This document shows positions 1-64,000 of a stretch of DNA of 64,000 nt, piece by piece. The stretch is taken from positions 1 through 64,000 of the forward strand of contig NZ_VDFW01000030.1 of the NCBI RefSeq assembly GCF_006152065.1. Reading direction: 5' to 3'. This DNA is from Amycolatopsis alkalitolerans (GTDB lineage Bacteria; Actinomycetota; Actinomycetes; Mycobacteriales; Pseudonocardiaceae). The translations under genes and the position numbers were made by a program. The notes under the pieces were generated by a model. It was given only the letters and a program-made list of their open reading frames with translations. It did not search any database and was not told the origin of the DNA. Each line of letters begins with the position of its first letter. Positions within the stretch are counted from its first letter, which is position 1.

Positions 1-184
1 CAGGGGCACTGTCCTATATGGATTGCTTTGCCCGTGTCGTCCGAACCCAGACACCAATCGTTGGTGAGATCACCTCAGTGATCCTCATCTTCAGGCGCGA
101 AACAGGTTTCTATCGCTTCCCGGCGGACGGGAAAGCGTTTGTCGTCCATGTTCACCTGCAACGGGTGAGACGACGCGCGCGGTT
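1..184. other. No gene seen (downstream flank)
   Basis: The stretch lies downstream of the last gene of the minus-strand polysaccharide operon. I see no convincing reading frame with a ribosome binding site and no clear terminator hairpin. A gene on the left may continue outside the window. Confidence 0.5.
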
Positions 185-997
185 TCACCGGGACGCGTAG
201 ACGTAGTAGGGAATCCACGGTCGCGCGTCCGGTGGCCGGGCGTGCAGGGTGTACCCGGCGTCGGTGAGCAGGGCCCGGACGCCGCCGAACGTGCGTTGCC
301 AGTGCGGGCCACCCCGGTCGGCCTTGAAGTCGTGACACGACACCACGAGATTGCGCACCCGGGGCAGCACATCGCGGGCGGCGTCGAGCACCGCGAGTTC
401 CGCCCCCTCGATGTTCATCTTCAGCAGGTCGATGCGGTCGAGCCCGAACCGCCGGACGAGATCGTCGAGCGTCTCCGCCCGCACCCGGACGCCGCCGGGC
501 TCGCCGGTGATGCCGTTCGCGTTGTAGTCGCTGGTGTCCTCCACGAACACCGTGCCGCTCGTCCCGGCGATCGCGCATCGGACGGCGATGACGTTGTCCA
601 GTCCGTTGAGCGCGATCGTCCGTTGCAGGCAGGAAAACGTGCGGGGATGAGGTTCCACGCAGACGACCATGCCGGTGGGGCCGGCCAGCCGGGACAGCAA
701 CCGGGCTTCGGTCCCGACGCCCGCGCCGAGGTCGACGACCGTGTCTCCCGGTCGCGGGCGGTAGTGGCGGAGGAAGGTCTCGGAGGTGGTGTCGTCGACC
801 ATCCGTGCCGAGGCGCCGCCGAGCACCGGGCGGACGATGGCGCCCGTGGGGTACCGGTGGATCCAGTTCCCGTCGCGGAACCGGACCGTGCAGCGTTCCC
901 GCCGCTTGACGGTGAGGGCGATCGAACCCAGTGGTGCCAGCAGCCGGGGATGGAGGCGGGCCCGCAGTCCGGTGAGGGCGCTCCTGGTGAGTTTCAT
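185..997 (-). CDS. FkbM-family SAM-dependent methyltransferase
   Basis: A 270-residue protein with the Rossmann SAM-binding motif [11 protein letters not shown] (about 87-97), an acidic ribose-binding Glu in VCVEPHP (about 112-118) and the FkbM-typical [10 protein letters not shown] (about 191-200). FkbM enzymes O-methylate sugar hydroxyls, and here it probably decorates the polysaccharide. The ATG at 997 overlaps the stop of the upstream sugar transferase in an ATGA junction, so translation is likely coupled. It is the last gene of the operon. The substrate cannot be read from sequence. Confidence 0.85.
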
Positions 998-1620
998 GAG
1001 TGCTCCGGTGGGGTGCCGGGAAAGCCGGGGTTGGTCCCGGCGTGGCCGGTGATCCCGCGCGGGCGGGCGAGCCGGGCGAGGGTCAGCAGCAGGATCCGCG
1101 CGTCCAGGCGCCAGCTGCGGTGCGCGAGGTACCACAGGTCGAGTTCGATCCGTTCCGGCCAGCTCAGCAGGTTGCGGCCACGCACCTGTGCCAGGCCGGT
1201 GAGGCCGGGGCGCACGGAAAGCCGGCCGAACTGGCGCCGGTCGTACCGGTCGACCTGTTCCGGCAGGGTCGGCCGGGGCCCGATCAGGCTCATCTCGCCG
1301 CGCAGCACGTTCACCAGTTGTGGCAGTTCGTCCAGGCTCGTGCGCCGCAATGCGGCGCCGAGCCGGGTCGTGCGCTCGTGATCGGGCTGCCCGCGATAGC
1401 GCAGCGGGTGCATGGAGCGGAACTTCAGGATCATGAACTGCCGGCCGTGCCGCCCGGACCGCGGCTGCCGGAACAGCACGGGGGCGCCGAGCCGCCAGTG
1501 GATCAGCAGGGACATGATGAGCAGAACAGGGCTGAGCAGCACGAGTGCCGCACCCGCGGCCAGCAGGTCGAACGCCCGTCTCGACGATCCGTCCCGGACG
1601 GGCCGGCCCGCCGCGATCAT
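994..1620 (-). CDS. Polyprenyl-phosphate phosphoglycosyl transferase (PglC/WcaJ-type)
   Basis: A 208-residue initiating sugar transferase that would place a sugar-1-phosphate on undecaprenyl phosphate at the membrane. One N-terminal hydrophobic segment (about 17-40) carries a Ser-Pro pair (30-31), as in the re-entrant helix of monotopic PglC. The conserved core follows: KFRSM (66-70), the Asp-Glu pair in [18 protein letters not shown] (94-111) and GPRP (114-117). Its size fits the minimal PglC class; WcaJ/WbaP proteins are about twice as long. Both ends overlap the neighbouring genes by 4 bases (ATGA). Confidence 0.9.
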
Positions 1621-2819
1621 GCCGCCACCCGCAGCACCTTGAGGACGGCTCGCGCCACGTCCAGCATGTCGTCCGCGTCCAGGTTCGGATGGACCGGCAA
1701 GGTGAGCGAGGTCCGGCCGAGTTCGGCGGCGACCGGCAGCCGGGCGGGCGCCCCGTCGATGCCGGCGAAGGCCCGCTCACGGTAGATCTCCGCGCAGCCG
1801 CCGTACCCGCACGGGATGCCCTCGGCGGTGATCGCGGCCGCCACCCGGTCGCGGTCCCAGCCGCGCCTCAGCCGCTCCGGGCGCAGGTGTGCATAGAAGC
1901 GGTAGTAGGAATGCTCCACATGGGCCGGCGGGTCTTCGGCGCGGATCGCCGGATGGCCGCGGAAGGCGTCGAGCAGGATCCCGGCGTTCTGCCGCCGGTG
2001 TTTGACCCGCTCGTCCAGTTTGGCCAGTTGCAGCCGCCCGATCGCGGCCTGGACCTCCGTCATCCGCGCGTTGGTGCCGAAGCTGTCGTGCAACCACCGG
2101 AAGCCCGGTTTTCGCTCGTGCCGTTGCAGCTCCGCGACGTTCTTGCCGTGGTCCTTGAACTCCCAGCAGTGCCGCCACAACTTCAGGCCGGAGGTGGTGA
2201 TCGCGCCGCCTTCCCCTGCCGTGGTCAGGATCTTGTCCTGGCAGAACGACCAGGCGGCGATATCGCCGAAGCTGCCGACCGGCTGGCCGAAGTAGCGGGC
2301 GCCGTGGGCTTGCGCGCAATCCTCGACCACCCGGATGTCGCGGGCCGCGGCGAGCCGCAGCAACGGGGCGAGCTCCGCGGGATGCCCGGCCAGGTGCACG
2401 ACGACGATCGCCCGGGTGCGCGGGGACAGGCGGGGCTCCACGGTTTCCCTGGTGAGGCATTGGGTGTGCAGGTCCACATCGGCGATCACCGGCTTGGCGC
2501 CGCACCGGACGACGGCGGAGGCGGTCGCGATGAACGTGGCCGCCGGCACGATCACCTCGTCGCCGGGGCCGAGCCCGAGGCTGCCCAGCGCGAGTTCCAG
2601 TGCCACGGTTCCGTTGGCCACGGCGACCGCGTACAGCGTGCCCACCGCGCCGGCGAACTCCCGCTCGAACGCCCTGCCGTGGCCGCCGGTCCAGTAGTTG
2701 ACCTGCCCGGAGGCCAGCACCTCGCCGGCCGCCGCGATCTCCGCGTCATCGAAGACCGGCCAGCACGGCAGGGGGGTGGTCCGCGCGGGCGCGCCTCCCT
2801 CAGCAGCGAGTGCGGTCAT
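1617..2819 (-). CDS. DegT/DnrJ/EryC1/StrS sugar aminotransferase (PglE-like)
   Basis: A 400-residue PLP-dependent aminotransferase of the sugar-modifying family. Visible features are GPGDEVIVPAATFIATA (84-100), VVEDCAQAHGA (164-174) with the PLP-binding Asp, and the Schiff-base lysine about K196 in SFCQDKILTTAGEGG. Such enzymes aminate nucleotide-linked 4-keto (or 3-keto) sugars. The CapD-like 4,6-dehydratase in the same operon would supply a 4-keto-6-deoxy substrate, which makes a PglE-like 4-amination the best guess. The ATG at 2819 overlaps the stop of the acyltransferase. Confidence 0.9.
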   Translation of the reverse strand: MTALAAEGGAPARTTPLPCWPVFDDAEIAAAGEVLASGQVNYWTGGHGRAFEREFAGAVGTLYAVAVANGTVALELALGSLGLGPGDEVIVPAATFIATASAVVRCGAKPVIADVDLHTQCLTRETVEPRLSPRTRAIVVVHLAGHPAELAPLLRLAAARDIRVVEDCAQAHGARYFGQPVGSFGDIAAWSFCQDKILTTAGEGGAITTSGLKLWRHCWEFKDHGKNVAELQRHERKPGFRWLHDSFGTNARMTEVQAAIGRLQLAKLDERVKHRRQNAGILLDAFRGHPAIRAEDPPAHVEHSYYRFYAHLRPERLRRGWDRDRVAAAITAEGIPCGYGGCAEIYRERAFAGIDGAPARLPVAAELGRTSLTLPVHPNLDADDMLDVARAVLKVLRVAA

Positions 2820-3385
2820 GAGCTCCCTCCGGTAAGTGATGTCGTGCGGACAGGCGAAGCGGGGACACCGGCGACGGTGGTCCCCGCCGCGACGTCACGG
2901 GTGACGACGGCGCCCGCGCCGACCGTCGCCCCGGCACCGATCCGGACGCCGCTGAGCACGGTGGCGCGGGCGCCCAGCCAGACGTCTGGTCCGATGTGGA
3001 CGGACGCGGTGCGGTGCCTGCCCGCGCGCAGCGGCAGCCCGCCGGTCCGGTCGTGGTCGGCGTCCCGCACCACGACCATTTCGGCCAGCAGGGCGCCGTC
3101 GCCGATTTCGATCCGTTCGCGCGCGACGACCACCGAATGCGGGCCGACCGATTCGGCGGCGATGTGCAGGCACGCCCCGGGCCCGGCGATGAGCTGGCAG
3201 CCCCGGCCGATGACGACTCCGTCGAGCACGATGCGGGCGCCTTCCCCGGCGTGGATCTCGCAGCCGGGACCGATCGTGGAGCCGGTGATCGTGACGTTCG
3301 GGAAGGCGAGCCGGCAGTAGCGCACCCTCGCCGCCGAAGCGGCCAGGAAGGCCGCTCTTCGCAGGTGGCGTATGAGCTTTCTCAT
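2816..3385 (-). CDS. Hexapeptide-repeat (LbH) acyltransferase
   Basis: A 189-residue left-handed beta-helix acyltransferase. Hexapeptide repeats run from about residue 30 to the C-terminus, for example GPGCEI, GRGCQLI, GPDVWLGARATVLSGVRIG and VGAGAVVTRDV. The end resembles serine O-acetyltransferase/WcaF-type proteins. The likely role is O- or N-acetylation of a sugar in the repeat unit. The start is the ATG at 3385, which overlaps the stop of the flippase gene (ATGA). A much longer open frame extends upstream but is antisense-type noise. Confidence 0.85.
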   Translation of the reverse strand: MRKLIRHLRRAAFLAASAARVRYCRLAFPNVTITGSTIGPGCEIHAGEGARIVLDGVVIGRGCQLIAGPGACLHIAAESVGPHSVVVARERIEIGDGALLAEMVVVRDADHDRTGGLPLRAGRHRTASVHIGPDVWLGARATVLSGVRIGAGATVGAGAVVTRDVAAGTTVAGVPASPVRTTSLTGGSS

Positions 3386-4611
3386 CCCCTCACCTCCACG
3401 GCCGTCCGCATCCGGCGGCGCAACGCGGTGCCGGATGCGGCGGAAAGGCCGGCGTAGACCAGTACCGAACCGGCGGCGACGCCCAGCGCGCCGGCCCAGT
3501 TCGCGGAAACCGGGTAGACGGCGAGCGCGGCGCCGCTGCCCGCGACGCCGAGGACGCCGGCTGCGGTGGTCCAGCCGCCACCGAGCAGGCCCCGGCTCGC
3601 CACCGAGTAGGGCGCCAGGCATATTTCGGCGAAGACCAGGACCACCACCAGCGGACGCGCCGGGGCGAACTCGGCGCCGAACACGGGCACGATCAGCAGC
3701 CATGCCGCGGCCACGACGGCCAGTCCCGCGGCGAGCGCCGCGGCCAGCGCGAAACCTGTCGCCGATCGGAGCCTGCGGGCACCGAGGCCGGTCGAGGCGT
3801 CTCTGAGGTAGACCTGGCCGGCGGCGGCGGGCAGCAGGCGCGCGGTCTCGGACAGGGTGGCCGCCAGCGAGTAGATCCCCACCGCGGCGGTCCCGGCGGC
3901 GATGCCGAGGAAGTACCGGTCCGCGCGCAGTGCCACGACCAGGCCGGCGGTCAGCCCGAGTGCCGGTGTGCCCTGGCGCAGCAAGGCGCGGATCCGCGCC
4001 GGTTCCGGGCGCGCGAGCGCGGCGAGACCGGCCCGCCGCAACGCCGCCACCTCCGCCAGTCCGGTGAGCGCCATACCCGCCGCCTGCGCGCCGAGGACGA
4101 GCGCCGCGGAGCGCGACGTCGCCAGCGCCACGAGCACGCCCGCCAGCCCGCCCGCGCTCACCGCGGCTGCGGCGAGCCCCCCACGGCGGAACCGGCCGTC
4201 GGCGAACCAGGCGTCCGGCACCTGGGTCAGCAGCACCTGTCCCACGGCGAAACCTGTTGTGGCAATCAGGAAACCGGGCGAGCCGAGTGCGGGGTCGATC
4301 CACCGGGCCGAGGCCGTCGAGGCCGCCGCCGCGGCGGCGGCCGCCAGCACCAGACCGCCGAGCGAGCACCAGGTGAAGGTCGTTACCAGGCGTCGGCGGG
4401 CGCCCGGGGTGCGTGCCGCGGGGAGCCGGGCGCGGAACGCCGCGCCGGAGCCGAGACCGCCCGCGAGGCCGCAGATGCTGCCGATGGTGACCCCCAGCAC
4501 CATGAGCCCGCGCTCATCTGAGCCGAGCGCGCGGGTGGCCAGGAGGCCGGTGACGGCGTTCGCGGCGGCCTGCAGGGCGCTTGCCCCCGACAGCATCGCC
4601 ACGCCCTTCAC
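3382..4611 (-). CDS. Polysaccharide flippase-like membrane protein (Wzx/MATE-like)
   Basis: About 409 residues, almost entirely hydrophobic, with roughly a dozen predicted membrane segments starting at VAMLSGASALQAAANAVTG. It probably flips lipid-linked repeat units across the membrane. Sequence identity in this family is low, so the call rests on topology and on the adjacent polymerase. I chose the GTG at 4611 because it forms a GTGA overlap with the polymerase stop, matching the ATGA overlaps of its neighbours; the ATG at 4596 is the alternative. Residues about 87-98 contain an almost pure alanine run. Confidence 0.75.
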   Translation of the reverse strand: MKGVAMLSGASALQAAANAVTGLLATRALGSDERGLMVLGVTIGSICGLAGGLGSGAAFRARLPAARTPGARRRLVTTFTWCSLGGLVLAAAAAAAASTASARWIDPALGSPGFLIATTGFAVGQVLLTQVPDAWFADGRFRRGGLAAAAVSAGGLAGVLVALATSRSAALVLGAQAAGMALTGLAEVAALRRAGLAALARPEPARIRALLRQGTPALGLTAGLVVALRADRYFLGIAAGTAAVGIYSLAATLSETARLLPAAAGQVYLRDASTGLGARRLRSATGFALAAALAAGLAVVAAAWLLIVPVFGAEFAPARPLVVVLVFAEICLAPYSVASRGLLGGGWTTAAGVLGVAGSGAALAVYPVSANWAGALGVAAGSVLVYAGLSAASGTALRRRMRTAVEVRG

Positions 4612-5963
4612 GACTTTCTCCGGCGCACCGGGACCCAGCGGGTGAGCGCGTGCACGAGGCCCAGCGCGAGCAGGCCGATCCCGACCTGGACGGGGACCGG
4701 GGCGAAACTGTTGCGTGTCTGGATGAGCAGCGGGAGCAGCATGATCCCGGCGAAGGCGTCGCCGAGCGGCGTGCGCGGCCGCCGTTCCAGCAGGCCCAGC
4801 ACCAGCCCGATCGCGGTCAGCAGGAGTACGACCCCGAGCAGGCCCCCGTTGTGGTATCCCTCGGCGACGGGCGAACCCCCGATGGGCCCGGCTCGGTCCG
4901 CGATCTCGACGTTGAACAGCCGGGGATCGTGGGCCGGCGCGCCGCCGTGCCAGCCCGTCAGCGCCTCGATGAAGCGCACCGGTACGGCGATCAGCGTGGC
5001 CCCGTGGAGGAACGGCTCGCCCGCGGAGTGCCAGCCCAGCACGACCACGCTGGGGTGCAGCGAATACCCCATCTCGGCGATCGCGTCGAACGGCGCCGAC
5101 CACAGTGTGGACGCCCGCGCGTGCGGGCCGGCCAGCCGCGTGGTACGCACCAGCCCGATTAGCGTGAGCAGGAAGGGCACCCCGATCACCGTCCACAGTG
5201 GCCTGATCCGGTGACCGCGCCGGTGCTCCACCACCAGCAGGGTCAGCAGCGGGAACAGCACCGCGCCGCGCGTGCCGATCAGGAACGCCACCACCGCGTA
5301 GGCCGAGAATCCCGTCCAGGCGGCCGCCCGGGCCGGACCGCCCGCGATGATCGCGAGGATCGCGCCGATCCCGATGAGCAACGTGCCGTACCCGAGCAGG
5401 CCCTCGGATTCGTTGGCCTGCAGGAAGGCCGTGTACCCGCCGCCGGAGACCAGGTCGAGCCCGCCGGCCTGCGCCACCGAACCCGCGAACACACCCAGCC
5501 CGGCCAGTTCCACACCAAGTCCCGCGATCGCCGCGATACCGGCGGTCTGCGGGGAAACCCCGGCGGGCGCCGCTCCGCGATCCGGGCCGGCGGAGAACGT
5601 CGCCGCGAGTGTGCACGCGACCATCCCGGCGATGGCGAGCCGCACCGCGCCTGCGGTGTAACCGCTGTAGAGCCACGAACTGTCGTAGGCGGAGAACGTG
5701 TCGGGCCCGCGTACCGCGATGCTGAACAGCAGACCGCCGTGAAACACCCCGAACAGCACGAGGTACGCGGTGGCGGGCCGGTAGAAACCGGTTCGCCCGA
5801 CGAGCGCGAGGCACAGCGCCCAGGCGAGCCCGAACGTCACCGCGAGCGCGGTGATGTCGTCGGTGGCCGGCGTTCGCACGAACACCACGGATGTCAGGCA
5901 GACCAGCGCGAACACCAGCAGTTCGCGGCGGCCCGGCCGGGGCGCGGTCAGCGGCTGGTCCAC
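4608..5963 (-). CDS. Wzy-like O-antigen/EPS polymerase
   Basis: About 451 residues with some 11-12 hydrophobic segments and one larger polar loop around residues 270-380 containing HPSVVVLGWHSAGEP and AEGYHNGG, an arrangement typical of Wzy polymerases. Wzy proteins join flipped repeat units on the outer membrane face. No family signature is strong enough alone; position between the flippase and glycosyltransferases supports it. The GTG start at 5963 overlaps the upstream glycosyltransferase by 16 bases. Confidence 0.7.
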   Translation of the reverse strand: MDQPLTAPRPGRRELLVFALVCLTSVVFVRTPATDDITALAVTFGLAWALCLALVGRTGFYRPATAYLVLFGVFHGGLLFSIAVRGPDTFSAYDSSWLYSGYTAGAVRLAIAGMVACTLAATFSAGPDRGAAPAGVSPQTAGIAAIAGLGVELAGLGVFAGSVAQAGGLDLVSGGGYTAFLQANESEGLLGYGTLLIGIGAILAIIAGGPARAAAWTGFSAYAVVAFLIGTRGAVLFPLLTLLVVEHRRGHRIRPLWTVIGVPFLLTLIGLVRTTRLAGPHARASTLWSAPFDAIAEMGYSLHPSVVVLGWHSAGEPFLHGATLIAVPVRFIEALTGWHGGAPAHDPRLFNVEIADRAGPIGGSPVAEGYHNGGLLGVVLLLTAIGLVLGLLERRPRTPLGDAFAGIMLLPLLIQTRNSFAPVPVQVGIGLLALGLVHALTRWVPVRRRKS

Positions 5964-7012
5964 AATCGCCTCCAGTCCTCGGCGTTGCGGTCCAGTGCGA
6001 AGGGGGAGCGGCGGACCGCGGCCGCGATCCGCCGCCGGTGCCCGGCCGGTGCCGCCGCGAGCCTCAGCGCCGCGGCGGCCCAGGCCCTGGGCCCGGCGGC
6101 GAGCGGGAGGAGGTCGAGCCCCTCGACCTGCCGGGCCAGGTCTCGTAGCCCCGGCAGATCCGAGGCCAGCACGGGCACCCCGGCCGCGAGGGCTTCCAGC
6201 ACGACGCCGGGCAGGCCTTCGCGATGCGAGGGCAGTAGGAGCACCGAGGCTCCGGCGAGCACCTCCTCGACGCGGTCGGTCTCGCCGGTCAGCTGGATGA
6301 GGGGGTCGCGCGGCGGCACGGGCGCCAGGTCCGCCCACCCGCCGGGCCCGGCCACCACCAGCCGGGTACCCGGCCGCATCCGGCGGGCTTCAGCGTGCAC
6401 GGGCAGCAGGAACGACCGGTTCTTCTCCGGTGCGCATCGTCCGATGTGGACGAAGACGGGATGGTCGGGCAGGTGCGGCGAAACCCGGAAGCGGTCGGTG
6501 TCCACGCCGTTCGCGAGCACACGGTAACGACGATCTCCCCTCGGCGGGGCGGAAAAGGCAAGCGCGGCCGTCGTGACGCCCAGTACGGCGGTGGCGCAAA
6601 GCCGCAGCGCGAACCGCAGCAGCGCGCGCTGTACGGTCCGGCGCACGGTCGCCGGGCGGCCGTCGCCTTCGCTGTGCAGGCGCGCGATCCGCACCGGCAC
6701 CCCGGCCGCGGCCGCCACCGCCAGCACCAGCCCGCTGACCAGGCTCACATGGGACATCACGACGTCCGGGCGCGTCGCGCGCAGCCGCCACCACAGCCGC
6801 GGGGCGAACGTGAGCACCGGCCGCACCGGGCACCGCCCGACTTCGGCCCCGGCATCCCGGAACCGGGGCGCGAGCACGCCCTCACCGTCGCCGAGGGTGA
6901 GGAACCGTTGGCGTACCTCGTCCGCCGGGATGCGGCGGCACAGCTCGAGCGCGACACTTTCGGCGCCGCCCCGGCCGAGGCCGCCGATGACGTGGACGAC
7001 CGTCACGGCCAT
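5948..7012 (-). CDS. GT4-family glycosyltransferase
   Basis: A 354-residue GT-B fold enzyme. The N-terminal donor loop VIGGLGRGGAE (8-18) and the C-terminal E-x7-E motif in SHREGLPGVVLEAL place it in family GT4 (retaining, nucleotide-sugar donor). HIGRCAPEKN marks the start of the C-terminal domain. It would add one sugar of the repeat unit on the cytoplasmic membrane face. The ATG at 7012 overlaps the upstream double glycosyltransferase by 10 bases. Confidence 0.88.
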   Translation of the reverse strand: MAVTVVHVIGGLGRGGAESVALELCRRIPADEVRQRFLTLGDGEGVLAPRFRDAGAEVGRCPVRPVLTFAPRLWWRLRATRPDVVMSHVSLVSGLVLAVAAAAGVPVRIARLHSEGDGRPATVRRTVQRALLRFALRLCATAVLGVTTAALAFSAPPRGDRRYRVLANGVDTDRFRVSPHLPDHPVFVHIGRCAPEKNRSFLLPVHAEARRMRPGTRLVVAGPGGWADLAPVPPRDPLIQLTGETDRVEEVLAGASVLLLPSHREGLPGVVLEALAAGVPVLASDLPGLRDLARQVEGLDLLPLAAGPRAWAAAALRLAAAPAGHRRRIAAAVRRSPFALDRNAEDWRRLWTSR

Positions 7013-9387
7013 GACCGCCTCCGGGCGGACGGGACCCCGCGCAGCCATCCGGCGAGGCGACGGTCGAGGGCCGCCTGCTCGTAGCCGCGCGCGACGGTGA
7101 GATTGCGCGCGGACTGTGCCTCCCACGCCTGAGGATCGGTCAGCAGCCGGCGAATCGCGTCCGCCAGCGCGACCGGGTCGTCCACGGGTACGAGACAGGA
7201 CTCGTCCAGCAGTTCGGGGATACCGCCGACCGCGGAACCGACCGCGGGCAGCGCCCTCGCCATCGCCTCCACGAGCGCGCGCGGCAGCCCTTCGGTGCGT
7301 GAAGGCATCGCGAACAGCGACGCCGAGTCCAGCAGATCCGTCACCATCGCCCGGTTCGACAGCGTGCCCAGGAAGACGACGTGCCCGGTCAGCCTTTCCG
7401 AGCGGCGCAGCGCCAGCAGCTCGTCGTGGATCCGGCCGTTGCCCACGATCGCGGCACACACCGGAAGGCCGCTGTCGAGGAGTCGCCGGAGCGCCTTCAG
7501 CAGCACGTCATGGCCCTTGTAGCGGGTTTCGTGACTGCCGATCGCCACGATGCGGAACGGACCCGGAGCCCAGGCACGGGCGCTGCCGGCCACCGTGCCG
7601 CCGAGCCGGACGTTCGGGATCGCCAGCGCCGGCGTGCCGGGCCGGGGCGGGTAGCGGCGCTGCAGGGCGCCGCGCGTGACGAAACGGGAGGCGTCCGCGC
7701 CGCGCACCACCGACCGGAGGTACGCCGCGGCCGGCTTGGCCAGGAACCGGCCTGCCGGCCCCAGCGCGCCCGAGGCGAGTACGTCCGCCGGGTCGCCGAC
7801 GACCTCGACGGCATAGCGCCTGCGCAGGACGCGGCAGATCAGCGCGGCCAGCGCGCCGACCGCGCCGGGCAGCCGCAGCACCACCACTTCGGCGCCGGCG
7901 ACGGCGCGCGCGACGGCCAAGGTGAGCGGAACCAGCTTCCGCGCCAAGCCGAAGGCACCCCGGTAGCAGGGAAGCGCCAGCAGTTCGGCGCCGTCGTCGA
8001 ACGTCGCGTTCGACCGGCCGGGCAGGGCTTCCCCGCGCGCCACCACCCGGATCCGGTTGCCGTCACACAGGTACCCCTCGCGGGCCGATGGGCCGTTCGC
8101 GGGATCCAGCGGCGCCCAGCCCTGCCCCCGGACGACGAACCGGGCGTCGGTGAACAGGCTGATGGTCCGCCCGGTGCGGGAACCCGTGGCCTTTTCGATC
8201 GTGTCGGCGACGGCCCCCGCCGCCAGCGAGCCGGAGAACGTGGCCACCACGAACCGCCGTGCGTACCGGCCGCGGTCGGAAAGCGCACCCCGGACATGCT
8301 CGGCATGGGCGGCTCGCAGGGCCTCCGAGAGTGCCTCGCCGTCGCCGCGGGGCACGACCCAGCCCGACCCCGGGGCCACGGTTTCCGGCAGCCCGCCGGC
8401 GTCGCTGACGATGCTGGGCAGCCCCATCGCACCCGCCTCGACCGCGGCCCCGTGATTGTCCGAAAGGGACGGTGAGACCGACAGGTCGGCGGCGGCGTAC
8501 CACGGGCGCACGTCTTCGACGGTGCCGAGCCAGGTGATCCCCGGACCGAGCCCGTCCTGGTCGAGCCGGAACCGGCGGATCAGCTGCTGGCGGTACTTTT
8601 CGCCCGCTTCGTCGAACCCGCTGCCCACCAGGACGAGATGGCTGTCCGGATGCGCGGCGTGGAACTTGGCCCAGGCCGCGAGCAGGACCTCGTGGCCCTT
8701 GATGCCGCGGCCGGCGCACACGCTTCGTTTCGGGCCGTAGACGTAGGCGACCATCACCGCGACGAACGTTCCCGCGCCGACGCCCAGCCGTGCGCGTGCC
8801 TCCGTTCGCGCCTTCCCGCCCAGCGGCTGGAAGCGCTGGGTGTCGAAACCGTAGGGAATCGCCGGTGTCCGGCCCGCGGGGCGGCCCAGCGCGCGGTAGC
8901 GGCGAGCGGTGTGGTCGCTGCCGCAGATGGTCACCGTGTCCAGCCGGGCCAGCAGGCGTTCCGCGGCCCGGATGGGCGCGGACTCCAGATGAAGCGGGCC
9001 GGCCACCATGTGCACCCGCGGCATGCCAAGCCCGAGCCCGGCGAAACGCGCCGCGAGCGCGGACGCGTAGAGGTGGTAGTGCAGCACGTCGGGGGACAGG
9101 CCGCGGATCAGCCGCCGGAGCCGTGACAGTCCGAAAAGGACACTCGGGGTCGGCCGGAACCGGAAGCCGAACGGGCTGTCGACGACCGGCACTCCGCGCT
9201 CCCGCAGTGCCGTGCGCAGGCGGCCCGGTCCCGCGGGCAGCACGACCAGCACCTCGTGCCCGCGCCGCCGTAACTCGTCGAGATGCGGTAGCACCCACAG
9301 CCCGCCCTGGGCGGTCTTCAGCACGAGCAGTACCCGTAGCGAATGATCGGCCGCCGTGACGGAACGCGGCGGGGCCTCGGCGGTCAC
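7003..9387 (-). CDS. Tandem double GT4 glycosyltransferase (fused)
   Basis: A 794-residue protein with two complete GT4 units in one chain. The first (about 15-410) has LLVLKTAQGGLW, KGHEVLLAAWAKF and the E-x7-E region NHGAAVEAGAMGLP. The second (about 415-780) has YKGHDVLLKALRRLL, VGNGRIHDELL and SRTEGLPRALVEAMARALP. Single GT4 enzymes are about 350-420 residues, so this is a genuine two-domain fusion that could add two consecutive sugars. The frame is continuous and both motif sets look intact. The start at 9387 overlaps the UDP-sugar dehydrogenase stop (ATGA). Confidence 0.88.
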   Translation of the reverse strand: MTAEAPPRSVTAADHSLRVLLVLKTAQGGLWVLPHLDELRRRGHEVLVVLPAGPGRLRTALRERGVPVVDSPFGFRFRPTPSVLFGLSRLRRLIRGLSPDVLHYHLYASALAARFAGLGLGMPRVHMVAGPLHLESAPIRAAERLLARLDTVTICGSDHTARRYRALGRPAGRTPAIPYGFDTQRFQPLGGKARTEARARLGVGAGTFVAVMVAYVYGPKRSVCAGRGIKGHEVLLAAWAKFHAAHPDSHLVLVGSGFDEAGEKYRQQLIRRFRLDQDGLGPGITWLGTVEDVRPWYAAADLSVSPSLSDNHGAAVEAGAMGLPSIVSDAGGLPETVAPGSGWVVPRGDGEALSEALRAAHAEHVRGALSDRGRYARRFVVATFSGSLAAGAVADTIEKATGSRTGRTISLFTDARFVVRGQGWAPLDPANGPSAREGYLCDGNRIRVVARGEALPGRSNATFDDGAELLALPCYRGAFGLARKLVPLTLAVARAVAGAEVVVLRLPGAVGALAALICRVLRRRYAVEVVGDPADVLASGALGPAGRFLAKPAAAYLRSVVRGADASRFVTRGALQRRYPPRPGTPALAIPNVRLGGTVAGSARAWAPGPFRIVAIGSHETRYKGHDVLLKALRRLLDSGLPVCAAIVGNGRIHDELLALRRSERLTGHVVFLGTLSNRAMVTDLLDSASLFAMPSRTEGLPRALVEAMARALPAVGSAVGGIPELLDESCLVPVDDPVALADAIRRLLTDPQAWEAQSARNLTVARGYEQAALDRRLAGWLRGVPSARRRSWP

Positions 9388-10655
9388 AGGTATTCCACCT
9401 GCGGTCCGGACAGCCGGTGCCGGGTGTCGAGCACCAGCTTCGCTTCGGCGCCGACGAATTCGTAGTCGATGTCGTCGTGATCGGTCAGCAGTACCACCGC
9501 ATCCGCCTGGTGGATCTCGGCCTCGGTCAGCTCCACGAGCTTCATCGACGCCGGGCAGCGGTGCGGTTCCACGTGCGAGTCGACCACGTGGACCACCGCG
9601 CCCCGCGTGGCGAGCAGGTCGATCACCCGCAGTACGGGGGATTCGCGAATGTCTCCGGTGTTGGGCTTGTACGCCATGCCCAGCACCAGGATGACGCTAT
9701 CCCGCAGGCTCTTGCGCTGCCAGTCGAGCGTCCGGACGAGCCGTTGCACGACATAGTCGGGCATCTGGTCGTTGATGTCGTTGGCGAGCGCCACGAAGCG
9801 GAAGTCGCGGTTGAGGCTGCGCCGCACATGCCACGACAGGTACCCGGTGTCGACCGGCAGGCAGTGCCCGCCGACACCCGGCCCCGGGGTGAACCGGCAG
9901 TACCCGAACGGTTTGGTGGTCGCCGCGTCGATCGCTTCCCACACGTCGACGCCGAGTTCGTGCGCGAACACCGCGATCTCGTTCACCAGCGCGATGTTGA
10001 CGTGCCGGAAGGTGTTTTCCAGCAGCTTCGTGAGCTCGGCCTCCTTGGTGGTGCTGACCGGGACCGTGGTTTGGACCAGACGGGCGTAGAGGCTCTTGAC
10101 GGCGACCAGGGAAGCCGCGTCGACGCCGGAGACGATCTTGGGCGTGTTGACCAGGTTCCACCGCCGGTTGCCCGGGTCGATGCGCTCCGGGCTGTAGCCG
10201 ACGGAGAAATCGCGCCCGGCGACGAGGCCGCTGCCCTGTTCCAGCAGCGGGACGACCACTTCCTCGGTGGTACCGGGATAGGTGGTGGACTCCAGGACCA
10301 CGGTCGCGCCCGGCCGCAGGTGCGGCGCTAGCCCCGCCATCGCGGACTCGACGTGGTGCAGGTCCGGGATGGAATCCCTGAGCGGCGTCGGCACCGTGAC
10401 GATGGCGGCGTCGAACGCCTGCGCGTCGTCGTAGCAACCGGTCGGCAGGTAGCGCCCGCTCGCCAGCGCCCGCCGCAGCTGGTCCGCGGGCACATCGTCC
10501 ACATAGGAACTTCCGTCCTTGAGCGACCAGACCCGGACGGTGTCGAGGTCGAGTCCGACGACGAAGAAACCGGCTTCCACGGCTCGCATCGCGAGCGGCA
10601 GCCCGACGTAGCCCTGTCCGACCACGACAAGCCGGGTGGGAGGCGGGGTGGTCAT
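9384..10655 (-). CDS. Nucleotide-sugar dehydrogenase (UDP-Glc/UDP-ManNAc dehydrogenase family)
   Basis: A 423-residue NAD-dependent UDP-sugar 6-dehydrogenase. It shows the N-terminal Rossmann motif VVVGQGYVGLPLA (10-22), ESTTYPGTTEE, the central helix with ELTKLLENTFRHVNIA, the catalytic cysteine in GPGVGGHCLPVD and the C-terminal GMAYKPNTGDIRESP. The order resembles the WecC/WbpA subgroup, so the product is a uronic acid such as UDP-ManNAcA, UDP-GlcNAcA or UDP-GlcA. It is probably paired with the adjacent epimerase. ATGA overlaps occur at both ends. Confidence 0.9.
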   Translation of the reverse strand: MTTPPPTRLVVVGQGYVGLPLAMRAVEAGFFVVGLDLDTVRVWSLKDGSSYVDDVPADQLRRALASGRYLPTGCYDDAQAFDAAIVTVPTPLRDSIPDLHHVESAMAGLAPHLRPGATVVLESTTYPGTTEEVVVPLLEQGSGLVAGRDFSVGYSPERIDPGNRRWNLVNTPKIVSGVDAASLVAVKSLYARLVQTTVPVSTTKEAELTKLLENTFRHVNIALVNEIAVFAHELGVDVWEAIDAATTKPFGYCRFTPGPGVGGHCLPVDTGYLSWHVRRSLNRDFRFVALANDINDQMPDYVVQRLVRTLDWQRKSLRDSVILVLGMAYKPNTGDIRESPVLRVIDLLATRGAVVHVVDSHVEPHRCPASMKLVELTEAEIHQADAVVLLTDHDDIDYEFVGAEAKLVLDTRHRLSGPQVEYL

Positions 10656-11599
10656 GCGAGAACCTCCTGATCAGGCATGGCGACGGTGTTTCGCAGCCAG
10701 GAAAGGGTTCGCCGCAGTCCGGGCCGCAACGGCACCGGGCTGATGGCGGGGAACAGGGAGCGCAGGGTGTCCGGGCAGGCTTGCGAGTGCTGGACGTCGC
10801 CCCGGCGGGGCGGCCGGTACCGCACCTTCAGCCGGTGTCCCAGCTCTTCCTCCAGCAACCGGACGAGGTCGTTGAGCGAGGTGCGGGTCCCGAACGCCAG
10901 GTTGACGGGTGTTTCGCTCGTCGTCCGCCCCGTCACCGCCTGTGCCAGCACCCGCACCACGGTGTCCACATAGGTGAAGTCGCGGGTCTGCGTGCCGTCA
11001 CCGTGGACGGTGAGCGGGAGCCCGCGCAGTGCGGCGGACGCGAACGCGGGGATCACCGCGGCGTAGGCGTGATCCGGCGCCTGCAACGGTCCGAACACGT
11101 TGAAGAAGCGGAACGCGATCGTCTCCAGCCCGAACGACGTCCGGTAGGCGGCCGCGTAGGACTCGGCGGCGAGTTTGCTCACCGCGTAAGGGCTCGACGG
11201 CCGGCATACGAGCCCTTCGGCCTTCGGCAGCACCGGATTGCGCCCGTAGACCGAACTCGACGAAGCCAGCACCACATGGGCGCCCACGTCCCTGGCCGCG
11301 TCGAGCACCGCCACGGTGCCGGTCACGTTCGTGTCGTGACTGCGCCGCGGGTCCTCCAGCGAGCGCGGCACGGACGGCACCGCGGCGAGGTGGACGATCG
11401 CCGCGACCCCGCGACAGGCCCGCCGCAGCACGCTTGGGTCGAGGACCGAACCGACCTGGAGATCGACGTCGACCGGGCCGAGGTTGGCCGGCCGCCCGGT
11501 GCTCAGGTCGTCGAGCACGATCACGTCGTGCCGTTCGGCGAGTGCCCGGCAGAGGTTGGCGCCGATGAAACCCGCGCCGCCGGTGACGAGGATCTTCAC
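10652..11599 (-). CDS. NAD-dependent sugar epimerase (extended SDR, GalE/WbpP-like)
   Basis: A 315-residue extended short-chain dehydrogenase. It has TGGAGFIGANLCRAL (6-20), the catalytic Ser in SSSSVYG, the Tyr-x3-Lys pair in SPYAVSKLAAESYA, and RFFNVFGP. Its closest described relatives by eye are UDP-glucose/UDP-GlcNAc 4-epimerases. Beside the UDP-sugar dehydrogenase it probably epimerises a UDP-hexose or UDP-uronate. It overlaps both neighbours by 4 bases. Confidence 0.88.
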   Translation of the reverse strand: MKILVTGGAGFIGANLCRALAERHDVIVLDDLSTGRPANLGPVDVDLQVGSVLDPSVLRRACRGVAAIVHLAAVPSVPRSLEDPRRSHDTNVTGTVAVLDAARDVGAHVVLASSSSVYGRNPVLPKAEGLVCRPSSPYAVSKLAAESYAAAYRTSFGLETIAFRFFNVFGPLQAPDHAYAAVIPAFASAALRGLPLTVHGDGTQTRDFTYVDTVVRVLAQAVTGRTTSETPVNLAFGTRTSLNDLVRLLEEELGHRLKVRYRPPRRGDVQHSQACPDTLRSLFPAISPVPLRPGLRRTLSWLRNTVAMPDQEVLA

Positions 11600-13497
11600 C
11601 CGCGGCCGCCTTCCAGCGCCGCGCCCGCGCCCAGCGGGGCCGGCACGTCCGTGCGGACGGCGCCGTTCTCGCCGGGCGCAGTGACGGCGCGCTCGGCGAC
11701 CAGCACCGCCATCGCCCGCGCGTGTCCCAGCACGGCGGCGCGGGCGCGCAGGGTCTCCGGCGCGAGCGGGGGTACCGCGATATGCGAGATGGCCGGGTGG
11801 ACGGGGCGGTGGTCCACCTCACCGTCGCCGAAGAGTTCTTCGTGCACCTTCTCGCCCTTGCTCAGGCCGGTGAAGATGATCGGCGACCGCTTGCCGCAGA
11901 TCGTCATCAGCAGCTGCGCGAGATCGGTGATGCGGGCCGGCTCGCCCATGTCGAGCACGAGTGCCTCGCCCGAGGAACCGATGGCCGCCGCCTGGATCAC
12001 CAGCTGCACGGCCTCCGGCACGGTCATGAAGAACCGGGTCGCCTCCGGGTGGGTCACCGTGACCGGCCGCCCGGTGGCGAGCTGCCCGGCGAACGTGGTC
12101 AGCACGGACCCGCGGCTACCGAGCACATTTCCGAACCGCACCGACAGGTATGTCCCCGCGGCCCGGCGCGCGGCATCGGCCACCAGGCGTTCGCCGATGC
12201 GTTTCGACCGGCCGAGCACGCTCACCGGGTTGGCGGCCTTGTCGGTGGAGATGTTCACGAACACCTCCACACCGGCCAGCCGGGCGGCCCCGAGCAGGGT
12301 GAGCGTGCCGAGCACGTTGGTCTTCCACGCTTCGGCCGGATGGCGTTCGAGCACCGGAAGGTGTTTGAGGGCCGCCGCGTGGAACACCACGTCCGGCCGC
12401 CGGTCGAGCAGCACCGCGCGGACGGTGCCGGCATCCCTGATATCGGCCAAAATCACCTCGGGGGCGTCCAGCCGGGCGCGCGCGTGCATCGAGAGCTGCA
12501 CGGCATGCAGCGCGGACTCGTCGCGGTCGAGCATGAGCACCTGGGCCGGGTCGAAGCGATGCAGCTGCCGGCACAGCTCCGAACCGATGGAACCGCCGGC
12601 GCCGGTGACCAGCACGCGCTTTCCCGCCAGGTAACCGGCGATGGCCTCGACGTCGGTGTCGACCTGCCGGCGGCCCAGCAGTTCGGCGACGTCGAGGTCA
12701 CGCAGGTCGCGCGGGCAGGCCCACGGGCGCAGCAGTTCGTGCGGCAGGGGCGGGGTCTTGACCTCGATGCCGGCCGTCCTGGCCGCGGTCAGCACCACGC
12801 TCATCTGGTCCGGACCGGGATCCGTCAGCGCGACGACGAGCACCTGCGCGCCGGTGGCTTCCGCGACCGCCGCGAGATCGCGGCCGGTGCCGCGGACGGC
12901 GACGCCGGCGATCCGGCTGTTCCGGCGCGCGGGGTCGTCGTCGAGCACCGCGATCGGGAGGACGTCACCGGCCGAGCCGGACAGCATCGCGCGGACGAGT
13001 TCCTGCCCGCGCGGGCCCGCGCCGTACACGATCGCGCGGCGGGCGCTGACGCGGTCCGGGCGCCCTTGCCGGGCGCGACGGCTGCGGATGGCCAGCCGTG
13101 GCACCAAGGCGATGGCGACGGCGAACGGGGTCGCGGTGAGCGGCACGGAACGCGGTACGGGCGGCGTCGCCGACAGGCAGACGAGGACGAACAGCGCGAG
13201 CCCGGCGACGCCGTTCACCCGAGCGACGGCCAGCGCGTCGTCGAGGCTGCCGACCGGGTGCCTGCCGAAGTACAGGCAGGTGGCGATGCCCGCGCTCCAC
13301 AACACCGAGATCGCCGCCGTGACTGTCCACAACAGACCGTCGAGGTCGACGTGGGTGAGGTCGAAGTCGAAGCGGAGCCAGGCCGCGAGGGTCAGCGCGG
13401 TTGCGATGGCGCCGGCGTCGAACACGGCCGCGGCACCGCGCAAGAGCCACCGTCTGCCGGGCGAGCGCGGCTCGTGGTGTGTCGAAATCGCTGCCAT
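11596..13497 (-). CDS. CapD/WbpM/PglF-type membrane-bound nucleotide-sugar 4,6-dehydratase
   Basis: A 633-residue protein with about four N-terminal membrane segments (roughly 15-125), a first nucleotide-binding-like domain (GAGPRGQELVRAM) and a C-terminal SDR dehydratase domain with VTGAGGSIGSELCRQL and NISTDKAANPVSVLGRSKR. This is the large FlaA1/CapD class, which converts UDP-GlcNAc to a 4-keto-6-deoxy sugar. With the aminotransferase and PglD-like acetyltransferase it suggests 2,4-diamino-2,4,6-trideoxy sugar synthesis. A 258-base gap (13498-13755) separates it from the phosphatase gene upstream and may hold an internal promoter. An AGGAG lies 10 bases before the ATG. Confidence 0.9.
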   Translation of the reverse strand: MAAISTHHEPRSPGRRWLLRGAAAVFDAGAIATALTLAAWLRFDFDLTHVDLDGLLWTVTAAISVLWSAGIATCLYFGRHPVGSLDDALAVARVNGVAGLALFVLVCLSATPPVPRSVPLTATPFAVAIALVPRLAIRSRRARQGRPDRVSARRAIVYGAGPRGQELVRAMLSGSAGDVLPIAVLDDDPARRNSRIAGVAVRGTGRDLAAVAEATGAQVLVVALTDPGPDQMSVVLTAARTAGIEVKTPPLPHELLRPWACPRDLRDLDVAELLGRRQVDTDVEAIAGYLAGKRVLVTGAGGSIGSELCRQLHRFDPAQVLMLDRDESALHAVQLSMHARARLDAPEVILADIRDAGTVRAVLLDRRPDVVFHAAALKHLPVLERHPAEAWKTNVLGTLTLLGAARLAGVEVFVNISTDKAANPVSVLGRSKRIGERLVADAARRAAGTYLSVRFGNVLGSRGSVLTTFAGQLATGRPVTVTHPEATRFFMTVPEAVQLVIQAAAIGSSGEALVLDMGEPARITDLAQLLMTICGKRSPIIFTGLSKGEKVHEELFGDGEVDHRPVHPAISHIAVPPLAPETLRARAAVLGHARAMAVLVAERAVTAPGENGAVRTDVPAPLGAGAALEGGRG

Positions 13498-13755
13498 CAG
13501 GGGTGTGCTCCTAGCTCGTCACGCGCATTTCCGCGCGCGACCGCACCAGTTCCTGAGGGCAGGAGGGAACCGCCGCGTATTCGGGGACTGGGCAGACGCG
13601 GGAGGCGGGCGCGGTCGCTCGCGAATATCGTCCTGTCGGCTCAACCGTCCGAGTTGTTTCGGGGTCCGGGAGACATCGGGGAAGATGCTCAACCTTGCGT
13701 TATTCGTACATTACCATCCGGTGGTGCCGTGCTGAAATTCATTCACCGTATCGAG

Positions 13756-14352
13756 TCATCTCTGAAGGAATTCGGCGAAATTGCGAACCTCCGCCGCGAT
13801 CAGGTCGATCGAAGCGCGGTGCCGGTGCGGCGGATACCGCACCGGGTCGGGAATCGCATCGGCTTCGGCCGGTGTGTAGGGGACCGAACCGCGTTGCTGC
13901 ACGGCGAGTTCGACGGACACGCGGGCCCGTGCGACGCAGTCGCCGGGCAGGTCCCTCTCCGCGATGCCGCCGAGGAGACGACCCCATTCACGCAAGCAAA
14001 AAGCCTTCCTCAGCGCGCTCGGCTCGAGCGTGACCACGGCCCGCCGGTGCTCGCGTTCGGCGGTGAGCACGAGATCGGCGGCGCAGACCATCGCCGTGTC
14101 CAGCCGCCGTGCGCGGAACCCGGCGGCCGCACCGCCGAGCCCATATCGCGCGAGAATTGCGGCACTACGGGAATCCATTTTCGCACCGGCGATCGACTCG
14201 GTGCCGGCACTGGCCACCGAGAAATCCGCGGCCACCGCGCCGAGCCTGTCCCGCAGCAACCGCCGGGTGAGAATTTCGGCGATCGCGGACCGGCAGACAT
14301 TTCCGGTGCACACGAAAAGGATCCCGAATCCGTCGCGGCGCGCGGCGCTCAT
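13756..14352 (-). CDS. Low-molecular-weight protein-tyrosine phosphatase
   Basis: A 198-residue arsenate-reductase-fold phosphatase. The P-loop CTGNVCRS (15-22) matches C-x5-R-S. The expected distal Asp-Pro acid is probably DPVRYPP near residue 168. It has a longer C-terminal part than the usual 150-residue Wzb/Etp proteins. Its position next to the tyrosine autokinase indicates that it reverses BY-kinase autophosphorylation, as Wzb does for Wzc. The ATG overlaps the LCP gene stop (ATGA). Confidence 0.9.
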   Translation of the reverse strand: MSAARRDGFGILFVCTGNVCRSAIAEILTRRLLRDRLGAVAADFSVASAGTESIAGAKMDSRSAAILARYGLGGAAAGFRARRLDTAMVCAADLVLTAEREHRRAVVTLEPSALRKAFCLREWGRLLGGIAERDLPGDCVARARVSVELAVQQRGSVPYTPAEADAIPDPVRYPPHRHRASIDLIAAEVRNFAEFLQR

Positions 14353-15392
14353 GGTGTCGAGTTGCCGAGAGCGCTGCCGGGATGAGCCCGCAGGTAGCCT
14401 TCGACGTCGTCCGCACCGGCGTACCGCCAGAGCTGGGCGTCGCGGCCCGGGTCCAGGTACACCACGGACTGCGTGCCCTCGCGGCCGAGCCCGGACACCG
14501 GCGCGGTGAGGAAGGTGACCGCGCCCGGCCGCAGCCCGCGCAGCTGCCAGCCCAGAGACCGCAACTCGCCGTTGGTCATGGTCTCGTCGACGGTGATCCA
14601 GCGGGTCAGCACGTCGAGGAACCGGTACGCCCGAACGGGATCCGAGAACGAACCGTTCGCCACGGCCTTCCGCAGCAGAGCTCGCAACGCGTTCTGATGC
14701 CGCTCCACCCGGTCGAGGTCGCCGCCCGGCAAACCCTCGCGCTGCCGGACATACCCCAGTGCCTGCGTGCCGTCGAGATGGTTCGGCCCGGCGTGCAGGA
14801 CCAGCGTGCCGAACGTCGTCGTCCTGTCGATCGTGACGTCGATACCGCCGACGGCGTCGGTCAGCGCTTCGAAACCCGCGAAGTCGATCACGGCGAAATG
14901 GTCGACGCGCAAGCCGGTGAGCCCTTCGACGGTGCGCACGAGCAGGGTCGGTCCGCCGATGGAGTAGCTCGCGTTGATCTTCGCCATCCCGTGTCCCGGC
15001 ACGTTCACCCAGCTGTCGCGAGGAAGGGAGACGACCGTCGCCTTGTGGTAGCCGGCATCGATGTGCACCAGCATGATCACATCGCTGCGCTGCGCCCCGG
15101 GAACGAACCCAGGCCTGGTGGCCTCGGTACCGGTGGTGGGTTGCGTGGCCAGCGAGTCGCTGCCCACGAGCAGGAGGTTCATCGCGGCGGTCGGCGCCGG
15201 CCGGGCCGAGTCGTCCAGTCCGGAGAACACTCCGGGGTAGCGGCGGATCTGGTCGCCCAGCCGTTCACTGGCCAGGTAGATGGCCGTCACGGCGGTCGCC
15301 AGCAGGACGGCGAGCACGACGATCGTCAGCTTGATCGCGAGCCGGACCCGGTTCGGGTGCCGGCCGGCGGTCTCCTCGTCCGGTTCAGCCAT
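14349..15392 (-). CDS. LytR-CpsA-Psr (LCP) family wall-polymer ligase
   Basis: About 347 residues: a short cytoplasmic N-terminus, one membrane helix (about 20-42) and an extracellular LCP domain. Visible motifs are NLLLVGSDS, QRSDVIMLVHID, VVSLPRDSWV, the pyrophosphate-binding arginines in GYVRQREGLPGGDLDRVERHQ, and DAVGGIDV. LCP enzymes move lipid-linked glycopolymers onto peptidoglycan, so this locus may make a wall-linked polymer and not a free slime. The ATG at 15392 overlaps the kinase stop by 8 bases. Confidence 0.9.
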   Translation of the reverse strand: MAEPDEETAGRHPNRVRLAIKLTIVVLAVLLATAVTAIYLASERLGDQIRRYPGVFSGLDDSARPAPTAAMNLLLVGSDSLATQPTTGTEATRPGFVPGAQRSDVIMLVHIDAGYHKATVVSLPRDSWVNVPGHGMAKINASYSIGGPTLLVRTVEGLTGLRVDHFAVIDFAGFEALTDAVGGIDVTIDRTTTFGTLVLHAGPNHLDGTQALGYVRQREGLPGGDLDRVERHQNALRALLRKAVANGSFSDPVRAYRFLDVLTRWITVDETMTNGELRSLGWQLRGLRPGAVTFLTAPVSGLGREGTQSVVYLDPGRDAQLWRYAGADDVEGYLRAHPGSALGNSTP

Positions 15393-16890
15393 GGCGGTTC
15401 GTGCCTCTGGGGACGAGCGTGTTCGCCGGCAGCCGGCCGGCCACCCGTCCGGCGTGGTGCCCGTTTTCGACGTGGCGGCCCTCCCGGCACACCGGAGGGA
15501 CCGAAACGGCCGCGAGCGGGGTGGTGACCCCGAGGCCGGTCTCGGGCGGGGAGTAGTACTCGTAGTACGGACTGGAACCGGAGGCCGGCGCCATCGTGAA
15601 CACGGTGCCCAGCAACCGGGCGGAAACCGCGTCCAGCGCACCCATCGCGGTCGTGATCTGGTGCCCGGTGGTCTTCCCGTACCGCACCACGAGAAGGGCG
15701 CCGTCGCATGCGGCACCGAGGACGGCGGCGTCGGTGACCGGGAGCAACGGCGGGGCGTCGAGCAGCACCGTGTCGTAGCGTTCACGCAGTTCGGCGAGCA
15801 GGTCGGCCATATGCTGCGACGCGAGCAACTCGCTCGGATTCGGCGGGATCGGCCCGCTCCCGAGCACGTCGAACATCGCCTTTCCCCACGGCTGCAACGC
15901 TTTGTTCAGCGGGACCCGGCCGGCGAGCACGCTGGTGACGCCGACCGCGCCCTCGAGCCCGAGGTAGTCCATCGCGCGCGGGCGCCGCAGGTCCGCTTCC
16001 ACGACGACCGTGCGATGGCCGGCCCTGGCCAGCACGATCGCCAGGTTGCACAGTGTCGTGGTCTTCCCCTCCTCCGGAAGCGCGCTGGTGACCACGATGG
16101 TCTTGCGCGGCCGGTCGACGTCGATGAACTGAAGGTTGGTCCGGATCTTGCGGAAGGCCTCGGCCCGCGGTGAGCGCGGCTTCTCCTGCACGGTCAGCGG
16201 ATGCTTCGGCACGTCGGGGTCGTGCGCGATCGTGCCCAGGTTCGGTGCCCCGCTGAGCCGCCGCAGTTCTTCGGCCGATTTCACCGTGGTGTCCAGCATG
16301 TTCCGGAGCAGCGCCGCGCCGTACCCGGCGAGCAGGCCCAGCAGCGCGCCGAGCGACAGATCGACCGCCGGCCGCGGGCTGACCGGGGTTACCGGCAGCG
16401 TGGCCGGTTCCACCACCCGTGCCGTGACCGTCGCCGGCCGGTCGTCCGTCGGCTGCTCGAGCTGGGTGACGAGCCGCGTGAACGCGCCGCCGGTCGCATC
16501 GGCGATCTCCTTGGCGCGCTGGGGAGAAGTGTCGGTGACCGACGCGGTCAGCAGGACGGTGTCCGGCTGCGCGGCGGCCTTGATCATGCCGGCGACCTGC
16601 GCGGCCGGGAGGTTCAGCCGTAGCTGGTCGACGACGTCCTGCGCGATGCGGTTGCTGCTGAGCAGCTGGGTGTAGGACTTCACCTTCTGCTCGGACAGGA
16701 GGCTGCCCTGGTAGGCCGCGGCGGCGCCGTCGGCGTCGGTCTGTGCGGAAATGTAGATGGTGACCTGCGCCGAATATTCGCGCGGGCTCGACCAGGTGAT
16801 CGCTGCGGCGGCAGCCAGTCCGGCCAGCAGGCCGGCCAGTACGATTCGCCACCTTTTCCGTGCTACCCGCAGATAGTCGCGCAGGGTCAC
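15385..16890 (-). CDS. Wzz-type chain-length regulator fused to bacterial tyrosine autokinase (BY-kinase)
   Basis: A 501-residue single-chain Wzc-like protein. A Wzz region lies between two membrane helices (about 14-32 and 178-196). The cytoplasmic kinase follows: Walker A SALPEEGKTTT (269-279), Walker A' VVVEADLRRPR (295-305), Walker B TVLLDAPPLL (374-383) and a tyrosine cluster PYYEYY (441-446). The cluster is followed by about 55 more residues, which is unusual because it is normally terminal. It controls polymer length and export. The GTG at 16890 has a strong GGAGG six bases upstream. Confidence 0.92.
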   Translation of the reverse strand: MTLRDYLRVARKRWRIVLAGLLAGLAAAAAITWSSPREYSAQVTIYISAQTDADGAAAAYQGSLLSEQKVKSYTQLLSSNRIAQDVVDQLRLNLPAAQVAGMIKAAAQPDTVLLTASVTDTSPQRAKEIADATGGAFTRLVTQLEQPTDDRPATVTARVVEPATLPVTPVSPRPAVDLSLGALLGLLAGYGAALLRNMLDTTVKSAEELRRLSGAPNLGTIAHDPDVPKHPLTVQEKPRSPRAEAFRKIRTNLQFIDVDRPRKTIVVTSALPEEGKTTTLCNLAIVLARAGHRTVVVEADLRRPRAMDYLGLEGAVGVTSVLAGRVPLNKALQPWGKAMFDVLGSGPIPPNPSELLASQHMADLLAELRERYDTVLLDAPPLLPVTDAAVLGAACDGALLVVRYGKTTGHQITTAMGALDAVSARLLGTVFTMAPASGSSPYYEYYSPPETGLGVTTPLAAVSVPPVCREGRHVENGHHAGRVAGRLPANTLVPRGTNRHG

Positions 16891-17095
16891 ACTTCACCTC
16901 CGGCCTTTCGGTTCGCCAGCTGTCGGCTGGGGCCTGGCCGGATGGGTGCTCATCTTTACACAAGCCGAGCGGACCCGCGCCGATCATCACCGGAAGGAGA
17001 GCCTGGCCGCCGGAAAGTCACTGTTCGTAATGAGGCGGATGATCGAATCGGGTAGGTAATGGAATCGCCGGAGTGAACAACCCCCGCGCCGCCGC

Positions 17096-17761
17096 CTACG
17101 GGCGTTCCGTTACCGCGCCTGCCATGCCGGCCGGCGCACCCCTGTCCCGGGCCGGCACACCGACGAGGACGCGATCGCCGAGATGGTTCTTCGTCACGAC
17201 GGCGCCGGCGCCGATGAAGGTGCGCGCGCCCACGACGAGTCCTTGGAGGACGGAGGCATTGCTGCCCACGGTGACGGCGGTTTCCAGCACCACGTTGCCG
17301 GCCACGTTCGCGCCCGGCAACACCGTGACGAACTCGTGCAGCACGCTGTCGTGGCCGATCGTGGCGTTGTACTGAACCTGGGTGTGCGCGGCCAGCCGGG
17401 TTCCGGTGGAGATGAACGCGTTGGCGAGCACCAGGCAGCCGGCCGGGATCCGCACGTCGTGCGCGAGCGTCGCGCGTGGATGGACGACCGACGTGAGGAC
17501 CAGTCCGCGTTCGAGCATGCGGGTGGCGAGACGGCGGCGTGTTCCCGGATCGGCGATCGCTACGACGAACAAGCCGTCGCGCACGTCATCCGGCCGCCGT
17601 ACCGGCACGCCGTGCAGTTCGGTGGCGACGACGTGGTCGTCCACAAGCACCAGGCTGTCGCGCTCGCAACCGCGGGCGAACAGCGCGTCGAGTGTCTCGC
17701 GGCCGAGTCCCCCGGCACCGACGATATGGATGGGCACACTACGGCCGGAGTCGCGGGTCAT
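17096..17761 (-). CDS. PglD/NeuD-like nucleotide-sugar N- or O-acetyltransferase
   Basis: About 221 residues. The N-terminal PglD-type nucleotide-sugar domain has VGAGGLGRETLDAL, and a left-handed beta-helix follows, with NATIGHDSVLHEF carrying the probable catalytic base His, then LPGANVAGNV, GAGAVVTKNH and VGVPARDRG. This is the architecture of PglD, which acetylates the 4-amino group of UDP-4-amino sugars. It is the first gene of the minus-strand cluster, 205 bases before the kinase. I chose the ATG at 17761 because GAGGAAA lies upstream; a TTG at 17779 is possible. Confidence 0.85.
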   Translation of the reverse strand: MTRDSGRSVPIHIVGAGGLGRETLDALFARGCERDSLVLVDDHVVATELHGVPVRRPDDVRDGLFVVAIADPGTRRRLATRMLERGLVLTSVVHPRATLAHDVRIPAGCLVLANAFISTGTRLAAHTQVQYNATIGHDSVLHEFVTVLPGANVAGNVVLETAVTVGSNASVLQGLVVGARTFIGAGAVVTKNHLGDRVLVGVPARDRGAPAGMAGAVTERP

Positions 17762-18077
17762 GGCAGCGTTTCCTCGCAAGCTGACGGGCCGGCGACCACC
17801 CGGTCCTGGCGACGGGTCGCCGCGGGCGGCTTCGCGGACCAGGGGCGCGATCCGCGGGTGAGGGCACCGTGTTCATTCCGACTGGGTGCCGGCGTTCATC
17901 ATGCCGTGTGCGTGCGGCGAATACGTCATCCATAGCGGGTGAACTCGGATGCCCGAGACATTTCGAAACGCTTGGCGACGGCAAAAATACCCGCTCGTAA
18001 TCACTCTTTCGGGGTGAAAATATTGGCCGGTGCTCTACTCGGACAATAAGTCCGGCGAGGTCTCATAGCCTGCGTCT
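17762..18077. other. Divergent intergenic region, promoters of the polysaccharide locus and LuxR gene
   Basis: A gene-free stretch between the PglD-like gene (minus) and the LuxR gene (plus). It is locally AT-richer around 17980-18050, and a small hairpin CGGAC-aataa-GTCCG occurs at about 18043-18057. Promoters for both directions should lie here, but no convincing -35/-10 pair could be fixed by eye. Confidence 0.4.
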
Positions 18078-20699
18078 GTGTCGATCGAGGGGAGAACCGC
18101 AATCCGCCCGGCCGTACCCGAACCCAAGGTCTCGATTCCGCCCGCGCCACGAGATGTCGTCGATCGCCGTGCGCCTCGCGGGCTGGTTTCTCCTGACGGC
18201 GAGCGGAACGGGTCGCGGCTCACGGTGGTCAGGGCACCCGCGGGCTTCGGCAAGACGACGATGGTCGCGGCCTGGGCGCGCGAGCGTTCGGCAGCCGGCG
18301 GGGAGCCGGTCGCGTGGCTGACGCTCGACGAGTCCGACAACGAGGCCGCCATGCTGTGCGCCGGGATCCTGCACGCGGTGGGCCGCGCGACCGGGACGGC
18401 CGGCAGGTCCGGATCGTCCCGGTACCCCGTCGAGGTGGCCGCGTTGCTGGTGTCGCTGGCGGAGATGGTCGATACCCAGCCCTCCCGGGTGTGGCTGGTT
18501 CTCGATGACGTGCACCGCGTCACGGACCGGCCGGCGCTGCGGGTGCTGGAGTCGCTGCTGCACTGGCCTTCGCGGAACCTGCGCATCGTCGTGTGCGGCC
18601 GGTGGATGCCAGAGCTGGGGCTGGCCCGGTTGTCGGTGGCGAGCAGGCTCCGGGAGATACGTGCCGCCGACCTCGCTTTCACCCGCGAGGAGACCGAAAC
18701 CGTGGTACTGGCGAACGGCGGGCGTCTGCGAGGTGACGACCTCGGCGGGCTCATGGCGCTGACCGAGGGCTGGCCGGTCGCGGTGCGGCTGGCCGCATTG
18801 GCGCTGCCACGGCGGGGGCGGCAGGCGGGCACGGTGGAGTTCCTGGTCATGGCCGATCGCGCCGTGATCGACTACCTCAACCGCGAGGTGCTGTCCGAGC
18901 TGTCCGCCGACCAGCAGGAGTTGCTGCTCACCACCTGTGTGTGCGACACCTTCGACAGCAACCTGGCGACGGCGTTGACTGGCCGCGCCGGGACGCCCGA
19001 GGTGCTGCGGTCGCTGCTGAGCCTCGACGGGCTCGTCCAGCCGTCGGGGCCGGACGACACGTACCGGCTGCACCCCTTCCTGCGCGCGCACCTTCGTGCC
19101 CGCTTGAGACGGCACTCGCCGACGGTGCTGGCAGGTCTGCACTCGATCGCCGCGCGGTGGTTCGCGGTTCACGGCGATGTCCCCGCCGCGGCCGTGCTCG
19201 CGTCCCGCGCCGACAACGTCGACCTCGCGGCCTACCTGGTGGCCGAACACGGGGTGGGCTTGCTGCTGCGCGGCGAGGCAGCGCTGCTGAGCACACTCGG
19301 CGGGACCTTGCCGCTGCTGATCACTTCGCAGGCGGCCGTCGGGCTCGTGCTCACCGCCGCGGAGCTGATCGCGGGGGAACGGGCCGGCGCCGAGCTTCGC
19401 CTGGCGGGGCTGACCGACGCGCTCCGGCGAAACGGCGACGAGCGCGTCCGCGATCTCGAGCTGATCGTCCGCACCCACGTGGCCCGGCTCACCAGCGACA
19501 TCGGGCCCGAACTCGACGAGCTCGGGGCGCGCATGACTCGCATCTCCGATCCGGATCTGCTGATTTTCGCGTTGGTCAACCACGGCACCGCCGTGTTCTG
19601 GCAGGGACGCCGGGAGCTCGGCGGCCGCGATCTGGAGAAGGCGATGCGGATGGCCGCCGCTCGCGGGTACGACCAGGTGGTCCTGCATTGCCTGAGCCAT
19701 CTCGGTGGTATCGCGTCCGCCAACGGCGACTTCCCGGAAATGCGGCGCATCGCGCGGCAGGCACTGCGGTTCGCCGCGCAACGCGGCCCCGAGTTGCAGG
19801 GCGCCTGCTGCCAGGCCTACACGGTCGCGGCGTGGTCGGCGTACCAGTTCCTGGACACCGAGCACGCGGCCGAGCTGGCCGCGCTGGCGCTGACGCTCGT
19901 CGGGCCGGGCGAGGACCGGACGGTCGAGTTGTCGGCCCGGCTGGTCGCGGACGTGATCGGGTTCGACCAGGGCTCGGATCCCCACGCGACGCTGGTCCGG
20001 ATGCGGCGGCATTGGGCGACGGTCGAGCGCGGGGAGCCGGTGCAGCCGGACCTGGTCGCCTATGTCGCGCCGGCCGAACACCGGATGGCCCTGCATCTTG
20101 GGCGGATCGACTGGGCCGCGGAGGTCGAACGCCGTGCCGCCACGACGCTGGGGGATTCGGGGGACGTCCAGCTGCTGCGGGCCCGAACGCACGTGTACCA
20201 CGGCCGGGTCGTGGCGGCGCGGGCGCTGCTGCAGAAGGTCACCGGCGAGCAGGTCCGGTCGCAGGTCATCCTGACCAGGATCGAGGCGCACGTGCTGGCG
20301 GCCGTACTCGCCGACCGGGCCGGAGAGCGGCAGGCCGCCACCGCCGAGTTGCGGGCGGCGCTCGAGCTCGCGGCTCCGCGCCGGGCGCTCCGCCCGTTTC
20401 ACGACGCGGGCCAGGACGTTCGGCGGCTGCTCGGGGAAATGGGGCGGCTCGATCCGTTCGCGCGGGAAGTACTGGACGCGATTCCCGCGGCCGGACCCGG
20501 GCTCAGCACCGAACTCACCCCGCGCGAGGTGCAGCTACTGCGGGAACTGCCATCGCTCGCGACGATCGAGGAGATCGCCGCGACCCTTTACGTGTCGGTG
20601 AACACGGTGAAGACCCACCTGCGCAACGTCTACCGGAAGCTGGGCGCCACGTCTCGTCGCGAAGCCGTGATCGTCGCCCGCGAACGCGGGCTGCTGTAG
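18078..20699 (+). CDS. Large LuxR-family (MalT/LAL-type) transcriptional regulator
   Basis: An 873-residue STAND-type regulator. A P-loop APAGFGKTT (53-61) and a Walker B-like WLVLDDVH (about 139-146) form the ATPase part; a long helical, TPR-like region fills the middle. The C-terminal LuxR helix-turn-helix has LTPREVQLL and VSVNTVKTHLRNVYRKLGA. MalT-type proteins need ATP and an inducer. It diverges from the polysaccharide operon and may control it; that is inferred from position only. GTG start; no obvious ribosome binding site. Confidence 0.88.
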   Translation: MSIEGRTAIRPAVPEPKVSIPPAPRDVVDRRAPRGLVSPDGERNGSRLTVVRAPAGFGKTTMVAAWARERSAAGGEPVAWLTLDESDNEAAMLCAGILHAVGRATGTAGRSGSSRYPVEVAALLVSLAEMVDTQPSRVWLVLDDVHRVTDRPALRVLESLLHWPSRNLRIVVCGRWMPELGLARLSVASRLREIRAADLAFTREETETVVLANGGRLRGDDLGGLMALTEGWPVAVRLAALALPRRGRQAGTVEFLVMADRAVIDYLNREVLSELSADQQELLLTTCVCDTFDSNLATALTGRAGTPEVLRSLLSLDGLVQPSGPDDTYRLHPFLRAHLRARLRRHSPTVLAGLHSIAARWFAVHGDVPAAAVLASRADNVDLAAYLVAEHGVGLLLRGEAALLSTLGGTLPLLITSQAAVGLVLTAAELIAGERAGAELRLAGLTDALRRNGDERVRDLELIVRTHVARLTSDIGPELDELGARMTRISDPDLLIFALVNHGTAVFWQGRRELGGRDLEKAMRMAAARGYDQVVLHCLSHLGGIASANGDFPEMRRIARQALRFAAQRGPELQGACCQAYTVAAWSAYQFLDTEHAAELAALALTLVGPGEDRTVELSARLVADVIGFDQGSDPHATLVRMRRHWATVERGEPVQPDLVAYVAPAEHRMALHLGRIDWAAEVERRAATTLGDSGDVQLLRARTHVYHGRVVAARALLQKVTGEQVRSQVILTRIEAHVLAAVLADRAGERQAATAELRAALELAAPRRALRPFHDAGQDVRRLLGEMGRLDPFAREVLDAIPAAGPGLSTELTPREVQLLRELPSLATIEEIAATLYVSVNTVKTHLRNVYRKLGATSRREAVIVARERGLL

Positions 20700-20821
20700 C
20701 CGGGGCCTTCAGCAGCGGAGGCGATGGGGAGCGGACCACGATTTCCGCGTGGCCTGGATTCACCCCGGATGAACGAGGTGGCACCGCTCGGATCGCGGCA
20801 TACTCGCCACGTCACACGGTT

Positions 20822-20854
20822 GGGCCGGTGGCCAGTTCGGCCACCGGCCCTTTT
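20822..20854. terminator. Bidirectional intrinsic terminator
   Basis: A perfect 12-base-pair stem (20822-20833 with 20839-20850, arms starting GGGCCGG) with a 5-base loop is followed by TTTT. It lies between the convergent ends of the LuxR gene and the TetR gene. Confidence 0.85.
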
Positions 20855-20897
20855 CCGGCCCACCACTCTTTGATCAGGAACCCCGGAGCAATGGGGG

Positions 20898-21539
20898 TCA
20901 GTCGGCGCGTTCGGCGGCCGAGCGGATCTTCGCGACGGCGTCGCCGGCGATGAGGGTCAGGACCGTGCCCAGGAGTCCGTCGGGCACGGCCTCCTCGTCG
21001 ATGGCGGACTCGACGGCGAGGCCGTTGCTCAGTGCCAGCAGGATCACGGCGAGTTCCTTGGGCGGCAACGGAAGCTGAAGGTCGAGGCCTTCGGCGAGCC
21101 GGTCGATCGCGCGCGCGATCGTCTCCCGTACCTCCCGGCGCCGCCGCCGCAGCGCCTCGCGGCGTTTCGGATCGTGGTGCGCCATCGCGAAGAATTCGGC
21201 GAGCAGCCGGTGCCAGACCGCGTCCGCGCGCATCTCGTGCATCAGCACCGCGGCCACGTTCGCGAGCGCCTCCTTGCCGTCGCCGGCCTCGGCGAAGCGC
21301 TCGAGGCTCGCCTCGAGCCGATGCGCGGCATGTTCCTCCATGAGCGCCAGGACGAGTTCGTCCTTCGAGGCGAAACTGGAGTAGACCGCACCCTTGGTGA
21401 GCCCGGCAGCCGCCGCGACCTCGGTCAGCTTCGCCGCGGCGATCCCGCGCTCGCCGAACACGGTGAACGCCGCGTCGAGGATGCGGCGGCGGGTCTCGGC
21501 CCGGGTCGGGCGCGTCCGGCCGGGCTGCCGCGCGGCCAT
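20898..21539 (-). CDS. TetR-family repressor
   Basis: A 213-residue regulator with an N-terminal TetR helix-turn-helix (RRRILDAAFTVFGERG, then LTKGAVYSSFASKDELV) and a helical ligand-binding C-terminal half. The ATG at 21539 has GGGAGG eight bases upstream, so I prefer it to the ATG at 21557. It diverges from the secreted lipase, and two palindromes lie between the genes. It probably represses the lipase and itself. The ligand is unknown. Confidence 0.9.
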   Translation of the reverse strand: MAARQPGRTRPTRAETRRRILDAAFTVFGERGIAAAKLTEVAAAAGLTKGAVYSSFASKDELVLALMEEHAAHRLEASLERFAEAGDGKEALANVAAVLMHEMRADAVWHRLLAEFFAMAHHDPKRREALRRRRREVRETIARAIDRLAEGLDLQLPLPPKELAVILLALSNGLAVESAIDEEAVPDGLLGTVLTLIAGDAVAKIRSAAERAD

Positions 21540-21587
21540 GGTCCGGACCTCCCTCATCGGGGGCTTGACTTTCGCGTCGCCAGTTCA

Positions 21588-21618
21588 ATACCTTCAGGTA
21601 TCCAATACCTGTGGGTAT
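21588..21618. promoter_or_regulatory. Double palindromic operator of the TetR/lipase intergenic region
   Basis: Two near-identical inverted repeats, ATACC-TTCA-GGTAT (21588-21601) and ATACC-TGTG-GGTAT (21605-21618), have centres 17 bases apart. They sit between the TetR start and the lipase start. Repeat spacing and location fit a pair of TetR dimers bound in tandem. Confidence 0.8.
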
Positions 21619-21639
21619 CCAAAGTCAAGGGGCGTTTCG

Positions 21640-22485
21640 ATGAGGAAACGACTGCTGATCATCCCGGTCCTGGCGGCGCTCGTGACGGCGCTGTTCGCCG
21701 CGCCCGCTCAGGCGGCCGGCGGAGTCAACGACTCCTCCTGCCGACCCGATGCCGCCCATCCCCGCCCGGTCGTGTTCCTGCACGGGCTCGGCGCTACCTA
21801 CTACGAGGATCTGAACTTCCTGCAGGATTCGGTCGCGGCCAAGGGTTACTGCACCTTCAGCCTGACCTACGGCGCGTACCCGGACTTCCCGTTCGTCGGC
21901 GGGCTGCGCCCGATCGCCGACTCGGCCGCGGAGATCAGGCAGTTCATCACCCGGGTACTGGCGGAGACCGGTTCGTCCAAAGTGGACATCGTCGGCCACT
22001 CGGAGGGCGGCTTCCAATCCCTGTACGTGACCAAGACCCAGGGTATCGCCGACCAGATCGGCACGGTCGTCGCGATCGCGCCGCCGGCCCACGGCACCAC
22101 CTTCGCGGGCCTGACGAACCTCGCCTACCTGCTGGGCCAACGGGATCTCGTCGGGCAGGCACTGTCCACACTGGGCTGCCCGGCGTGTGACGACCTGATC
22201 ACCGGCGGCCGCGCGGTCGCGACGCTGAACGACGGCCCGATCGCCCAGCCGGGCGTGCACTACACGATCATCACGTCCCGCTACGACGAACTCGTGACCC
22301 CCACCGACACGGCGTTCGTGCGCGAGCCCGGGGTGGTGAACGAATACGTCCAGGACACCTGCCCGTTCGACCCGGTCGGGCATATCGGTGAGGCGTACGA
22401 CCTCAACGTCTGGCATCTGGCGACCAACGCCCTCGACCCGGCGCACGCCGCGAAGTTCGCATGCACGGCAGGATCGCCGGGCTAG
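21640..22485 (+). CDS. Secreted alpha/beta-hydrolase (lipase/esterase)
   Basis: A 281-residue precursor with a signal peptide (1-25, ending APAQAA) and a lipase fold: oxyanion region VVFLHGLGATYYED (44-57), nucleophile S121 in GHSEGG, Asp probably in SRYDELVTPTD, and His in the DPVGHIGE region. It resembles secreted actinobacterial triacylglycerol lipases. The ATG at 21640 is preceded by AAGGGGCG. Expression is probably under the divergent TetR repressor. Confidence 0.88.
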   Translation: MRKRLLIIPVLAALVTALFAAPAQAAGGVNDSSCRPDAAHPRPVVFLHGLGATYYEDLNFLQDSVAAKGYCTFSLTYGAYPDFPFVGGLRPIADSAAEIRQFITRVLAETGSSKVDIVGHSEGGFQSLYVTKTQGIADQIGTVVAIAPPAHGTTFAGLTNLAYLLGQRDLVGQALSTLGCPACDDLITGGRAVATLNDGPIAQPGVHYTIITSRYDELVTPTDTAFVREPGVVNEYVQDTCPFDPVGHIGEAYDLNVWHLATNALDPAHAAKFACTAGSPG

Positions 22486-22502
22486 GCACGCAGCCGCGTA
22501 CG

Positions 22503-22643
22503 TGTGTTTGCTTGCCAGGGCACTGAGTTGGCCCCTGGCGTCACCGAGTTGGCCGACCGCTCTCGCCGAGAGCAAACTCAGCAACCGGACCAGCCAACTC
22601 GGCACCGCAGCGGGCAAACTCACCGACGCTGCGGGCAAACACG
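22503..22643. repeat. Array of seven nonamers at 21-base period with central inversion
   Basis: Seven copies of a nonamer with consensus GC(A/C)AACTC(A/G) or its complement start at 22503, 22524, 22545, 22572, 22593, 22614 and 22635. Spacing is exactly 21 bases except for 27 at the centre. The first three read TGAGTTGGC-like, the last four GCAAACTCA-like, so the orientation flips at the centre. Flanking bases within each 21-mer are also partly conserved. It lies between the lipase gene and the katG 3' end; no gene is seen here. Confidence 0.85.
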
Positions 22644-22727
22644 GCAACGTAAACCGGACAGGATCACCCGACACCTGCCGCTCGGGCTGACTACTCCGGT
22701 CGGATCGGTTTTGCGCCGCAAGGGGAA

Positions 22728-22756
22728 GTCCGGGCCGGCACGCGGCCGGCCCGGAC
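22728..22756. terminator. Hairpin terminator of furA-katG
   Basis: A perfect 12-base-pair stem (22728-22739 with 22745-22756, arm GTCCGGGCCGGC) with a 5-base loop lies nine bases past the katG stop. There is no strong U-run. Confidence 0.75.
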
Positions 22757-22765
22757 ATCCGTGGC

Positions 22766-25460
<2,695 letters not shown>

Positions 25461-25492
25461 CAGAAACTGGAATCAATCAAGATTAAGTCGCC
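25461..25492 (-). promoter_or_regulatory. Putative furA promoter/FurA operator
   Basis: A short AT-rich island directly before furA contains the interrupted palindrome AATC-aatcaa-GATT (25471-25484). AT-rich operators just upstream of furA are the known FurA binding site type in mycobacteria. The exact box is assigned by position and composition only. Confidence 0.45.
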
Positions 25493-25511
25493 CGGTCGTG
25501 GTGGCGGCGAC

Positions 25512-25784
25512 TTACCCGGGCTCGCCGCGCCGCTTCCGGTGCACGACCCAGGCGAGGTCGGCCAACGTGCCCGCGGCGAGCAGGCCGAGCAGCACCGTGG
25601 CCCACCAGAACCCGTTGTAGGCGAACAGGATCGCGGCTCCGACGGCGAGGACGAACCCGATCGCGGCGAGCCAGATTCGCAAGGTCAGCGCGCTGTAGGC
25701 GGGCGCGGCATCGCCGTAGCCGGCGGTCGGATGGTGGTAGTCCGGCAAGCCCCGTTGCCAATCCGGCCGAAAGTAGGCGGACAC
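25512..25784 (-). CDS. Small two-helix membrane protein (DUF6343-like)
   Basis: About 90 residues: a polar N-terminus rich in His and Tyr, SALTLRIWLAAIGFVLAVG leading into a first membrane helix, a second helix, and a basic tail VVHRKRRGEPG. The SALTLR-to-double-helix layout resembles the small actinobacterial DUF6343 proteins of unknown function. The start is uncertain. The GTG at 25784 lies inside the 93-base repeat copy, so its first ten codons would come from repeat sequence; a TTG at 25748 is the alternative. No good ribosome binding site is seen for either. Confidence 0.6.
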   Translation of the reverse strand: MSAYFRPDWQRGLPDYHHPTAGYGDAAPAYSALTLRIWLAAIGFVLAVGAAILFAYNGFWWATVLLGLLAAGTLADLAWVVHRKRRGEPG

Positions 25785-25846
25785 GGTCCGCAGCCGGTCT
25801 GCACGGAGACACCCATTTCCGCCGTGACTGCCGTCGGATCGGCAAC
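25754..25846. repeat. 93-base palindromic element, copy A
   Basis: A copy of the recurring element with 14-base terminal arms (GTTGCCAATCCGGC and GTCGGATCGGCAAC) and an internal hairpin GCGGAC-acg-GTCCGC. A conserved 12-base extension GAACGGCACAGT follows the right arm. It lies 124 bases past the LysR gene stop and overlaps the predicted start of the small membrane protein. Confidence 0.9.
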
Positions 25847-25969
25847 GAACGGCACAGTCGTAATCTTCCCGGCTGCGCGGCCGTTCATGGAAGAAACGCA
25901 TACCTGCCGGATATCCCTGTCCGGCGCGCTGGAACCGCGGCGCCCCCGCCAGTCCGGTGGCCGCACCCG

Positions 25970-26920
25970 TCAGCAGCCCGGGAACTGGCGGACGGCCTGG
26001 TCGAGCGGTGTCCGCATGGACAAGAGTGCCGAGGCGGCCGAGGTGAACAGCGCGCGCAGGGCCCGCGCCGCCGGGGTGGGCCGCTGGTCGCGGGAGCTGG
26101 CGAGCAGGACGCGCCGTGCGGGGCCGCGGGTGCCCAGCGCGACCGTGGTGACGTCGTCGCGCAGGCTGGTGAGCGCGAGCCGTGGCGCGAGCGCGATGCC
26201 GAGGCCGACCGCCGCCATCGCCTGCGCCTCCTGGTAGTCGTGCGCGCGGTAGGCGATCGCGGGTTCGAACCCGGCCGCGTGGCAGCTGCGGGTCAGCACC
26301 TCGGCCACCGGGTGGTCGGCGCGCACGATCCACTGCTCGCCGGCCAGTTCGGCGAAGCTCGTGGACCGGCGCCCGGCGAGCCGGTGCGAGGCCGAGACGA
26401 TCAGCGCCGTCGGATCGTCGAGCAGATGCGTGATTTCGAGGCTGTCCTCCGGAAGCCGCCGCCATTCGTAGTCCCACAGCAGGCTGAGCTCGACCTCACG
26501 GCCGGCCAGCATGTCGAGCAGGCCCGCGTTGCGCGCGCTGTACACGTTGAGGTCGACGGCCGGATGGCGGCGCCGGAACTCGCGCACGACGAGCGGCAGG
26601 AACGACGCCGCGACGGTCGGGAACGTGCCCAGCCGCAGCGATCCCGCCCGCAGGCCCGCGAGCTCGTCCAGATCGCCGCGGGCCGCGCGCAGCTCCCGCT
26701 CGATCCGCTCGGCGTGTGCCAGCAGGCCGCGCCCGGCCTCGGTGAGCGTGATCCCGCGCGCGTGCCGTTCCAGCAGCGGCTGGCCCGCCTCCGTCTCCAG
26801 CCTGCCGATCTGCTGCGACACGGCGGAGGGCGTGTAGTTCAGTGCGGTCGCGGCGCCGGTGATGGAGCCGTGGCGGGCGACCTCCGCGAGCAGCAGCATC
26901 CGCCGAACGTCGAACGTCAT
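25970..26920 (-). CDS. LysR-family transcriptional regulator
   Basis: A 316-residue LysR protein with an N-terminal winged helix (about 1-60, TGAATALNYTPSAVSQQIGRLE) and a periplasmic-binding-protein-like effector domain. It diverges from the prpF-like/tcuA-like/MFS operon. TcuR, the regulator of the Salmonella tcu operon, is also of LysR type, so this protein is probably the activator of that operon with a tri- or dicarboxylate co-inducer. A palindrome lies between the two start codons. Confidence 0.9.
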   Translation of the reverse strand: MTFDVRRMLLLAEVARHGSITGAATALNYTPSAVSQQIGRLETEAGQPLLERHARGITLTEAGRGLLAHAERIERELRAARGDLDELAGLRAGSLRLGTFPTVAASFLPLVVREFRRRHPAVDLNVYSARNAGLLDMLAGREVELSLLWDYEWRRLPEDSLEITHLLDDPTALIVSASHRLAGRRSTSFAELAGEQWIVRADHPVAEVLTRSCHAAGFEPAIAYRAHDYQEAQAMAAVGLGIALAPRLALTSLRDDVTTVALGTRGPARRVLLASSRDQRPTPAARALRALFTSAASALLSMRTPLDQAVRQFPGC

Positions 26921-26927
26921 ACACGAG

Positions 26928-26946
26928 CCTTAACTTCTGCTTAAGG
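26928..26946. promoter_or_regulatory. Palindromic LysR-type binding site
   Basis: An inverted repeat CCTTAA-cttctgc-TTAAGG lies 8 bases upstream of the LysR start codon in the divergent control region. The T-N11-A-like form and position fit autorepression and activation by a LysR protein. Confidence 0.65.
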
Positions 26947-27001
26947 GGTCTCAACTCTTTCGAGGTTGTACTCAAAGCTTGCCGGACGCAAGGTCGAAGC
27001 C

Positions 27002-28030
27002 ATGCGATACCTGAGAGGGACCTGGATGCGCGGCGGCACCAGCAAGTGCTGGCTGTTCGACGCCGAGGATCTCGCGGGGGGCGACCCCGGCGAGGTGCTC
27101 GCCGCGGCGTTCGGCGCCGGTGACCCGCGCCAGATCGACGGGGTGGGCGGGGCGACCTCGACGACGTCGAAGGCCGCGCTCGTGCGGCGTTCCGGCGCGC
27201 CCGGTATCGACGTCGACTACCGCTTCGCGCAGGTCGGCATCGGTGCCCGCCGGGTGGAGTGGGGTAGCAACTGCGGCAACTGCGCGACCGCGATCGGCCT
27301 GTACGCCCTGCTCACCGGCCTGATCGAGCCTGAGCGGGACCGCACGACGGTCCGGATGCGCAACACCAACACCGGCACCCTGCTCGCCGCCGGTATCGCG
27401 ACGCCCGGCGGTGTCGTGCCGGAAACCGGGACGGCGGTCGTGCCCGGTGCCGGCGATGGCGGTGTGCCCGTCGAGCTGGCGTTTCTCGATCCCTCGGGCA
27501 GCACCACGGGTGTGCTTTCGCCGACCGGGCGTCCGCTCGACCGCCTTCCGGTGCCGGCGACGCTCGTGGACGCCGGGGCGCCGGCGGCGCTCATCGACGC
27601 GGACGCCGCCGGGGACCTGACCGTGGACGAGCTGATCGCGTTGCGGCGCAAGGCCGCCGTGGTGATGGGACTGTCCGGAGCGGACGACGCGATCCCCAAG
27701 ACCGGGCTCGTCGGCCGGCCGCGGGACCCCGGGCACGACCTGCATGTGCGGATGGTGTCGATGCTCGCCCCGCACCCCGCGGTCGGCCTCACCTCGGCCG
27801 TCGCGATCACCGCGGCGGCGGGCGTCGAAGGCAGCGTCGTGCACCGGGCCCTCGGCGGTCGGGTGCCCGGGGTGCTGCGGCTCGGCACTCCCGCCGGGGT
27901 CGTCACCGTCCGGGCCGAATGGGATTCGGGCGGGCGGCTGCGGGCTGTCCGGTTGGACCGTGCCGCCCGGCGGATCGCCGTCGCGGAGATCTCCGTACCG
28001 CTGACCGAAGACGTGGCACTGGCCTCGTGA
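27002..28030 (+). CDS. PrpF-family isomerase (aconitate/4-oxalomesaconate-type)
   Basis: A 342-residue PrpF-fold protein (diaminopimelate-epimerase-like fold). GGTSKCW (11-17), GGATSTTSKAAL (49-60) with a probable catalytic lysine, and GSNCGNCATAIG (88-99) are the family motifs. Known members isomerise 2-methyl-aconitate (PrpF), cis/trans-aconitate or 4-oxalomesaconate (GalD). Next to a TcuA-like dehydrogenase, an aconitate-type substrate is most likely. The ATG at 27002 begins the operon. Confidence 0.85.
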   Translation: MRYLRGTWMRGGTSKCWLFDAEDLAGGDPGEVLAAAFGAGDPRQIDGVGGATSTTSKAALVRRSGAPGIDVDYRFAQVGIGARRVEWGSNCGNCATAIGLYALLTGLIEPERDRTTVRMRNTNTGTLLAAGIATPGGVVPETGTAVVPGAGDGGVPVELAFLDPSGSTTGVLSPTGRPLDRLPVPATLVDAGAPAALIDADAAGDLTVDELIALRRKAAVVMGLSGADDAIPKTGLVGRPRDPGHDLHVRMVSMLAPHPAVGLTSAVAITAAAGVEGSVVHRALGGRVPGVLRLGTPAGVVTVRAEWDSGGRLRAVRLDRAARRIAVAEISVPLTEDVALAS

Positions 28031-28041
28031 GAAGGGAAGAC

Positions 28042-29490
28042 ATGAGCGAGTCCTGGGACGTCGTCGTCGTGGGTGGCGGGAACGCCGGGTTCTGCGCCGC
28101 GCAGTCCGCGCGGGAGCAGGGCGCGCGGGTGCTGCTGCTGGAGAAGGCGCCCCGCGAATGGGCCGGCGGCAACAGCTACTTCACCGCGGGCGCGATGCGA
28201 ACGGTCCATAATGGACTGGAGGACGTGGCGGACCTGGTGGAGCCGTTCGACACCCGGCGCACCGATCTCGATCCGTACCGTGCCGCGGACTTCCTGGGTG
28301 ATCTCCGGCGGGTGACCGGCGACCGGTGCGATCCGGCGCTCGCGGACATCCTGGTGGGACAGTCACGGTCCGCGATGAGCTGGCTGAAAGGGCTCGGACT
28401 GCGGTTCGAGCTGATGTTCCACCGGCAGGCCTACGAGGTCGGCGGCCGGTTCCGGTTCTGGGGCGGGCTCGCGGTCGGCACGGTCGGTGGCGGCAAGGGC
28501 ATGATCGCGGACCACCTCGCCGCGGCCGGGCGCCGGGGCATCACGGTGCGGTTCGGCGCGCACGTCACGGATCTGCTGACCACACAAGGAGAAGTGCACG
28601 GCGTCGTGCTCTCCGGCGGGGAGCGGATCGAGGCCACGAGCGTCGTGCTGACCAGCGGCGGGTTCGAGGCCAACGCGGCGATGCGCGCGGCCTACCTCGG
28701 CCCGGGGTGGGACCTCGCGCTGGTGCGCGGCACGCCCTACAACACCGGCGACGGCATCAGGATGGCGATCGCCGCGGGCGCGCAGCCCTACGGTCACTAC
28801 AGCGGATGCCATTCCGTCGCCTGGGACGCGGGGGCCCGCACGACCGGGGACCGGGAGCTGACCAACCAGCTCACCCGCGGCGGCTACCCGTTCGGCATCG
28901 TGGTCAACGCCGATGGTGAGCGGTTCGTCGACGAGGGCGCGGACTTCCGCAACTACACCTACGCCAAATACGGCGCGGAGATCCTCGCCCAGCCGGGAAG
29001 CCGCGCGGTGCAGGTGTTCGACGCGAAGGTCGCGCCGCTGTTGCGGCCGGAAGAGTACGCCGCGCCGGGCGTCACGAAGGTCGAGTCGGACACCCTGGAC
29101 GGGCTCGCGAAGGAACTCGGCATCGACGAGGCGCGGTTCAGGCGCACCGTCGAGGACTTCAACGGCGCGGTGACGGGGGAGCGGTTCAACCCGACCGTCA
29201 AGGACGGCAAGCGCGCCGAGGGCATCACGCCGGTCAAGTCGAACTGGGCGCAGCCACTGGACACCCCGCCGTTCACCGCGTTTCCGGTGACGTGCGGGAT
29301 CACGTTCACCTTCGGTGGCCTGCGGATCGACGACCGGTGCGCGGTGCTCGACACCGCGGGGCGCCGCGTTCCGGGCTTGTTCGCGGCCGGCGAGCTCGTC
29401 GGCGGGCTCTTCTACTTCAACTATCCGGGAGGTTCCGGCCTGACCGCCGGCGCCGTGTTCGGCCGCCGGGCCGGACGCGCCGCCGCCTGA
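28042..29490 (+). CDS. FAD-dependent tricarballylate dehydrogenase-like oxidoreductase (TcuA-like)
   Basis: A 482-residue flavoprotein of the FAD-binding-2/fumarate reductase family. The dinucleotide fold VVVVGGGNAGFCAA (7-20), FGGLRID and the C-terminal FNYPGGSGLTAG are visible. TcuA oxidises tricarballylate to cis-aconitate; the closely related KstD and FrdA enzymes remain alternatives. AAGGGAAGA precedes the ATG, 11 bases after the PrpF-like gene stop. The TcuB partner that re-oxidises the flavin in Salmonella is absent here. Confidence 0.85.
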   Translation: MSESWDVVVVGGGNAGFCAAQSAREQGARVLLLEKAPREWAGGNSYFTAGAMRTVHNGLEDVADLVEPFDTRRTDLDPYRAADFLGDLRRVTGDRCDPALADILVGQSRSAMSWLKGLGLRFELMFHRQAYEVGGRFRFWGGLAVGTVGGGKGMIADHLAAAGRRGITVRFGAHVTDLLTTQGEVHGVVLSGGERIEATSVVLTSGGFEANAAMRAAYLGPGWDLALVRGTPYNTGDGIRMAIAAGAQPYGHYSGCHSVAWDAGARTTGDRELTNQLTRGGYPFGIVVNADGERFVDEGADFRNYTYAKYGAEILAQPGSRAVQVFDAKVAPLLRPEEYAAPGVTKVESDTLDGLAKELGIDEARFRRTVEDFNGAVTGERFNPTVKDGKRAEGITPVKSNWAQPLDTPPFTAFPVTCGITFTFGGLRIDDRCAVLDTAGRRVPGLFAAGELVGGLFYFNYPGGSGLTAGAVFGRRAGRAAA

Positions 29491-29522
29491 CCTGACCACG
29501 ACCCGTCAAGGAGGACGGAGCC

Positions 29523-30887
29523 ATGACTTCAGCACACCTGGCCGCCCGGCTCGACCGGCTGCCGCTCGGGCGGTTCCACCGGCGCGTGCTCTACGCGCTC
29601 GCGGTGGCGTTCGTCTTCGAGTTCGGTGACCTCAACACGTTCGCCTACGCGGCGCCGGCACTGAAGAAGTACGTGCACCTGACCGTGAACGACGTGGCTT
29701 TCGCCACCTCCGCGTCGTTCCTGGGCATGTTCGCCGGCGCGGTGCTCGGCGGCCGGTTCGCCGACCGGGTCGGCCGCCGCCGCGCCCTGCTGGTCTCGGT
29801 GACCGTGTTCTCGGTGTTCTCGCTGCTCAACGCGGGCGCCTGGAACGTGCCGACGCTCGCGCTCGCCCGCCTGCTCACCGGCGTCGGGCTCTCGGCGATG
29901 ACCGTCGCGGCGACGACGTACATCTCCGAGACGATGCCGGCCGCGCACCGCGGGCGCATGCAGGCCGGCGTGATGGCGATCGGGCTGCTCGGCATCCCGA
30001 TCATGTCGTTCACCGCGCGCGGCGTCATCCCGCTGGGCGCCGAGGCGTGGCGGCTGGTGTTCGTCTTCGGCGGCCTCGGGCTCATCGCGCTGCCGTTCAT
30101 CGCTCGCCTGCCCGAGAGCCCGCGGTGGCTGCTGCGCCACGGCGGCGACGCCGAGCGCGCGGTGGCCGGCATCGAGGCCGAGACCGGGGGCCCGCTGCCC
30201 GAACCCGAGCCGGCCGACGAGGTCGTCGAGACCAAGGTCCGCTACCGCGAGCTGCTGCGAGGCCGGCTCGGCAGGCGCACCCTGATGCTCGCCGTCGCGT
30301 GGATCTTCCAGACGCTCGGTTTCTACGGTTTCGTGGCCTGGGTGCCGACCTTGCTCGCGGAACACGGGTTCAGCCTCGTGCACAGCCTCACGTTCTCCGC
30401 ACTGACCACCCTGGGCGCCGTGCCGGGCGCGCTGCTGGCGTGGGTGATCTCCGACCGGTTCGGGCGCAAGCTGCCGATCGCGCTCGTCGCGACGGCGGTC
30501 GCGGTGTGCGGGCTCGCGTACGGCATGACGTTCAACGCGGTCGCGATCGTGGCGTTCGGGTTCTGCGTCAACGCGCTGATCCAGACCTTCGCCGCGCTGA
30601 TCTACGCCTACACGCCCGAGCTGTACCCGACGGAGCTGCGCAATTCCGGCAACGGACTGGTCTACGGCCTCGGCAGGCTGAGCAACATCGCCGGCCCGCT
30701 GATCGTCGCGGCGATCTTCGGAGCGTTCGGGTACCAGCCGGTGTTCGTCTACATCGGAGCGTGCTGGCTCGTCGTCGCGGTCACGATCGGCCTGTTCGGC
30801 CCGCGTACGGGTATGCGCAACCTGGAAGGCATCGCCGGGGAACCGGACCCGGTCGCACGCGCGCGCACTGTCCCCGTAACGGAGTAG
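29523..30887 (+). CDS. MFS transporter (organic acid:H+ symporter-like)
   Basis: A 454-residue major facilitator with 12 predicted membrane segments. Motif A GGRFADRVGRRRAL and LPESPRWLLRHGG place it near the aromatic acid/metabolite-H+ symporter families. As third gene of the operon it is the obvious importer of the tricarboxylate. A strong AAGGAGG precedes the ATG. Its C-terminal third resembles the truncated transporter remnant at 32.8-33.2 kb. Confidence 0.88.
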   Translation: MTSAHLAARLDRLPLGRFHRRVLYALAVAFVFEFGDLNTFAYAAPALKKYVHLTVNDVAFATSASFLGMFAGAVLGGRFADRVGRRRALLVSVTVFSVFSLLNAGAWNVPTLALARLLTGVGLSAMTVAATTYISETMPAAHRGRMQAGVMAIGLLGIPIMSFTARGVIPLGAEAWRLVFVFGGLGLIALPFIARLPESPRWLLRHGGDAERAVAGIEAETGGPLPEPEPADEVVETKVRYRELLRGRLGRRTLMLAVAWIFQTLGFYGFVAWVPTLLAEHGFSLVHSLTFSALTTLGAVPGALLAWVISDRFGRKLPIALVATAVAVCGLAYGMTFNAVAIVAFGFCVNALIQTFAALIYAYTPELYPTELRNSGNGLVYGLGRLSNIAGPLIVAAIFGAFGYQPVFVYIGACWLVVAVTIGLFGPRTGMRNLEGIAGEPDPVARARTVPVTE

Positions 30888-30896
30888 GCCGGACCG

Positions 30897-31100
30897 CTAC
30901 ACCAGCGCGGCGGCGCGCTCGCGGGCGCGGCGGGCCAGATCCCGGTAGGCCGCCGCGCTCGTCAGGTCGCGCGCTTCGGCGGCGAGACGTTCGTGCAACC
31001 GGCTTTTCGCCCGGAACCAGGCGGCGACGTCGGCGGCGGACGCCGTCGCCGAGGGCCGGTGGGATGCCAGGGACTGCAGCTCGATCAGCGTATTGCTCAT
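30897..31100 (-). CDS. Small helical protein of unknown function
   Basis: A 67-residue protein (MSNTLIELQSL..., ending RERAAALV), predicted largely helical and rich in Ala and Arg. GGAGG lies five bases before the ATG, which is better than for most real genes here. It has no recognised domain and is convergent with the transporter gene. I cannot assign a function. Confidence 0.65.
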   Translation of the reverse strand: MSNTLIELQSLASHRPSATASAADVAAWFRAKSRLHERLAAEARDLTSAAAYRDLARRARERAAALV

Positions 31101-31511
31101 GGTTGCCTCCGTTGTCCGCGTGCTGCCTCAGTTGACCAGGGCGAACGCGGGCGAAGGCAGGGGAAGTGGCCACCTTCGTCCCGGGGAAAGTGACGCCGGT
31201 CACCATGGACCATGGATCTTCGCGGAGGGGACTTTCGGCTCCTGGCACCGCGGCCGCGGGCGAGGGATCCTGGAATTGCCGGGGAAACCCGGTGACCCGC
31301 CCGAGGTGCTGGACTAATCGTCGAGGCTTCCCGAGCCTGGATTGACCCATCGTCGCAAGACGGGGAATTCCGCCCCCGGGCGGGCCTTTTCGTGCCCGCA
31401 GGGCGCCATCACCCGCTTCCGGTGGTCTTCCGCGTGCCGGAAACACCGGGTGGTGCGCGCGCCGGGTCCTTGCCAGCCTGGACACGGGCCCCGGCGAAAG
31501 GACGCGCGACC
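31101..31511. other. Gene-free intergenic region
   Basis: 411 bases between the small helical gene (minus) and the LLM oxidoreductase (plus). It holds the divergent promoters and a GC hairpin followed by TTTT (about 31370-31390). No reading frame with supporting signals is seen. Confidence 0.5.
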
Positions 31512-32543
31512 ATGGAGTTCGGCATCTTCGAATCATTCGACCAGAGCCGCGGTGGCGCGGCCGGGGAGTTGCTGGAGGCGCGGCTGCGGTTCGCCGCCGA
31601 GGCCGAGCGGCTGGGGGTCGGGCATTACCACGTCACGGAGCACCATGGGACGCCCCTTTCGGTGTGCCCGTCGCCGAACCTGTTCATCGCGGCGCTGAGC
31701 CAGCGGACCGAGCGGATGCGGATCGGCGCGCTGGTCAACGTCCTGCCCAGCTACGACCCGTTCCGGCTGGCCGAGGAGATCGCCACGCTCGACCAGCTCA
31801 CCGGCGGCCGGCTCGACTTCGGGGTCGGCTCGGGGGTGAGCCCGTACGAGCTCGAGATCTTCGGGATCGAGATCGCGCAGGCGAAACCGCGGTACGCGGA
31901 GACGCTGGAAGCGGTCACGAGCGCCCTGCGCACCGGGCGAATGCGCCACGAAGGCCGGCTGCTGCGGTCCTACGACGCCGAACTGTCCGTGCTTCCGGTG
32001 CAGCGCCCGTACCCGCCGCTGTGGTACGCCTCGAGCAACGCGGCGACGGCGGAGTGGGCGGGCCGCAATGCGGTCAACTTCGTGGGCAGGTGGAATCGCG
32101 GCGCGATCACCGACATCGTGCGAACCTATTGGGACGCTTGGCATTCCGGCACCGGTGAGCGCATCAACGGGCCCGTCGCGCGGCCCGTCGCCGGGATCGC
32201 CGGCAGCGTGGTGATCGCCTCCAGCGAGCAGCGGGCGCGCGATCTGTTCGGCCGCGCGAACGACCTGTTCTGCGAACGCCTGACCCATCTGTGGCACCGC
32301 AACGGCGATCACCGGGTGGACGCGGCGTTCAGCACCGAAGCGTCGCTCGCGAGCGGTGCGGCCTGCGTGGGGACCGCGGAACAGGTGCGGGACCAGGTCG
32401 TCCACCAGATCGAGACGTCCGGGGCGAACTACTTCGAGATGTCGATCTTTTTCGGCGACATGAGCCTCGACGAGGGCCTGTACAGCCTGCGCGCGTTCAT
32501 GGAGCACGTCGCCCCGGCCGCACGAGCGGCCGCCCCTGGCTAG
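31512..32543 (+). CDS. LLM-class flavin-dependent oxidoreductase
   Basis: A 343-residue luciferase-like monooxygenase. N-terminal MEFGIFESFDQ, the HVTEHHGTP region, and a TIM-barrel pattern with VGSGVSPYEL and PLWYASSNAATAEWAG fit the family. These enzymes use FMNH2 or F420 to oxidise varied substrates; which cofactor is used cannot be told by eye. GAAAGGACG precedes the ATG. Its stop overlaps the stop of a truncated TetR remnant on the other strand. Confidence 0.88.
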   Translation: MEFGIFESFDQSRGGAAGELLEARLRFAAEAERLGVGHYHVTEHHGTPLSVCPSPNLFIAALSQRTERMRIGALVNVLPSYDPFRLAEEIATLDQLTGGRLDFGVGSGVSPYELEIFGIEIAQAKPRYAETLEAVTSALRTGRMRHEGRLLRSYDAELSVLPVQRPYPPLWYASSNAATAEWAGRNAVNFVGRWNRGAITDIVRTYWDAWHSGTGERINGPVARPVAGIAGSVVIASSEQRARDLFGRANDLFCERLTHLWHRNGDHRVDAAFSTEASLASGAACVGTAEQVRDQVVHQIETSGANYFEMSIFFGDMSLDEGLYSLRAFMEHVAPAARAAAPG

Positions 32544-32767
32544 CCGGACAGCGAGTTCGCCGAGGACGTCGCGAACAGCATGCGCGCGGCGGTCTCCTCG
32601 GCCGCGCCCGGCGCCACGCGGCCCGTGACCGTCGCGAGATAGGCGGCGACGGTCGCGGTGATCGAGCCGTGGATCTCGATCGCGCGCGACTGAAGCTCCG
32701 GATGGCGTTCACTCTCGCGGAACACGACCCGGTGCATCGGGGTCTGCTCACCGAGCAGCCGGCACTA
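32540..32767 (-). pseudogene. TetR-family regulator remnant (C-terminal part only)
   Basis: About 73 codons, LLGEQTPMHRVVFRESERHP and onward, resemble the C-terminal ligand domain of TetR regulators. An in-frame TAG at 32765-32767 closes the frame, and no helix-turn-helix is present. The missing 5' part would have lain to the right, where a transporter remnant now starts. No ribosome binding site precedes the internal ATG at 32737. Confidence 0.7.
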
Positions 32768-32811
32768 CCGGGCCCACAGCGCGCCGATCGCGGCACGCGG
32801 ATACGCCGGCG

Positions 32812-33234
32812 GCCTGGCCGGTGGCCGACCGCTTCGGGATGCGCGGGCCGATCGCGGTGTTCAGCCTCGTCTTGGCCGCGAGCGGGGTCGCGTACGGGCT
32901 GACCTTCGAGCCCGCCGCGATCATCGCCTTCGGCATCGTGGTCGCCGCGCTGAACCAGACGCTGGTCGCGCTGATGTACTCCTACCCGCCACGGCTGTTC
33001 CCGACCGGGGTGCGGGCGACGGGAACCGGGTTCTGCTACGGGCTCGGGCGCGTGCTCAACGCGGTCGGCCCGCTCGTGATCGGGCAGATCTACCTCAGCG
33101 CGGGCTACGTCCCGGTGTTCGTGTTCATCGGCGCCTGCGGTGCGATGATCACGGTTTCGGTGCTGCTGGCGCCCGCCCGCGCCCGGCTCGCCCCGTCCGT
33201 CGCCCGGCGCGCGACCGAGCTGTCCGGACGCTGA
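32812..33234 (+). pseudogene. MFS transporter remnant (C-terminal third)
   Basis: About 140 codons beginning with a motif-A-like WPVADRFGMRG and continuing through four or five membrane segments (FCYGLGRVLNAVGPLVIG, YVPVFVFIGACG) to a normal-looking end. Full MFS proteins have about 450 residues, so roughly the first 300 are gone. The GTG at 32821 has no ribosome binding site. It resembles the intact transporter at 29.5 kb but differs at many positions, so it is a decayed paralogue. Confidence 0.75.
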
Positions 33235-33259
33235 CCTGGGATCCACGTCACGCTCCAGA

Positions 33260-33305
33260 TAGTTGTTATATGCAACTAGCGGGTTATAGTTGTATGTGAC
33301 AACCA
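33260..33305. promoter_or_regulatory. Two MarR-type operators
   Basis: Inverted repeats TAGTTG-ttatatg-CAACTA (33260-33278) and TAGTTG-tatgtga-CAACCA (33287-33305) lie 27 bases apart, directly before the marR-like gene. They overlap the AT-rich promoter segment, which fits autorepression. Confidence 0.75.
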
Positions 33306-33321
33306 AGTTCGGAGGTGAGCC

Positions 33322-33786
33322 ATGGAGGGCAGCGCCGACCGGGCCGTCGCGCTGATGCGCGAACTGCGCACCGCCGGGCAGCTTCAGCACGCGTGGACCA
33401 TGCAGTCCTGGCAGCAGGGCACGACCGCGCTGCATCCCGCCGCGATCCTGCTCCTGTCGGACCTGCGACAGCACGGCGAGAGCCGGCCTTCGGAGCTCGC
33501 GAAGCGCAAGATGGTCGATATCTCGGTGATCTCGCGGCAGGTCACGCAACTGGCCGCCGCCGGGCTCATCGAGCGCAGGCCCGCTCCGGAGGACGGGCGG
33601 GCGAGCCTGATCCGGCTCTCGGAGGCCGGCGAGGCGCTGCTCGGCCAGTGGCGCGAACGGCATCTCGGTTTCGTCGAGCGTGCGCTCGAAGGGTGGACCG
33701 ACGAGGAGATCGAGAGGCTCACCGCCCGCCTGAACCTGATGAACGAAGGGATGCGTGGCGCGCTGGCCGCGGGGGCGACCCGTTAA
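33322..33786 (+). CDS. MarR-family transcriptional regulator
   Basis: A 154-residue winged-helix protein with RPSELAKRKMVDISVISRQV as the recognition region and a wing containing RRPAPEDGRASLIRLSEAG. MarR proteins are dimeric repressors released by small phenolic or lipid-like ligands. GGAGGTGAGCC precedes the ATG. It lies 50 bases before a thioesterase gene, which it probably controls together with itself. Confidence 0.92.
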   Translation: MEGSADRAVALMRELRTAGQLQHAWTMQSWQQGTTALHPAAILLLSDLRQHGESRPSELAKRKMVDISVISRQVTQLAAAGLIERRPAPEDGRASLIRLSEAGEALLGQWRERHLGFVERALEGWTDEEIERLTARLNLMNEGMRGALAAGATR

Positions 33787-33826
33787 GACAACTGTCATAA
33801 TATCGGGGGACGAGGACCGTTGTCTT
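33785..33826 (+). promoter_or_regulatory. Possible MarR operator/promoter of the thioesterase gene
   Basis: The arms AAGACAAC (33785-33792) and GTTGTCTT (33819-33826) form a perfect 8-base inverted repeat around a CATAAT that could be a -10 element. The half-site core resembles the GTTG/CAAC arms before the marR gene. The assignment is tentative. Confidence 0.5.
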
Positions 33827-33836
33827 GGGAGTGCGC

Positions 33837-34325
33837 ATGACCGAACGGCAGAAGACGATCACCTGGCAGGACCCGCTGGCCTCGGCCGCGGAAGGCCGGA
33901 CGATGAGCGGGCTGGAGTACCTGACGGCCATCGCCGAAGGGCGGCTCCCGGGCGCGCCGATCGGTGCCCATCTGGGCATGCGGGTGGTCAAGGTCTCCGA
34001 CGGCGAGGTCGTTTTCGCCGCGACGGCCGACGAATCCCTGTACAACCCGATCGGCATGATCCACGGCGGCGTCGCCGCGACACTGCTCGACTCCGCGATC
34101 GGCTGTGCCGTGCACACGAAGCTCCCGGCCGGGGTCGGCTACTCCTCGATCGAGCTGAAGGTCAGCTACCTCAAGGCGATCCATCCGTCCGCGGGCGAGC
34201 TGCGGGCGGTCGGCCGAGTGGTCAAGGCCGGTTCGCGGGTCTCGTTCGGCGAGGGAGAGCTGCACGACGCGTCCGGCACGCTGCTCGCGACCGCGTCCAG
34301 CAGCTGCCTGATCATGCGGCCGTGA
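33837..34325 (+). CDS. PaaI-type hotdog-fold acyl-CoA thioesterase
   Basis: A hotdog-fold protein of about 162 residues. LYNPIGMIHGGVAATLLDSAIG carries the family His-Gly-Gly and the helix after it, and YSSIELKVSYLKA and GEGELHDASGTLLATASSSC complete the fold. Members cleave CoA thioesters of phenylacetyl-like or medium acyl groups. I chose the ATG at 33837 with GGGAG upstream; GTG 33831 and TTG 33825 are in frame. Confidence 0.88.
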   Translation: MTERQKTITWQDPLASAAEGRTMSGLEYLTAIAEGRLPGAPIGAHLGMRVVKVSDGEVVFAATADESLYNPIGMIHGGVAATLLDSAIGCAVHTKLPAGVGYSSIELKVSYLKAIHPSAGELRAVGRVVKAGSRVSFGEGELHDASGTLLATASSSCLIMRP

Positions 34326-34360
34326 CTCCCTGATGCCGGCCAGCCGGTCACCGAAACGGT

Positions 34361-35146
34361 TCATTCCTCGTCGGTGAGCTTGTCCCGCAACTGCTCGAGC
34401 GTCTGCGCGAGCAGCCGGGACACGTGCATCTGCGAGATGCCGACGCGCTGGGCGATCTGCGTCTGCGTCATGTTCCCGAAGAAGCGCAGCATCAGGATCG
34501 TGCGTTCGCGTTCGGGCAGTTCCTGCAGAAGTGGTTGCAGGGCTTCATGGTTTTCGACCGACTCGAGCCCGCTGTCCTCTTCGCCGAGCGTGTCGGCGAG
34601 TGAGGCGGACTCGTTCTCGTCGCCCGCTGGTTTGTCGACGGAGATCGCGTAGTAGGCGTTGCCCGCCTGGAGGCCCTCGCTGACCTCGTCCACGCTGAGG
34701 TTCAGCGCGCGGGCGATCTCGGTGGGCGTCGGGGCGCGGCCGAGTCGCTGCCCGAGCTCACCGCTGGCGTGGCCGATCTGCAGGTGCAGTTCCTTGAGCC
34801 GCCGCGGTACGCGCACCGACCAGCTGGCGTCGCGGAAGTGCCGGCGGACCTCGCCCATGATCGTCGGCACGGCGAAGGACAGGAAATCGCTGCCACGGCC
34901 GGGGTCGAACCGGTCCACCGCGTTGATCAGGCCGACGCGCGCGACCTGTACCAGATCATCATGGGTCTCGCCGCGCCCGCCGAACCGCCGCGCGATGTGC
35001 TCGGCCACGGACAGATACTCGGTGACCAGCCTGCTCCGCAGCTCCTCGTACCGCGGACCCCCGCGACCGGCCTGCGCCAGTTGCTCGAACATTGCGGTCT
35101 TCTCGTCGTCGCTCAACTCGCCGCGTGAAGGTCCCGCCGGTCTCAT
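34361..35146 (-). CDS. SigB/SigF-type alternative sigma factor
   Basis: A 261-residue sigma-70 group 3 protein. Region 2 has DDLVQVARVGLINAVDRFDP and FLSFAVPTIMGEVRRHFRD, region 3 follows with VRVPRRLKELH, and region 4 has LPERERTILMLRFFGNMTQ and GISQMHVSRLL. This is the stress/sporulation SigF class, normally held by an RsbW-like anti-sigma factor. Genes for an antagonist and an anti-sigma factor lie upstream on the same strand, so all three form a partner-switching module. Confidence 0.93.
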   Translation of the reverse strand: MRPAGPSRGELSDDEKTAMFEQLAQAGRGGPRYEELRSRLVTEYLSVAEHIARRFGGRGETHDDLVQVARVGLINAVDRFDPGRGSDFLSFAVPTIMGEVRRHFRDASWSVRVPRRLKELHLQIGHASGELGQRLGRAPTPTEIARALNLSVDEVSEGLQAGNAYYAISVDKPAGDENESASLADTLGEEDSGLESVENHEALQPLLQELPERERTILMLRFFGNMTQTQIAQRVGISQMHVSRLLAQTLEQLRDKLTDEE

Positions 35147-35197
35147 GGTCCGGGCTACCCGCGCATCCGGCTGCCCAACCGTGGTTGGCCCGCGTTT

Positions 35198-35492
35198 AAC
35201 TTCTCCATCCCCGGCCAGAACCTGCATGTGGCCGAGCTGTCGGCCGCGCTGTGCCGGCAGGGTCATGAAGTCACGCGCGGCCACTGTCCGGTCCGCACGG
35301 CGCACTTCTGGATGTCCGGGCTGGCCTCGCTGCTCGCGGCCCACGACCTCGATCTTTCCCGTGGTTCAGACCTTTCACGGGCTCGGTGTGGTCAAGCGGC
35401 GCCATCCGGGCGCGGCCGACACCAGCCCGTCCGAGCGGGTCGCGATCGAGCGGCTGATCGGCAAGAACGCGACCAGGGTCGCGGCCACCTAA
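35198..35492 (+). pseudogene. Glycosyltransferase family 4 pseudogene
   Basis: Recognisable GT4 pieces in broken frames: SIPGQNLHVAELSAALCRQG, then after a loss of about 80 residues AHFWMSGLASLLAAHDLDL, then after a frameshift PVVQTFHGLGVVKRRHPGAAD and VAIERLIGKNATRVAAT before a stop. The C-terminal domain is missing. The order matches the N-terminal half of actinobacterial GT4 enzymes. It lies on the plus strand between the sigma-factor and antagonist genes. Bases 35493-35689 beyond it hold nothing I recognise. Confidence 0.8.
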
Positions 35493-35689
35493 GGGTTTCG
35501 CGACCGCCCTCGCCGTGAGGCCGCGCTGTTCGACCCGGACCACGCTCATCGTCGGCGAGCCATACCTGGCTGATCCGAAGCTCGTACGGCCGATGGCCAT
35601 CGGCGAAATCGGCGGTGACGCGGCCGCCGTGCACGGGGCGGGCCGCAGAACATCGCGGGAATGGAGAAGGCCGTGCTGGCCGAGCCGGA

Positions 35690-36091
35690 TCACCCCGGCC
35701 CGGGTACCGGCTGCGGCCGGTCCCCTGCGTCCCAGCCGGCGGACACGACCTTGAGCGCGGCGGGCACGGTGGGCTGCACCGGCAGCCGGCGGGCGAGACC
35801 GGTCACCTCGAGAGGCCTGGCCACGGCCCGTGACCTGCCGACCAGTGCCCACCGCAGGTGCCGGCGCGCGGCGCCCGCGTTGGTGTCGAGCAGGACCTGC
35901 AGTCCGGCCGAGCCGAGGAAGGTCACCCGGTCGAGGTCCAGGACGAAGGTGCGCTCCGCGGTCAGCTGGTCGCCGACGAACGCGCGCAGGCAGGGTGCGC
36001 CCAGCGCGTCGATCTCGCCCGTCGCGCGGGCCAGGAGGATGCCGTCCTGATGCTGTTCGGTTTCGATCTGGACGTCGCTCGGTGTGTGCAC
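35690..36091 (-). CDS. STAS-domain anti-sigma factor antagonist
   Basis: About 133 residues with one STAS domain. The phospho-acceptor Ser is about S61 in RVTFLGSAGLQVLL. In its unphosphorylated state such a protein binds the anti-sigma factor and frees the sigma factor. I chose the GTG at 36091 because GGAG lies five bases before it; a GTG at 36118 is possible. The gene lies between the anti-sigma gene and the glycosyltransferase pseudogene. Confidence 0.87.
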   Translation of the reverse strand: MHTPSDVQIETEQHQDGILLARATGEIDALGAPCLRAFVGDQLTAERTFVLDLDRVTFLGSAGLQVLLDTNAGAARRHLRWALVGRSRAVARPLEVTGLARRLPVQPTVPAALKVVSAGWDAGDRPQPVPGPG

Positions 36092-36210
36092 GGCGTCTCC
36101 GATCTGTTGAGGGTTCACGGAAACGGGACGCACGACCCGACGCTGATGGAACCTGAAACCGCCGGTCGCGTGCGCACTCGCTTGCCCGGCACGGCTGACC
36201 ATCCAGCCGC

Positions 36211-36606
36211 TCAACTCCGACCGTACGGACGAGGTGAACGGCTCGCAAGCCGCGCCCACACGGTTTTGCCCCCATCCGGTGACGGTGTGCACCCCCAGTC
36301 ACGAGCGGTCCGCTCGACCAGCACCATGCCGAACCCGCCCGTGGTACCACCCGCACGGATATAGGCGGGATGCGGGCTGTCGTCCGACACGGAAATGACC
36401 AGCAGGCCCCGGTACAGCTCGAGACGCAGCTTCGGGATCGATTCCGTGTGCTCGAGCGTGTTCTCCACCAGCTCGCTCGTGACCGTCTCGGCCTCGGCGG
36501 TCAGCCCGGCGATCCGCCAGTCGACACATACCCGGCTGACGAACCGCCGCGCCGCGCGCGGTGCTTCCGGGCTCCTTGCGAGGACGATTTCCGCACTACT
36601 TCGCAT
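36211..36606 (-). CDS. RsbW/SpoIIAB-like anti-sigma factor kinase
   Basis: About 131 residues with a GHKL ATPase fold: the N-box in [12 protein letters not shown], a G1-like region [10 protein letters not shown] and a G2-like [12 protein letters not shown]. It would bind the sigma factor and phosphorylate the STAS antagonist. The G1 box has Asp-Asp-Ser in place of the usual Asp-x-Gly. I chose the ATG at 36606 with GGGGAG nine bases upstream; the ATG at 36630 is in frame. Confidence 0.85.
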
Positions 36607-36784
36607 CGAGCGTTTCTCCCCAACCTGCACGGTCGGGACGGTAGTACCCCCCGCGGGCGGCCTGAAACCGTCTCAAGTGGACGTGCCGGGTGCCGCTCGC
36701 GGATTGAGGGCTTGCCTGGGTTTTGGCGGAAGAGGACAGTGGGTAGGCCAGGTCGGCACTATGCGCGACGAAGGCGAGGATGCG

Positions 36785-38548
36785 ATGACGGAGTTGCGGG
36801 CCCGGCCCATCGTCCTGGGCAACCGGTACGACCTTCCGGCACGGCACCGCCGCGGCACCATGATCCTGCGGCTGACCAGGACCACCGACCACAAGGTGAT
36901 CGGGTTCCTGTACCTGTTCACCTCACTCGGGTTCTTCATGATCGGCGGGGCGATGGCCCTGCTCATGCGTGGTGAGCTCGCCAGGCCAGGGCTGCAGTTC
37001 CTGTCCAACGAGCAGTACAACCAGCTGTTCACCATGCACGGCACGATCATGCTCCTGCTGTACGCGACGCCGAACCTGTTCGCCTTCGCCAACCTGGTGC
37101 TGCCCCTGCAGATCGGCTCGCCCGACGTCGCGTTCCCGCGGCTGAACGCCCTGTCCTACTGGCTCTTCCTGTTCGGCGGGCTGATCGTGCTGTCCTCGTT
37201 CGCTACCCCGGGCGGCGCGGCCGACTTCGGCTGGACGGCGTACACCCCGCTGTCGAACTACACGCATTCGCCGGGCATCGGGGGAAACCTGTGGACAGCG
37301 GGGCTGATCGTGGCCGGGCTCGGGACCATTCTCGGCGCGGTCAACATGGTGACCACGATCGTCTGCCTGCGCTGTCCCGGGATGACCATGTGGCGGATGC
37401 CGATCTTCACCTGGAACATCCTGTTCACTTCGGTCCTGATCCTCGCGGTCTTCCCGATCCTCACCGCCGCGCTGTTCGCGCTGCTGGCCGACCGGGTGAT
37501 CGGCGCGCACCTGCTCGATCCGGAGAACGGCGGGGGGATCCTGTGGCAGCACCTGTTCTGGTTCTTCGGTCATCCCGAGGTGTACATCATCGCGCTGCCC
37601 TATTTCGGCATCGTCACCGAGATCGTTCCGGTGTTCAGCCGGAAACCCCTGTTCGGCTACCGGCTGATGGTGTTCGCGACGCTCGGGATCACCGCGCTGT
37701 CGTTCGCGGTGTGGGCGCACCACATGTTCGCGACGGGTGCCGTGCTCCTGCCGTTCTTCTCGTTCCTGACCTTCCTGATCGCGGTGCCGACCGGGATCAA
37801 GTTCTTCAACTGGATCGGCACCATGTGGAAGGGCCACATCACGTTCGAAACGCCCATGCTGTGGTCCGTCGGGTTCATGGTCACCTTCCTGCTCGGCGGG
37901 CTCACCGGGGTGATCCTGGCGTCCCCGCCGCTGGACTTCCACATCACCGACACCTACTTCGTGGTGGCGCACTTCCACTACGTGCTGTTCGGCACGATCG
38001 TGTTCGCCACCTTCGCCGGGGTGTATTTCTGGTTCCCGAAGATGACGGGGCGGATGCTTGACGAGTCGCTCGGGAAGCTGCACTTCTGGACCACGTTCAT
38101 CGGTTTCCACACGACGTTCCTGGTGCAGCACTGGCTCGGTGACATGGGCATGCCCCGCCGGTACGCCGACTACCTGCCCGGCGACGGGTTCACCACGCTG
38201 AACACCATTTCGACGATCGGCGCGTTCATCCTGGGCGCCTCGATGCTGCCGTTCGCCTACAACGTGTTACGCAGCTACCGCTTCGGCGAGCGGGTGGAGG
38301 TGGACGATCCGTGGGGCTTCGGCAACTCGCTGGAATGGGCCACCACCTGCCCGCCGCCGCGCCACAACTTCACCGAGCTGCCCAGGATCCGGAGCGAGCG
38401 GCCCGCTTTCGAACTGCACTACCCGCAACTGATCGAGCGGCTGCACGCCGAGGGGCACATCACGCTCAGCGGTAAGCCGATCCCGGTTGCCCAGACCGCC
38501 ACGACGGCGTCGGACAAGGCCGCCGACGCGAGCACGCCGCCCGAGTAG
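36785..38548 (+). CDS. ctaD: Cytochrome c oxidase subunit I
   Basis: A 587-residue aa3-type haem-copper oxidase subunit I with 12 membrane segments. FTMHGTIM carries a haem a ligand, [15 protein letters not shown] holds the Cu-B His and the cross-linked Tyr, and [11 protein letters not shown] carries the remaining haem ligands. The Glu of the D-channel is in HPE. GAGG lies upstream of the ATG. Subunits II-III are not nearby, which is common for actinobacterial ctaD; it may also be a second copy. Confidence 0.96.
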
Positions 38549-38604
38549 CGCCCATCATCTCCGGGTAGTTCCGGCACGCCAAGCCGCCTCGGGGCGGGAG
38601 CCGG

Positions 38605-39225
38605 TCAGCGGTAGAGTTTTTCCGCGTACGCGGGCCCGTAGTAGTGCTCGAGTTCGTCGAGGGAGTCGCCGGGGCGCTCCAGCGCCTTGGCGATGACCGG
38701 CCGCGGTGGTACCGAATCCGGGTGCCACGTCTCGGGCTTCCACAGCTTCGAGCGCATGAAGGCCTTGGCGCAGTGGTGGAAGACCTCCTCGATCTCGACC
38801 AGGATCGCCAGGATCGGCCGGTGGCCCTTGACGATCATGTCGTCGAAGAACGGCGCGTCACGGACGAGCCGCGCGCGGCCGTTGATACGCAGCGTGTCCC
38901 CGCGGCCGGGGATGAAGTAGAGCAGGCCGACGTGCGGGTTCGCGAGGATGTTCCGGAACCCGTCGGCGCGCTTGTTGCCGGGCCGCTCGGGGATCGCGAT
39001 CGTCGCGTCGTCGAGGACGAGCGTGAACCCGGGCGGGTCACCTTTGGGCGAGACGTCGCAGGCGCCGCGCGTATCGGCCGTGGCGATCAGGCAGAACGGT
39101 GACGCCGCGAGCCACTGCCGGTCGAGTTCGTGCAGTTTCGCGCGCTCTTTCCGGAGTGCGGCTTCGTTCGGAACGCCGATCAGCGCGCGGAGTTCTTCCT
39201 CGCTGTTAATCGCTTCGATCCCCAT
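38605..39225 (-). CDS. Pyridoxamine 5'-phosphate oxidase-like flavoprotein
   Basis: A 206-residue FMN-binding split-barrel protein. ASPFCLIATADTRGACDVSP and the NPHVGLLYFIPG segment are typical of the actinobacterial PPOX-type FMN proteins annotated after MSMEG_1061. The true reaction is unknown. The gene is convergent with ctaD and divergent from the acetyltransferase fragment. Confidence 0.85.
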   Translation of the reverse strand: MGIEAINSEEELRALIGVPNEAALRKERAKLHELDRQWLAASPFCLIATADTRGACDVSPKGDPPGFTLVLDDATIAIPERPGNKRADGFRNILANPHVGLLYFIPGRGDTLRINGRARLVRDAPFFDDMIVKGHRPILAILVEIEEVFHHCAKAFMRSKLWKPETWHPDSVPPRPVIAKALERPGDSLDELEHYYGPAYAEKLYR

Positions 39226-39248
39226 GGGGACGACAGTAGTCTGGAACG

Positions 39249-39540
39249 ATGTTCACGGTGGCCGGGGTCGAGCAGATCGACGAGCTGGTACCCGATGACG
39301 GGCCGGGGCTGCAGGCGCTGCTGGAGGCGTGCGAGGACTACGCGCGGGTGACGTCCGGCCTGCCGGTCGGTGCCGCGGATGCGCAGAGCCAGTTCCTCGC
39401 CGGGCTCGATGTCGTCCCCGAGGAGCGGAAGCATCTGCTGGGCGGCTGGATCGGCGGGCGCCTGATACTGGCGGCCGACTGCATCGAGGACTACCCGGCC
39501 GAGGGCAACGCGGCGCTCGGGCTGCTCGTCACCGCTCACC
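39249..39540 (+). pseudogene. GNAT-type acetyltransferase, 5' fragment
   Basis: About 96 codons, MFTVAGVEQIDELVPDDGP to NAALGLLVTAH, match the start of a GNAT protein up to the point where the acetyl-CoA motif should follow. From about 39540 the frame runs antisense through the 3' end of an HNH gene. No 3' half was found on the far side of that gene. It is probably broken by insertion or rearrangement. Confidence 0.7.
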
Positions 39541-40780
39541 CGATGAAGCCGTCGTTCTGTTTGACGGTGGTGGCTTCGGCCAGGGGCTCGGGTTGGTGCT
39601 GGAAGGCGTGCCCGGCCGGAGTGACGATCATCGTCGTCCCGGTGGCCGAGTCATGGTGGACATCCCATCCGGTCTTTTCGCGGAGCAGGTTGTGGTGCTG
39701 GCAGAGGGCACGGATGTTGCGGGCGCTGGTGGATCCGTTGTGGCGCCAGCGTTGCGCGTGATCGAGTTGTGCGTGGTGGGCGGGCCTGTGGCAGTGCGGC
39801 ATCCCGCATTCGCGATCCCTGGCCCGTACCAGGTCCCTGATCGCAGCTGGAGGCCTGCGAGTGGTGCGTCCGACGTCGAGGACGGCACCGGACACAGGAT
39901 CGGTGATGACCTTCTTCCAGACGCGCTGCGGGCGGTTGAGGATTTCCCGAGCGATTTCGCCGGGGATTTCACCGTGACCTTCCAGGACCGCGCCGTGTTC
40001 GGTGATGCCCAGCGCCGTGCCGATCGGCACGTGCAGGAAGACCGTACCGAGGACGTCGCTTTGATCGACGCCAAGAAGGAGCTCGGACAGCACGTCGGCG
40101 CGGAGTTGGTCGTGGGTGCGTTCATCGTGGCCTCGCTTGCGGCGTTTAACGATGGTATCCACGCGGGCGTAGATCGCCGACGCCGTTTCGGCGGGCAAAT
40201 AGGCGATGAGAGTGGCCATTGCGTCTTCTTCGTGAAGCAGCCGGACACTCCGGTCCTCCCGGCGTTTCACGGCCCGTTCGTTGGCGCCGGCACCGTCGAT
40301 ACGATGGACGAGGTCGCGGGCGGCGCGCCGGATCTGGTTGGAGTCCTTACCGGCAAGCCGGGGCGCGAGCCGGGCATCGAGTTCGCGACACTGCTCGTCC
40401 GACAAGGGCGACGTTACCTCGTACACCTTTGACGCCTTGTACATGTCGAGGTGCCCGGCGTCCATCGCAGCGAGAGTCCGAGGTAAGCGGGACAGCAGCA
40501 CGTCGGCCAGATCGACGCGCTGTGCCGCGATATGTCGTGAAATCGCCAGTTCGAGGCCGATCTCGTCGGGCACCGAGCCGTCTCGGTTCCGGATCTCGCT
40601 AAGTCGGGCGATCGCCCGGACCTGCACGGCCTGTATCCGGCACAAGGCCTGCTGTGTTGCGAGCAAACACTCCAGCGCCCGCTGATCGGAAAACGACGCG
40701 ATTTCACGCGGATCGGGCAGTGTGACGACAGTAAGCTCATTAGAACCAGTCATGTAATTATTGTATCGATAATCAAACAA
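39536..40780 (-). CDS. DUF222/HNH endonuclease (13E12 family)
   Basis: A 414-residue protein with an N-terminal helical DUF222 domain (about 25-290) and a C-terminal HNH nuclease motif in RECGMPHCHRPAHHAQLDHAQRW and NIRALCQHHNLLREKTGW. This is the actinobacterial 13E12 family, often repeated and associated with mobile or phage attachment sites in mycobacteria. Codon use is slightly less GC-rich than the neighbours, especially at the 5' end and promoter. The start may be the ATG at 40780 or 40753 (MTGSNELTV). Confidence 0.88.
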   Translation of the reverse strand: MFDYRYNNYMTGSNELTVVTLPDPREIASFSDQRALECLLATQQALCRIQAVQVRAIARLSEIRNRDGSVPDEIGLELAISRHIAAQRVDLADVLLSRLPRTLAAMDAGHLDMYKASKVYEVTSPLSDEQCRELDARLAPRLAGKDSNQIRRAARDLVHRIDGAGANERAVKRREDRSVRLLHEEDAMATLIAYLPAETASAIYARVDTIVKRRKRGHDERTHDQLRADVLSELLLGVDQSDVLGTVFLHVPIGTALGITEHGAVLEGHGEIPGEIAREILNRPQRVWKKVITDPVSGAVLDVGRTTRRPPAAIRDLVRARDRECGMPHCHRPAHHAQLDHAQRWRHNGSTSARNIRALCQHHNLLREKTGWDVHHDSATGTTMIVTPAGHAFQHQPEPLAEATTVKQNDGFIG

Positions 40781-41107
40781 ATGATCGATAAGTTACCTTG
40801 CAATTCACTGGATCGAGTGGACTCGATGGAGGGTGAGCGTTGGGGTACGCCAATTGCCTGCCGGGAAGTTGTCGATCGGGCAGTCGATGAGGTCGGGCAG
40901 GAGTTGACGGTGGTCAAACGCCTGGGTAGCGCTTATGGATCCTTGCCGGTAACGGTCGTTTCAGGATTTGCCAGCGGAAGCAGGTTCGGGTGGGTGATTG
41001 CCGCGCTCCACCGCGCGACGTTCGACCGCGAGCACGAACACGCGGCCCCCGCGCGTCCGCACTCGGCAGCGAGCCCGGAGCCGAAGCACGTCATCCGGTC
41101 GTGTGCG
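40781..41107. other. Intergenic region with no recognised gene
   Basis: The first 50 bases are AT-rich and repeat ATCGAT/ATGAT words, a likely promoter of the HNH gene. The remainder has an open plus frame without a start signal or recognised product. No 3' half of the disrupted acetyltransferase was found here. Confidence 0.45.
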
Positions 41108-41633
41108 CTAGCGCAGCCCCACGCAGTCCAGGTCCCAGAACGGGGCCGAGTACACGAGCGTTCCCGTCATCCACGGCTCGTAGCCGGGCAGGACCGCGAC
41201 CTGGAAAGCCTGCTCCGGGATCCGCGGCGACGGCGCGCGGAAGCCGAGCGCTACCGCGCTGGTGAAGCCCCGCTTTCCGTAGGACGCGGGCGAAACCCTC
41301 GAGGAACACCAGGGGAACCCCGTGTGCGGCCGCCAGCGCCGCCGCGACGAGGCGGGTGCCGATGCCGCGCCGCTGGAACTCCGGCAGGACGCCGAGCGGC
41401 GAGAGCACATAGACGTCCACCAGCCGCCGCGGTGCGTCGAGGCGGCCGGCGGAGAGCATCACGTGCCCGGCGACCTGGCCCTCCATCTCGGCGACCAGCG
41501 AGACCGGCGGGAGCGGAGCGGCGGCGGTCCGCAGCGCCGAGACGGGCAGCGGGATGCGAGGGTCGGCGAATGCGCGCTCGTGCAGGCGACCGACCGGCTC
41601 GTGATCAGCGCTGGTCTCCCGGCGGATCTCCAC
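41108..41633 (-). pseudogene. GNAT acetyltransferase with a single-base frameshift
   Basis: The first part (MEIRRETSADHEPVGRLHER to VPLVFLEG) is a normal YhbS-like GNAT domain with the acetyl-CoA motif QRRGIGTRLV. Near 41290 the frame breaks. The correct C-terminus continues one frame over as SPASYGKRGFTSAVALGF to WDLDCVGLR. Removing one T from the GGTTTCGCC run restores a protein of about 175 residues. It is either a recent pseudogene or a sequencing error. Confidence 0.8.
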
Positions 41634-41688
41634 GCGCCGAACGTAGCCGACCGGTCGCCGGGCCGCGAACGAATTGCCCGCGGCGGGA

Positions 41689-42852
41689 CTACAAGACGCC
41701 GAGCGCGAACGCCGTCGTCGTCCGGTAGGTCTGCCCCGGCCGCAGCACGGTACTCGGGAACGACGGGTGGTTCGGCGAGTCCGGGAAATGCTGGGTCTCC
41801 AGTGCGAACCCGTCGCTTTGCCGATAGACCTTGCCGCTCGTCCCGACGAGCGTGCCGTCGAGGAAGTTGCCCGAGTAGAACTGCAGCCCGGGCTGGTCCG
41901 TCAGGACCGTCAGCGCCCGCCCGCCGGCCGGATCGAAAGCGCTCGCCGCGGGCAGGAGCGAACCGGGGTGGTCGAGCACCCAGTTGAGGTCGTAGCCCTG
42001 GCCGATCAGCAGTTGCGGGTCGTGGTCCCGGATCCGTGCGCCGATCGCCGTCGGCGCACGGAAGTCGAACGGCGTGCCGTGCACGGGCGCGAGCTGCCCG
42101 GTCGGGATCTGCGTGCCGTCGGTCGGGGTGTAGCGGGCGGCACCGATCTGCAGCTTCTGGTCGTAGACGTCGCCGGAGCCCTCACCGGCGAGGTTCCAGT
42201 ACGTGTGGTTGGTCAGGTTCACCACGGTCGGCTTGTCCGTCGTGGCGGTATAGCCGATGGTCAGCCGGTTGTGCTGGTCCAAAGTGTACGTGACGGTGGC
42301 GTGCAGGGTGCCGGGGTAGCCCTGGTCGCCGTCCGGGCTGGTCAGGCTCAGCCGGAGACCGCCGCGGATCTCCGTGACGTCCCACACCTTCTGGTTGAAC
42401 CCCACCAGCCCGCCGTGCAGGCTGTTCCCGTTGTTGTTGACCGGAACGTGGTAGACTTTACCGTCCAAAGTGAACGTTCCCTTGGCGATCCGGTTGGCGT
42501 ACCGGCCGATCAGCGCCCCGAAGTACACGCCGCCGCCGGCCTGCGGGCTGTTCTTCGCGACATAGTCGGCGAGCGTCGGGAAGCCCAGTACGACGTTCGC
42601 GGTGTGGCCATGGCGATCGGGCGCCTCGAGGGTCTGGATGATCCCGCCGTAGCTGAGGATCCGGACCCTCATACCCCGCCCGGATTCCAGGGTGTAGCGA
42701 TACACGGCCTCGCCGTCGGCCTGGCCGAAGTACTCTTTGGACACCGAGGGCGGTTTGCCCGTGGCAGCGGCACTCACGCCGCCGAACCCCACCGTCGCCA
42801 AGCCCGCGGCACCGGTCGCGAGCGCGGTGCGCCGCGAGAATCTGGTCCCCAT
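41689..42852 (-). CDS. Secreted aldose 1-epimerase (galactose mutarotase)
   Basis: A 387-residue mutarotase with a Tat-type signal peptide (SRRTALATGAAG, cleavage near VSAAA) and the GalM fold: GRYANRIAKG, NNNGNSLHGG (His), TNHTYWNLAGEG (His) and LETQHFPDSPNH (Glu). It interconverts alpha and beta aldose anomers outside the membrane. It is the fourth gene in the direction of the sugar ABC transporter and is separated from it by repeat copy B. Confidence 0.92.
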   Translation of the reverse strand: MGTRFSRRTALATGAAGLATVGFGGVSAAATGKPPSVSKEYFGQADGEAVYRYTLESGRGMRVRILSYGGIIQTLEAPDRHGHTANVVLGFPTLADYVAKNSPQAGGGVYFGALIGRYANRIAKGTFTLDGKVYHVPVNNNGNSLHGGLVGFNQKVWDVTEIRGGLRLSLTSPDGDQGYPGTLHATVTYTLDQHNRLTIGYTATTDKPTVVNLTNHTYWNLAGEGSGDVYDQKLQIGAARYTPTDGTQIPTGQLAPVHGTPFDFRAPTAIGARIRDHDPQLLIGQGYDLNWVLDHPGSLLPAASAFDPAGGRALTVLTDQPGLQFYSGNFLDGTLVGTSGKVYRQSDGFALETQHFPDSPNHPSFPSTVLRPGQTYRTTTAFALGVL

Positions 42853-42863
42853 CGACCCTCCCA

Positions 42864-42956
42864 GTTACTAGTCTGACCGAAAGTAGGCGGACACGGTCCG
42901 CCGCCGACCTGCTCGGAGAAACCCGTTTCCGCCGTGGCTGCCGTCGGACTGGTGAC
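42864..42956. repeat. 93-base palindromic element, copy B
   Basis: The same length and internal hairpin as the other copies. The arms differ: GTTACTAGTCTGAC on the left and GTCGGACTGGTGAC on the right. Several changes on one side are matched on the other, so pairing is kept. It sits between the ABC ATPase stop (11 bases away) and the mutarotase start. Confidence 0.9.
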
Positions 42957-42966
42957 GATCGGCACG

Positions 42967-43737
42967 CTACGTTGCGGTATTGATCCGGTATTCGGCGTGC
43001 ACGAGCTCGAGCAGCTCGGCCACCGAGGTCTCCTTGGAAGCCTTGTCGAAGGTGATTTCGCCATGCTGCAACAGGTTCACCCGGTCGCAGACGTCGACCA
43101 CCTGGCTGTAGTTGTGCGCGATGAGGATGATCGCGATGTCGCCGCGCTGTTTGAGCTGGTCCAGCAGCCGGAGGATCAGCCCGCCTTCCTTCGCGCCCAT
43201 CGCGGCGAGCGGCTCGTCGAGCAGGAGCAGCTTCGCGTTGTTCGAATACACCGAGCGTGCGACGGCGATCGCCTGCCGCTGCCCGCCCGAGAGCTGCCCG
43301 ACCTCGGCGGTGACCGACGGGATGTTGATGCCGATCGCGTCGAGCGCCTCCCTGGCCCGCCGCTTCATCTCGCGGCGGCGCAGGAACGGCAGCGGTTTGT
43401 GCACGAGCTCCTTGTTCAGGTGCAGGTTCAGGTACACCGGCAGCTCGTTGACCATCGCGAGATCCTGGAACACCGTCTCGATGCCCAGGTTCCGCGCATA
43501 CGTCACCGACTTCAGCTGCACCGGCTGCCCTTCGAACAGGAGCCGGCCGTGGTCCGGCTGGTGATAGCCGGTCAGGATCTTGATCAGCGTGGACTTCCCG
43601 GCACCGTTGTCGCCGATGAGCCCGAGCACCTCGCCCGTGCGCACGGACAGGTTGATGTCGGTCAGCGCCCGCACGGGCCCGAACCGCTTGCTGACGTGCT
43701 CGGCCCGCATGAGCAAGGCTCCGCCATTGTCGCTCAT
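42967..43737 (-). CDS. Sugar ABC transporter ATP-binding protein (single-domain, FrcA-like)
   Basis: A 256-residue ATPase with Walker A GDNGAGKST, signature LSGGQRQAIAVARS, Walker B LLLLDEP and the H-loop IAHN. CUT2 (ribose-type) transporters usually have a double ATPase of about 500 residues; this single-domain form is like FrcA of fructose uptake in Sinorhizobium and would act as a homodimer. The ATG at 43737 overlaps the permease stop (ATGA). Confidence 0.92.
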   Translation of the reverse strand: MSDNGGALLMRAEHVSKRFGPVRALTDINLSVRTGEVLGLIGDNGAGKSTLIKILTGYHQPDHGRLLFEGQPVQLKSVTYARNLGIETVFQDLAMVNELPVYLNLHLNKELVHKPLPFLRRREMKRRAREALDAIGINIPSVTAEVGQLSGGQRQAIAVARSVYSNNAKLLLLDEPLAAMGAKEGGLILRLLDQLKQRGDIAIILIAHNYSQVVDVCDRVNLLQHGEITFDKASKETSVAELLELVHAEYRINTAT

Positions 43738-44762
43738 GAGTGCCTCCGTGCCCCGAGCCGCTTCCGGACGATCGTCAAGTAGACATTCAGCAGCGCGGCG
43801 ATCAGGATCGCGGCACCCAGCACCACGTAGAACCCGTTCGCGCTGATCCCGGTCAGGTTGAACCCGTCGTAGACCAGCCCGAGCAGCAGTGCGCCGAGGA
43901 ACGCGCCGATGACCGTGCCTGATCCGCCGAGCAGCGCGGTACCGCCGATGACCGCGGCCGCCACGCCGAAGAACATCGTGTTGAACCCGCCGTTGGTCGG
44001 GTCGTACGAACCGACGCGGGTGCCCTGCAGGATCCCGGCCAGCCCGGCCAGGCCGCCGACGATCGTGAAGCAGACGACCTTCACCCGGTCGGTCCGGATG
44101 CCGGCCTCGGCCGCGCCGATCGGGTTGCCGCCGGTGGCCTGGGTCGAGATGCCGAAGCGCGTGGTGGACAGCACCACCTGCATCACCAGCACGACGACCA
44201 CCGCCCAGAGGAACTCCGACCACCCCCAGCCGCCGAACACCGAGACCACCCAGCTGCCGGTGGGCGCGCTCACCGGCGAACCACCGGAGATGATCAGCGA
44301 AATGCCCCACAGCAGGAAAGCCATGCCCAGCGTGGTGATGAACGAAGACAGCCCGAAGATCGTGTGCACCAGCCCGTTGACGGCCCCGATCGCCGCGCTG
44401 ACCACGATCGAGCCGAGCACCGCCAGCAGCAGCGGCCACCCGTTGTTGTAGAACAGCATCAGCACGAACGGCGACAGCGTGAACACGAAACCGGCGGACA
44501 GGTCGATCTGCCCGCAGATCAGCACCATCACCTCACCCGCGCCCACGATCGCCCACGGCGCCACGTACTGCGCGATGGTGTGGTAGTTCTGCGTGGTCGA
44601 GAAGCCCGGCCCGCTGGAGAGGCTGAAGTAGATCACCGCGGCGATCGTCACCAGCAGGATGCTCAGCTCCTTGACCCGGATCAGCCCGAGCCAGAACCCG
44701 CCGTTCGACGGCGTGCCCGGCCGCGTTCGCCCCGAGCGCTTGTCGGTGACCGCATCGGTCAT
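43734..44762 (-). CDS. Sugar ABC transporter permease (RbsC/FrcC-like)
   Basis: A 342-residue permease with 9-10 membrane segments. The CUT2 signature is visible in VMVLICGQIDLSAGFVFTL and in GGSGTVIGAFLGALLLG. AGGAG lies eight bases before the ATG at 44762; a GTG at 44768 is also in frame. It forms the channel with the adjacent ATPase and lipoprotein. Confidence 0.92.
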   Translation of the reverse strand: MTDAVTDKRSGRTRPGTPSNGGFWLGLIRVKELSILLVTIAAVIYFSLSSGPGFSTTQNYHTIAQYVAPWAIVGAGEVMVLICGQIDLSAGFVFTLSPFVLMLFYNNGWPLLLAVLGSIVVSAAIGAVNGLVHTIFGLSSFITTLGMAFLLWGISLIISGGSPVSAPTGSWVVSVFGGWGWSEFLWAVVVVLVMQVVLSTTRFGISTQATGGNPIGAAEAGIRTDRVKVVCFTIVGGLAGLAGILQGTRVGSYDPTNGGFNTMFFGVAAAVIGGTALLGGSGTVIGAFLGALLLGLVYDGFNLTGISANGFYVVLGAAILIAALLNVYLTIVRKRLGARRHS

Positions 44763-44773
44763 GGGCACAACTC

Positions 44774-45871
44774 CTAGCGGGTCGAACTGGTGGCCGCCGG
44801 CAGCGGGATCGAGGCGGGCATCGGCACCAGATCGGCCTTCGTGCCGCCTTCGAACTTGCTGTTCGCGGAGACGTACGGGCCCACGTTGGCCTTGGTGACG
44901 AACGTGAGGCCGGTGTCGGTGACCGGCGGCGAGACGAGCGTGCCGGACAGCCGGAACAGGTACATGTACAGCACCGGCAGGAAACCCTGCAGATACGCGG
45001 ACTGGTCGATGGTGAAGTCCATCGCGCCGGACTGGACGCCTTTGAGCGTGTCGGAAAGGGTGTCGTACCCGCCGGCGTGCACCTTGCCCTGCAGCCCGCG
45101 GTTCGCGATCAGCTGTGCGATGGACGCGGTGCTGCCGGCGTCCACGGCGTAGATGCCCTTCGCGTCGGTGTGCCCGTCATACGCCGCGGTGATCGCGTTG
45201 AGCTCGTTGGCCTGCTCGGCGCCGGTGTTGATCGACAGCACCTGCACCCCCGGCGCCGCCTGCTTGAGCGCGTCGGTGATGCCGTCCAGCCGTGGCTGCA
45301 CATTGTTCCCGCCGGGCTGCGAGATCCCGACGAGGATGCTGCCGGAGGTGATGTCCCGCGCGATCCGCTGTCCCATCAGGAAGCCGGACTGGTAGAGGTC
45401 CTGGCCCACGTAGGTCAGCGGGTAGTTGCCGGGCGCGGTCGCGTTGTAGGCGATGACCGGGATGCCCTTGGCCAGCGCGCGCTTGGCCGGTTCGATGAAC
45501 GCGTTGCTGTCGGTCAGCGCGATCGCGATCCCGTCCACGTTGCCGTTGATGGCGGTGGAAAAGGCGTTCGCCATCTCCGAAACGTTGCCCTCGGTGGAGC
45601 CGGTCCATTGGGGATCGGGCAGCCCGAGCAGCTTCGCGGCGTCGCTCATACCGTTCTTCGTCGGCACGAAGAACGAGTTGGTGGTCACGTGATTGATGAA
45701 CGTGAACCGCCACGGCGGTGTACTCGGGAAGGAGCCGGCGCCGCCGGAGGCCGAGTTGCCCTGCACGCCGTTGCAGGCGGACAGGAGCGCGCCCGCGGCG
45801 ACCGCGCCACCACCTGCTCCGAGGAACTTCAGTGCGGCCCTTCGCGAGGTCGCGGCCTGCCCATCGCTCAT
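44774..45871 (-). CDS. Sugar ABC transporter substrate-binding lipoprotein
   Basis: A 365-residue periplasmic-binding-protein-type sugar receptor. The N-terminus combines a Tat-like SRRAALKFLG with a lipobox LLSAC (Cys33), and a Peripla_BP_4 fold follows (IAIALTDSNAF, GIPVIAYNATAPGNYPLTYVGQD). It probably binds a pentose or hexose outside the membrane. The start is the ATG at 45871; an upstream ATG at 45889 lacks a signal. Confidence 0.9.
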   Translation of the reverse strand: MSDGQAATSRRAALKFLGAGGGAVAAGALLSACNGVQGNSASGGAGSFPSTPPWRFTFINHVTTNSFFVPTKNGMSDAAKLLGLPDPQWTGSTEGNVSEMANAFSTAINGNVDGIAIALTDSNAFIEPAKRALAKGIPVIAYNATAPGNYPLTYVGQDLYQSGFLMGQRIARDITSGSILVGISQPGGNNVQPRLDGITDALKQAAPGVQVLSINTGAEQANELNAITAAYDGHTDAKGIYAVDAGSTASIAQLIANRGLQGKVHAGGYDTLSDTLKGVQSGAMDFTIDQSAYLQGFLPVLYMYLFRLSGTLVSPPVTDTGLTFVTKANVGPYVSANSKFEGGTKADLVPMPASIPLPAATSSTR

Positions 45872-45923
45872 GATCAACCACCCATCCACGTCGGCGGGGA
45901 ACCCGGGGTCTGCAAGCGTGCCT

Positions 45924-45940
45924 GAATCATTGGATGATTC
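45924..45940. promoter_or_regulatory. GntR operator (perfect palindrome)
   Basis: GAATCAT-tgg-ATGATTC is a perfect 17-base palindrome in the divergent region, 53 bases upstream of the binding-protein start. The same half-site occurs again near the gntR-like gene, as expected for a repressor acting on both promoters. Confidence 0.75.
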
Positions 45941-46007
45941 GTCGAATCCGTCAAGGTTTGATCGCGAGGAAACCAGAGATCGGGATCATCCGGGCAGGGG
46001 ATCATCA

Positions 46008-46043
46008 TTTGACTTTATGGATGTATGATTCGATGATTACTCC
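46008..46043 (+). promoter_or_regulatory. Promoter and second GntR site before the regulator gene
   Basis: TTGACT (46009-46014) and a weak GATGAT (46032-46037) are 17 bases apart and would start transcription about at the GTG at 46044, suggesting a leaderless transcript. The site ATGATT-cg-ATGATT (46025-46038) overlaps the -10 position and repeats the half-site of the nearby palindrome. Confidence 0.55.
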
Positions 46044-46775
46044 GTGAGGATGAGCAAGGAGGGGCCTCTCGGCAGGCACCGCACGATCCATGGCCGCGTG
46101 GTCGAGTGGCTCGGCCGCCGGATCGTGTCCGGGGAGTTGCCGGCCGGGGCCCAGCTGCCCAACGAGGCCGAGCTGGCCGCGCAGCTCGACGTGAGCCGCG
46201 GCGGCGTCCGCGAAGCGGTGAAAGCCTTAGCCGCTAAGGGTTTGGTGGAGCCCAGGCCGCGGCTGGGCACCCGCGTGCTGCCGCGTGACCAGTGGAACCT
46301 GATGGACCGCGACGTGATCAGCTGGCACGGCAGCACCGAGGACCCGTCCTTCCTGGGTGCGCTGCTCGAACTGCGCCTGATGGTCGAGCCCGGGGCGGCG
46401 CAGCTGGCCGCCGAGCGGGCGACCGGCGAGCAGATGGCGAAGCTGGCGGACGCGTATGAGCGGATGGAGGCGCACGCGCCGAACCTGCCCGACAGCGAGG
46501 ACGCGTTCGTCGAGGCCGACCTCGAATTCCACCTGACGCTGCTGAAGGCCAGCGGGAACCAGCTCATCGAGCAGCTCGGCCGGCTGCTGGAGACCGGTTT
46601 GTACCACGGGCTGGAGGCCAGCTCCCACGCGCCCGGCGGAGTCGTCGCGACCCTGCCGCTGCACCAGGTGGTGCTCGGCGCCGTCCGCGGGCGCCGTCCC
46701 GTCGCCGCCGCGCGGGCGATGCGCAAGTTGCTCGAGACCACGGCCGAGGCCGTCCGGCAGATGGTGGACTACTGA
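46044..46775 (+). CDS. GntR-family (FadR subfamily) regulator
   Basis: A 243-residue FCD-type GntR protein: winged helix (LPNEAELAAQLDVSRGGVRE) and an all-helical C-terminal domain with metal-binding Asp/His pattern (ADLEFHLTLLKASGN). FCD regulators of sugar-acid pathways respond to an organic acid or sugar acid. The gene diverges from the ABC transporter and overlaps the lactonase by one base. GTG start without a ribosome binding site; ATG 46050 is in frame. Confidence 0.92.
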   Translation: MRMSKEGPLGRHRTIHGRVVEWLGRRIVSGELPAGAQLPNEAELAAQLDVSRGGVREAVKALAAKGLVEPRPRLGTRVLPRDQWNLMDRDVISWHGSTEDPSFLGALLELRLMVEPGAAQLAAERATGEQMAKLADAYERMEAHAPNLPDSEDAFVEADLEFHLTLLKASGNQLIEQLGRLLETGLYHGLEASSHAPGGVVATLPLHQVVLGAVRGRRPVAAARAMRKLLETTAEAVRQMVDY

Positions 46776-47644
46776 TGTCCACAGTGGAGCAGGTGACCGA
46801 ACCCGTTGCGGCGCATGGGGAAGGGCCGGTGTGGTTCGCGGGCTGGCCGGGTCCGCGGTGGGTCGACATGCTCGCCGGGGACGTGCTCGAGCTCGCCGGT
46901 GGCCGGGTGCGCCGCACGCATGTGGGCACGGTCGCCGCGGCCCTGCGCCCGCGGTCGGACGGTGGTGCGGTGCTGGCGCTGGAGCGCGGGTTCGCGCTCG
47001 CGGACGCGTCGCTGGCGAAGGTCGAATCCTTGCCGGAGCTGTGGACCGACCGCGAGATCCGGATGAACGACGGCGGCTGCGACCCCGACGGCCGGTTCTA
47101 CTGTGGATCGATGGCGTACTCCGCGGCGCCCGGCGCGGGCGGCCTCTACCGGCTCGAAGCGGACGGTTCGGTGACCACCGTGCTCACCGGAGTCACCGTC
47201 TCCAACGGGCTGGCCTGGAGCCCGGACGGCGGCACGGCCTACTACATCGACACGCCGACTCAGCGCGTCGACGCTTTCGACTACAGCGCCGAGCGCGGGC
47301 TGACCGCCCGCCGCCCGCTCATCGAGATCCCCGCGGACGCCGGCGCCCCGGACGGTATGACCGTCGACGCCGAAGGCCGGCTGTGGATCGCGCTGTGGGG
47401 CGGGGGCGCCGTGCGGTGCTACACCCCGGACGGCAAGCTCGCCGAACACGTTCCGCTGCCGGTCACCCAGGTCACGGCTTGCGCCTTCGGCGGCCCTGAC
47501 CTCGACGAGCTGTACATCACGACCTCCCGGCAGACGATCGACCCGGCGGCGCAACCGGAAGCGGGTGCGCTGTTCCGGTACCGGCCGGGCGTGCGCGGCC
47601 TGCCCGTACTCGGCTACGCGGTCTCGGCCAATCGGGTGACGTAA
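46775..47644 (+). CDS. SMP-30/gluconolactonase-family sugar lactonase
   Basis: A 289-residue six-bladed beta-propeller. The metal ligands are visible in AHGEGPVWF (Glu), MNDGGCDPDGRFY (Asn), VSNGLAWSPDG (Asn) and PDGMTVDAEGRLWIALWGGG (Asp). It opens a sugar lactone formed by oxidation of an aldose. Together with the mutarotase and transporter it suggests an oxidative, non-phosphorylating sugar pathway, but the dehydrogenase is not in the window. The ATG overlaps the gntR stop (TGATG). Confidence 0.92.
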   Translation: MSTVEQVTEPVAAHGEGPVWFAGWPGPRWVDMLAGDVLELAGGRVRRTHVGTVAAALRPRSDGGAVLALERGFALADASLAKVESLPELWTDREIRMNDGGCDPDGRFYCGSMAYSAAPGAGGLYRLEADGSVTTVLTGVTVSNGLAWSPDGGTAYYIDTPTQRVDAFDYSAERGLTARRPLIEIPADAGAPDGMTVDAEGRLWIALWGGGAVRCYTPDGKLAEHVPLPVTQVTACAFGGPDLDELYITTSRQTIDPAAQPEAGALFRYRPGVRGLPVLGYAVSANRVT

Positions 47645-47741
47645 TGTTCACCGCGCCGCAGCGCGGAATTCACAGGAAACTGTCAGAAATCCTCTGGATG
47701 ATGGACGTTACCGGATCGGGTGACTCAGGGGAGGGCTGGCG

Positions 47742-48923
47742 GTGCGCTGGAAGCCAATCGGGTACACCGCACTCGGGCTCGCCTCCGTCCTCGCTCTCGG
47801 CGTCGCCGGCTACGGCTGGACCCAGGTCAACCGGCTCACCAGCGGGCTCGCGACAGCCGACGTCATCGAGCCCTCGGCGCAACTGCCCAGCAGTCCACCC
47901 AACGTCCCGGTGCCCGAGCAGAACATCCTGCTCGTCGGCATCGACGCGCGCACCGACGCCCAGGGCAACCCGCTCCCGCAGAACGTCCTCGACCAGTTGC
48001 ACGCCGGCAACTCGAGCGACGGCGGCGACACCACGGACACGATGATCGTGCTGCACATCCCCGCGGGCGGGGGTGCGGCCACAGCCATCTCGATCCCGCG
48101 CGACTCCTACGTGGAGATCGCCGACGGCTACGGCAAGCACAAGATCAACTCCGCGTACACCTACGGCAAACAGGCCGCGCTCACCCAGTTGGCCGCACAG
48201 GGGGTCACCGGCGCCGAGCAGGAACGGCAGGCGGACAAGGCGGGGGCGCGCACCGCGATCCGGACCGTCGAGCAGTTCACCGGCCTGACGATCAACCACT
48301 ACGCCGCGATCAACCTGTTCGGCTTCTACACCCTGAGCAACGCGGTCGGCGGGGTACCGGTGTGCCTGTCCGAACCGGTGCACGACCCCTATTCCGGTGC
48401 GGACTTCCCCGCCGGTCCCCAGGTCCTCTCGGGCGCGCGGGCGCTGGAGTTCGTGCGGCAGCGGCACGGGTTGGCCAACGGCGACCTCGATCGCATCGCC
48501 CGCCAGCAGGCCTTCCTGTCCAGCGCGGCGAAGGTCGTGCTCGATGCCGGCACGCTGGCCAATCCGGTCAAGCTCGACAGGCTCATCGCGGCGGTGCAGC
48601 AGTCGGTGCTGATCGACTCCGGCTGGGACATCCTGACCTTCGCCCAGCAGATGCGGGGGCTGAGCGCGGACGGGCTCACGTTCGTGACGATCCCGGTGCA
48701 GTCGCTGAGCCTGCAAACGCCGTACGACGGCGACGCGGTGAAGGTCGACCCGGTCGGCGTGCGCGCGTTCATCGACAACCTGCTGGGCAAGGGCCCGGCC
48801 TCCCCGTCCGCGCACCCCTCCGGTGCGGCCGCGCAGGCGGCCCAGAGCAGTGCGCCGCCCACCACCGAGACCTCGGTCGTGCCGAGTTCGAACAGTTCGG
48901 ATCTGAGCGGCTGCGTCCACTGA
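47742..48923 (+). CDS. LytR-CpsA-Psr family protein
   Basis: A 393-residue LCP protein with an N-terminal membrane helix (about 7-27) and the catalytic domain: NILLVGIDAR, DTTDTMIVLHIP, AISIPRDSYVEI, INSAYTYG, EFVRQRHGLANGDLDRIARQQ and NAVGGVPVC. It ends with a Ser/Pro-rich tail after residue 350. It is a second LCP ligase, well outside the polysaccharide locus. The GTG start has GGGGAGGG upstream. Confidence 0.92.
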   Translation: MRWKPIGYTALGLASVLALGVAGYGWTQVNRLTSGLATADVIEPSAQLPSSPPNVPVPEQNILLVGIDARTDAQGNPLPQNVLDQLHAGNSSDGGDTTDTMIVLHIPAGGGAATAISIPRDSYVEIADGYGKHKINSAYTYGKQAALTQLAAQGVTGAEQERQADKAGARTAIRTVEQFTGLTINHYAAINLFGFYTLSNAVGGVPVCLSEPVHDPYSGADFPAGPQVLSGARALEFVRQRHGLANGDLDRIARQQAFLSSAAKVVLDAGTLANPVKLDRLIAAVQQSVLIDSGWDILTFAQQMRGLSADGLTFVTIPVQSLSLQTPYDGDAVKVDPVGVRAFIDNLLGKGPASPSAHPSGAAAQAAQSSAPPTTETSVVPSSNSSDLSGCVH

Positions 48924-49077
48924 TCGCCCGTTGCCGCCCGGTGAACCCCGCATGGCCCCGAAATGAGGGATATTCACCAACCTACTTTCGCGGGGTTTCG
49001 GCAACCGACACGATCGGGTGAAACTCGGACGGTGGTCGCGCGACCCAGTCCCTGCAGCCGAGCGAAAGAGCGATCGA

Positions 49078-50202
49078 ATGAAGCGAACGACCTTGAGAAA
49101 GTCACTGGGGGCGGCGGGCCTGGCGGCGGGTGCCGCGGTGGCGGTGTGCCTCGCCCCGTCCGCGACCGCCGCCCAGCCCATGCTGACCGCGATGCAGCGC
49201 GATTTCGGGTTGAACGCGCAGCAGGTGCAGACGCGGCTCGCGCAGGAGTCGGCGGCGATGAACCTCGCCCCGGCCGCGCGGTCCGCCGCCGGTCCGGCGT
49301 TCGGCGGAGCCTGGTACGACGCCCCGGCGGGCAAGCTCGTCGTCGGTGTCACCGATCCCGCAGTGGCCGGCGCGGTCCGTGCCGCCGGAGCGGACGCCGT
49401 CACGGTCGCCCGCACCCAGGCGGCGCTCGACGCCGCGAAGTCCTCCCTCGACGGCTACGCGGGCCAGACCGCGCCGAAGGACGTCACCGGCTGGTACGTC
49501 GACGAGAAGGCGAACACGCTGGTCGTCACGGTCAAGCAGGGCGCGGCGAACCCGGCCGTGCAGCGGTTCCTCGACTTCGCCGAGAGCACCGGCCCGGTGC
49601 GTGTCGATTCGGTTGCCGCGGCGCCCCACCTCGACGCGGGCGACGTGGTCGGCGGCGACGCGTACTACATCAACGATTCCGCGCGCTGCTCGGTCGGCTT
49701 CTCGGTCAACGGCGGATTCGTCTCGGCGGGTCACTGCGGCAGCGCGGGCGACTCGGTGACCGGCCCGGACGGCTCCGCGATGGGTACCTTCAAGTCGTCG
49801 TCGTTCCCCGGCAACGACTATTCCTTCGTGCAGACCAATTCCAGCTGGACGCCGACGTCTACTGTGGACGGTTACGGCAACGGTGACGTGACCGTCGCCG
49901 GATCGACCGCCGCGGCCGTCGGCTCCTCGGTCTGCCGTTCGGGCTCCACCTCGGGCTGGCACTGCGGCACGATCCAGGCGACCAACCAGACGGTGAACTA
50001 CTCCGAGGGCACCGTCTCCGGGCTCACCCAGACCAACGCGTGCGCCGAGCCCGGCGACTCGGGTGGCTCGTGGGTCAGCGGCAACCAGGCCCAGGGCGTG
50101 ACCTCGGGCGGTTCGGGCGACTGCACGAGCGGTGGCACGACCTTCTTCCAGCCCGTGAACGAGATCCTCTCGGCCTACGGCCTCTCCCTGGTCACCGGCT
50201 GA
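49078..50202 (+). CDS. Secreted S1 serine protease (streptogrisin/alpha-lytic type)
   Basis: A 374-residue preproprotein: signal peptide (1-32, ending SATAA), an alpha-lytic-type pro-region (about 33-185) and a chymotrypsin-fold mature domain. The catalytic triad is in SAGHCG (His), GNDYSFV (Asp) and EPGDSGGSW (Ser), and three Cys pairs match streptogrisin disulfides. An inverted repeat AACCCCGC/GCGGGGTT (48944-48997) lies in the upstream region. Confidence 0.95.
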   Translation: MKRTTLRKSLGAAGLAAGAAVAVCLAPSATAAQPMLTAMQRDFGLNAQQVQTRLAQESAAMNLAPAARSAAGPAFGGAWYDAPAGKLVVGVTDPAVAGAVRAAGADAVTVARTQAALDAAKSSLDGYAGQTAPKDVTGWYVDEKANTLVVTVKQGAANPAVQRFLDFAESTGPVRVDSVAAAPHLDAGDVVGGDAYYINDSARCSVGFSVNGGFVSAGHCGSAGDSVTGPDGSAMGTFKSSSFPGNDYSFVQTNSSWTPTSTVDGYGNGDVTVAGSTAAAVGSSVCRSGSTSGWHCGTIQATNQTVNYSEGTVSGLTQTNACAEPGDSGGSWVSGNQAQGVTSGGSGDCTSGGTTFFQPVNEILSAYGLSLVTG

Positions 50203-50215
50203 CCGGCACCGGGGC

Positions 50216-50239
50216 GGGGTGCCTCCCAGGAGGTGCCCC
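50216..50239. terminator. Hairpin terminator of the protease gene
   Basis: Arms 50216-50226 and 50229-50239 pair over 11 positions with two G-U pairs and a 2-base loop. It sits between the convergent protease and small-protein genes. No long U-run follows. Confidence 0.65.
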
Positions 50240-50242
50240 GTC

Positions 50243-50452
50243 TCAGGTGGTGGCCGGGATCCAGGCACTTTCGCGCGCGGCGAGCGCGGCGCGGCGGCGC
50301 AGGCCGGCGAGGCTGTGCTTCGCCGGGACGAGCAGGGCGGTGAGCCAGGTGCGGCGGTACTCCTCCAGCGCGAGGGCGACCGAACGGTACTCCAGGCAAT
50401 GCACCATCCCCGGCGTACCGAGCCGGTGCCTCCCGGCGTGCTTCCCTGGCAT
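50243..50452 (-). CDS. Small basic protein of unknown function
   Basis: A 69-residue protein, MPGKHAGRHRLG to SAWIPATT, with a basic N-terminus and a predicted helical middle (LALEEYRRTWLTALL). GGAGG lies four bases before the ATG, strong support for a real gene. No domain is recognised. It is convergent with the protease gene and divergent from coaE. Confidence 0.7.
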   Translation of the reverse strand: MPGKHAGRHRLGTPGMVHCLEYRSVALALEEYRRTWLTALLVPAKHSLAGLRRRAALAARESAWIPATT

Positions 50453-50576
50453 CGTTCCTCCGTGTGGGTGCCCCTTCCGCCGCGCACCGTACCCGGACGG
50501 AGAGCCAGAAGCGTAATACCTGGTCGGCGTGTCACCCGTATCGGTTCGATCACGGGTCACCTGATTGAATGCCGGC

Positions 50577-51761
50577 ATGCTGCGTGTGGGGCTCACCGGT
50601 GGAATCGGGGCCGGCAAGTCGACGGTCGCCGCCCGGCTCGCCGAGCACGGGGCCGTGCTGATCGACGCCGACAAACTCGCCCGCGAGGTGGTCGAGCCCG
50701 GGACCGAAGGGCTCGCGGCGCTGGCCGCGGAGTTCGGGGCGGACATCCTCACCGCCGGAGGCGCCCTCGACCGGGCGGCGCTCGCCGCCAGGGCGTTCAC
50801 CGACGAGGCCTCGCGTAAGCGGCTCAACGGGATCATGCATCCGCTGATCGGGGCGCGTACCGCGGAGTTGATGGCGGGCGCGGCGGCGGACGCGGTCGTC
50901 GTGCACGACGTCCCGCTGCTGGTCGAAGGCGGTCTGGGGGCGAACTACCACCTGGTGCTCGTGGTCGACGCGCCCGTCGAGGTGCGGGTGCGGCGCCTGG
51001 TCCACGCGCGGGGGATGGCCGAGGCCGACGCGCGGGCGCGGATCGCGGCCCAGGCGAGCGAGCGGCAGCGGCGCGCGGCGGCGGACGTGTGGCTCGACAA
51101 CAGTCAAAGCCCGGACGTGGTGCTGGCGGACGTCGACCGGCTGTGGGCCGACCGGCTGGTGCCCTACGAGGCGAACGTCCGGTTGCGCCGCCCCCGGGCA
51201 CCGATGTCGCCGAAGCTCTCGCGCTACGACGAGCGGTGGCCCGCGCAGGCCGCGCGCGCGCTCGCCCGGATCCGTGCCGCGGTGGGGGAGGGCGCGTTGC
51301 GGGCGGACCATATCGGCTCGACGTCGGTGCCTGGCCTGCCCGCCAAGGACATCCTCGACCTCCAGGTTACGGTGTCCACTTTGGAGGATGCCGACGCGAT
51401 CGCGGACTCGCTGTCGGACGCGGGTTTCCCCCGCGCCGAGGGCGAATGGTTCGATGATTCGATGAACGGATCGTCGCCGTGGCCGAAGCGCTTCCACTTC
51501 GGCGGCGATCCGGGCCGGATGCTCAACCTGCATGTGCGCTCGACGGAGACGCCGGCCTGGCGCCTGGCCCTGCTGTTCGCCGAGTGGCTGCGCCAGAACT
51601 CGGCCGAGCGCGAAGCCTATGCCAAGGTCAAGCGCAAGCTCGCCCAAGCACATGCGGCGGACGGCACCGTCGAGGCCTACGCGGACGAGAAGCAGGGCTG
51701 GGTCAACGCGGCCTTCCGCCGAGCCGAATCCTGGGCGGCCGCGACCGGCTGGACGACCTGA
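50577..51761 (+). CDS. coaE: Dephospho-CoA kinase fused to a GrpB (UPF0157) domain
   Basis: A 398-residue bifunctional chain. The N-terminal half (1-205) is CoaE, the last step of CoA synthesis, with Walker A TGGIGAGKST (7-16) and HDVPLLVEGGL. The C-terminal half (about 210-398) is a GrpB/nucleotidyltransferase-like domain with HIGSTSVPGLPAKDILDLQV. The same fusion is known in mycobacteria (Rv1631). The GrpB role is unclear. ATG start; the next gene is convergent. Confidence 0.95.
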   Translation: MLRVGLTGGIGAGKSTVAARLAEHGAVLIDADKLAREVVEPGTEGLAALAAEFGADILTAGGALDRAALAARAFTDEASRKRLNGIMHPLIGARTAELMAGAAADAVVVHDVPLLVEGGLGANYHLVLVVDAPVEVRVRRLVHARGMAEADARARIAAQASERQRRAAADVWLDNSQSPDVVLADVDRLWADRLVPYEANVRLRRPRAPMSPKLSRYDERWPAQAARALARIRAAVGEGALRADHIGSTSVPGLPAKDILDLQVTVSTLEDADAIADSLSDAGFPRAEGEWFDDSMNGSSPWPKRFHFGGDPGRMLNLHVRSTETPAWRLALLFAEWLRQNSAEREAYAKVKRKLAQAHAADGTVEAYADEKQGWVNAAFRRAESWAAATGWTT

Positions 51762-51781
51762 GTCCGCGATCGCGGGTGCGG

Positions 51782-52309
51782 TCAGTGCCGCCGCCACCTC
51801 AGCTCGATGTTCATCGTGGACAGCCAGTCCCGCACCTTGTACCCGTGCGCGGCCAGCCCGGCGACGGTGGTGTAGGTGACCTCCAGCGCACCCCGCGCGT
51901 CGGCGGGGCTGACCACGCCGGCGGCGGAGGCGGCCAGCAGTTCGTCGGTGTCGAGCACTTCCAGCCCGCGCCCCTCGCGCAGCACGATGTCGAGGTACCA
52001 GTCGGCGGAGCGCCAGGTCTCGCCGTCGCGGTCCACCGTGACCACGTCGAAGTAGAAGTCCTGATCGCGTTCGTGGCCAGGACTGAACCAGAAGTCGGTG
52101 ATCCGCAGCCCGAGTGCCGGGAGCAGCCACGACTCCAGGTAGTGGAACTGCGCCCGGCCGGGCGCGGGCCGCGCGACATAAAGGCCGAACGGTTCGACCC
52201 GGTACTCTTCGACCTTGCGCACGACCCCTTTCGGATCGATGTTCGTGCCCGCGGCGACGTCGAAAATCTCGATCTTCGGCGGGTGGATGGCCCCCGCGTG
52301 CTCTGCCAT
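51782..52309 (-). CDS. DUF402 domain protein
   Basis: About 175 residues of the DUF402/Ntdp fold. HYLESWLLPALGL, FYFDVVTVDRDGETWRSADWYLDIVLREG and the acidic ELLAAS segment are typical. Related proteins include FomD and nucleoside di/triphosphatases, so a nucleotide phosphatase activity is possible but unproven. A start at 52318 is also possible. Confidence 0.82.
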   Translation of the reverse strand: MAEHAGAIHPPKIEIFDVAAGTNIDPKGVVRKVEEYRVEPFGLYVARPAPGRAQFHYLESWLLPALGLRITDFWFSPGHERDQDFYFDVVTVDRDGETWRSADWYLDIVLREGRGLEVLDTDELLAASAAGVVSPADARGALEVTYTTVAGLAAHGYKVRDWLSTMNIELRWRRH

Positions 52310-52369
52310 GCGGACCATCTTCTCGGGTTTACAGCGCGAAAACGAGTGTCACGCCGGTAGGGTGATCGC

Positions 52370-53629
52370 GTGGTGGACGAAGGGGCGGTGACGGATTGGG
52401 TCGCGCGTATCGCGACCGATCTCAGCGGGCAGGCCAATGAGCTCACTGCCGATATGGTGCAACTGTACGCGCGTGAACTCCCGCATCTGGTGAACGACGA
52501 CGAGAGCGTGGTCAGCCTGCTCTCGGCGAGCCTGTTCCAGAACATCGACACCGCGCTCCGCATCTTCCAGCACGGGATCGACCCCACTCGCGTCGAGGCG
52601 CCGGCCGCGGCGATGCAGTACGCGCGCCGTCTCGCCCAGCGCGGCACCCCGGTCGTCGACCTGATCCGCGCCTACTACCTCGCCCAGACCGCGATCCTCA
52701 ACTACGCGCTGACCGAGGCCGCCAAGCAGATCAGGGATCCCGACATGCTCGGCGGCATGATGAGCAAGGCGCTCACCGGCACGTTCGCGTTCATCGACCG
52801 GGTCACCCAGCAGGTCGTGAGCGCCTACCAGGAGGAGCGCGACCGCTGGCTGCTCAACCGCAACGCGTTGCGCGCCGCCCGGGTGCGCGAGCTGCTCGAA
52901 GGTGACGGGCTCGAGATCGACACCATCGAGAGCGCGCTGGGGTACCGGCTGCGCGGCACGCATCTGGCGATGATCGTGTGGCACGCGGTGGAACCCGCGC
53001 AGGGCAACGCGCTCGGCTCGCTGCAGGTCGTGACCACCGCGCTCGGCGAAGGCCTGCCGACCACCGGCCAGCCGCTGCTGGTGCCGGCCGACGAGCGGTG
53101 CGCGTGGGTCTGGTTCCCGCTGGAGAAGGCCGTACTGCCCGAGGACGAAGAGGTCGGGCGCATCCTGGCGACCGCGGAGCCGACGGTGCGGCTCGTGCTG
53201 GGGGATCCCGCCGACGGGATCGACGGTTTCCGGCGCAGCCACCGGCAGGCCGGCCGGGTGCACGCGCTGTCCACCGCGGCGGGGGACCAGTGCGAGCGGG
53301 CCCTGACCTTCCGCGACGTCGGGGCGATCGCGCTGATGACCTCGGACCTGCCCGCGACCCGTAGCTGGGTCTCCGACATCCTCGGCGCCCTCGCCACCGA
53401 CGATGAGCAGCACGAACGGCTGCGAGAGACGCTGCTGGTGTTCCTCGCGACCGGCGGGAGCTACACGGCCGCGGCCGCGAAGCTGACGATGCACAAGAAC
53501 TCGGTCCAGTACCGGGTGCGCAAGGCGGAGGAAACGCTGGGCCGGGCGGTGACCGATAATCGTCTTGATGTCGAACTCGCGCTCAAGGTGTGCCAGCGGC
53601 TGGGCCCCGCCGTGCTGATCGCGCGCTGA
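52370..53629 (+). CDS. PucR/CdaR-family transcriptional regulator
   Basis: A 419-residue regulator: an N-terminal helical sensor-like part (about 1-165), a central GGDEF-like domain and the C-terminal PucR helix-turn-helix with TGGSYTAAAAKLTMHKNSVQYRVRKAEE. GTG start. It stands alone, so its target cannot be read from context. A diverged copy of the 93-base repeat lies six bases past its stop. Confidence 0.85.
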   Translation: MVDEGAVTDWVARIATDLSGQANELTADMVQLYARELPHLVNDDESVVSLLSASLFQNIDTALRIFQHGIDPTRVEAPAAAMQYARRLAQRGTPVVDLIRAYYLAQTAILNYALTEAAKQIRDPDMLGGMMSKALTGTFAFIDRVTQQVVSAYQEERDRWLLNRNALRAARVRELLEGDGLEIDTIESALGYRLRGTHLAMIVWHAVEPAQGNALGSLQVVTTALGEGLPTTGQPLLVPADERCAWVWFPLEKAVLPEDEEVGRILATAEPTVRLVLGDPADGIDGFRRSHRQAGRVHALSTAAGDQCERALTFRDVGAIALMTSDLPATRSWVSDILGALATDDEQHERLRETLLVFLATGGSYTAAAAKLTMHKNSVQYRVRKAEETLGRAVTDNRLDVELALKVCQRLGPAVLIAR

Positions 53630-53634
53630 CGACC

Positions 53635-53726
53635 GGTACGGATCCGGCCAAAGCGGGCAGACCCGAACTACGTGTAAACCGTTGCGACGCAAGCTGGACA
53701 GCCGTGACCGTGGCCGGATCGGCAAC
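53635..53726. repeat. Diverged copy D of the 93-base palindromic element
   Basis: 92 bases long, with a right arm GCCGGATCGGCAAC and a left arm that keeps GATCCGGC. Both arms lie where the other copies predict. The middle has diverged and the internal hairpin is lost. It directly follows the PucR gene. Confidence 0.7.
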
Positions 53727-53852
53727 GGACCGCACAGTACCTGCGCGAACAGTCATACGGCCGATAGTTTCGGTCTTTCACACCAGTCGTATGGGTGATC
53801 GTTGGGCCGTTGGCACGAAGCGAACGCGATTATTCCGGTTTACGCTGTCCTC

Positions 53853-54113
53853 ATGGGGAACGTCATCCACGCGCAGCCGGCAGAGTTGGTGGCGGTCATC
53901 CGCCTGCGCCGTGGCGTGGTGGGTGAGCGCAGGCGGGTCAGTCACCTCGTCCCGTTGCCCGCCGAGGGCCCCATCCCCAGTGAACTGACCGCCGTCTGCG
54001 GCGAGGTCATCGCGCCCGCGCAGGCCGAGGTGCTGAACGGCGTCTGCGGGATGCCGTGCGAGGCCTGCCTGGCACGGCAGGCCAGGCGCCAGTACGGCGC
54101 GCTGACCGCGTGA
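53853..54113 (+). CDS. Small Cys-rich protein of unknown function
   Basis: An 86-residue protein beginning MGNVIHAQPAELVAVIRLRRG and ending with a Cys cluster CGMPCEACLARQARR that could bind a metal. No ribosome binding site precedes the ATG, so the transcript may be leaderless. No function is assigned. Confidence 0.6.
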   Translation: MGNVIHAQPAELVAVIRLRRGVVGERRRVSHLVPLPAEGPIPSELTAVCGEVIAPAQAEVLNGVCGMPCEACLARQARRQYGALTA

Positions 54114-54138
54114 GCCGATCGGCGGCCTGAGGTCGGCT

Positions 54139-54231
54139 GTTGCCAATCCGACCGAAAGTAGGCGGACACGGTCCGCAGCCGACCTGGTCACAGACACCCA
54201 TGTCCGCCGTGACTGCCGTCGGATTGGCAAC
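54139..54231. repeat. 93-base palindromic element, copy C
   Basis: The most perfect copy: 14-base terminal arms GTTGCCAATCCGAC and GTCGGATTGGCAAC pair completely, the internal hairpin GCGGAC-acg-GTCCGC is intact and the right extension GAACGGCACAGT is present. It lies 20 bases past the uvrB stop. Confidence 0.95.
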
Positions 54232-54250
54232 GAACGGCACAGTATTCCGG

Positions 54251-56410
<2,160 letters not shown>

Positions 56411-56464
56411 GGGAACCAGGGTAGGCCCACCCACCGACAATTTGCCGCGCCCCTGGTCAGGGCG

Positions 56465-56845
56465 TTACTCCGCGCTCGCGTCGTTCTCCAGCATGCCGAA
56501 GATGTTGCCCTCGGTGTCCGTGCAGTACACGAGCCAGCCCACCCCGGGCATGGGGGTCTTCGGCACGATCACCGTGCCGCCGGCCTGCTGCACACGCCGC
56601 ACCGCGACGTCGATGTCCGGCACCTCCATCGTGCTCGGGTACGCGTTCACGGGGGCGTTGTCGGTGGGTGCCGGGCCCTGCCGCGGGACGAGCCCGCCGT
56701 CGATCCCCGGACCGTCACCGGTGCTGATCAGCCAGTACGGGTTGGTGCCCCAGCGCTCGAAGGACCAGTCGAAAACGGCGGTGTAGAACGTGATCGCGCG
56801 TTCCGGGTCCGAGGCGTGGATCTCGAAGTGGACCGGACGAGGCAT
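56465..56845 (-). CDS. VOC (glyoxalase-like) family protein
   Basis: A 126-residue vicinal-oxygen-chelate protein with two beta-alpha-beta-beta-beta modules: VHFEIHASDPERAITFY and the C-terminal DTEGNIFGMLEND carrying metal-type ligands His and Glu. GGAGG lies six bases before the ATG. The substrate is unknown. Confidence 0.87.
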   Translation of the reverse strand: MPRPVHFEIHASDPERAITFYTAVFDWSFERWGTNPYWLISTGDGPGIDGGLVPRQGPAPTDNAPVNAYPSTMEVPDIDVAVRRVQQAGGTVIVPKTPMPGVGWLVYCTDTEGNIFGMLENDASAE

Positions 56846-56884
56846 ACGGCACCTCCTCGGCCGCGGGGAAGGGAAATGTCGAGT

Positions 56885-57361
56885 TTACCCTTTTCGGGGC
56901 CGGAGCCAGATGATCGACAGGTGCTCCCGTTCGACCGCCGCCACCAGCTCGCCGAGCGTCGGCGCCCGTGGCACGGTGATCTTGAGGCCGAGCTGCCGCG
57001 GCCCCTGCCGCGGGCCGAGTTCGGCGATCCGCTGTGCATAGGTCTCCGCGACCGTCCGTGCGTGCTCGACCAGCACTCCCCGCATCGGCGCCGTCCGGCC
57101 GTCGAGGGTCACGTCGAGATCGCGCCCGCCGCGGAAGTTCAGCCGCCATGGCGCGCCCGTCAGCACCATCAGCGAATCCTCGCCGCGGTGCGCGGTGACG
57201 GGAATGTCGTAGCGGCGCCCGGTCCTGCGGCCGGTGAACCGCAGCACGAGGATCGCCTTGGTGACCGGCCTCCGCAGCGGCGTGCGCGTCGCGAGCAGGA
57301 CCACACGGTTGAGCACGCGTACCACCGCGGCGGGCGGATGCGCGACCTCGACGGCGTTCAT
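56885..57361 (-). CDS. Nitroreductase/quinone reductase family (DUF385) protein
   Basis: A 158-residue split-barrel protein; KAILVLRFTGRRTGRRYDIP and NFRGGRDLDVTLDGR are typical of the F420-dependent Ddn/DUF385 family of actinobacteria. It may use deazaflavin F420, though divergent members do not. No operon partner is evident. Confidence 0.8.
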   Translation of the reverse strand: MNAVEVAHPPAAVVRVLNRVVLLATRTPLRRPVTKAILVLRFTGRRTGRRYDIPVTAHRGEDSLMVLTGAPWRLNFRGGRDLDVTLDGRTAPMRGVLVEHARTVAETYAQRIAELGPRQGPRQLGLKITVPRAPTLGELVAAVEREHLSIIWLRPRKG

Positions 57362-57374
57362 GCCGGGAAGTATG

Positions 57375-58301
57375 TCAGCTCGTGATGTCCTTCGTCGCGA
57401 ACCTGCGCGCGGCCAGCAGCGAGAGCACCGTCGCGTAGATGACCGCCGAAAGCACGCCCGCGGCCATGTTCGTCCAGTCGATGTCGTTCGCGATCAGGTC
57501 GATCCACGCGTAGGAGTAGTGCGTCGGCAGATAGTTGCGCAGGCTGCCCAGCGCGGTGATCTGATCCAGGATCTGCGAAAGGATCGCGGCCAGCACCGCC
57601 CCGCCGACCGCGCCGAGCGGGGCGTCGGTCGACACGCTCAGCAGCAGCGCCAGGCCCGCCACCCAGGCCAGCTGGATCACGATGTACACCGTGCTCGCCG
57701 CGAGCACCAGCAGGCTCTGGCCGAACGGGATCGCGTCGCCGGTCGGGCTGACCGCGTCGCCGGCGCCGTACCAGGCGAGCCCCACCCCGAGCGAGACCAG
57801 CGGCAGCAACACCAGTGCCAGCAAGGAAAGCAGCGCCGACGCGATCGCCTTCTGCCGCAGCACCCGGTGCCGCGGCACCGGGATCGCCAGCAGGTACTTC
57901 AGGCTCGACCAGGACGCCTCGCTCGCGATCGTGTCCCCGAAGAACAGCGCGATGATCGTGGGCAGCAGGAACCCGCCGGAGACGAACAGCGCGAGCACCA
58001 CGAAGTTCGGCGCGCTCGCGGTGGCCAGGTCGACGAACCCGCCCGAGCGCCGGTTCGGGTTGGACTGCCCGATCTGGAAAGCGATCACCAGGATGAACGG
58101 CAGCAGCACGACGAACCCGAGCACGAGCTGGGTGCGCCGGCGGCGGAGCTGGCGGCGCAGCTCCACCCCGAGCCCGAGCGTGCGGGACGCCCGGTACCCG
58201 GCGACGCCGCCGTCCGCGCCGGTCTCCGCATGTTCGTGCCGCGCCGCCTCGGTCAGCTCGTCGAGCGCCGCCGGATCGGTGTGCACCCCATTCTCGGTCA
58301 T
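57375..58301 (-). CDS. ABC-2 type transporter permease
   Basis: A 308-residue protein with a cytoplasmic N-terminus (1-55), then about six membrane segments including QLVLGFVVLLPFILVIAF and two conserved short helices. It is the membrane partner of the fusion gene just upstream, with which it overlaps by 4 bases (ATGA). The exported substrate is unknown. Confidence 0.88.
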   Translation of the reverse strand: MTENGVHTDPAALDELTEAARHEHAETGADGGVAGYRASRTLGLGVELRRQLRRRRTQLVLGFVVLLPFILVIAFQIGQSNPNRRSGGFVDLATASAPNFVVLALFVSGGFLLPTIIALFFGDTIASEASWSSLKYLLAIPVPRHRVLRQKAIASALLSLLALVLLPLVSLGVGLAWYGAGDAVSPTGDAIPFGQSLLVLAASTVYIVIQLAWVAGLALLLSVSTDAPLGAVGGAVLAAILSQILDQITALGSLRNYLPTHYSYAWIDLIANDIDWTNMAAGVLSAVIYATVLSLLAARRFATKDITS

Positions 58302-61108
58302 TCCCCGTCCACCAATCGCAGGAAAGCGTCTTCCAGTCGTCGCCGCGGCCCGGCCTGCTCGACCGCGACCCCCGCCCGGACCAGTGCCGCCACCGCTTCC
58401 GCGCGGGGCAACCCGTCCAGATCGGCGTGCACGAGGTCGCCTTCGACGTCCACTTCGGACACTCCGCCGACCGAGCGCAGCGCGGCCGCCGCGGTCTCCG
58501 CGTCGTCGACCCGGAAGGTCGCCTCGCCGCCCGCCGCCGCGATGTCGCCGACCTCACCGGAGGCGACCAGGCGGCCGCGGTGCATGACCACCACATGCGT
58601 GCAGGTCTGCTCGACCTCGGCCAGCAGGTGGCTCGATACCAGCACGGTGCGCCCGGTCGCGGCGTACCGTCGCAGCACCTCGCGCATCTGGTGGATCTGC
58701 GGCGGGTCGAGCCCGTTGGTGGGTTCGTCGAGGACGAGCAGTTCCGGCAGCCCGAGCATCGCCTGCGCGATCGCGAGCCGCTGCCGCATGCCCTGGCTGT
58801 AGGTGCGCACCTTGCGGTGCACCGCGTTGCCCAGCCCCGCGATCTCCAGCGCCTCGGCGAAATGCGCCTTGTCCGCGGGGCGTCCCGTCGCGTCCCAGTA
58901 CAGCCGCAGGTTGAGCTCACCGGACAGGTGCGGCAGGAAACCCGAACCCTCCACAAAGGACCCGATACGGGACAGCACCGGCGCGCCGGGACGGACTTCG
59001 TGGCCGAACACCCTGATCTGCCCGGACGTCGGCGTGATGAGGCCCATCAGCATGCGCAGCGTCGTCGTCTTGCCCGCGCCGTTCGGCCCGAGCAGGCCGA
59101 GAACCTGGCCAGGTTCGACCCGGAACGACAGATCGCGCACGGCGGTCAGCCCGCCGGGATAGGCCTTCGTGAGATCCTCGATCACCAGCGGAACCTCCGC
59201 GAGCGCCGGATCCGTCCGGTGCGCGCGCCTGCGGCGCACCGCGGCGAAGATCGAGACGGCGAGAGCGGCGACGAGGACGCCCGCGATCGCCAGCGCGTTG
59301 CCGAGCGGCCAGCCCCCGCCGACCGCGCTGCCCGGGATGACCGGCACCGACAGCCCGCCGTCGATCGAAACCTGGTACGCCGCCGGGGAAATCGGGGTCC
59401 AGTACGACTGGTCCGTCGTGGTGACCACGACCTGCAGTGCATGCCCGGATTCGATCGGGTGCACGATCCCGGCGAGGGTCACGGTCACGTCGGCCGACCC
59501 GCCGGTGAGCGGTACCCGGACTGGCGCGACCGCGTTCGCCGGCAGCGAGCGGGTCCCGTCCGGGGAGACGTCGTAGAGCTTGACGAACAGCACCGCCTCC
59601 GGCGTCGTGCCCGCGACGTGCAGCCGGATCGTCGACGATCCGGCGACGAGCAGTTGCGAGTCCACGGGCGCGGTGGTGAACCGGGCGGACTGCCCGGGCG
59701 GGTCGATGCCGAACAGCCCCGTGACGCGGGAGGACCCGGCAAGCCCGTTGAGCCCCGGGATCCCGCTGACCGCGGCCGGCACCCCGCCCGGCGGGTTGAC
59801 GATCGGCTGCGCCTTCCCGTTCAGCGCGAGGGCTTTCCGCTGCGTTTCGTCGCGGCCGAGCCCGGGGTAGTCCGGTGCGTTGAGGATCCGTACCGAAGGC
59901 GCGCCCGAGGCACGCAGCGAACCCTGGACGTCGTAGGAGAACCCGGTGACCGGGTTGCTGCCTTCGCCGGTGAGCTGGAACCACAGCCAGTCCGCGACCT
60001 TCGCCCGCAACTGCGGCCCCGGCTGCCCGCCGTCGTGCCCGCCCGCGTACCAGATCTGCTGCACCCTGCCCCCGGCCGCGGTGATCTGGCGGGCGGTCGC
60101 GTCGGACTGGTCGAGCCCGAACAGCGTGTCGTCCTCACCCTGCACGAGCAGCGTCGGCGCGGTGATCCGGTTCGTCACGGAGGCGGGGGACAGCCGCCGC
60201 AACAGGTCCACGGTCGCCGGCGTGACGCGGCCGGTCGTGGCGAGTTCGGTGTAGGCGTTGCAGATCTGGGCGGTGAACCGGCCGCAGACGCTGTCGGCGG
60301 ACGGGAGCGCGCCCGCCGCCGCACCCCCGCCGGTGCCGCCGCTGCTGGTGCCGCTGGTCTCCTGGCCCGGTTCGGGTGCCTCGGCGCCGAGCCCACCCGA
60401 ACCGCGGGCGGTCGACGAGCCGGCGGAGAACAGGATCCCCGCCCAGGACCGTTTGAACACCCCGTCCGGGGCGAACGCGCCCGCTGCCGGGGTGGCGGCG
60501 GGCGGCGCGGTCGTGCTCGCGTCGTTCGGCACCAGCCCCTGCGCGAGGCTGTTGTAGGTGATCTCCGGTGCGATCGCGTCGATCCGCTTGTCGTACCCGG
60601 CGAGCAGCAGCGCGAGCGCGCCACCGTAGGAGGCGCCGACGACGCCGACCCGGGGATCGCCCGGGCCGTCGAGGCGTATCTCGGGCCGCTTCGCGAGGTA
60701 GTCGACGAGATGGGACGCGTCGGCCACTTCGAGGTCCGGGTCGTTCAGCCCGATCTGCCCGGTGCTGTGCCCGAACCCGCGGGCGGACCAGGTGAGCACG
60801 ACGAATCCGCGCCGCGCCAGTTCCTGAGCCGCGCCCGCGACGCTCGTCTTGTCGGCGCCGAACCCGTGCGGCAGCAGGAGCGCGGGCGCCGGGGTGTGCG
60901 CCGGGAGGTACAAGGTCGTGTCCAGGCGCACCTGGTCGGCCGAACCCGGGGCGGCGGGCACGTCGATCATGGCGCTCTGGCTGGCGACGGGGGTGGGGCC
61001 GCGGCCGGAGGTCGCCCAGACGGCGGCGACGGCGGCGAGGATCACCACGATCACGCCGAGGGTCAGCAGCCGGCCGCGGCGGGTTCGCGGGAGCGGAATG
61101 CGGGGCAC
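58298..61108 (-). CDS. Extracellular alpha/beta-hydrolase fused to an ABC ATPase
   Basis: A 936-residue fusion. A membrane helix (about 12-32) leads into an exported CocE/X-Pro-dipeptidase-like hydrolase (about 45-595) with nucleophile Ser in VVGASYGGAL, Asp in QGEDDTLFG and His in YAGGHDGGQPG. A second helix (about 610-630) returns to the cytoplasm, followed by an ABC ATPase with GPNGAGKTT, signature YSQGMRQR and LLVLDEPTNGLDPP. So the hydrolase is outside and the ATPase inside. The start (GTG 61108) is chosen because the frame upstream looks noncoding; it lacks a good ribosome binding site. Confidence 0.85.
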   Translation of the reverse strand: MPRIPLPRTRRGRLLTLGVIVVILAAVAAVWATSGRGPTPVASQSAMIDVPAAPGSADQVRLDTTLYLPAHTPAPALLLPHGFGADKTSVAGAAQELARRGFVVLTWSARGFGHSTGQIGLNDPDLEVADASHLVDYLAKRPEIRLDGPGDPRVGVVGASYGGALALLLAGYDKRIDAIAPEITYNSLAQGLVPNDASTTAPPAATPAAGAFAPDGVFKRSWAGILFSAGSSTARGSGGLGAEAPEPGQETSGTSSGGTGGGAAAGALPSADSVCGRFTAQICNAYTELATTGRVTPATVDLLRRLSPASVTNRITAPTLLVQGEDDTLFGLDQSDATARQITAAGGRVQQIWYAGGHDGGQPGPQLRAKVADWLWFQLTGEGSNPVTGFSYDVQGSLRASGAPSVRILNAPDYPGLGRDETQRKALALNGKAQPIVNPPGGVPAAVSGIPGLNGLAGSSRVTGLFGIDPPGQSARFTTAPVDSQLLVAGSSTIRLHVAGTTPEAVLFVKLYDVSPDGTRSLPANAVAPVRVPLTGGSADVTVTLAGIVHPIESGHALQVVVTTTDQSYWTPISPAAYQVSIDGGLSVPVIPGSAVGGGWPLGNALAIAGVLVAALAVSIFAAVRRRRAHRTDPALAEVPLVIEDLTKAYPGGLTAVRDLSFRVEPGQVLGLLGPNGAGKTTTLRMLMGLITPTSGQIRVFGHEVRPGAPVLSRIGSFVEGSGFLPHLSGELNLRLYWDATGRPADKAHFAEALEIAGLGNAVHRKVRTYSQGMRQRLAIAQAMLGLPELLVLDEPTNGLDPPQIHQMREVLRRYAATGRTVLVSSHLLAEVEQTCTHVVVMHRGRLVASGEVGDIAAAGGEATFRVDDAETAAAALRSVGGVSEVDVEGDLVHADLDGLPRAEAVAALVRAGVAVEQAGPRRRLEDAFLRLVDGE

Positions 61109-61271
61109 CCCGAAACGGTATGGCAAGTTTCCTGAGAACTCCCCAGCGCGGTGCCCCCTCGCGGTGACAAGGCCCACCCGCCGGCCCACCACCACCCTCA
61201 ACGGGCGCGCTTCGCGCGACATAGCCGACCCTAAGCTGGCGTTCCGCCCGGTCATCCGACATGATGAAGGG

Positions 61272-61375
61272 GTACGTGGAGGGGAGTATTCCTTCGCGGC
61301 GGTGTCGTCAGCACGGCGATCCTGCGGGATCCCCGGTACCGCCGGCCGGTTCCCGAACCGGTGGAAGAGACCTCC
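61272..61375 (+). promoter_or_regulatory. yybP-ykoY manganese riboswitch aptamer
   Basis: The conserved first-leg loop GGGGAGTA (61281-61288), the second-leg loop GTGTCGTCAGC (61302-61312) inside a GGCGGT/ACCGCC helix, and the closing AGAGACCTCC match the established aptamer. P1 pairs GGAGG (61278-61282) with CCTCC (61371-61375). Two further hairpins, GATCC-tgcg-GGATC and CCGGTTC-cc-GAACCGG, complete the fold. It sits directly before a TerC-family gene, a typical target. Confidence 0.88.
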
Positions 61376-61409
61376 GGCTAGCTGCTGTGCGCGCTAACCG
61401 GAGGTTTTT
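61370..61409 (+). terminator. Riboswitch expression platform (terminator/SD-sequestering hairpin)
   Basis: ACCTCCGG (61370-61377), which contains the P1 3' strand, pairs with CCGGAGGT (61398-61405). A TAGC/GCTA inner stem extends it, and TTTTT follows. The right arm also contains the GGAGG ribosome binding site of the terC-like gene. P1 and this hairpin exclude each other, so bound manganese should turn expression on. Confidence 0.82.
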
Positions 61410-61414
61410 CGTAG

Positions 61415-62386
61415 ATGAACGTCCCCGTCTGGGTGTGGCTCGCGACCGTCGCCGGGCTGCTCCTCCTGATCGCGATCGATCTGGTGATCGTCGACCGCAA
61501 ACCTCACGAGGTGACCACTCGCGAGGCGGCGAGGTGGGTCGTGTTCTACGTGGCGTGCGCGGCGGTGTTCGGGGCCGGCGTGTGGATCTTCGCCGGGCAT
61601 GACCCGGGGGTCGAGTTCTTCACCGGGTACATCACCGAATACTCGCTCTCGGTGGACAACCTGTTCATCTTCATGGTGATCATGGCTTCGTTCAAGGTGC
61701 CGCTGATCCACCAGCACCGGGTGCTGCTCGTCGGGATCCTGCTCGCGCTGGCCATGCGCAGCGTGTTCATCGCGATCGGGGCCGCGCTCATCGCCCAGTT
61801 CGTGTGGGTGTTCTTCGCGTTCGGCGCGGTCCTGCTGTGGACGGCGGTCAGCATGCTGCGCCAGAAGGACGAGCACGAGGCGGAATACCACGAGAACGCG
61901 GTGACCCGCCTGGCGCGCAAGATCTACCCGGTCAGCGACGGCTACGACGGGCACCGGATGTTCGTCAAGCGCCGGGGCAGGCGGATGATGACGCCGATGT
62001 TCCTGGTGATCGTCGCGATCGGCAGCGCCGACCTGCTCTTCGCGGTCGACTCGATCCCGGCGATCTTCGGTATCACGCAGGAGGCGTTCCTCGTCTTCAC
62101 GGCCAACGCGTTCGCGCTGATGGGGTTGCGGCAGCTGTTCTTCCTGCTCGGCGGTCTGGTGAACAAGCTGGTGTACCTGTCCTACGGGCTCGCGGTGATC
62201 CTCGGGTTCATCGGGCTGAAGCTGGTGGTGCACGCGCTGCACGAGTACCACGTGGCGCCCGCCTGGCTGGACGTCAACAACTGGATCTCGCTCGGGATCA
62301 TCGTCGCCGTGCTCACGATCACGACACTCGCGAGTATCGCCAAGAGCAAACGGGATTCCGCCAGGGAAGCGGCCGCGGCCCAGTAA
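61415..62386 (+). CDS. TerC/Alx-family manganese exporter
   Basis: A 323-residue membrane protein with about nine segments and the TerC signature GYITEYSLSVDNLFIFMVIM and DLLFAVDSIPAIFGITQE, both with metal-type Asp residues. Alx/MntP-related TerC proteins export Mn2+. Regulation by the upstream riboswitch supports a role in manganese homeostasis, not tellurite resistance as the family name implies. ATG start ten bases after GGAGG. Confidence 0.93.
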   Translation: MNVPVWVWLATVAGLLLLIAIDLVIVDRKPHEVTTREAARWVVFYVACAAVFGAGVWIFAGHDPGVEFFTGYITEYSLSVDNLFIFMVIMASFKVPLIHQHRVLLVGILLALAMRSVFIAIGAALIAQFVWVFFAFGAVLLWTAVSMLRQKDEHEAEYHENAVTRLARKIYPVSDGYDGHRMFVKRRGRRMMTPMFLVIVAIGSADLLFAVDSIPAIFGITQEAFLVFTANAFALMGLRQLFFLLGGLVNKLVYLSYGLAVILGFIGLKLVVHALHEYHVAPAWLDVNNWISLGIIVAVLTITTLASIAKSKRDSAREAAAAQ

Positions 62387-62396
62387 TGTCCTGGGC

Positions 62397-64000
62397 ATGC
62401 GCCCCTCCGACATCGAACTGCTGTCCATCCCCGGTACGCCTTCGCTGAACGGGGAACTGCTGCTCACCGCCGTCGCGGCTCCTGACGTGGAGTCCAACTC
62501 CTACCGCGGAGGCCTGTGGCGGGTCGGCTTCGACGCGAGCGTCACCCCGTGGACCCACGGCGAGCGGGACTCCGCGCCGGTCATCTCGCCCGACGGGCGG
62601 TGGGTCGCGTTCCTGCGGGCCGCTGACGCGAAGGCCTCGCCCCAGCTTCACGTGATGCCCACCGGCGGCGGTGACGCGCGGCGGCTGACCGACCTCCCGC
62701 TCGGGGCCGGCGTCGCGGTGTGGGCGCCGGACTCGCGCCGGATCGCCTTCACCGCGAGGGTTCCCCAGCCCGGGCGCTACGGCGTGCCGGCGGACGGCGA
62801 GAAGATCGAACCGGCCGAGGAGGCGCCGAGGCGGATCACGCGGTTCGACTACCGGCTGGACAACGTCGGCTTCCTGCGCGACCGGCCGCAACGGCTGTTC
62901 GTCGTGGACGCGGTCGAGCCCGCCGGGGAGCTCACCCCGCTCACCGATGACCGGGTGGACGTGTCCGAGCCCGTCTGGACGCCGGACGGCGAGACGATCC
63001 TGGTCGTCGCGCCGCGCGACTGGGGTGCGGCACAGACCGAGGAGACCGACCTCTACGCCGTTCCAGCCACCGGGGGAGAGCCCCGGCTCCTGGTCCGCAG
63101 CGCCGGAAACGTGGAGAAGGTGGCCGTCGGCGAGGACACGGTCTGGTACATCGGTGGCGAGTTCACCTGGCCTTACGCGGAAGCTCGCAACCCCGGCCTG
63201 TGGTCGGCGCCGCTGTCCGGCGGGGCGCCCGTCCGCCTGACCGACGCCGAGTCGGTGCACGTCTTCGCCGGGGCCGGGGCGCCGGGCGTGTTCGGCGACC
63301 AGGTGCTGGTGGCCGTGCTGAACCGCGGGGCGGTCGAACTGCGGGCGGTGCCGCGGGACGGCGAGGACGTGCCGCTGGACAAGCTCGCCGTGCTCGCGGG
63401 GGAGCGCGCGGCGGTGCGGTCCTTCGCGGTGGACGGGGACCGGATCGCGGCCGTGCTCGCGCGCCCGGACAGTGCCGGTGACGTGGTGCTGCTCTCGGGG
63501 GGCCCGGAGCGGGTCCTGACCGACTGGTCGAAACCGTTGCGGGAAAAGGGAATCCGGACGCCGCAGGAGCTGACGGCGACGGCGCCGGACGGGTACCCGG
63601 TGCATGGCTGGTTGCTCGAACCCGAGGGCGATGGCCCGCATCCGGTCCTGCTGGTCGTGCATGGCGGGCCCTTCGCGGCCTACGACTGGGGGCTGTTCGA
63701 CGAGGCGCAGGTGTACGCCTCGGCGGGGTACGCCGTCGTGCTCGCGAACCCGCGCGGTTCGGCCGGCTACGGGCAGAGCCACGGCCGGGCGATCGTGCGC
63801 GCCCTCGGCACGGTCGACGTCGAAGATCTGCTGGCACTGCTGGATTCGGCGCTCGAGCGGCCCGGGCTCGACTCCTCGCGGGTCGGCGTCATGGGCGGTT
63901 CCTACGGCGGGTTCATGACCAGCTGGCTCGCCTCGCACCACGGTGAGCGCTTTCGCGCCGCGTGGAGCGAGCGCGCCGTCAACGCCTGGGACTCGATGGC
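62397..64000 (+). CDS. S9-family prolyl oligopeptidase-like peptidase (cut by window end)
   Basis: The first 534 codons of an S9C-type acylaminoacyl peptidase. A beta-propeller (about 1-385, with WAPDSRRIAFTARVPQ and VSEPVWTPDGETILVV) precedes the alpha/beta-hydrolase domain, with nucleophile Ser in GVMGGSYGGFMTSW and the substrate-loop NPRGSAGYGQ. The Asp and His of the triad lie beyond the window edge. ATG start, 10 bases after the TerC stop, so probably co-transcribed. Confidence 0.93.
   Translation, partial: MRPSDIELLSIPGTPSLNGELLLTAVAAPDVESNSYRGGLWRVGFDASVTPWTHGERDSAPVISPDGRWVAFLRAADAKASPQLHVMPTGGGDARRLTDLPLGAGVAVWAPDSRRIAFTARVPQPGRYGVPADGEKIEPAEEAPRRITRFDYRLDNVGFLRDRPQRLFVVDAVEPAGELTPLTDDRVDVSEPVWTPDGETILVVAPRDWGAAQTEETDLYAVPATGGEPRLLVRSAGNVEKVAVGEDTVWYIGGEFTWPYAEARNPGLWSAPLSGGAPVRLTDAESVHVFAGAGAPGVFGDQVLVAVLNRGAVELRAVPRDGEDVPLDKLAVLAGERAAVRSFAVDGDRIAAVLARPDSAGDVVLLSGGPERVLTDWSKPLREKGIRTPQELTATAPDGYPVHGWLLEPEGDGPHPVLLVVHGGPFAAYDWGLFDEAQVYASAGYAVVLANPRGSAGYGQSHGRAIVRALGTVDVEDLLALLDSALERPGLDSSRVGVMGGSYGGFMTSWLASHHGERFRAAWSERAVNAWDSM

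What the first reader, a model, noticed from the sequence alone, without database searches (positions are those of the whole stretch)
25754..54231. 93-base element with covarying terminal arms, four copies at gene 3' ends
Copies at 25754, 42864 and 54139 are all exactly 93 bases, with 14-base terminal inverted repeats, an internal GCGGAC/GTCCGC hairpin and a conserved 12-base right extension. Copy B differs in both arms, but the changes partly compensate, so base pairing is under selection or the arms co-evolve. Copies B and C lie 11 and 20 bases past gene stops, D 6, A 124. The three clear copies have the same orientation relative to the upstream gene. It could be a MITE/REP-like element domesticated as terminator or mRNA 3' stabiliser, or a structured RNA.
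Basis: partly seen in the sequence, partly recalled or inferred. Interest (0 to 1): 0.75.

Follow-up and report, generated by a model that had tools for sequence, protein, structure and literature searches.

The report
Mobile hairpin DNA repeat in Amycolatopsis
A roughly 100-letter DNA hairpin has spread through the genomes of some soil bacteria (Amycolatopsis), inserting after short GTTA-like sites whose bases can then pair with the element's own foot; it resembles known hairpin repeats, but the enzyme that moves it was not found.

Summary
The three 93-base hairpins (25754, 42864, 54139), each with a conserved 12-base tail, and a divergent fourth copy (53635-53738) belong to a family with about 58 places in this Amycolatopsis genome and 2 to 93 copies in six of 18 other same-genus genomes; twelve have none. 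Arms covary: 41 coincident changes on a tree built without the stem, 13 expected.

A general terminator or 3'-stabiliser role is not supported: 51 own-genome copies lie in every gene arrangement, 17 between divergent genes.

It is a mobile element. At 22 of 27 sites with alignable relatives, a relative lacks it. It inserts after GTTA-like tetranucleotides. In three of five readable cases with a non-TA target the right end is still TA, so no target duplication is evident.

The outermost stem pairs join target bases to the element's right-arm foot. Whether the foot chose the target is unsettled: permutation gives p=0.005 (hand-read), 0.0001 (left-anchored) and 0.45 (right-anchored).

It resembles REPINs and IS200/IS605 transposition, but no Y1 transposase was found in seven carriers. 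Helper unknown.

The parts
25754..25858 (+). copy A: hairpin (25754-25846; arms 25754-25767 and 25833-25846) plus tail 25847-25858
   Evidence: the arms hold one A-C mismatch; its flanks found no usable match in five relatives
42864..42968 (+). copy B: hairpin (42864-42956; arms 42864-42877 and 42943-42956) plus tail 42957-42968, followed by A at 42969
   Evidence: relatives lack it at this site
53635..53738 (+). copy D: divergent full-length member (other subfamily), right end CACAGTA
   Evidence: 79.2 bits; G006 lacks it at this site
54139..54243 (+). copy C: hairpin (54139-54231; arms 54139-54152 and 54218-54231) plus tail 54232-54243, followed by A at 54244
   Evidence: no element seen in the five relatives aligned here, but the flank is too diverged for a base-exact empty site

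Best explanation
The feature is a copy of a non-autonomous mobile DNA element of about 101-103 nt. Shown: the family is dispersed in many copies; relatives have empty sites; insertion is 3' of a GTTA-like tetranucleotide; the element can fold into one long hairpin whose arms covary; a conserved tail GAACGGCACAGTA lies outside the hairpin on the right only. Shown at a few sites only: no target duplication. Inferred: it moves as a folded single strand acted on by an enzyme supplied in trans, and the foot of the right arm (consensus TAAC) pairs with the target (GTTA), so that the outermost stem pairs are half target and half element. That would be like guide/target pairing in IS200/IS605 elements, but with the guide 3' of the hairpin. 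Effects on neighbouring genes (for example a new stop codon) would be side effects.
For: About 58 places in the own genome (62 matches at E<=0.01, 4 of them antisense shadows). Of 19 genus genomes 7 have copies at E<=1e-5 (53, 93, 39, 33, 9, 8, 2) and 12 none. A right-end pattern gave 24 stretches, all Amycolatopsis, in a collection of 84,980 species. Empty sites at 22 of 27 sites with usable matches, 30 queried. Sharp ends and one-sided target preference: G 49, T 80, T 78, A 78 of 92 at the four left positions, none to the right of CAGTA. Site L082: 5 of 5 relatives read GGC-TTCA-ACACC, occupied GGC-TTCG-[..CGACAGTA]-ACACC, and its foot TGAA is the complement of TTCA. Target-foot association: p=0.005 over 16 hand-read sites, p=0.0001 over 18 left-anchored sites. 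Head-to-tail copies join as CAGTA|ATGATCC. Covariation.
Against: The target-foot association vanishes when the same sites are anchored from the right flank (22 sites, p=0.45; several of those anchors are plainly misplaced, but not all). Sites L048, L004, L037, L084 and L079 go against complementarity at insertion. No Y1 transposase (PF01797) in any of 7 carriers; the one match is in a non-carrier. Y2 (PF04986) matches lie in about 1,300-aa frames in 1 of 7 carriers and 2 of 12 non-carriers. No recurrent gene of a suggestive kind next to the copies examined. Of five sites with a non-TA target, L094 and L078 have right ends that could be read as a duplication, and at L079 the target depends on the anchoring. 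Copies are not identical (best dispersed pair 98%, median nearest neighbour 91% among 89 fetched copies), so present activity is not shown. Carriers with the most copies group on a uvrB tree, so distribution alone does not prove movement.
Confidence: 0.68

Rival explanations
1. An ordinary MITE moved by a DDE transposase that duplicates TA (IS630/Tc1-mariner type; TA habit recalled): TA at both ends is a target site duplication and the hairpin arms are terminal inverted repeats.
For: Canonical sites show TA at both ends and one TA in the empty site, e.g. L049, L085, L051. Tandem copies share one TA.
Against: The outer ends are not inverted repeats of each other (left CCAATCC, right reads CTGTGCC inwards), and the arm lies 12 nt in on the right only. 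Target preference is one-sided. At L082 and L048, and by right-anchoring at L079, the empty sites lack TA yet the right end is TA.
Confidence: 0.17
2. A structured RNA or mRNA 3' element, spread by an earlier mobile stage and now kept by selection on the folded RNA at each locus.
For: Sixteen of 18 inner-stem double changes are on terminal branches, i.e. in single copies. One-side transitions more often give G-T than A-C on the plus strand: 33 to 12 in all, 23 to 11 on terminal branches, p=0.058. Two sites hold like copies in orthologous position in a second species (L088/L197, L049/L198).
Against: All gene arrangements, 17 of 51 between divergent genes; no Rfam match; the middle differs between subfamilies; relatives do without it at 22 of 27 sites with usable matches; truncated copies occur. 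The G-T excess sits on the left arm (27 of 33) and the A-C cases on the right (9 of 12), so a mutational bias could also give it.
Confidence: 0.08
3. Arm covariation reflects templated correction of an imperfect DNA palindrome (one arm copied from the other during replication), with no selected function for the pairing; the element itself is mobile. This concerns the covariation and is compatible with the main explanation.
For: Double changes mostly on terminal branches. L048: left arm differs from the relatives' target and matches its foot; L082: foot matches the target. Correction could run either way.
Against: Many G-T intermediates persist, which one-step correction would not favour; inner pairing is kept across subfamilies with different middles.
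Confidence: 0.25

Closest known systems
REPIN / REP elements mobilised by RAYT (TnpA-REP) transposases
   Same: Short, high-copy, mostly extragenic, whole-length hairpin, compensatory arm changes, clusters, non-autonomous (REPIN features from passages of PMC3116915).
   Different: Not two inverted REPs, each with its own palindrome; carries an asymmetric 12-nt right tail; no RAYT in carriers. PMC6006769 (passages) says its sampled Actinobacteridae carry only subclass 1.1 Y1 genes. A GTAG occurs in the left interior but varies (AGYAGG).
IS200/IS605 insertion sequences (IS608, TTAC target) and their non-autonomous derivatives
   Same: IS608 inserts 3' of a tetranucleotide that is kept in the left flank and chosen by base pairing with a guide near a hairpin foot (passages of PMC5934647); insertion without target duplication is recalled.
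   Different: The guide would be 3' of the hairpin, continuing its stem, not 5' of it; one hairpin spans the element; no transposase found.
Bacterial MITEs of DDE elements with TA target duplication
   Same: Size, inverted arms, non-coding, TA at junctions.
   Different: Asymmetric ends, one-sided target preference, TA not duplicated at L082 and L048.

Membership tests
REP/REPIN (RAYT-associated) | two inverted REP units (GTAG-type tetranucleotide plus its own palindrome) per element | tested here: not met
   Seen by eye: the ends are not palindromic units; the internal GCGGAC hairpin occurs in one subfamily only
REP/REPIN (RAYT-associated) | RAYT (Y1_Tnp) gene in the genome | tested here: not met
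   PF01797: 0 of 7 carriers, 1 of 12 non-carriers (partial match, G011)
REP/REPIN (RAYT-associated) | whole-element hairpin with compensatory changes, high copy, dispersed | tested here: met
IS200/IS605 non-autonomous derivative | insertion 3' of a short target without duplication | tested here: inconclusive
   Clean at L082; L048 agrees; L079 agrees by right-anchoring only; L094 and L078 could be read either way
IS200/IS605 non-autonomous derivative | guide tetranucleotide complementary to the target | tested here: inconclusive
   p=0.005 (16 hand-read sites), 0.0001 (18 left-anchored) and 0.45 (22 right-anchored), with counter-examples
IS200/IS605 non-autonomous derivative | cognate Y1 transposase | tested here: not met
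DDE MITE with TA duplication | terminal inverted repeats reaching both ends | tested here: not met
   the right arm lies 12 nt inside the right end
DDE MITE with TA duplication | TA target site duplication | tested here: inconclusive
   fits TA targets; does not fit L082 and L048
Intrinsic terminator | GC hairpin followed by a T-run | tested here: not met
   tail is GAACGGCACAGTA-like; 0 sites at 53500-54400, the only stretch scanned
Known structured RNA family | match to an Rfam model | tested here: not met
Known structured RNA family | transcribed and stable RNA | not testable with these tools
   no RNA data at hand

The most novel reading that the evidence does not exclude
A family of hairpin elements, in actinomycetes where no REP-type transposase was found, chooses its insertion sites by DNA-DNA base pairing between the target and the 3' foot of its own hairpin, so that target bases become part of the stem, and is moved by an enzyme of a type not yet linked to such elements.
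Probability: 0.17. Interest if true: 0.8.

Novelty: new variant of a known kind. Interest (0 to 1): 0.5.

Why it matters
Hairpin repeats of the REP/REPIN kind are described with RAYT transposases; a family that spread in a clade without a detectable Y1 enzyme points to an unknown or lost helper. If the foot-target pairing holds, it is a second arrangement of DNA-guided target choice besides that of IS200/IS605, with dozens of insertions on which to test it. It also gives an example of strong arm covariation that does not need a structured RNA to explain it.

Tried and rejected
Terminator or 3' stabiliser: rejected as a general role. Known structured RNA: no Rfam match. RAYT/Y1 helper: not found in carriers. 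Y2/IS91 helper: matches only inside about 1,300-aa frames. Linked helper gene: all-against-all comparison of 484 neighbour proteins from 113 loci gave clusters that by eye look like common paralogous families. Autonomous long version: left-only and right-only ends in G000 and G014 were listed and 20 stretches fetched, not every unpaired end; those read look truncated or internally deleted, with no transposase recognised by eye; the one left/right pair about 740 bp apart (L157) encloses a TetR-type regulator, not a transposase. No match in plasmids (subfamily I query), phages (subfamily II query) or viral contigs (right-end pattern). Integron attC: considered from memory only; the arm ends point the other way. 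Replication-strand bias: not tested.

The target-foot test depends on how the junction is read: hand-read p=0.005, automatic left-anchored p=0.0001 over 18 of 22 sites, automatic right-anchored p=0.45 over 22 of 22. In one search I left out L030, L076, L083 and L043 as ambiguous, also L045 and L040, and used only part of the relatives at some sites (copy B one of 12 aligned, L092 two of three, L050 two of three, L004 two). Relatedness of copies is not controlled in these permutations. After the novel case was lowered from 0.20 to 0.17 and the main confidence from 0.70 to 0.68.

Rows dropped: the 100-copy list was made by hand from the 151 matches (duplicate loci and antisense shadows removed). 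One search used 92 of 100 (8 tandem, chimeric or duplicate rows out); searches used 89 of 100 (11 truncated or chimeric out); one search used 87. Copies from other genomes are those fetched, not a random sample. Of 30 sites queried, L008, L001 and L080 had no usable match; C, L046, L034, L081 and L044 were not counted as readable (at L046 a G005 match runs across the site, but I did not count it).

Literature searches; no paper describing this family was seen in the listings. Passages only were read of PMC5934647, PMC3116915, PMC8266576, PMC6006769 and PMC12542641; term look-ups in PMC3733652 and PMC10969869 gave no actinobacterial passage. A prokaryotic MITE paper (PMC11602168), seen only in a reference list, is not held, so a listing in it cannot be excluded.
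Full report
What is there. The fourth copy is at 53635-53738. A covariance model from 21 own-genome copies finds 62 matches at E<=0.01 in the genome, four of them antisense shadows of stronger ones, so about 58 places including truncated ones. The genome is an Amycolatopsis: same-genus genomes have contigs of the same lengths as named records of A. pithecellobii (G014), A. acididurans (G018) and Amycolatopsis sp. GM8 (G006).

Distribution. Of the 19 genus genomes held, 7 have copies at E<=1e-5 (G014 93, G000 53, G008 39, G006 33, G018 9, G005 8, G009 2) and 12 have none (up to 150 candidates scored per genome). A right-end pattern gave 24 stretches in a collection of 84,980 species, all in Amycolatopsis. 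Outside the genus the model gave only weak matches, in 6 of 42 genomes (best E 1.3e-5). On a tree of uvrB, rooted at its midpoint, G000, G006, G014, G008 and G005 group together with G016 (no copies) as sister, while G018 and G009 lie elsewhere (one gene, some weak supports). So the family expanded in one clade rather than being scattered at random.

Anatomy. Several subfamilies share the ends but not the middle. Over 92 copies, conservation starts at the second base of the left end and stops at the A after CAGT. The left four positions read G 49, T 80, T 78, A 78 of 92; nothing is preferred to the right of the right end. The stem is TTACCAATCCGACC with GGTCGGATTGGTAA, and short inner pairings AGT/ACT and GGC/GCC follow. 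Eight of 20 pairs have both-side changes; none of 500 shuffles reached the observed covariation score, and 21 of 500 reached the number of further pair types. Because related copies can inflate such a test, a tree was built from non-stem columns only: 41 branches carry coincident changes in paired columns against 13 on average for mispaired columns (maximum 27.6 in 2000 draws); for the inner ten pairs 18 against 4. Most double changes are on terminal branches (16 of 18 inner, 17 of 19 outer). One-side transitions from a Watson-Crick pair give G-T 33 times and A-C 12 times (terminal branches 23 and 11, p=0.058), a weak sign that the plus strand is the one that folds; but the G-T cases are mostly on the left arm (27 of 33) and the A-C cases mostly on the right (9 of 12), so a mutational bias is possible.

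Movement. Relatives lack the element at copy B, and G006 lacks it at D. At C the relatives aligned lack it too, but the flank is too diverged to place the junction. Flanks of 27 further own-genome copies were searched in four or five relatives; with B, C and D that is 30 sites, of which three (L008, L001, L080) gave no usable match. Of the other 27, 22 show DNA running through without the element in at least one relative; C, L046, L034, L081 and L044 were not counted as readable. Two sites hold like copies in orthologous position in another species (L088/L197, L049/L198), and at one (L004/L199) a copy of another subfamily sits at the same place. Head-to-tail copies in G014 join directly at the terminal CAGTA (L096).

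Target. Typical empty sites read GTTA|C or GTTA|A (L049 3 of 3 relatives, L085 4 of 4, L051 2 of 2). With TA targets one cannot tell a TA duplication from an element that ends in TA. Other targets can tell: at L082 five of five relatives read TTCA|ACACC while the occupied site is TTCG[...CGACAGTA]ACACC, so nothing was duplicated. L048 and L079 also end in TA although relatives have CA or GA (L079 by right-anchoring only); L094 and L078 could be read as duplications. So three of five such cases speak against duplication.

Target and foot. The right-arm foot (consensus TAAC) is the complement of the target consensus, and among 87 copies unusual feet tend to face unusual left bases. At L082 the foot is TGAA, the complement of TTCA; at L078 it is GAAA and relatives read TTTC (one) or TTTT (the others); at L088 and L092 the foot has C opposite a G that relatives also have (3 of 3 and 2 of 3). 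Against this, at L048, L004 and L037 the left arm matches its foot better now than the relatives' target does, which suggests later change towards pairing, and L084 and L079 do not fit. Permuting feet among sites: hand-read 4-mers at 16 sites match their own foot at 2.51 of 4 positions against 2.09, p=0.005; read automatically from the left flank, 18 sites, 2.30 against 1.79, p=0.0001; read automatically from the right flank, 22 sites, 1.73 against 1.72, p=0.45. Some right-flank readings are plainly misplaced (L078, L083, L092), but the dependence on anchoring means the guide idea is a lead and not a result.

Function. The 51 own-genome copies tested lie in every gene arrangement, so a terminator or 3'-stabiliser role is not general. 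The tail after the hairpin is not a T-run in the copies listed, and no Rfam family matches. Single copies may still affect neighbours: the right end of copy B supplies the stop codon of the ABC ATPase gene at 42967.

Helper. No Y1 transposase in carriers, Y2 matches only inside large frames, no recurrent neighbour gene of a suggestive kind, and no intact long version among the unpaired ends examined. Either the helper is of another kind, or it has been lost; the best identity between dispersed copies among 89 fetched is 98%, which leaves both possible.

Comparison. IS608 inserts 3' of TTAC, keeps it in the left flank, and recognises it by pairing with a guide 5' of its hairpin (PMC5934647, passages). 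REPINs are whole-length hairpins with compensatory changes (PMC3116915, passages), linked to RAYT transposases that use the GTAG motif (PMC8266576, passages). The present family works like these in part but fails the enzyme test and the REP-unit test, so it is not filed as a member of either.

Noticed in passing
window 42957-42969: The right end of copy B supplies the in-frame stop codon (CTA on the plus strand) of the minus-strand ABC ATPase gene 42967-43737; by eye, relatives such as L138 end at the same codon with TGA.
   Followed up: partly
L096 2667-2975 (G014 contig C82); also G014 C100 177579-177784: Head-to-tail arrays of the element with a 102-nt period; in L096 the units join at the terminal CAGTA.
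   Followed up: partly
L043 1501 (G000 contig C17): A copy inserted in the T-rich stretch directly after an apparent terminator hairpin.
   Followed up: no
L048 1501 (G000 contig C7): A copy inserted in what looks like uninterrupted coding sequence in five relatives.
   Followed up: no
L004 and L199: Copies of different subfamilies at the same site in two species: independent insertion or replacement.
   Followed up: no
L058 4396-4511: A related element in Amycolatopsis sp. NBRC 101858 with the same right end but a different, long internal hairpin.
   Followed up: no
G046, G058 (other families of the order): Weak matches of the covariance model (E 1.3e-5 and 6.6e-5), possibly chance.
   Followed up: no
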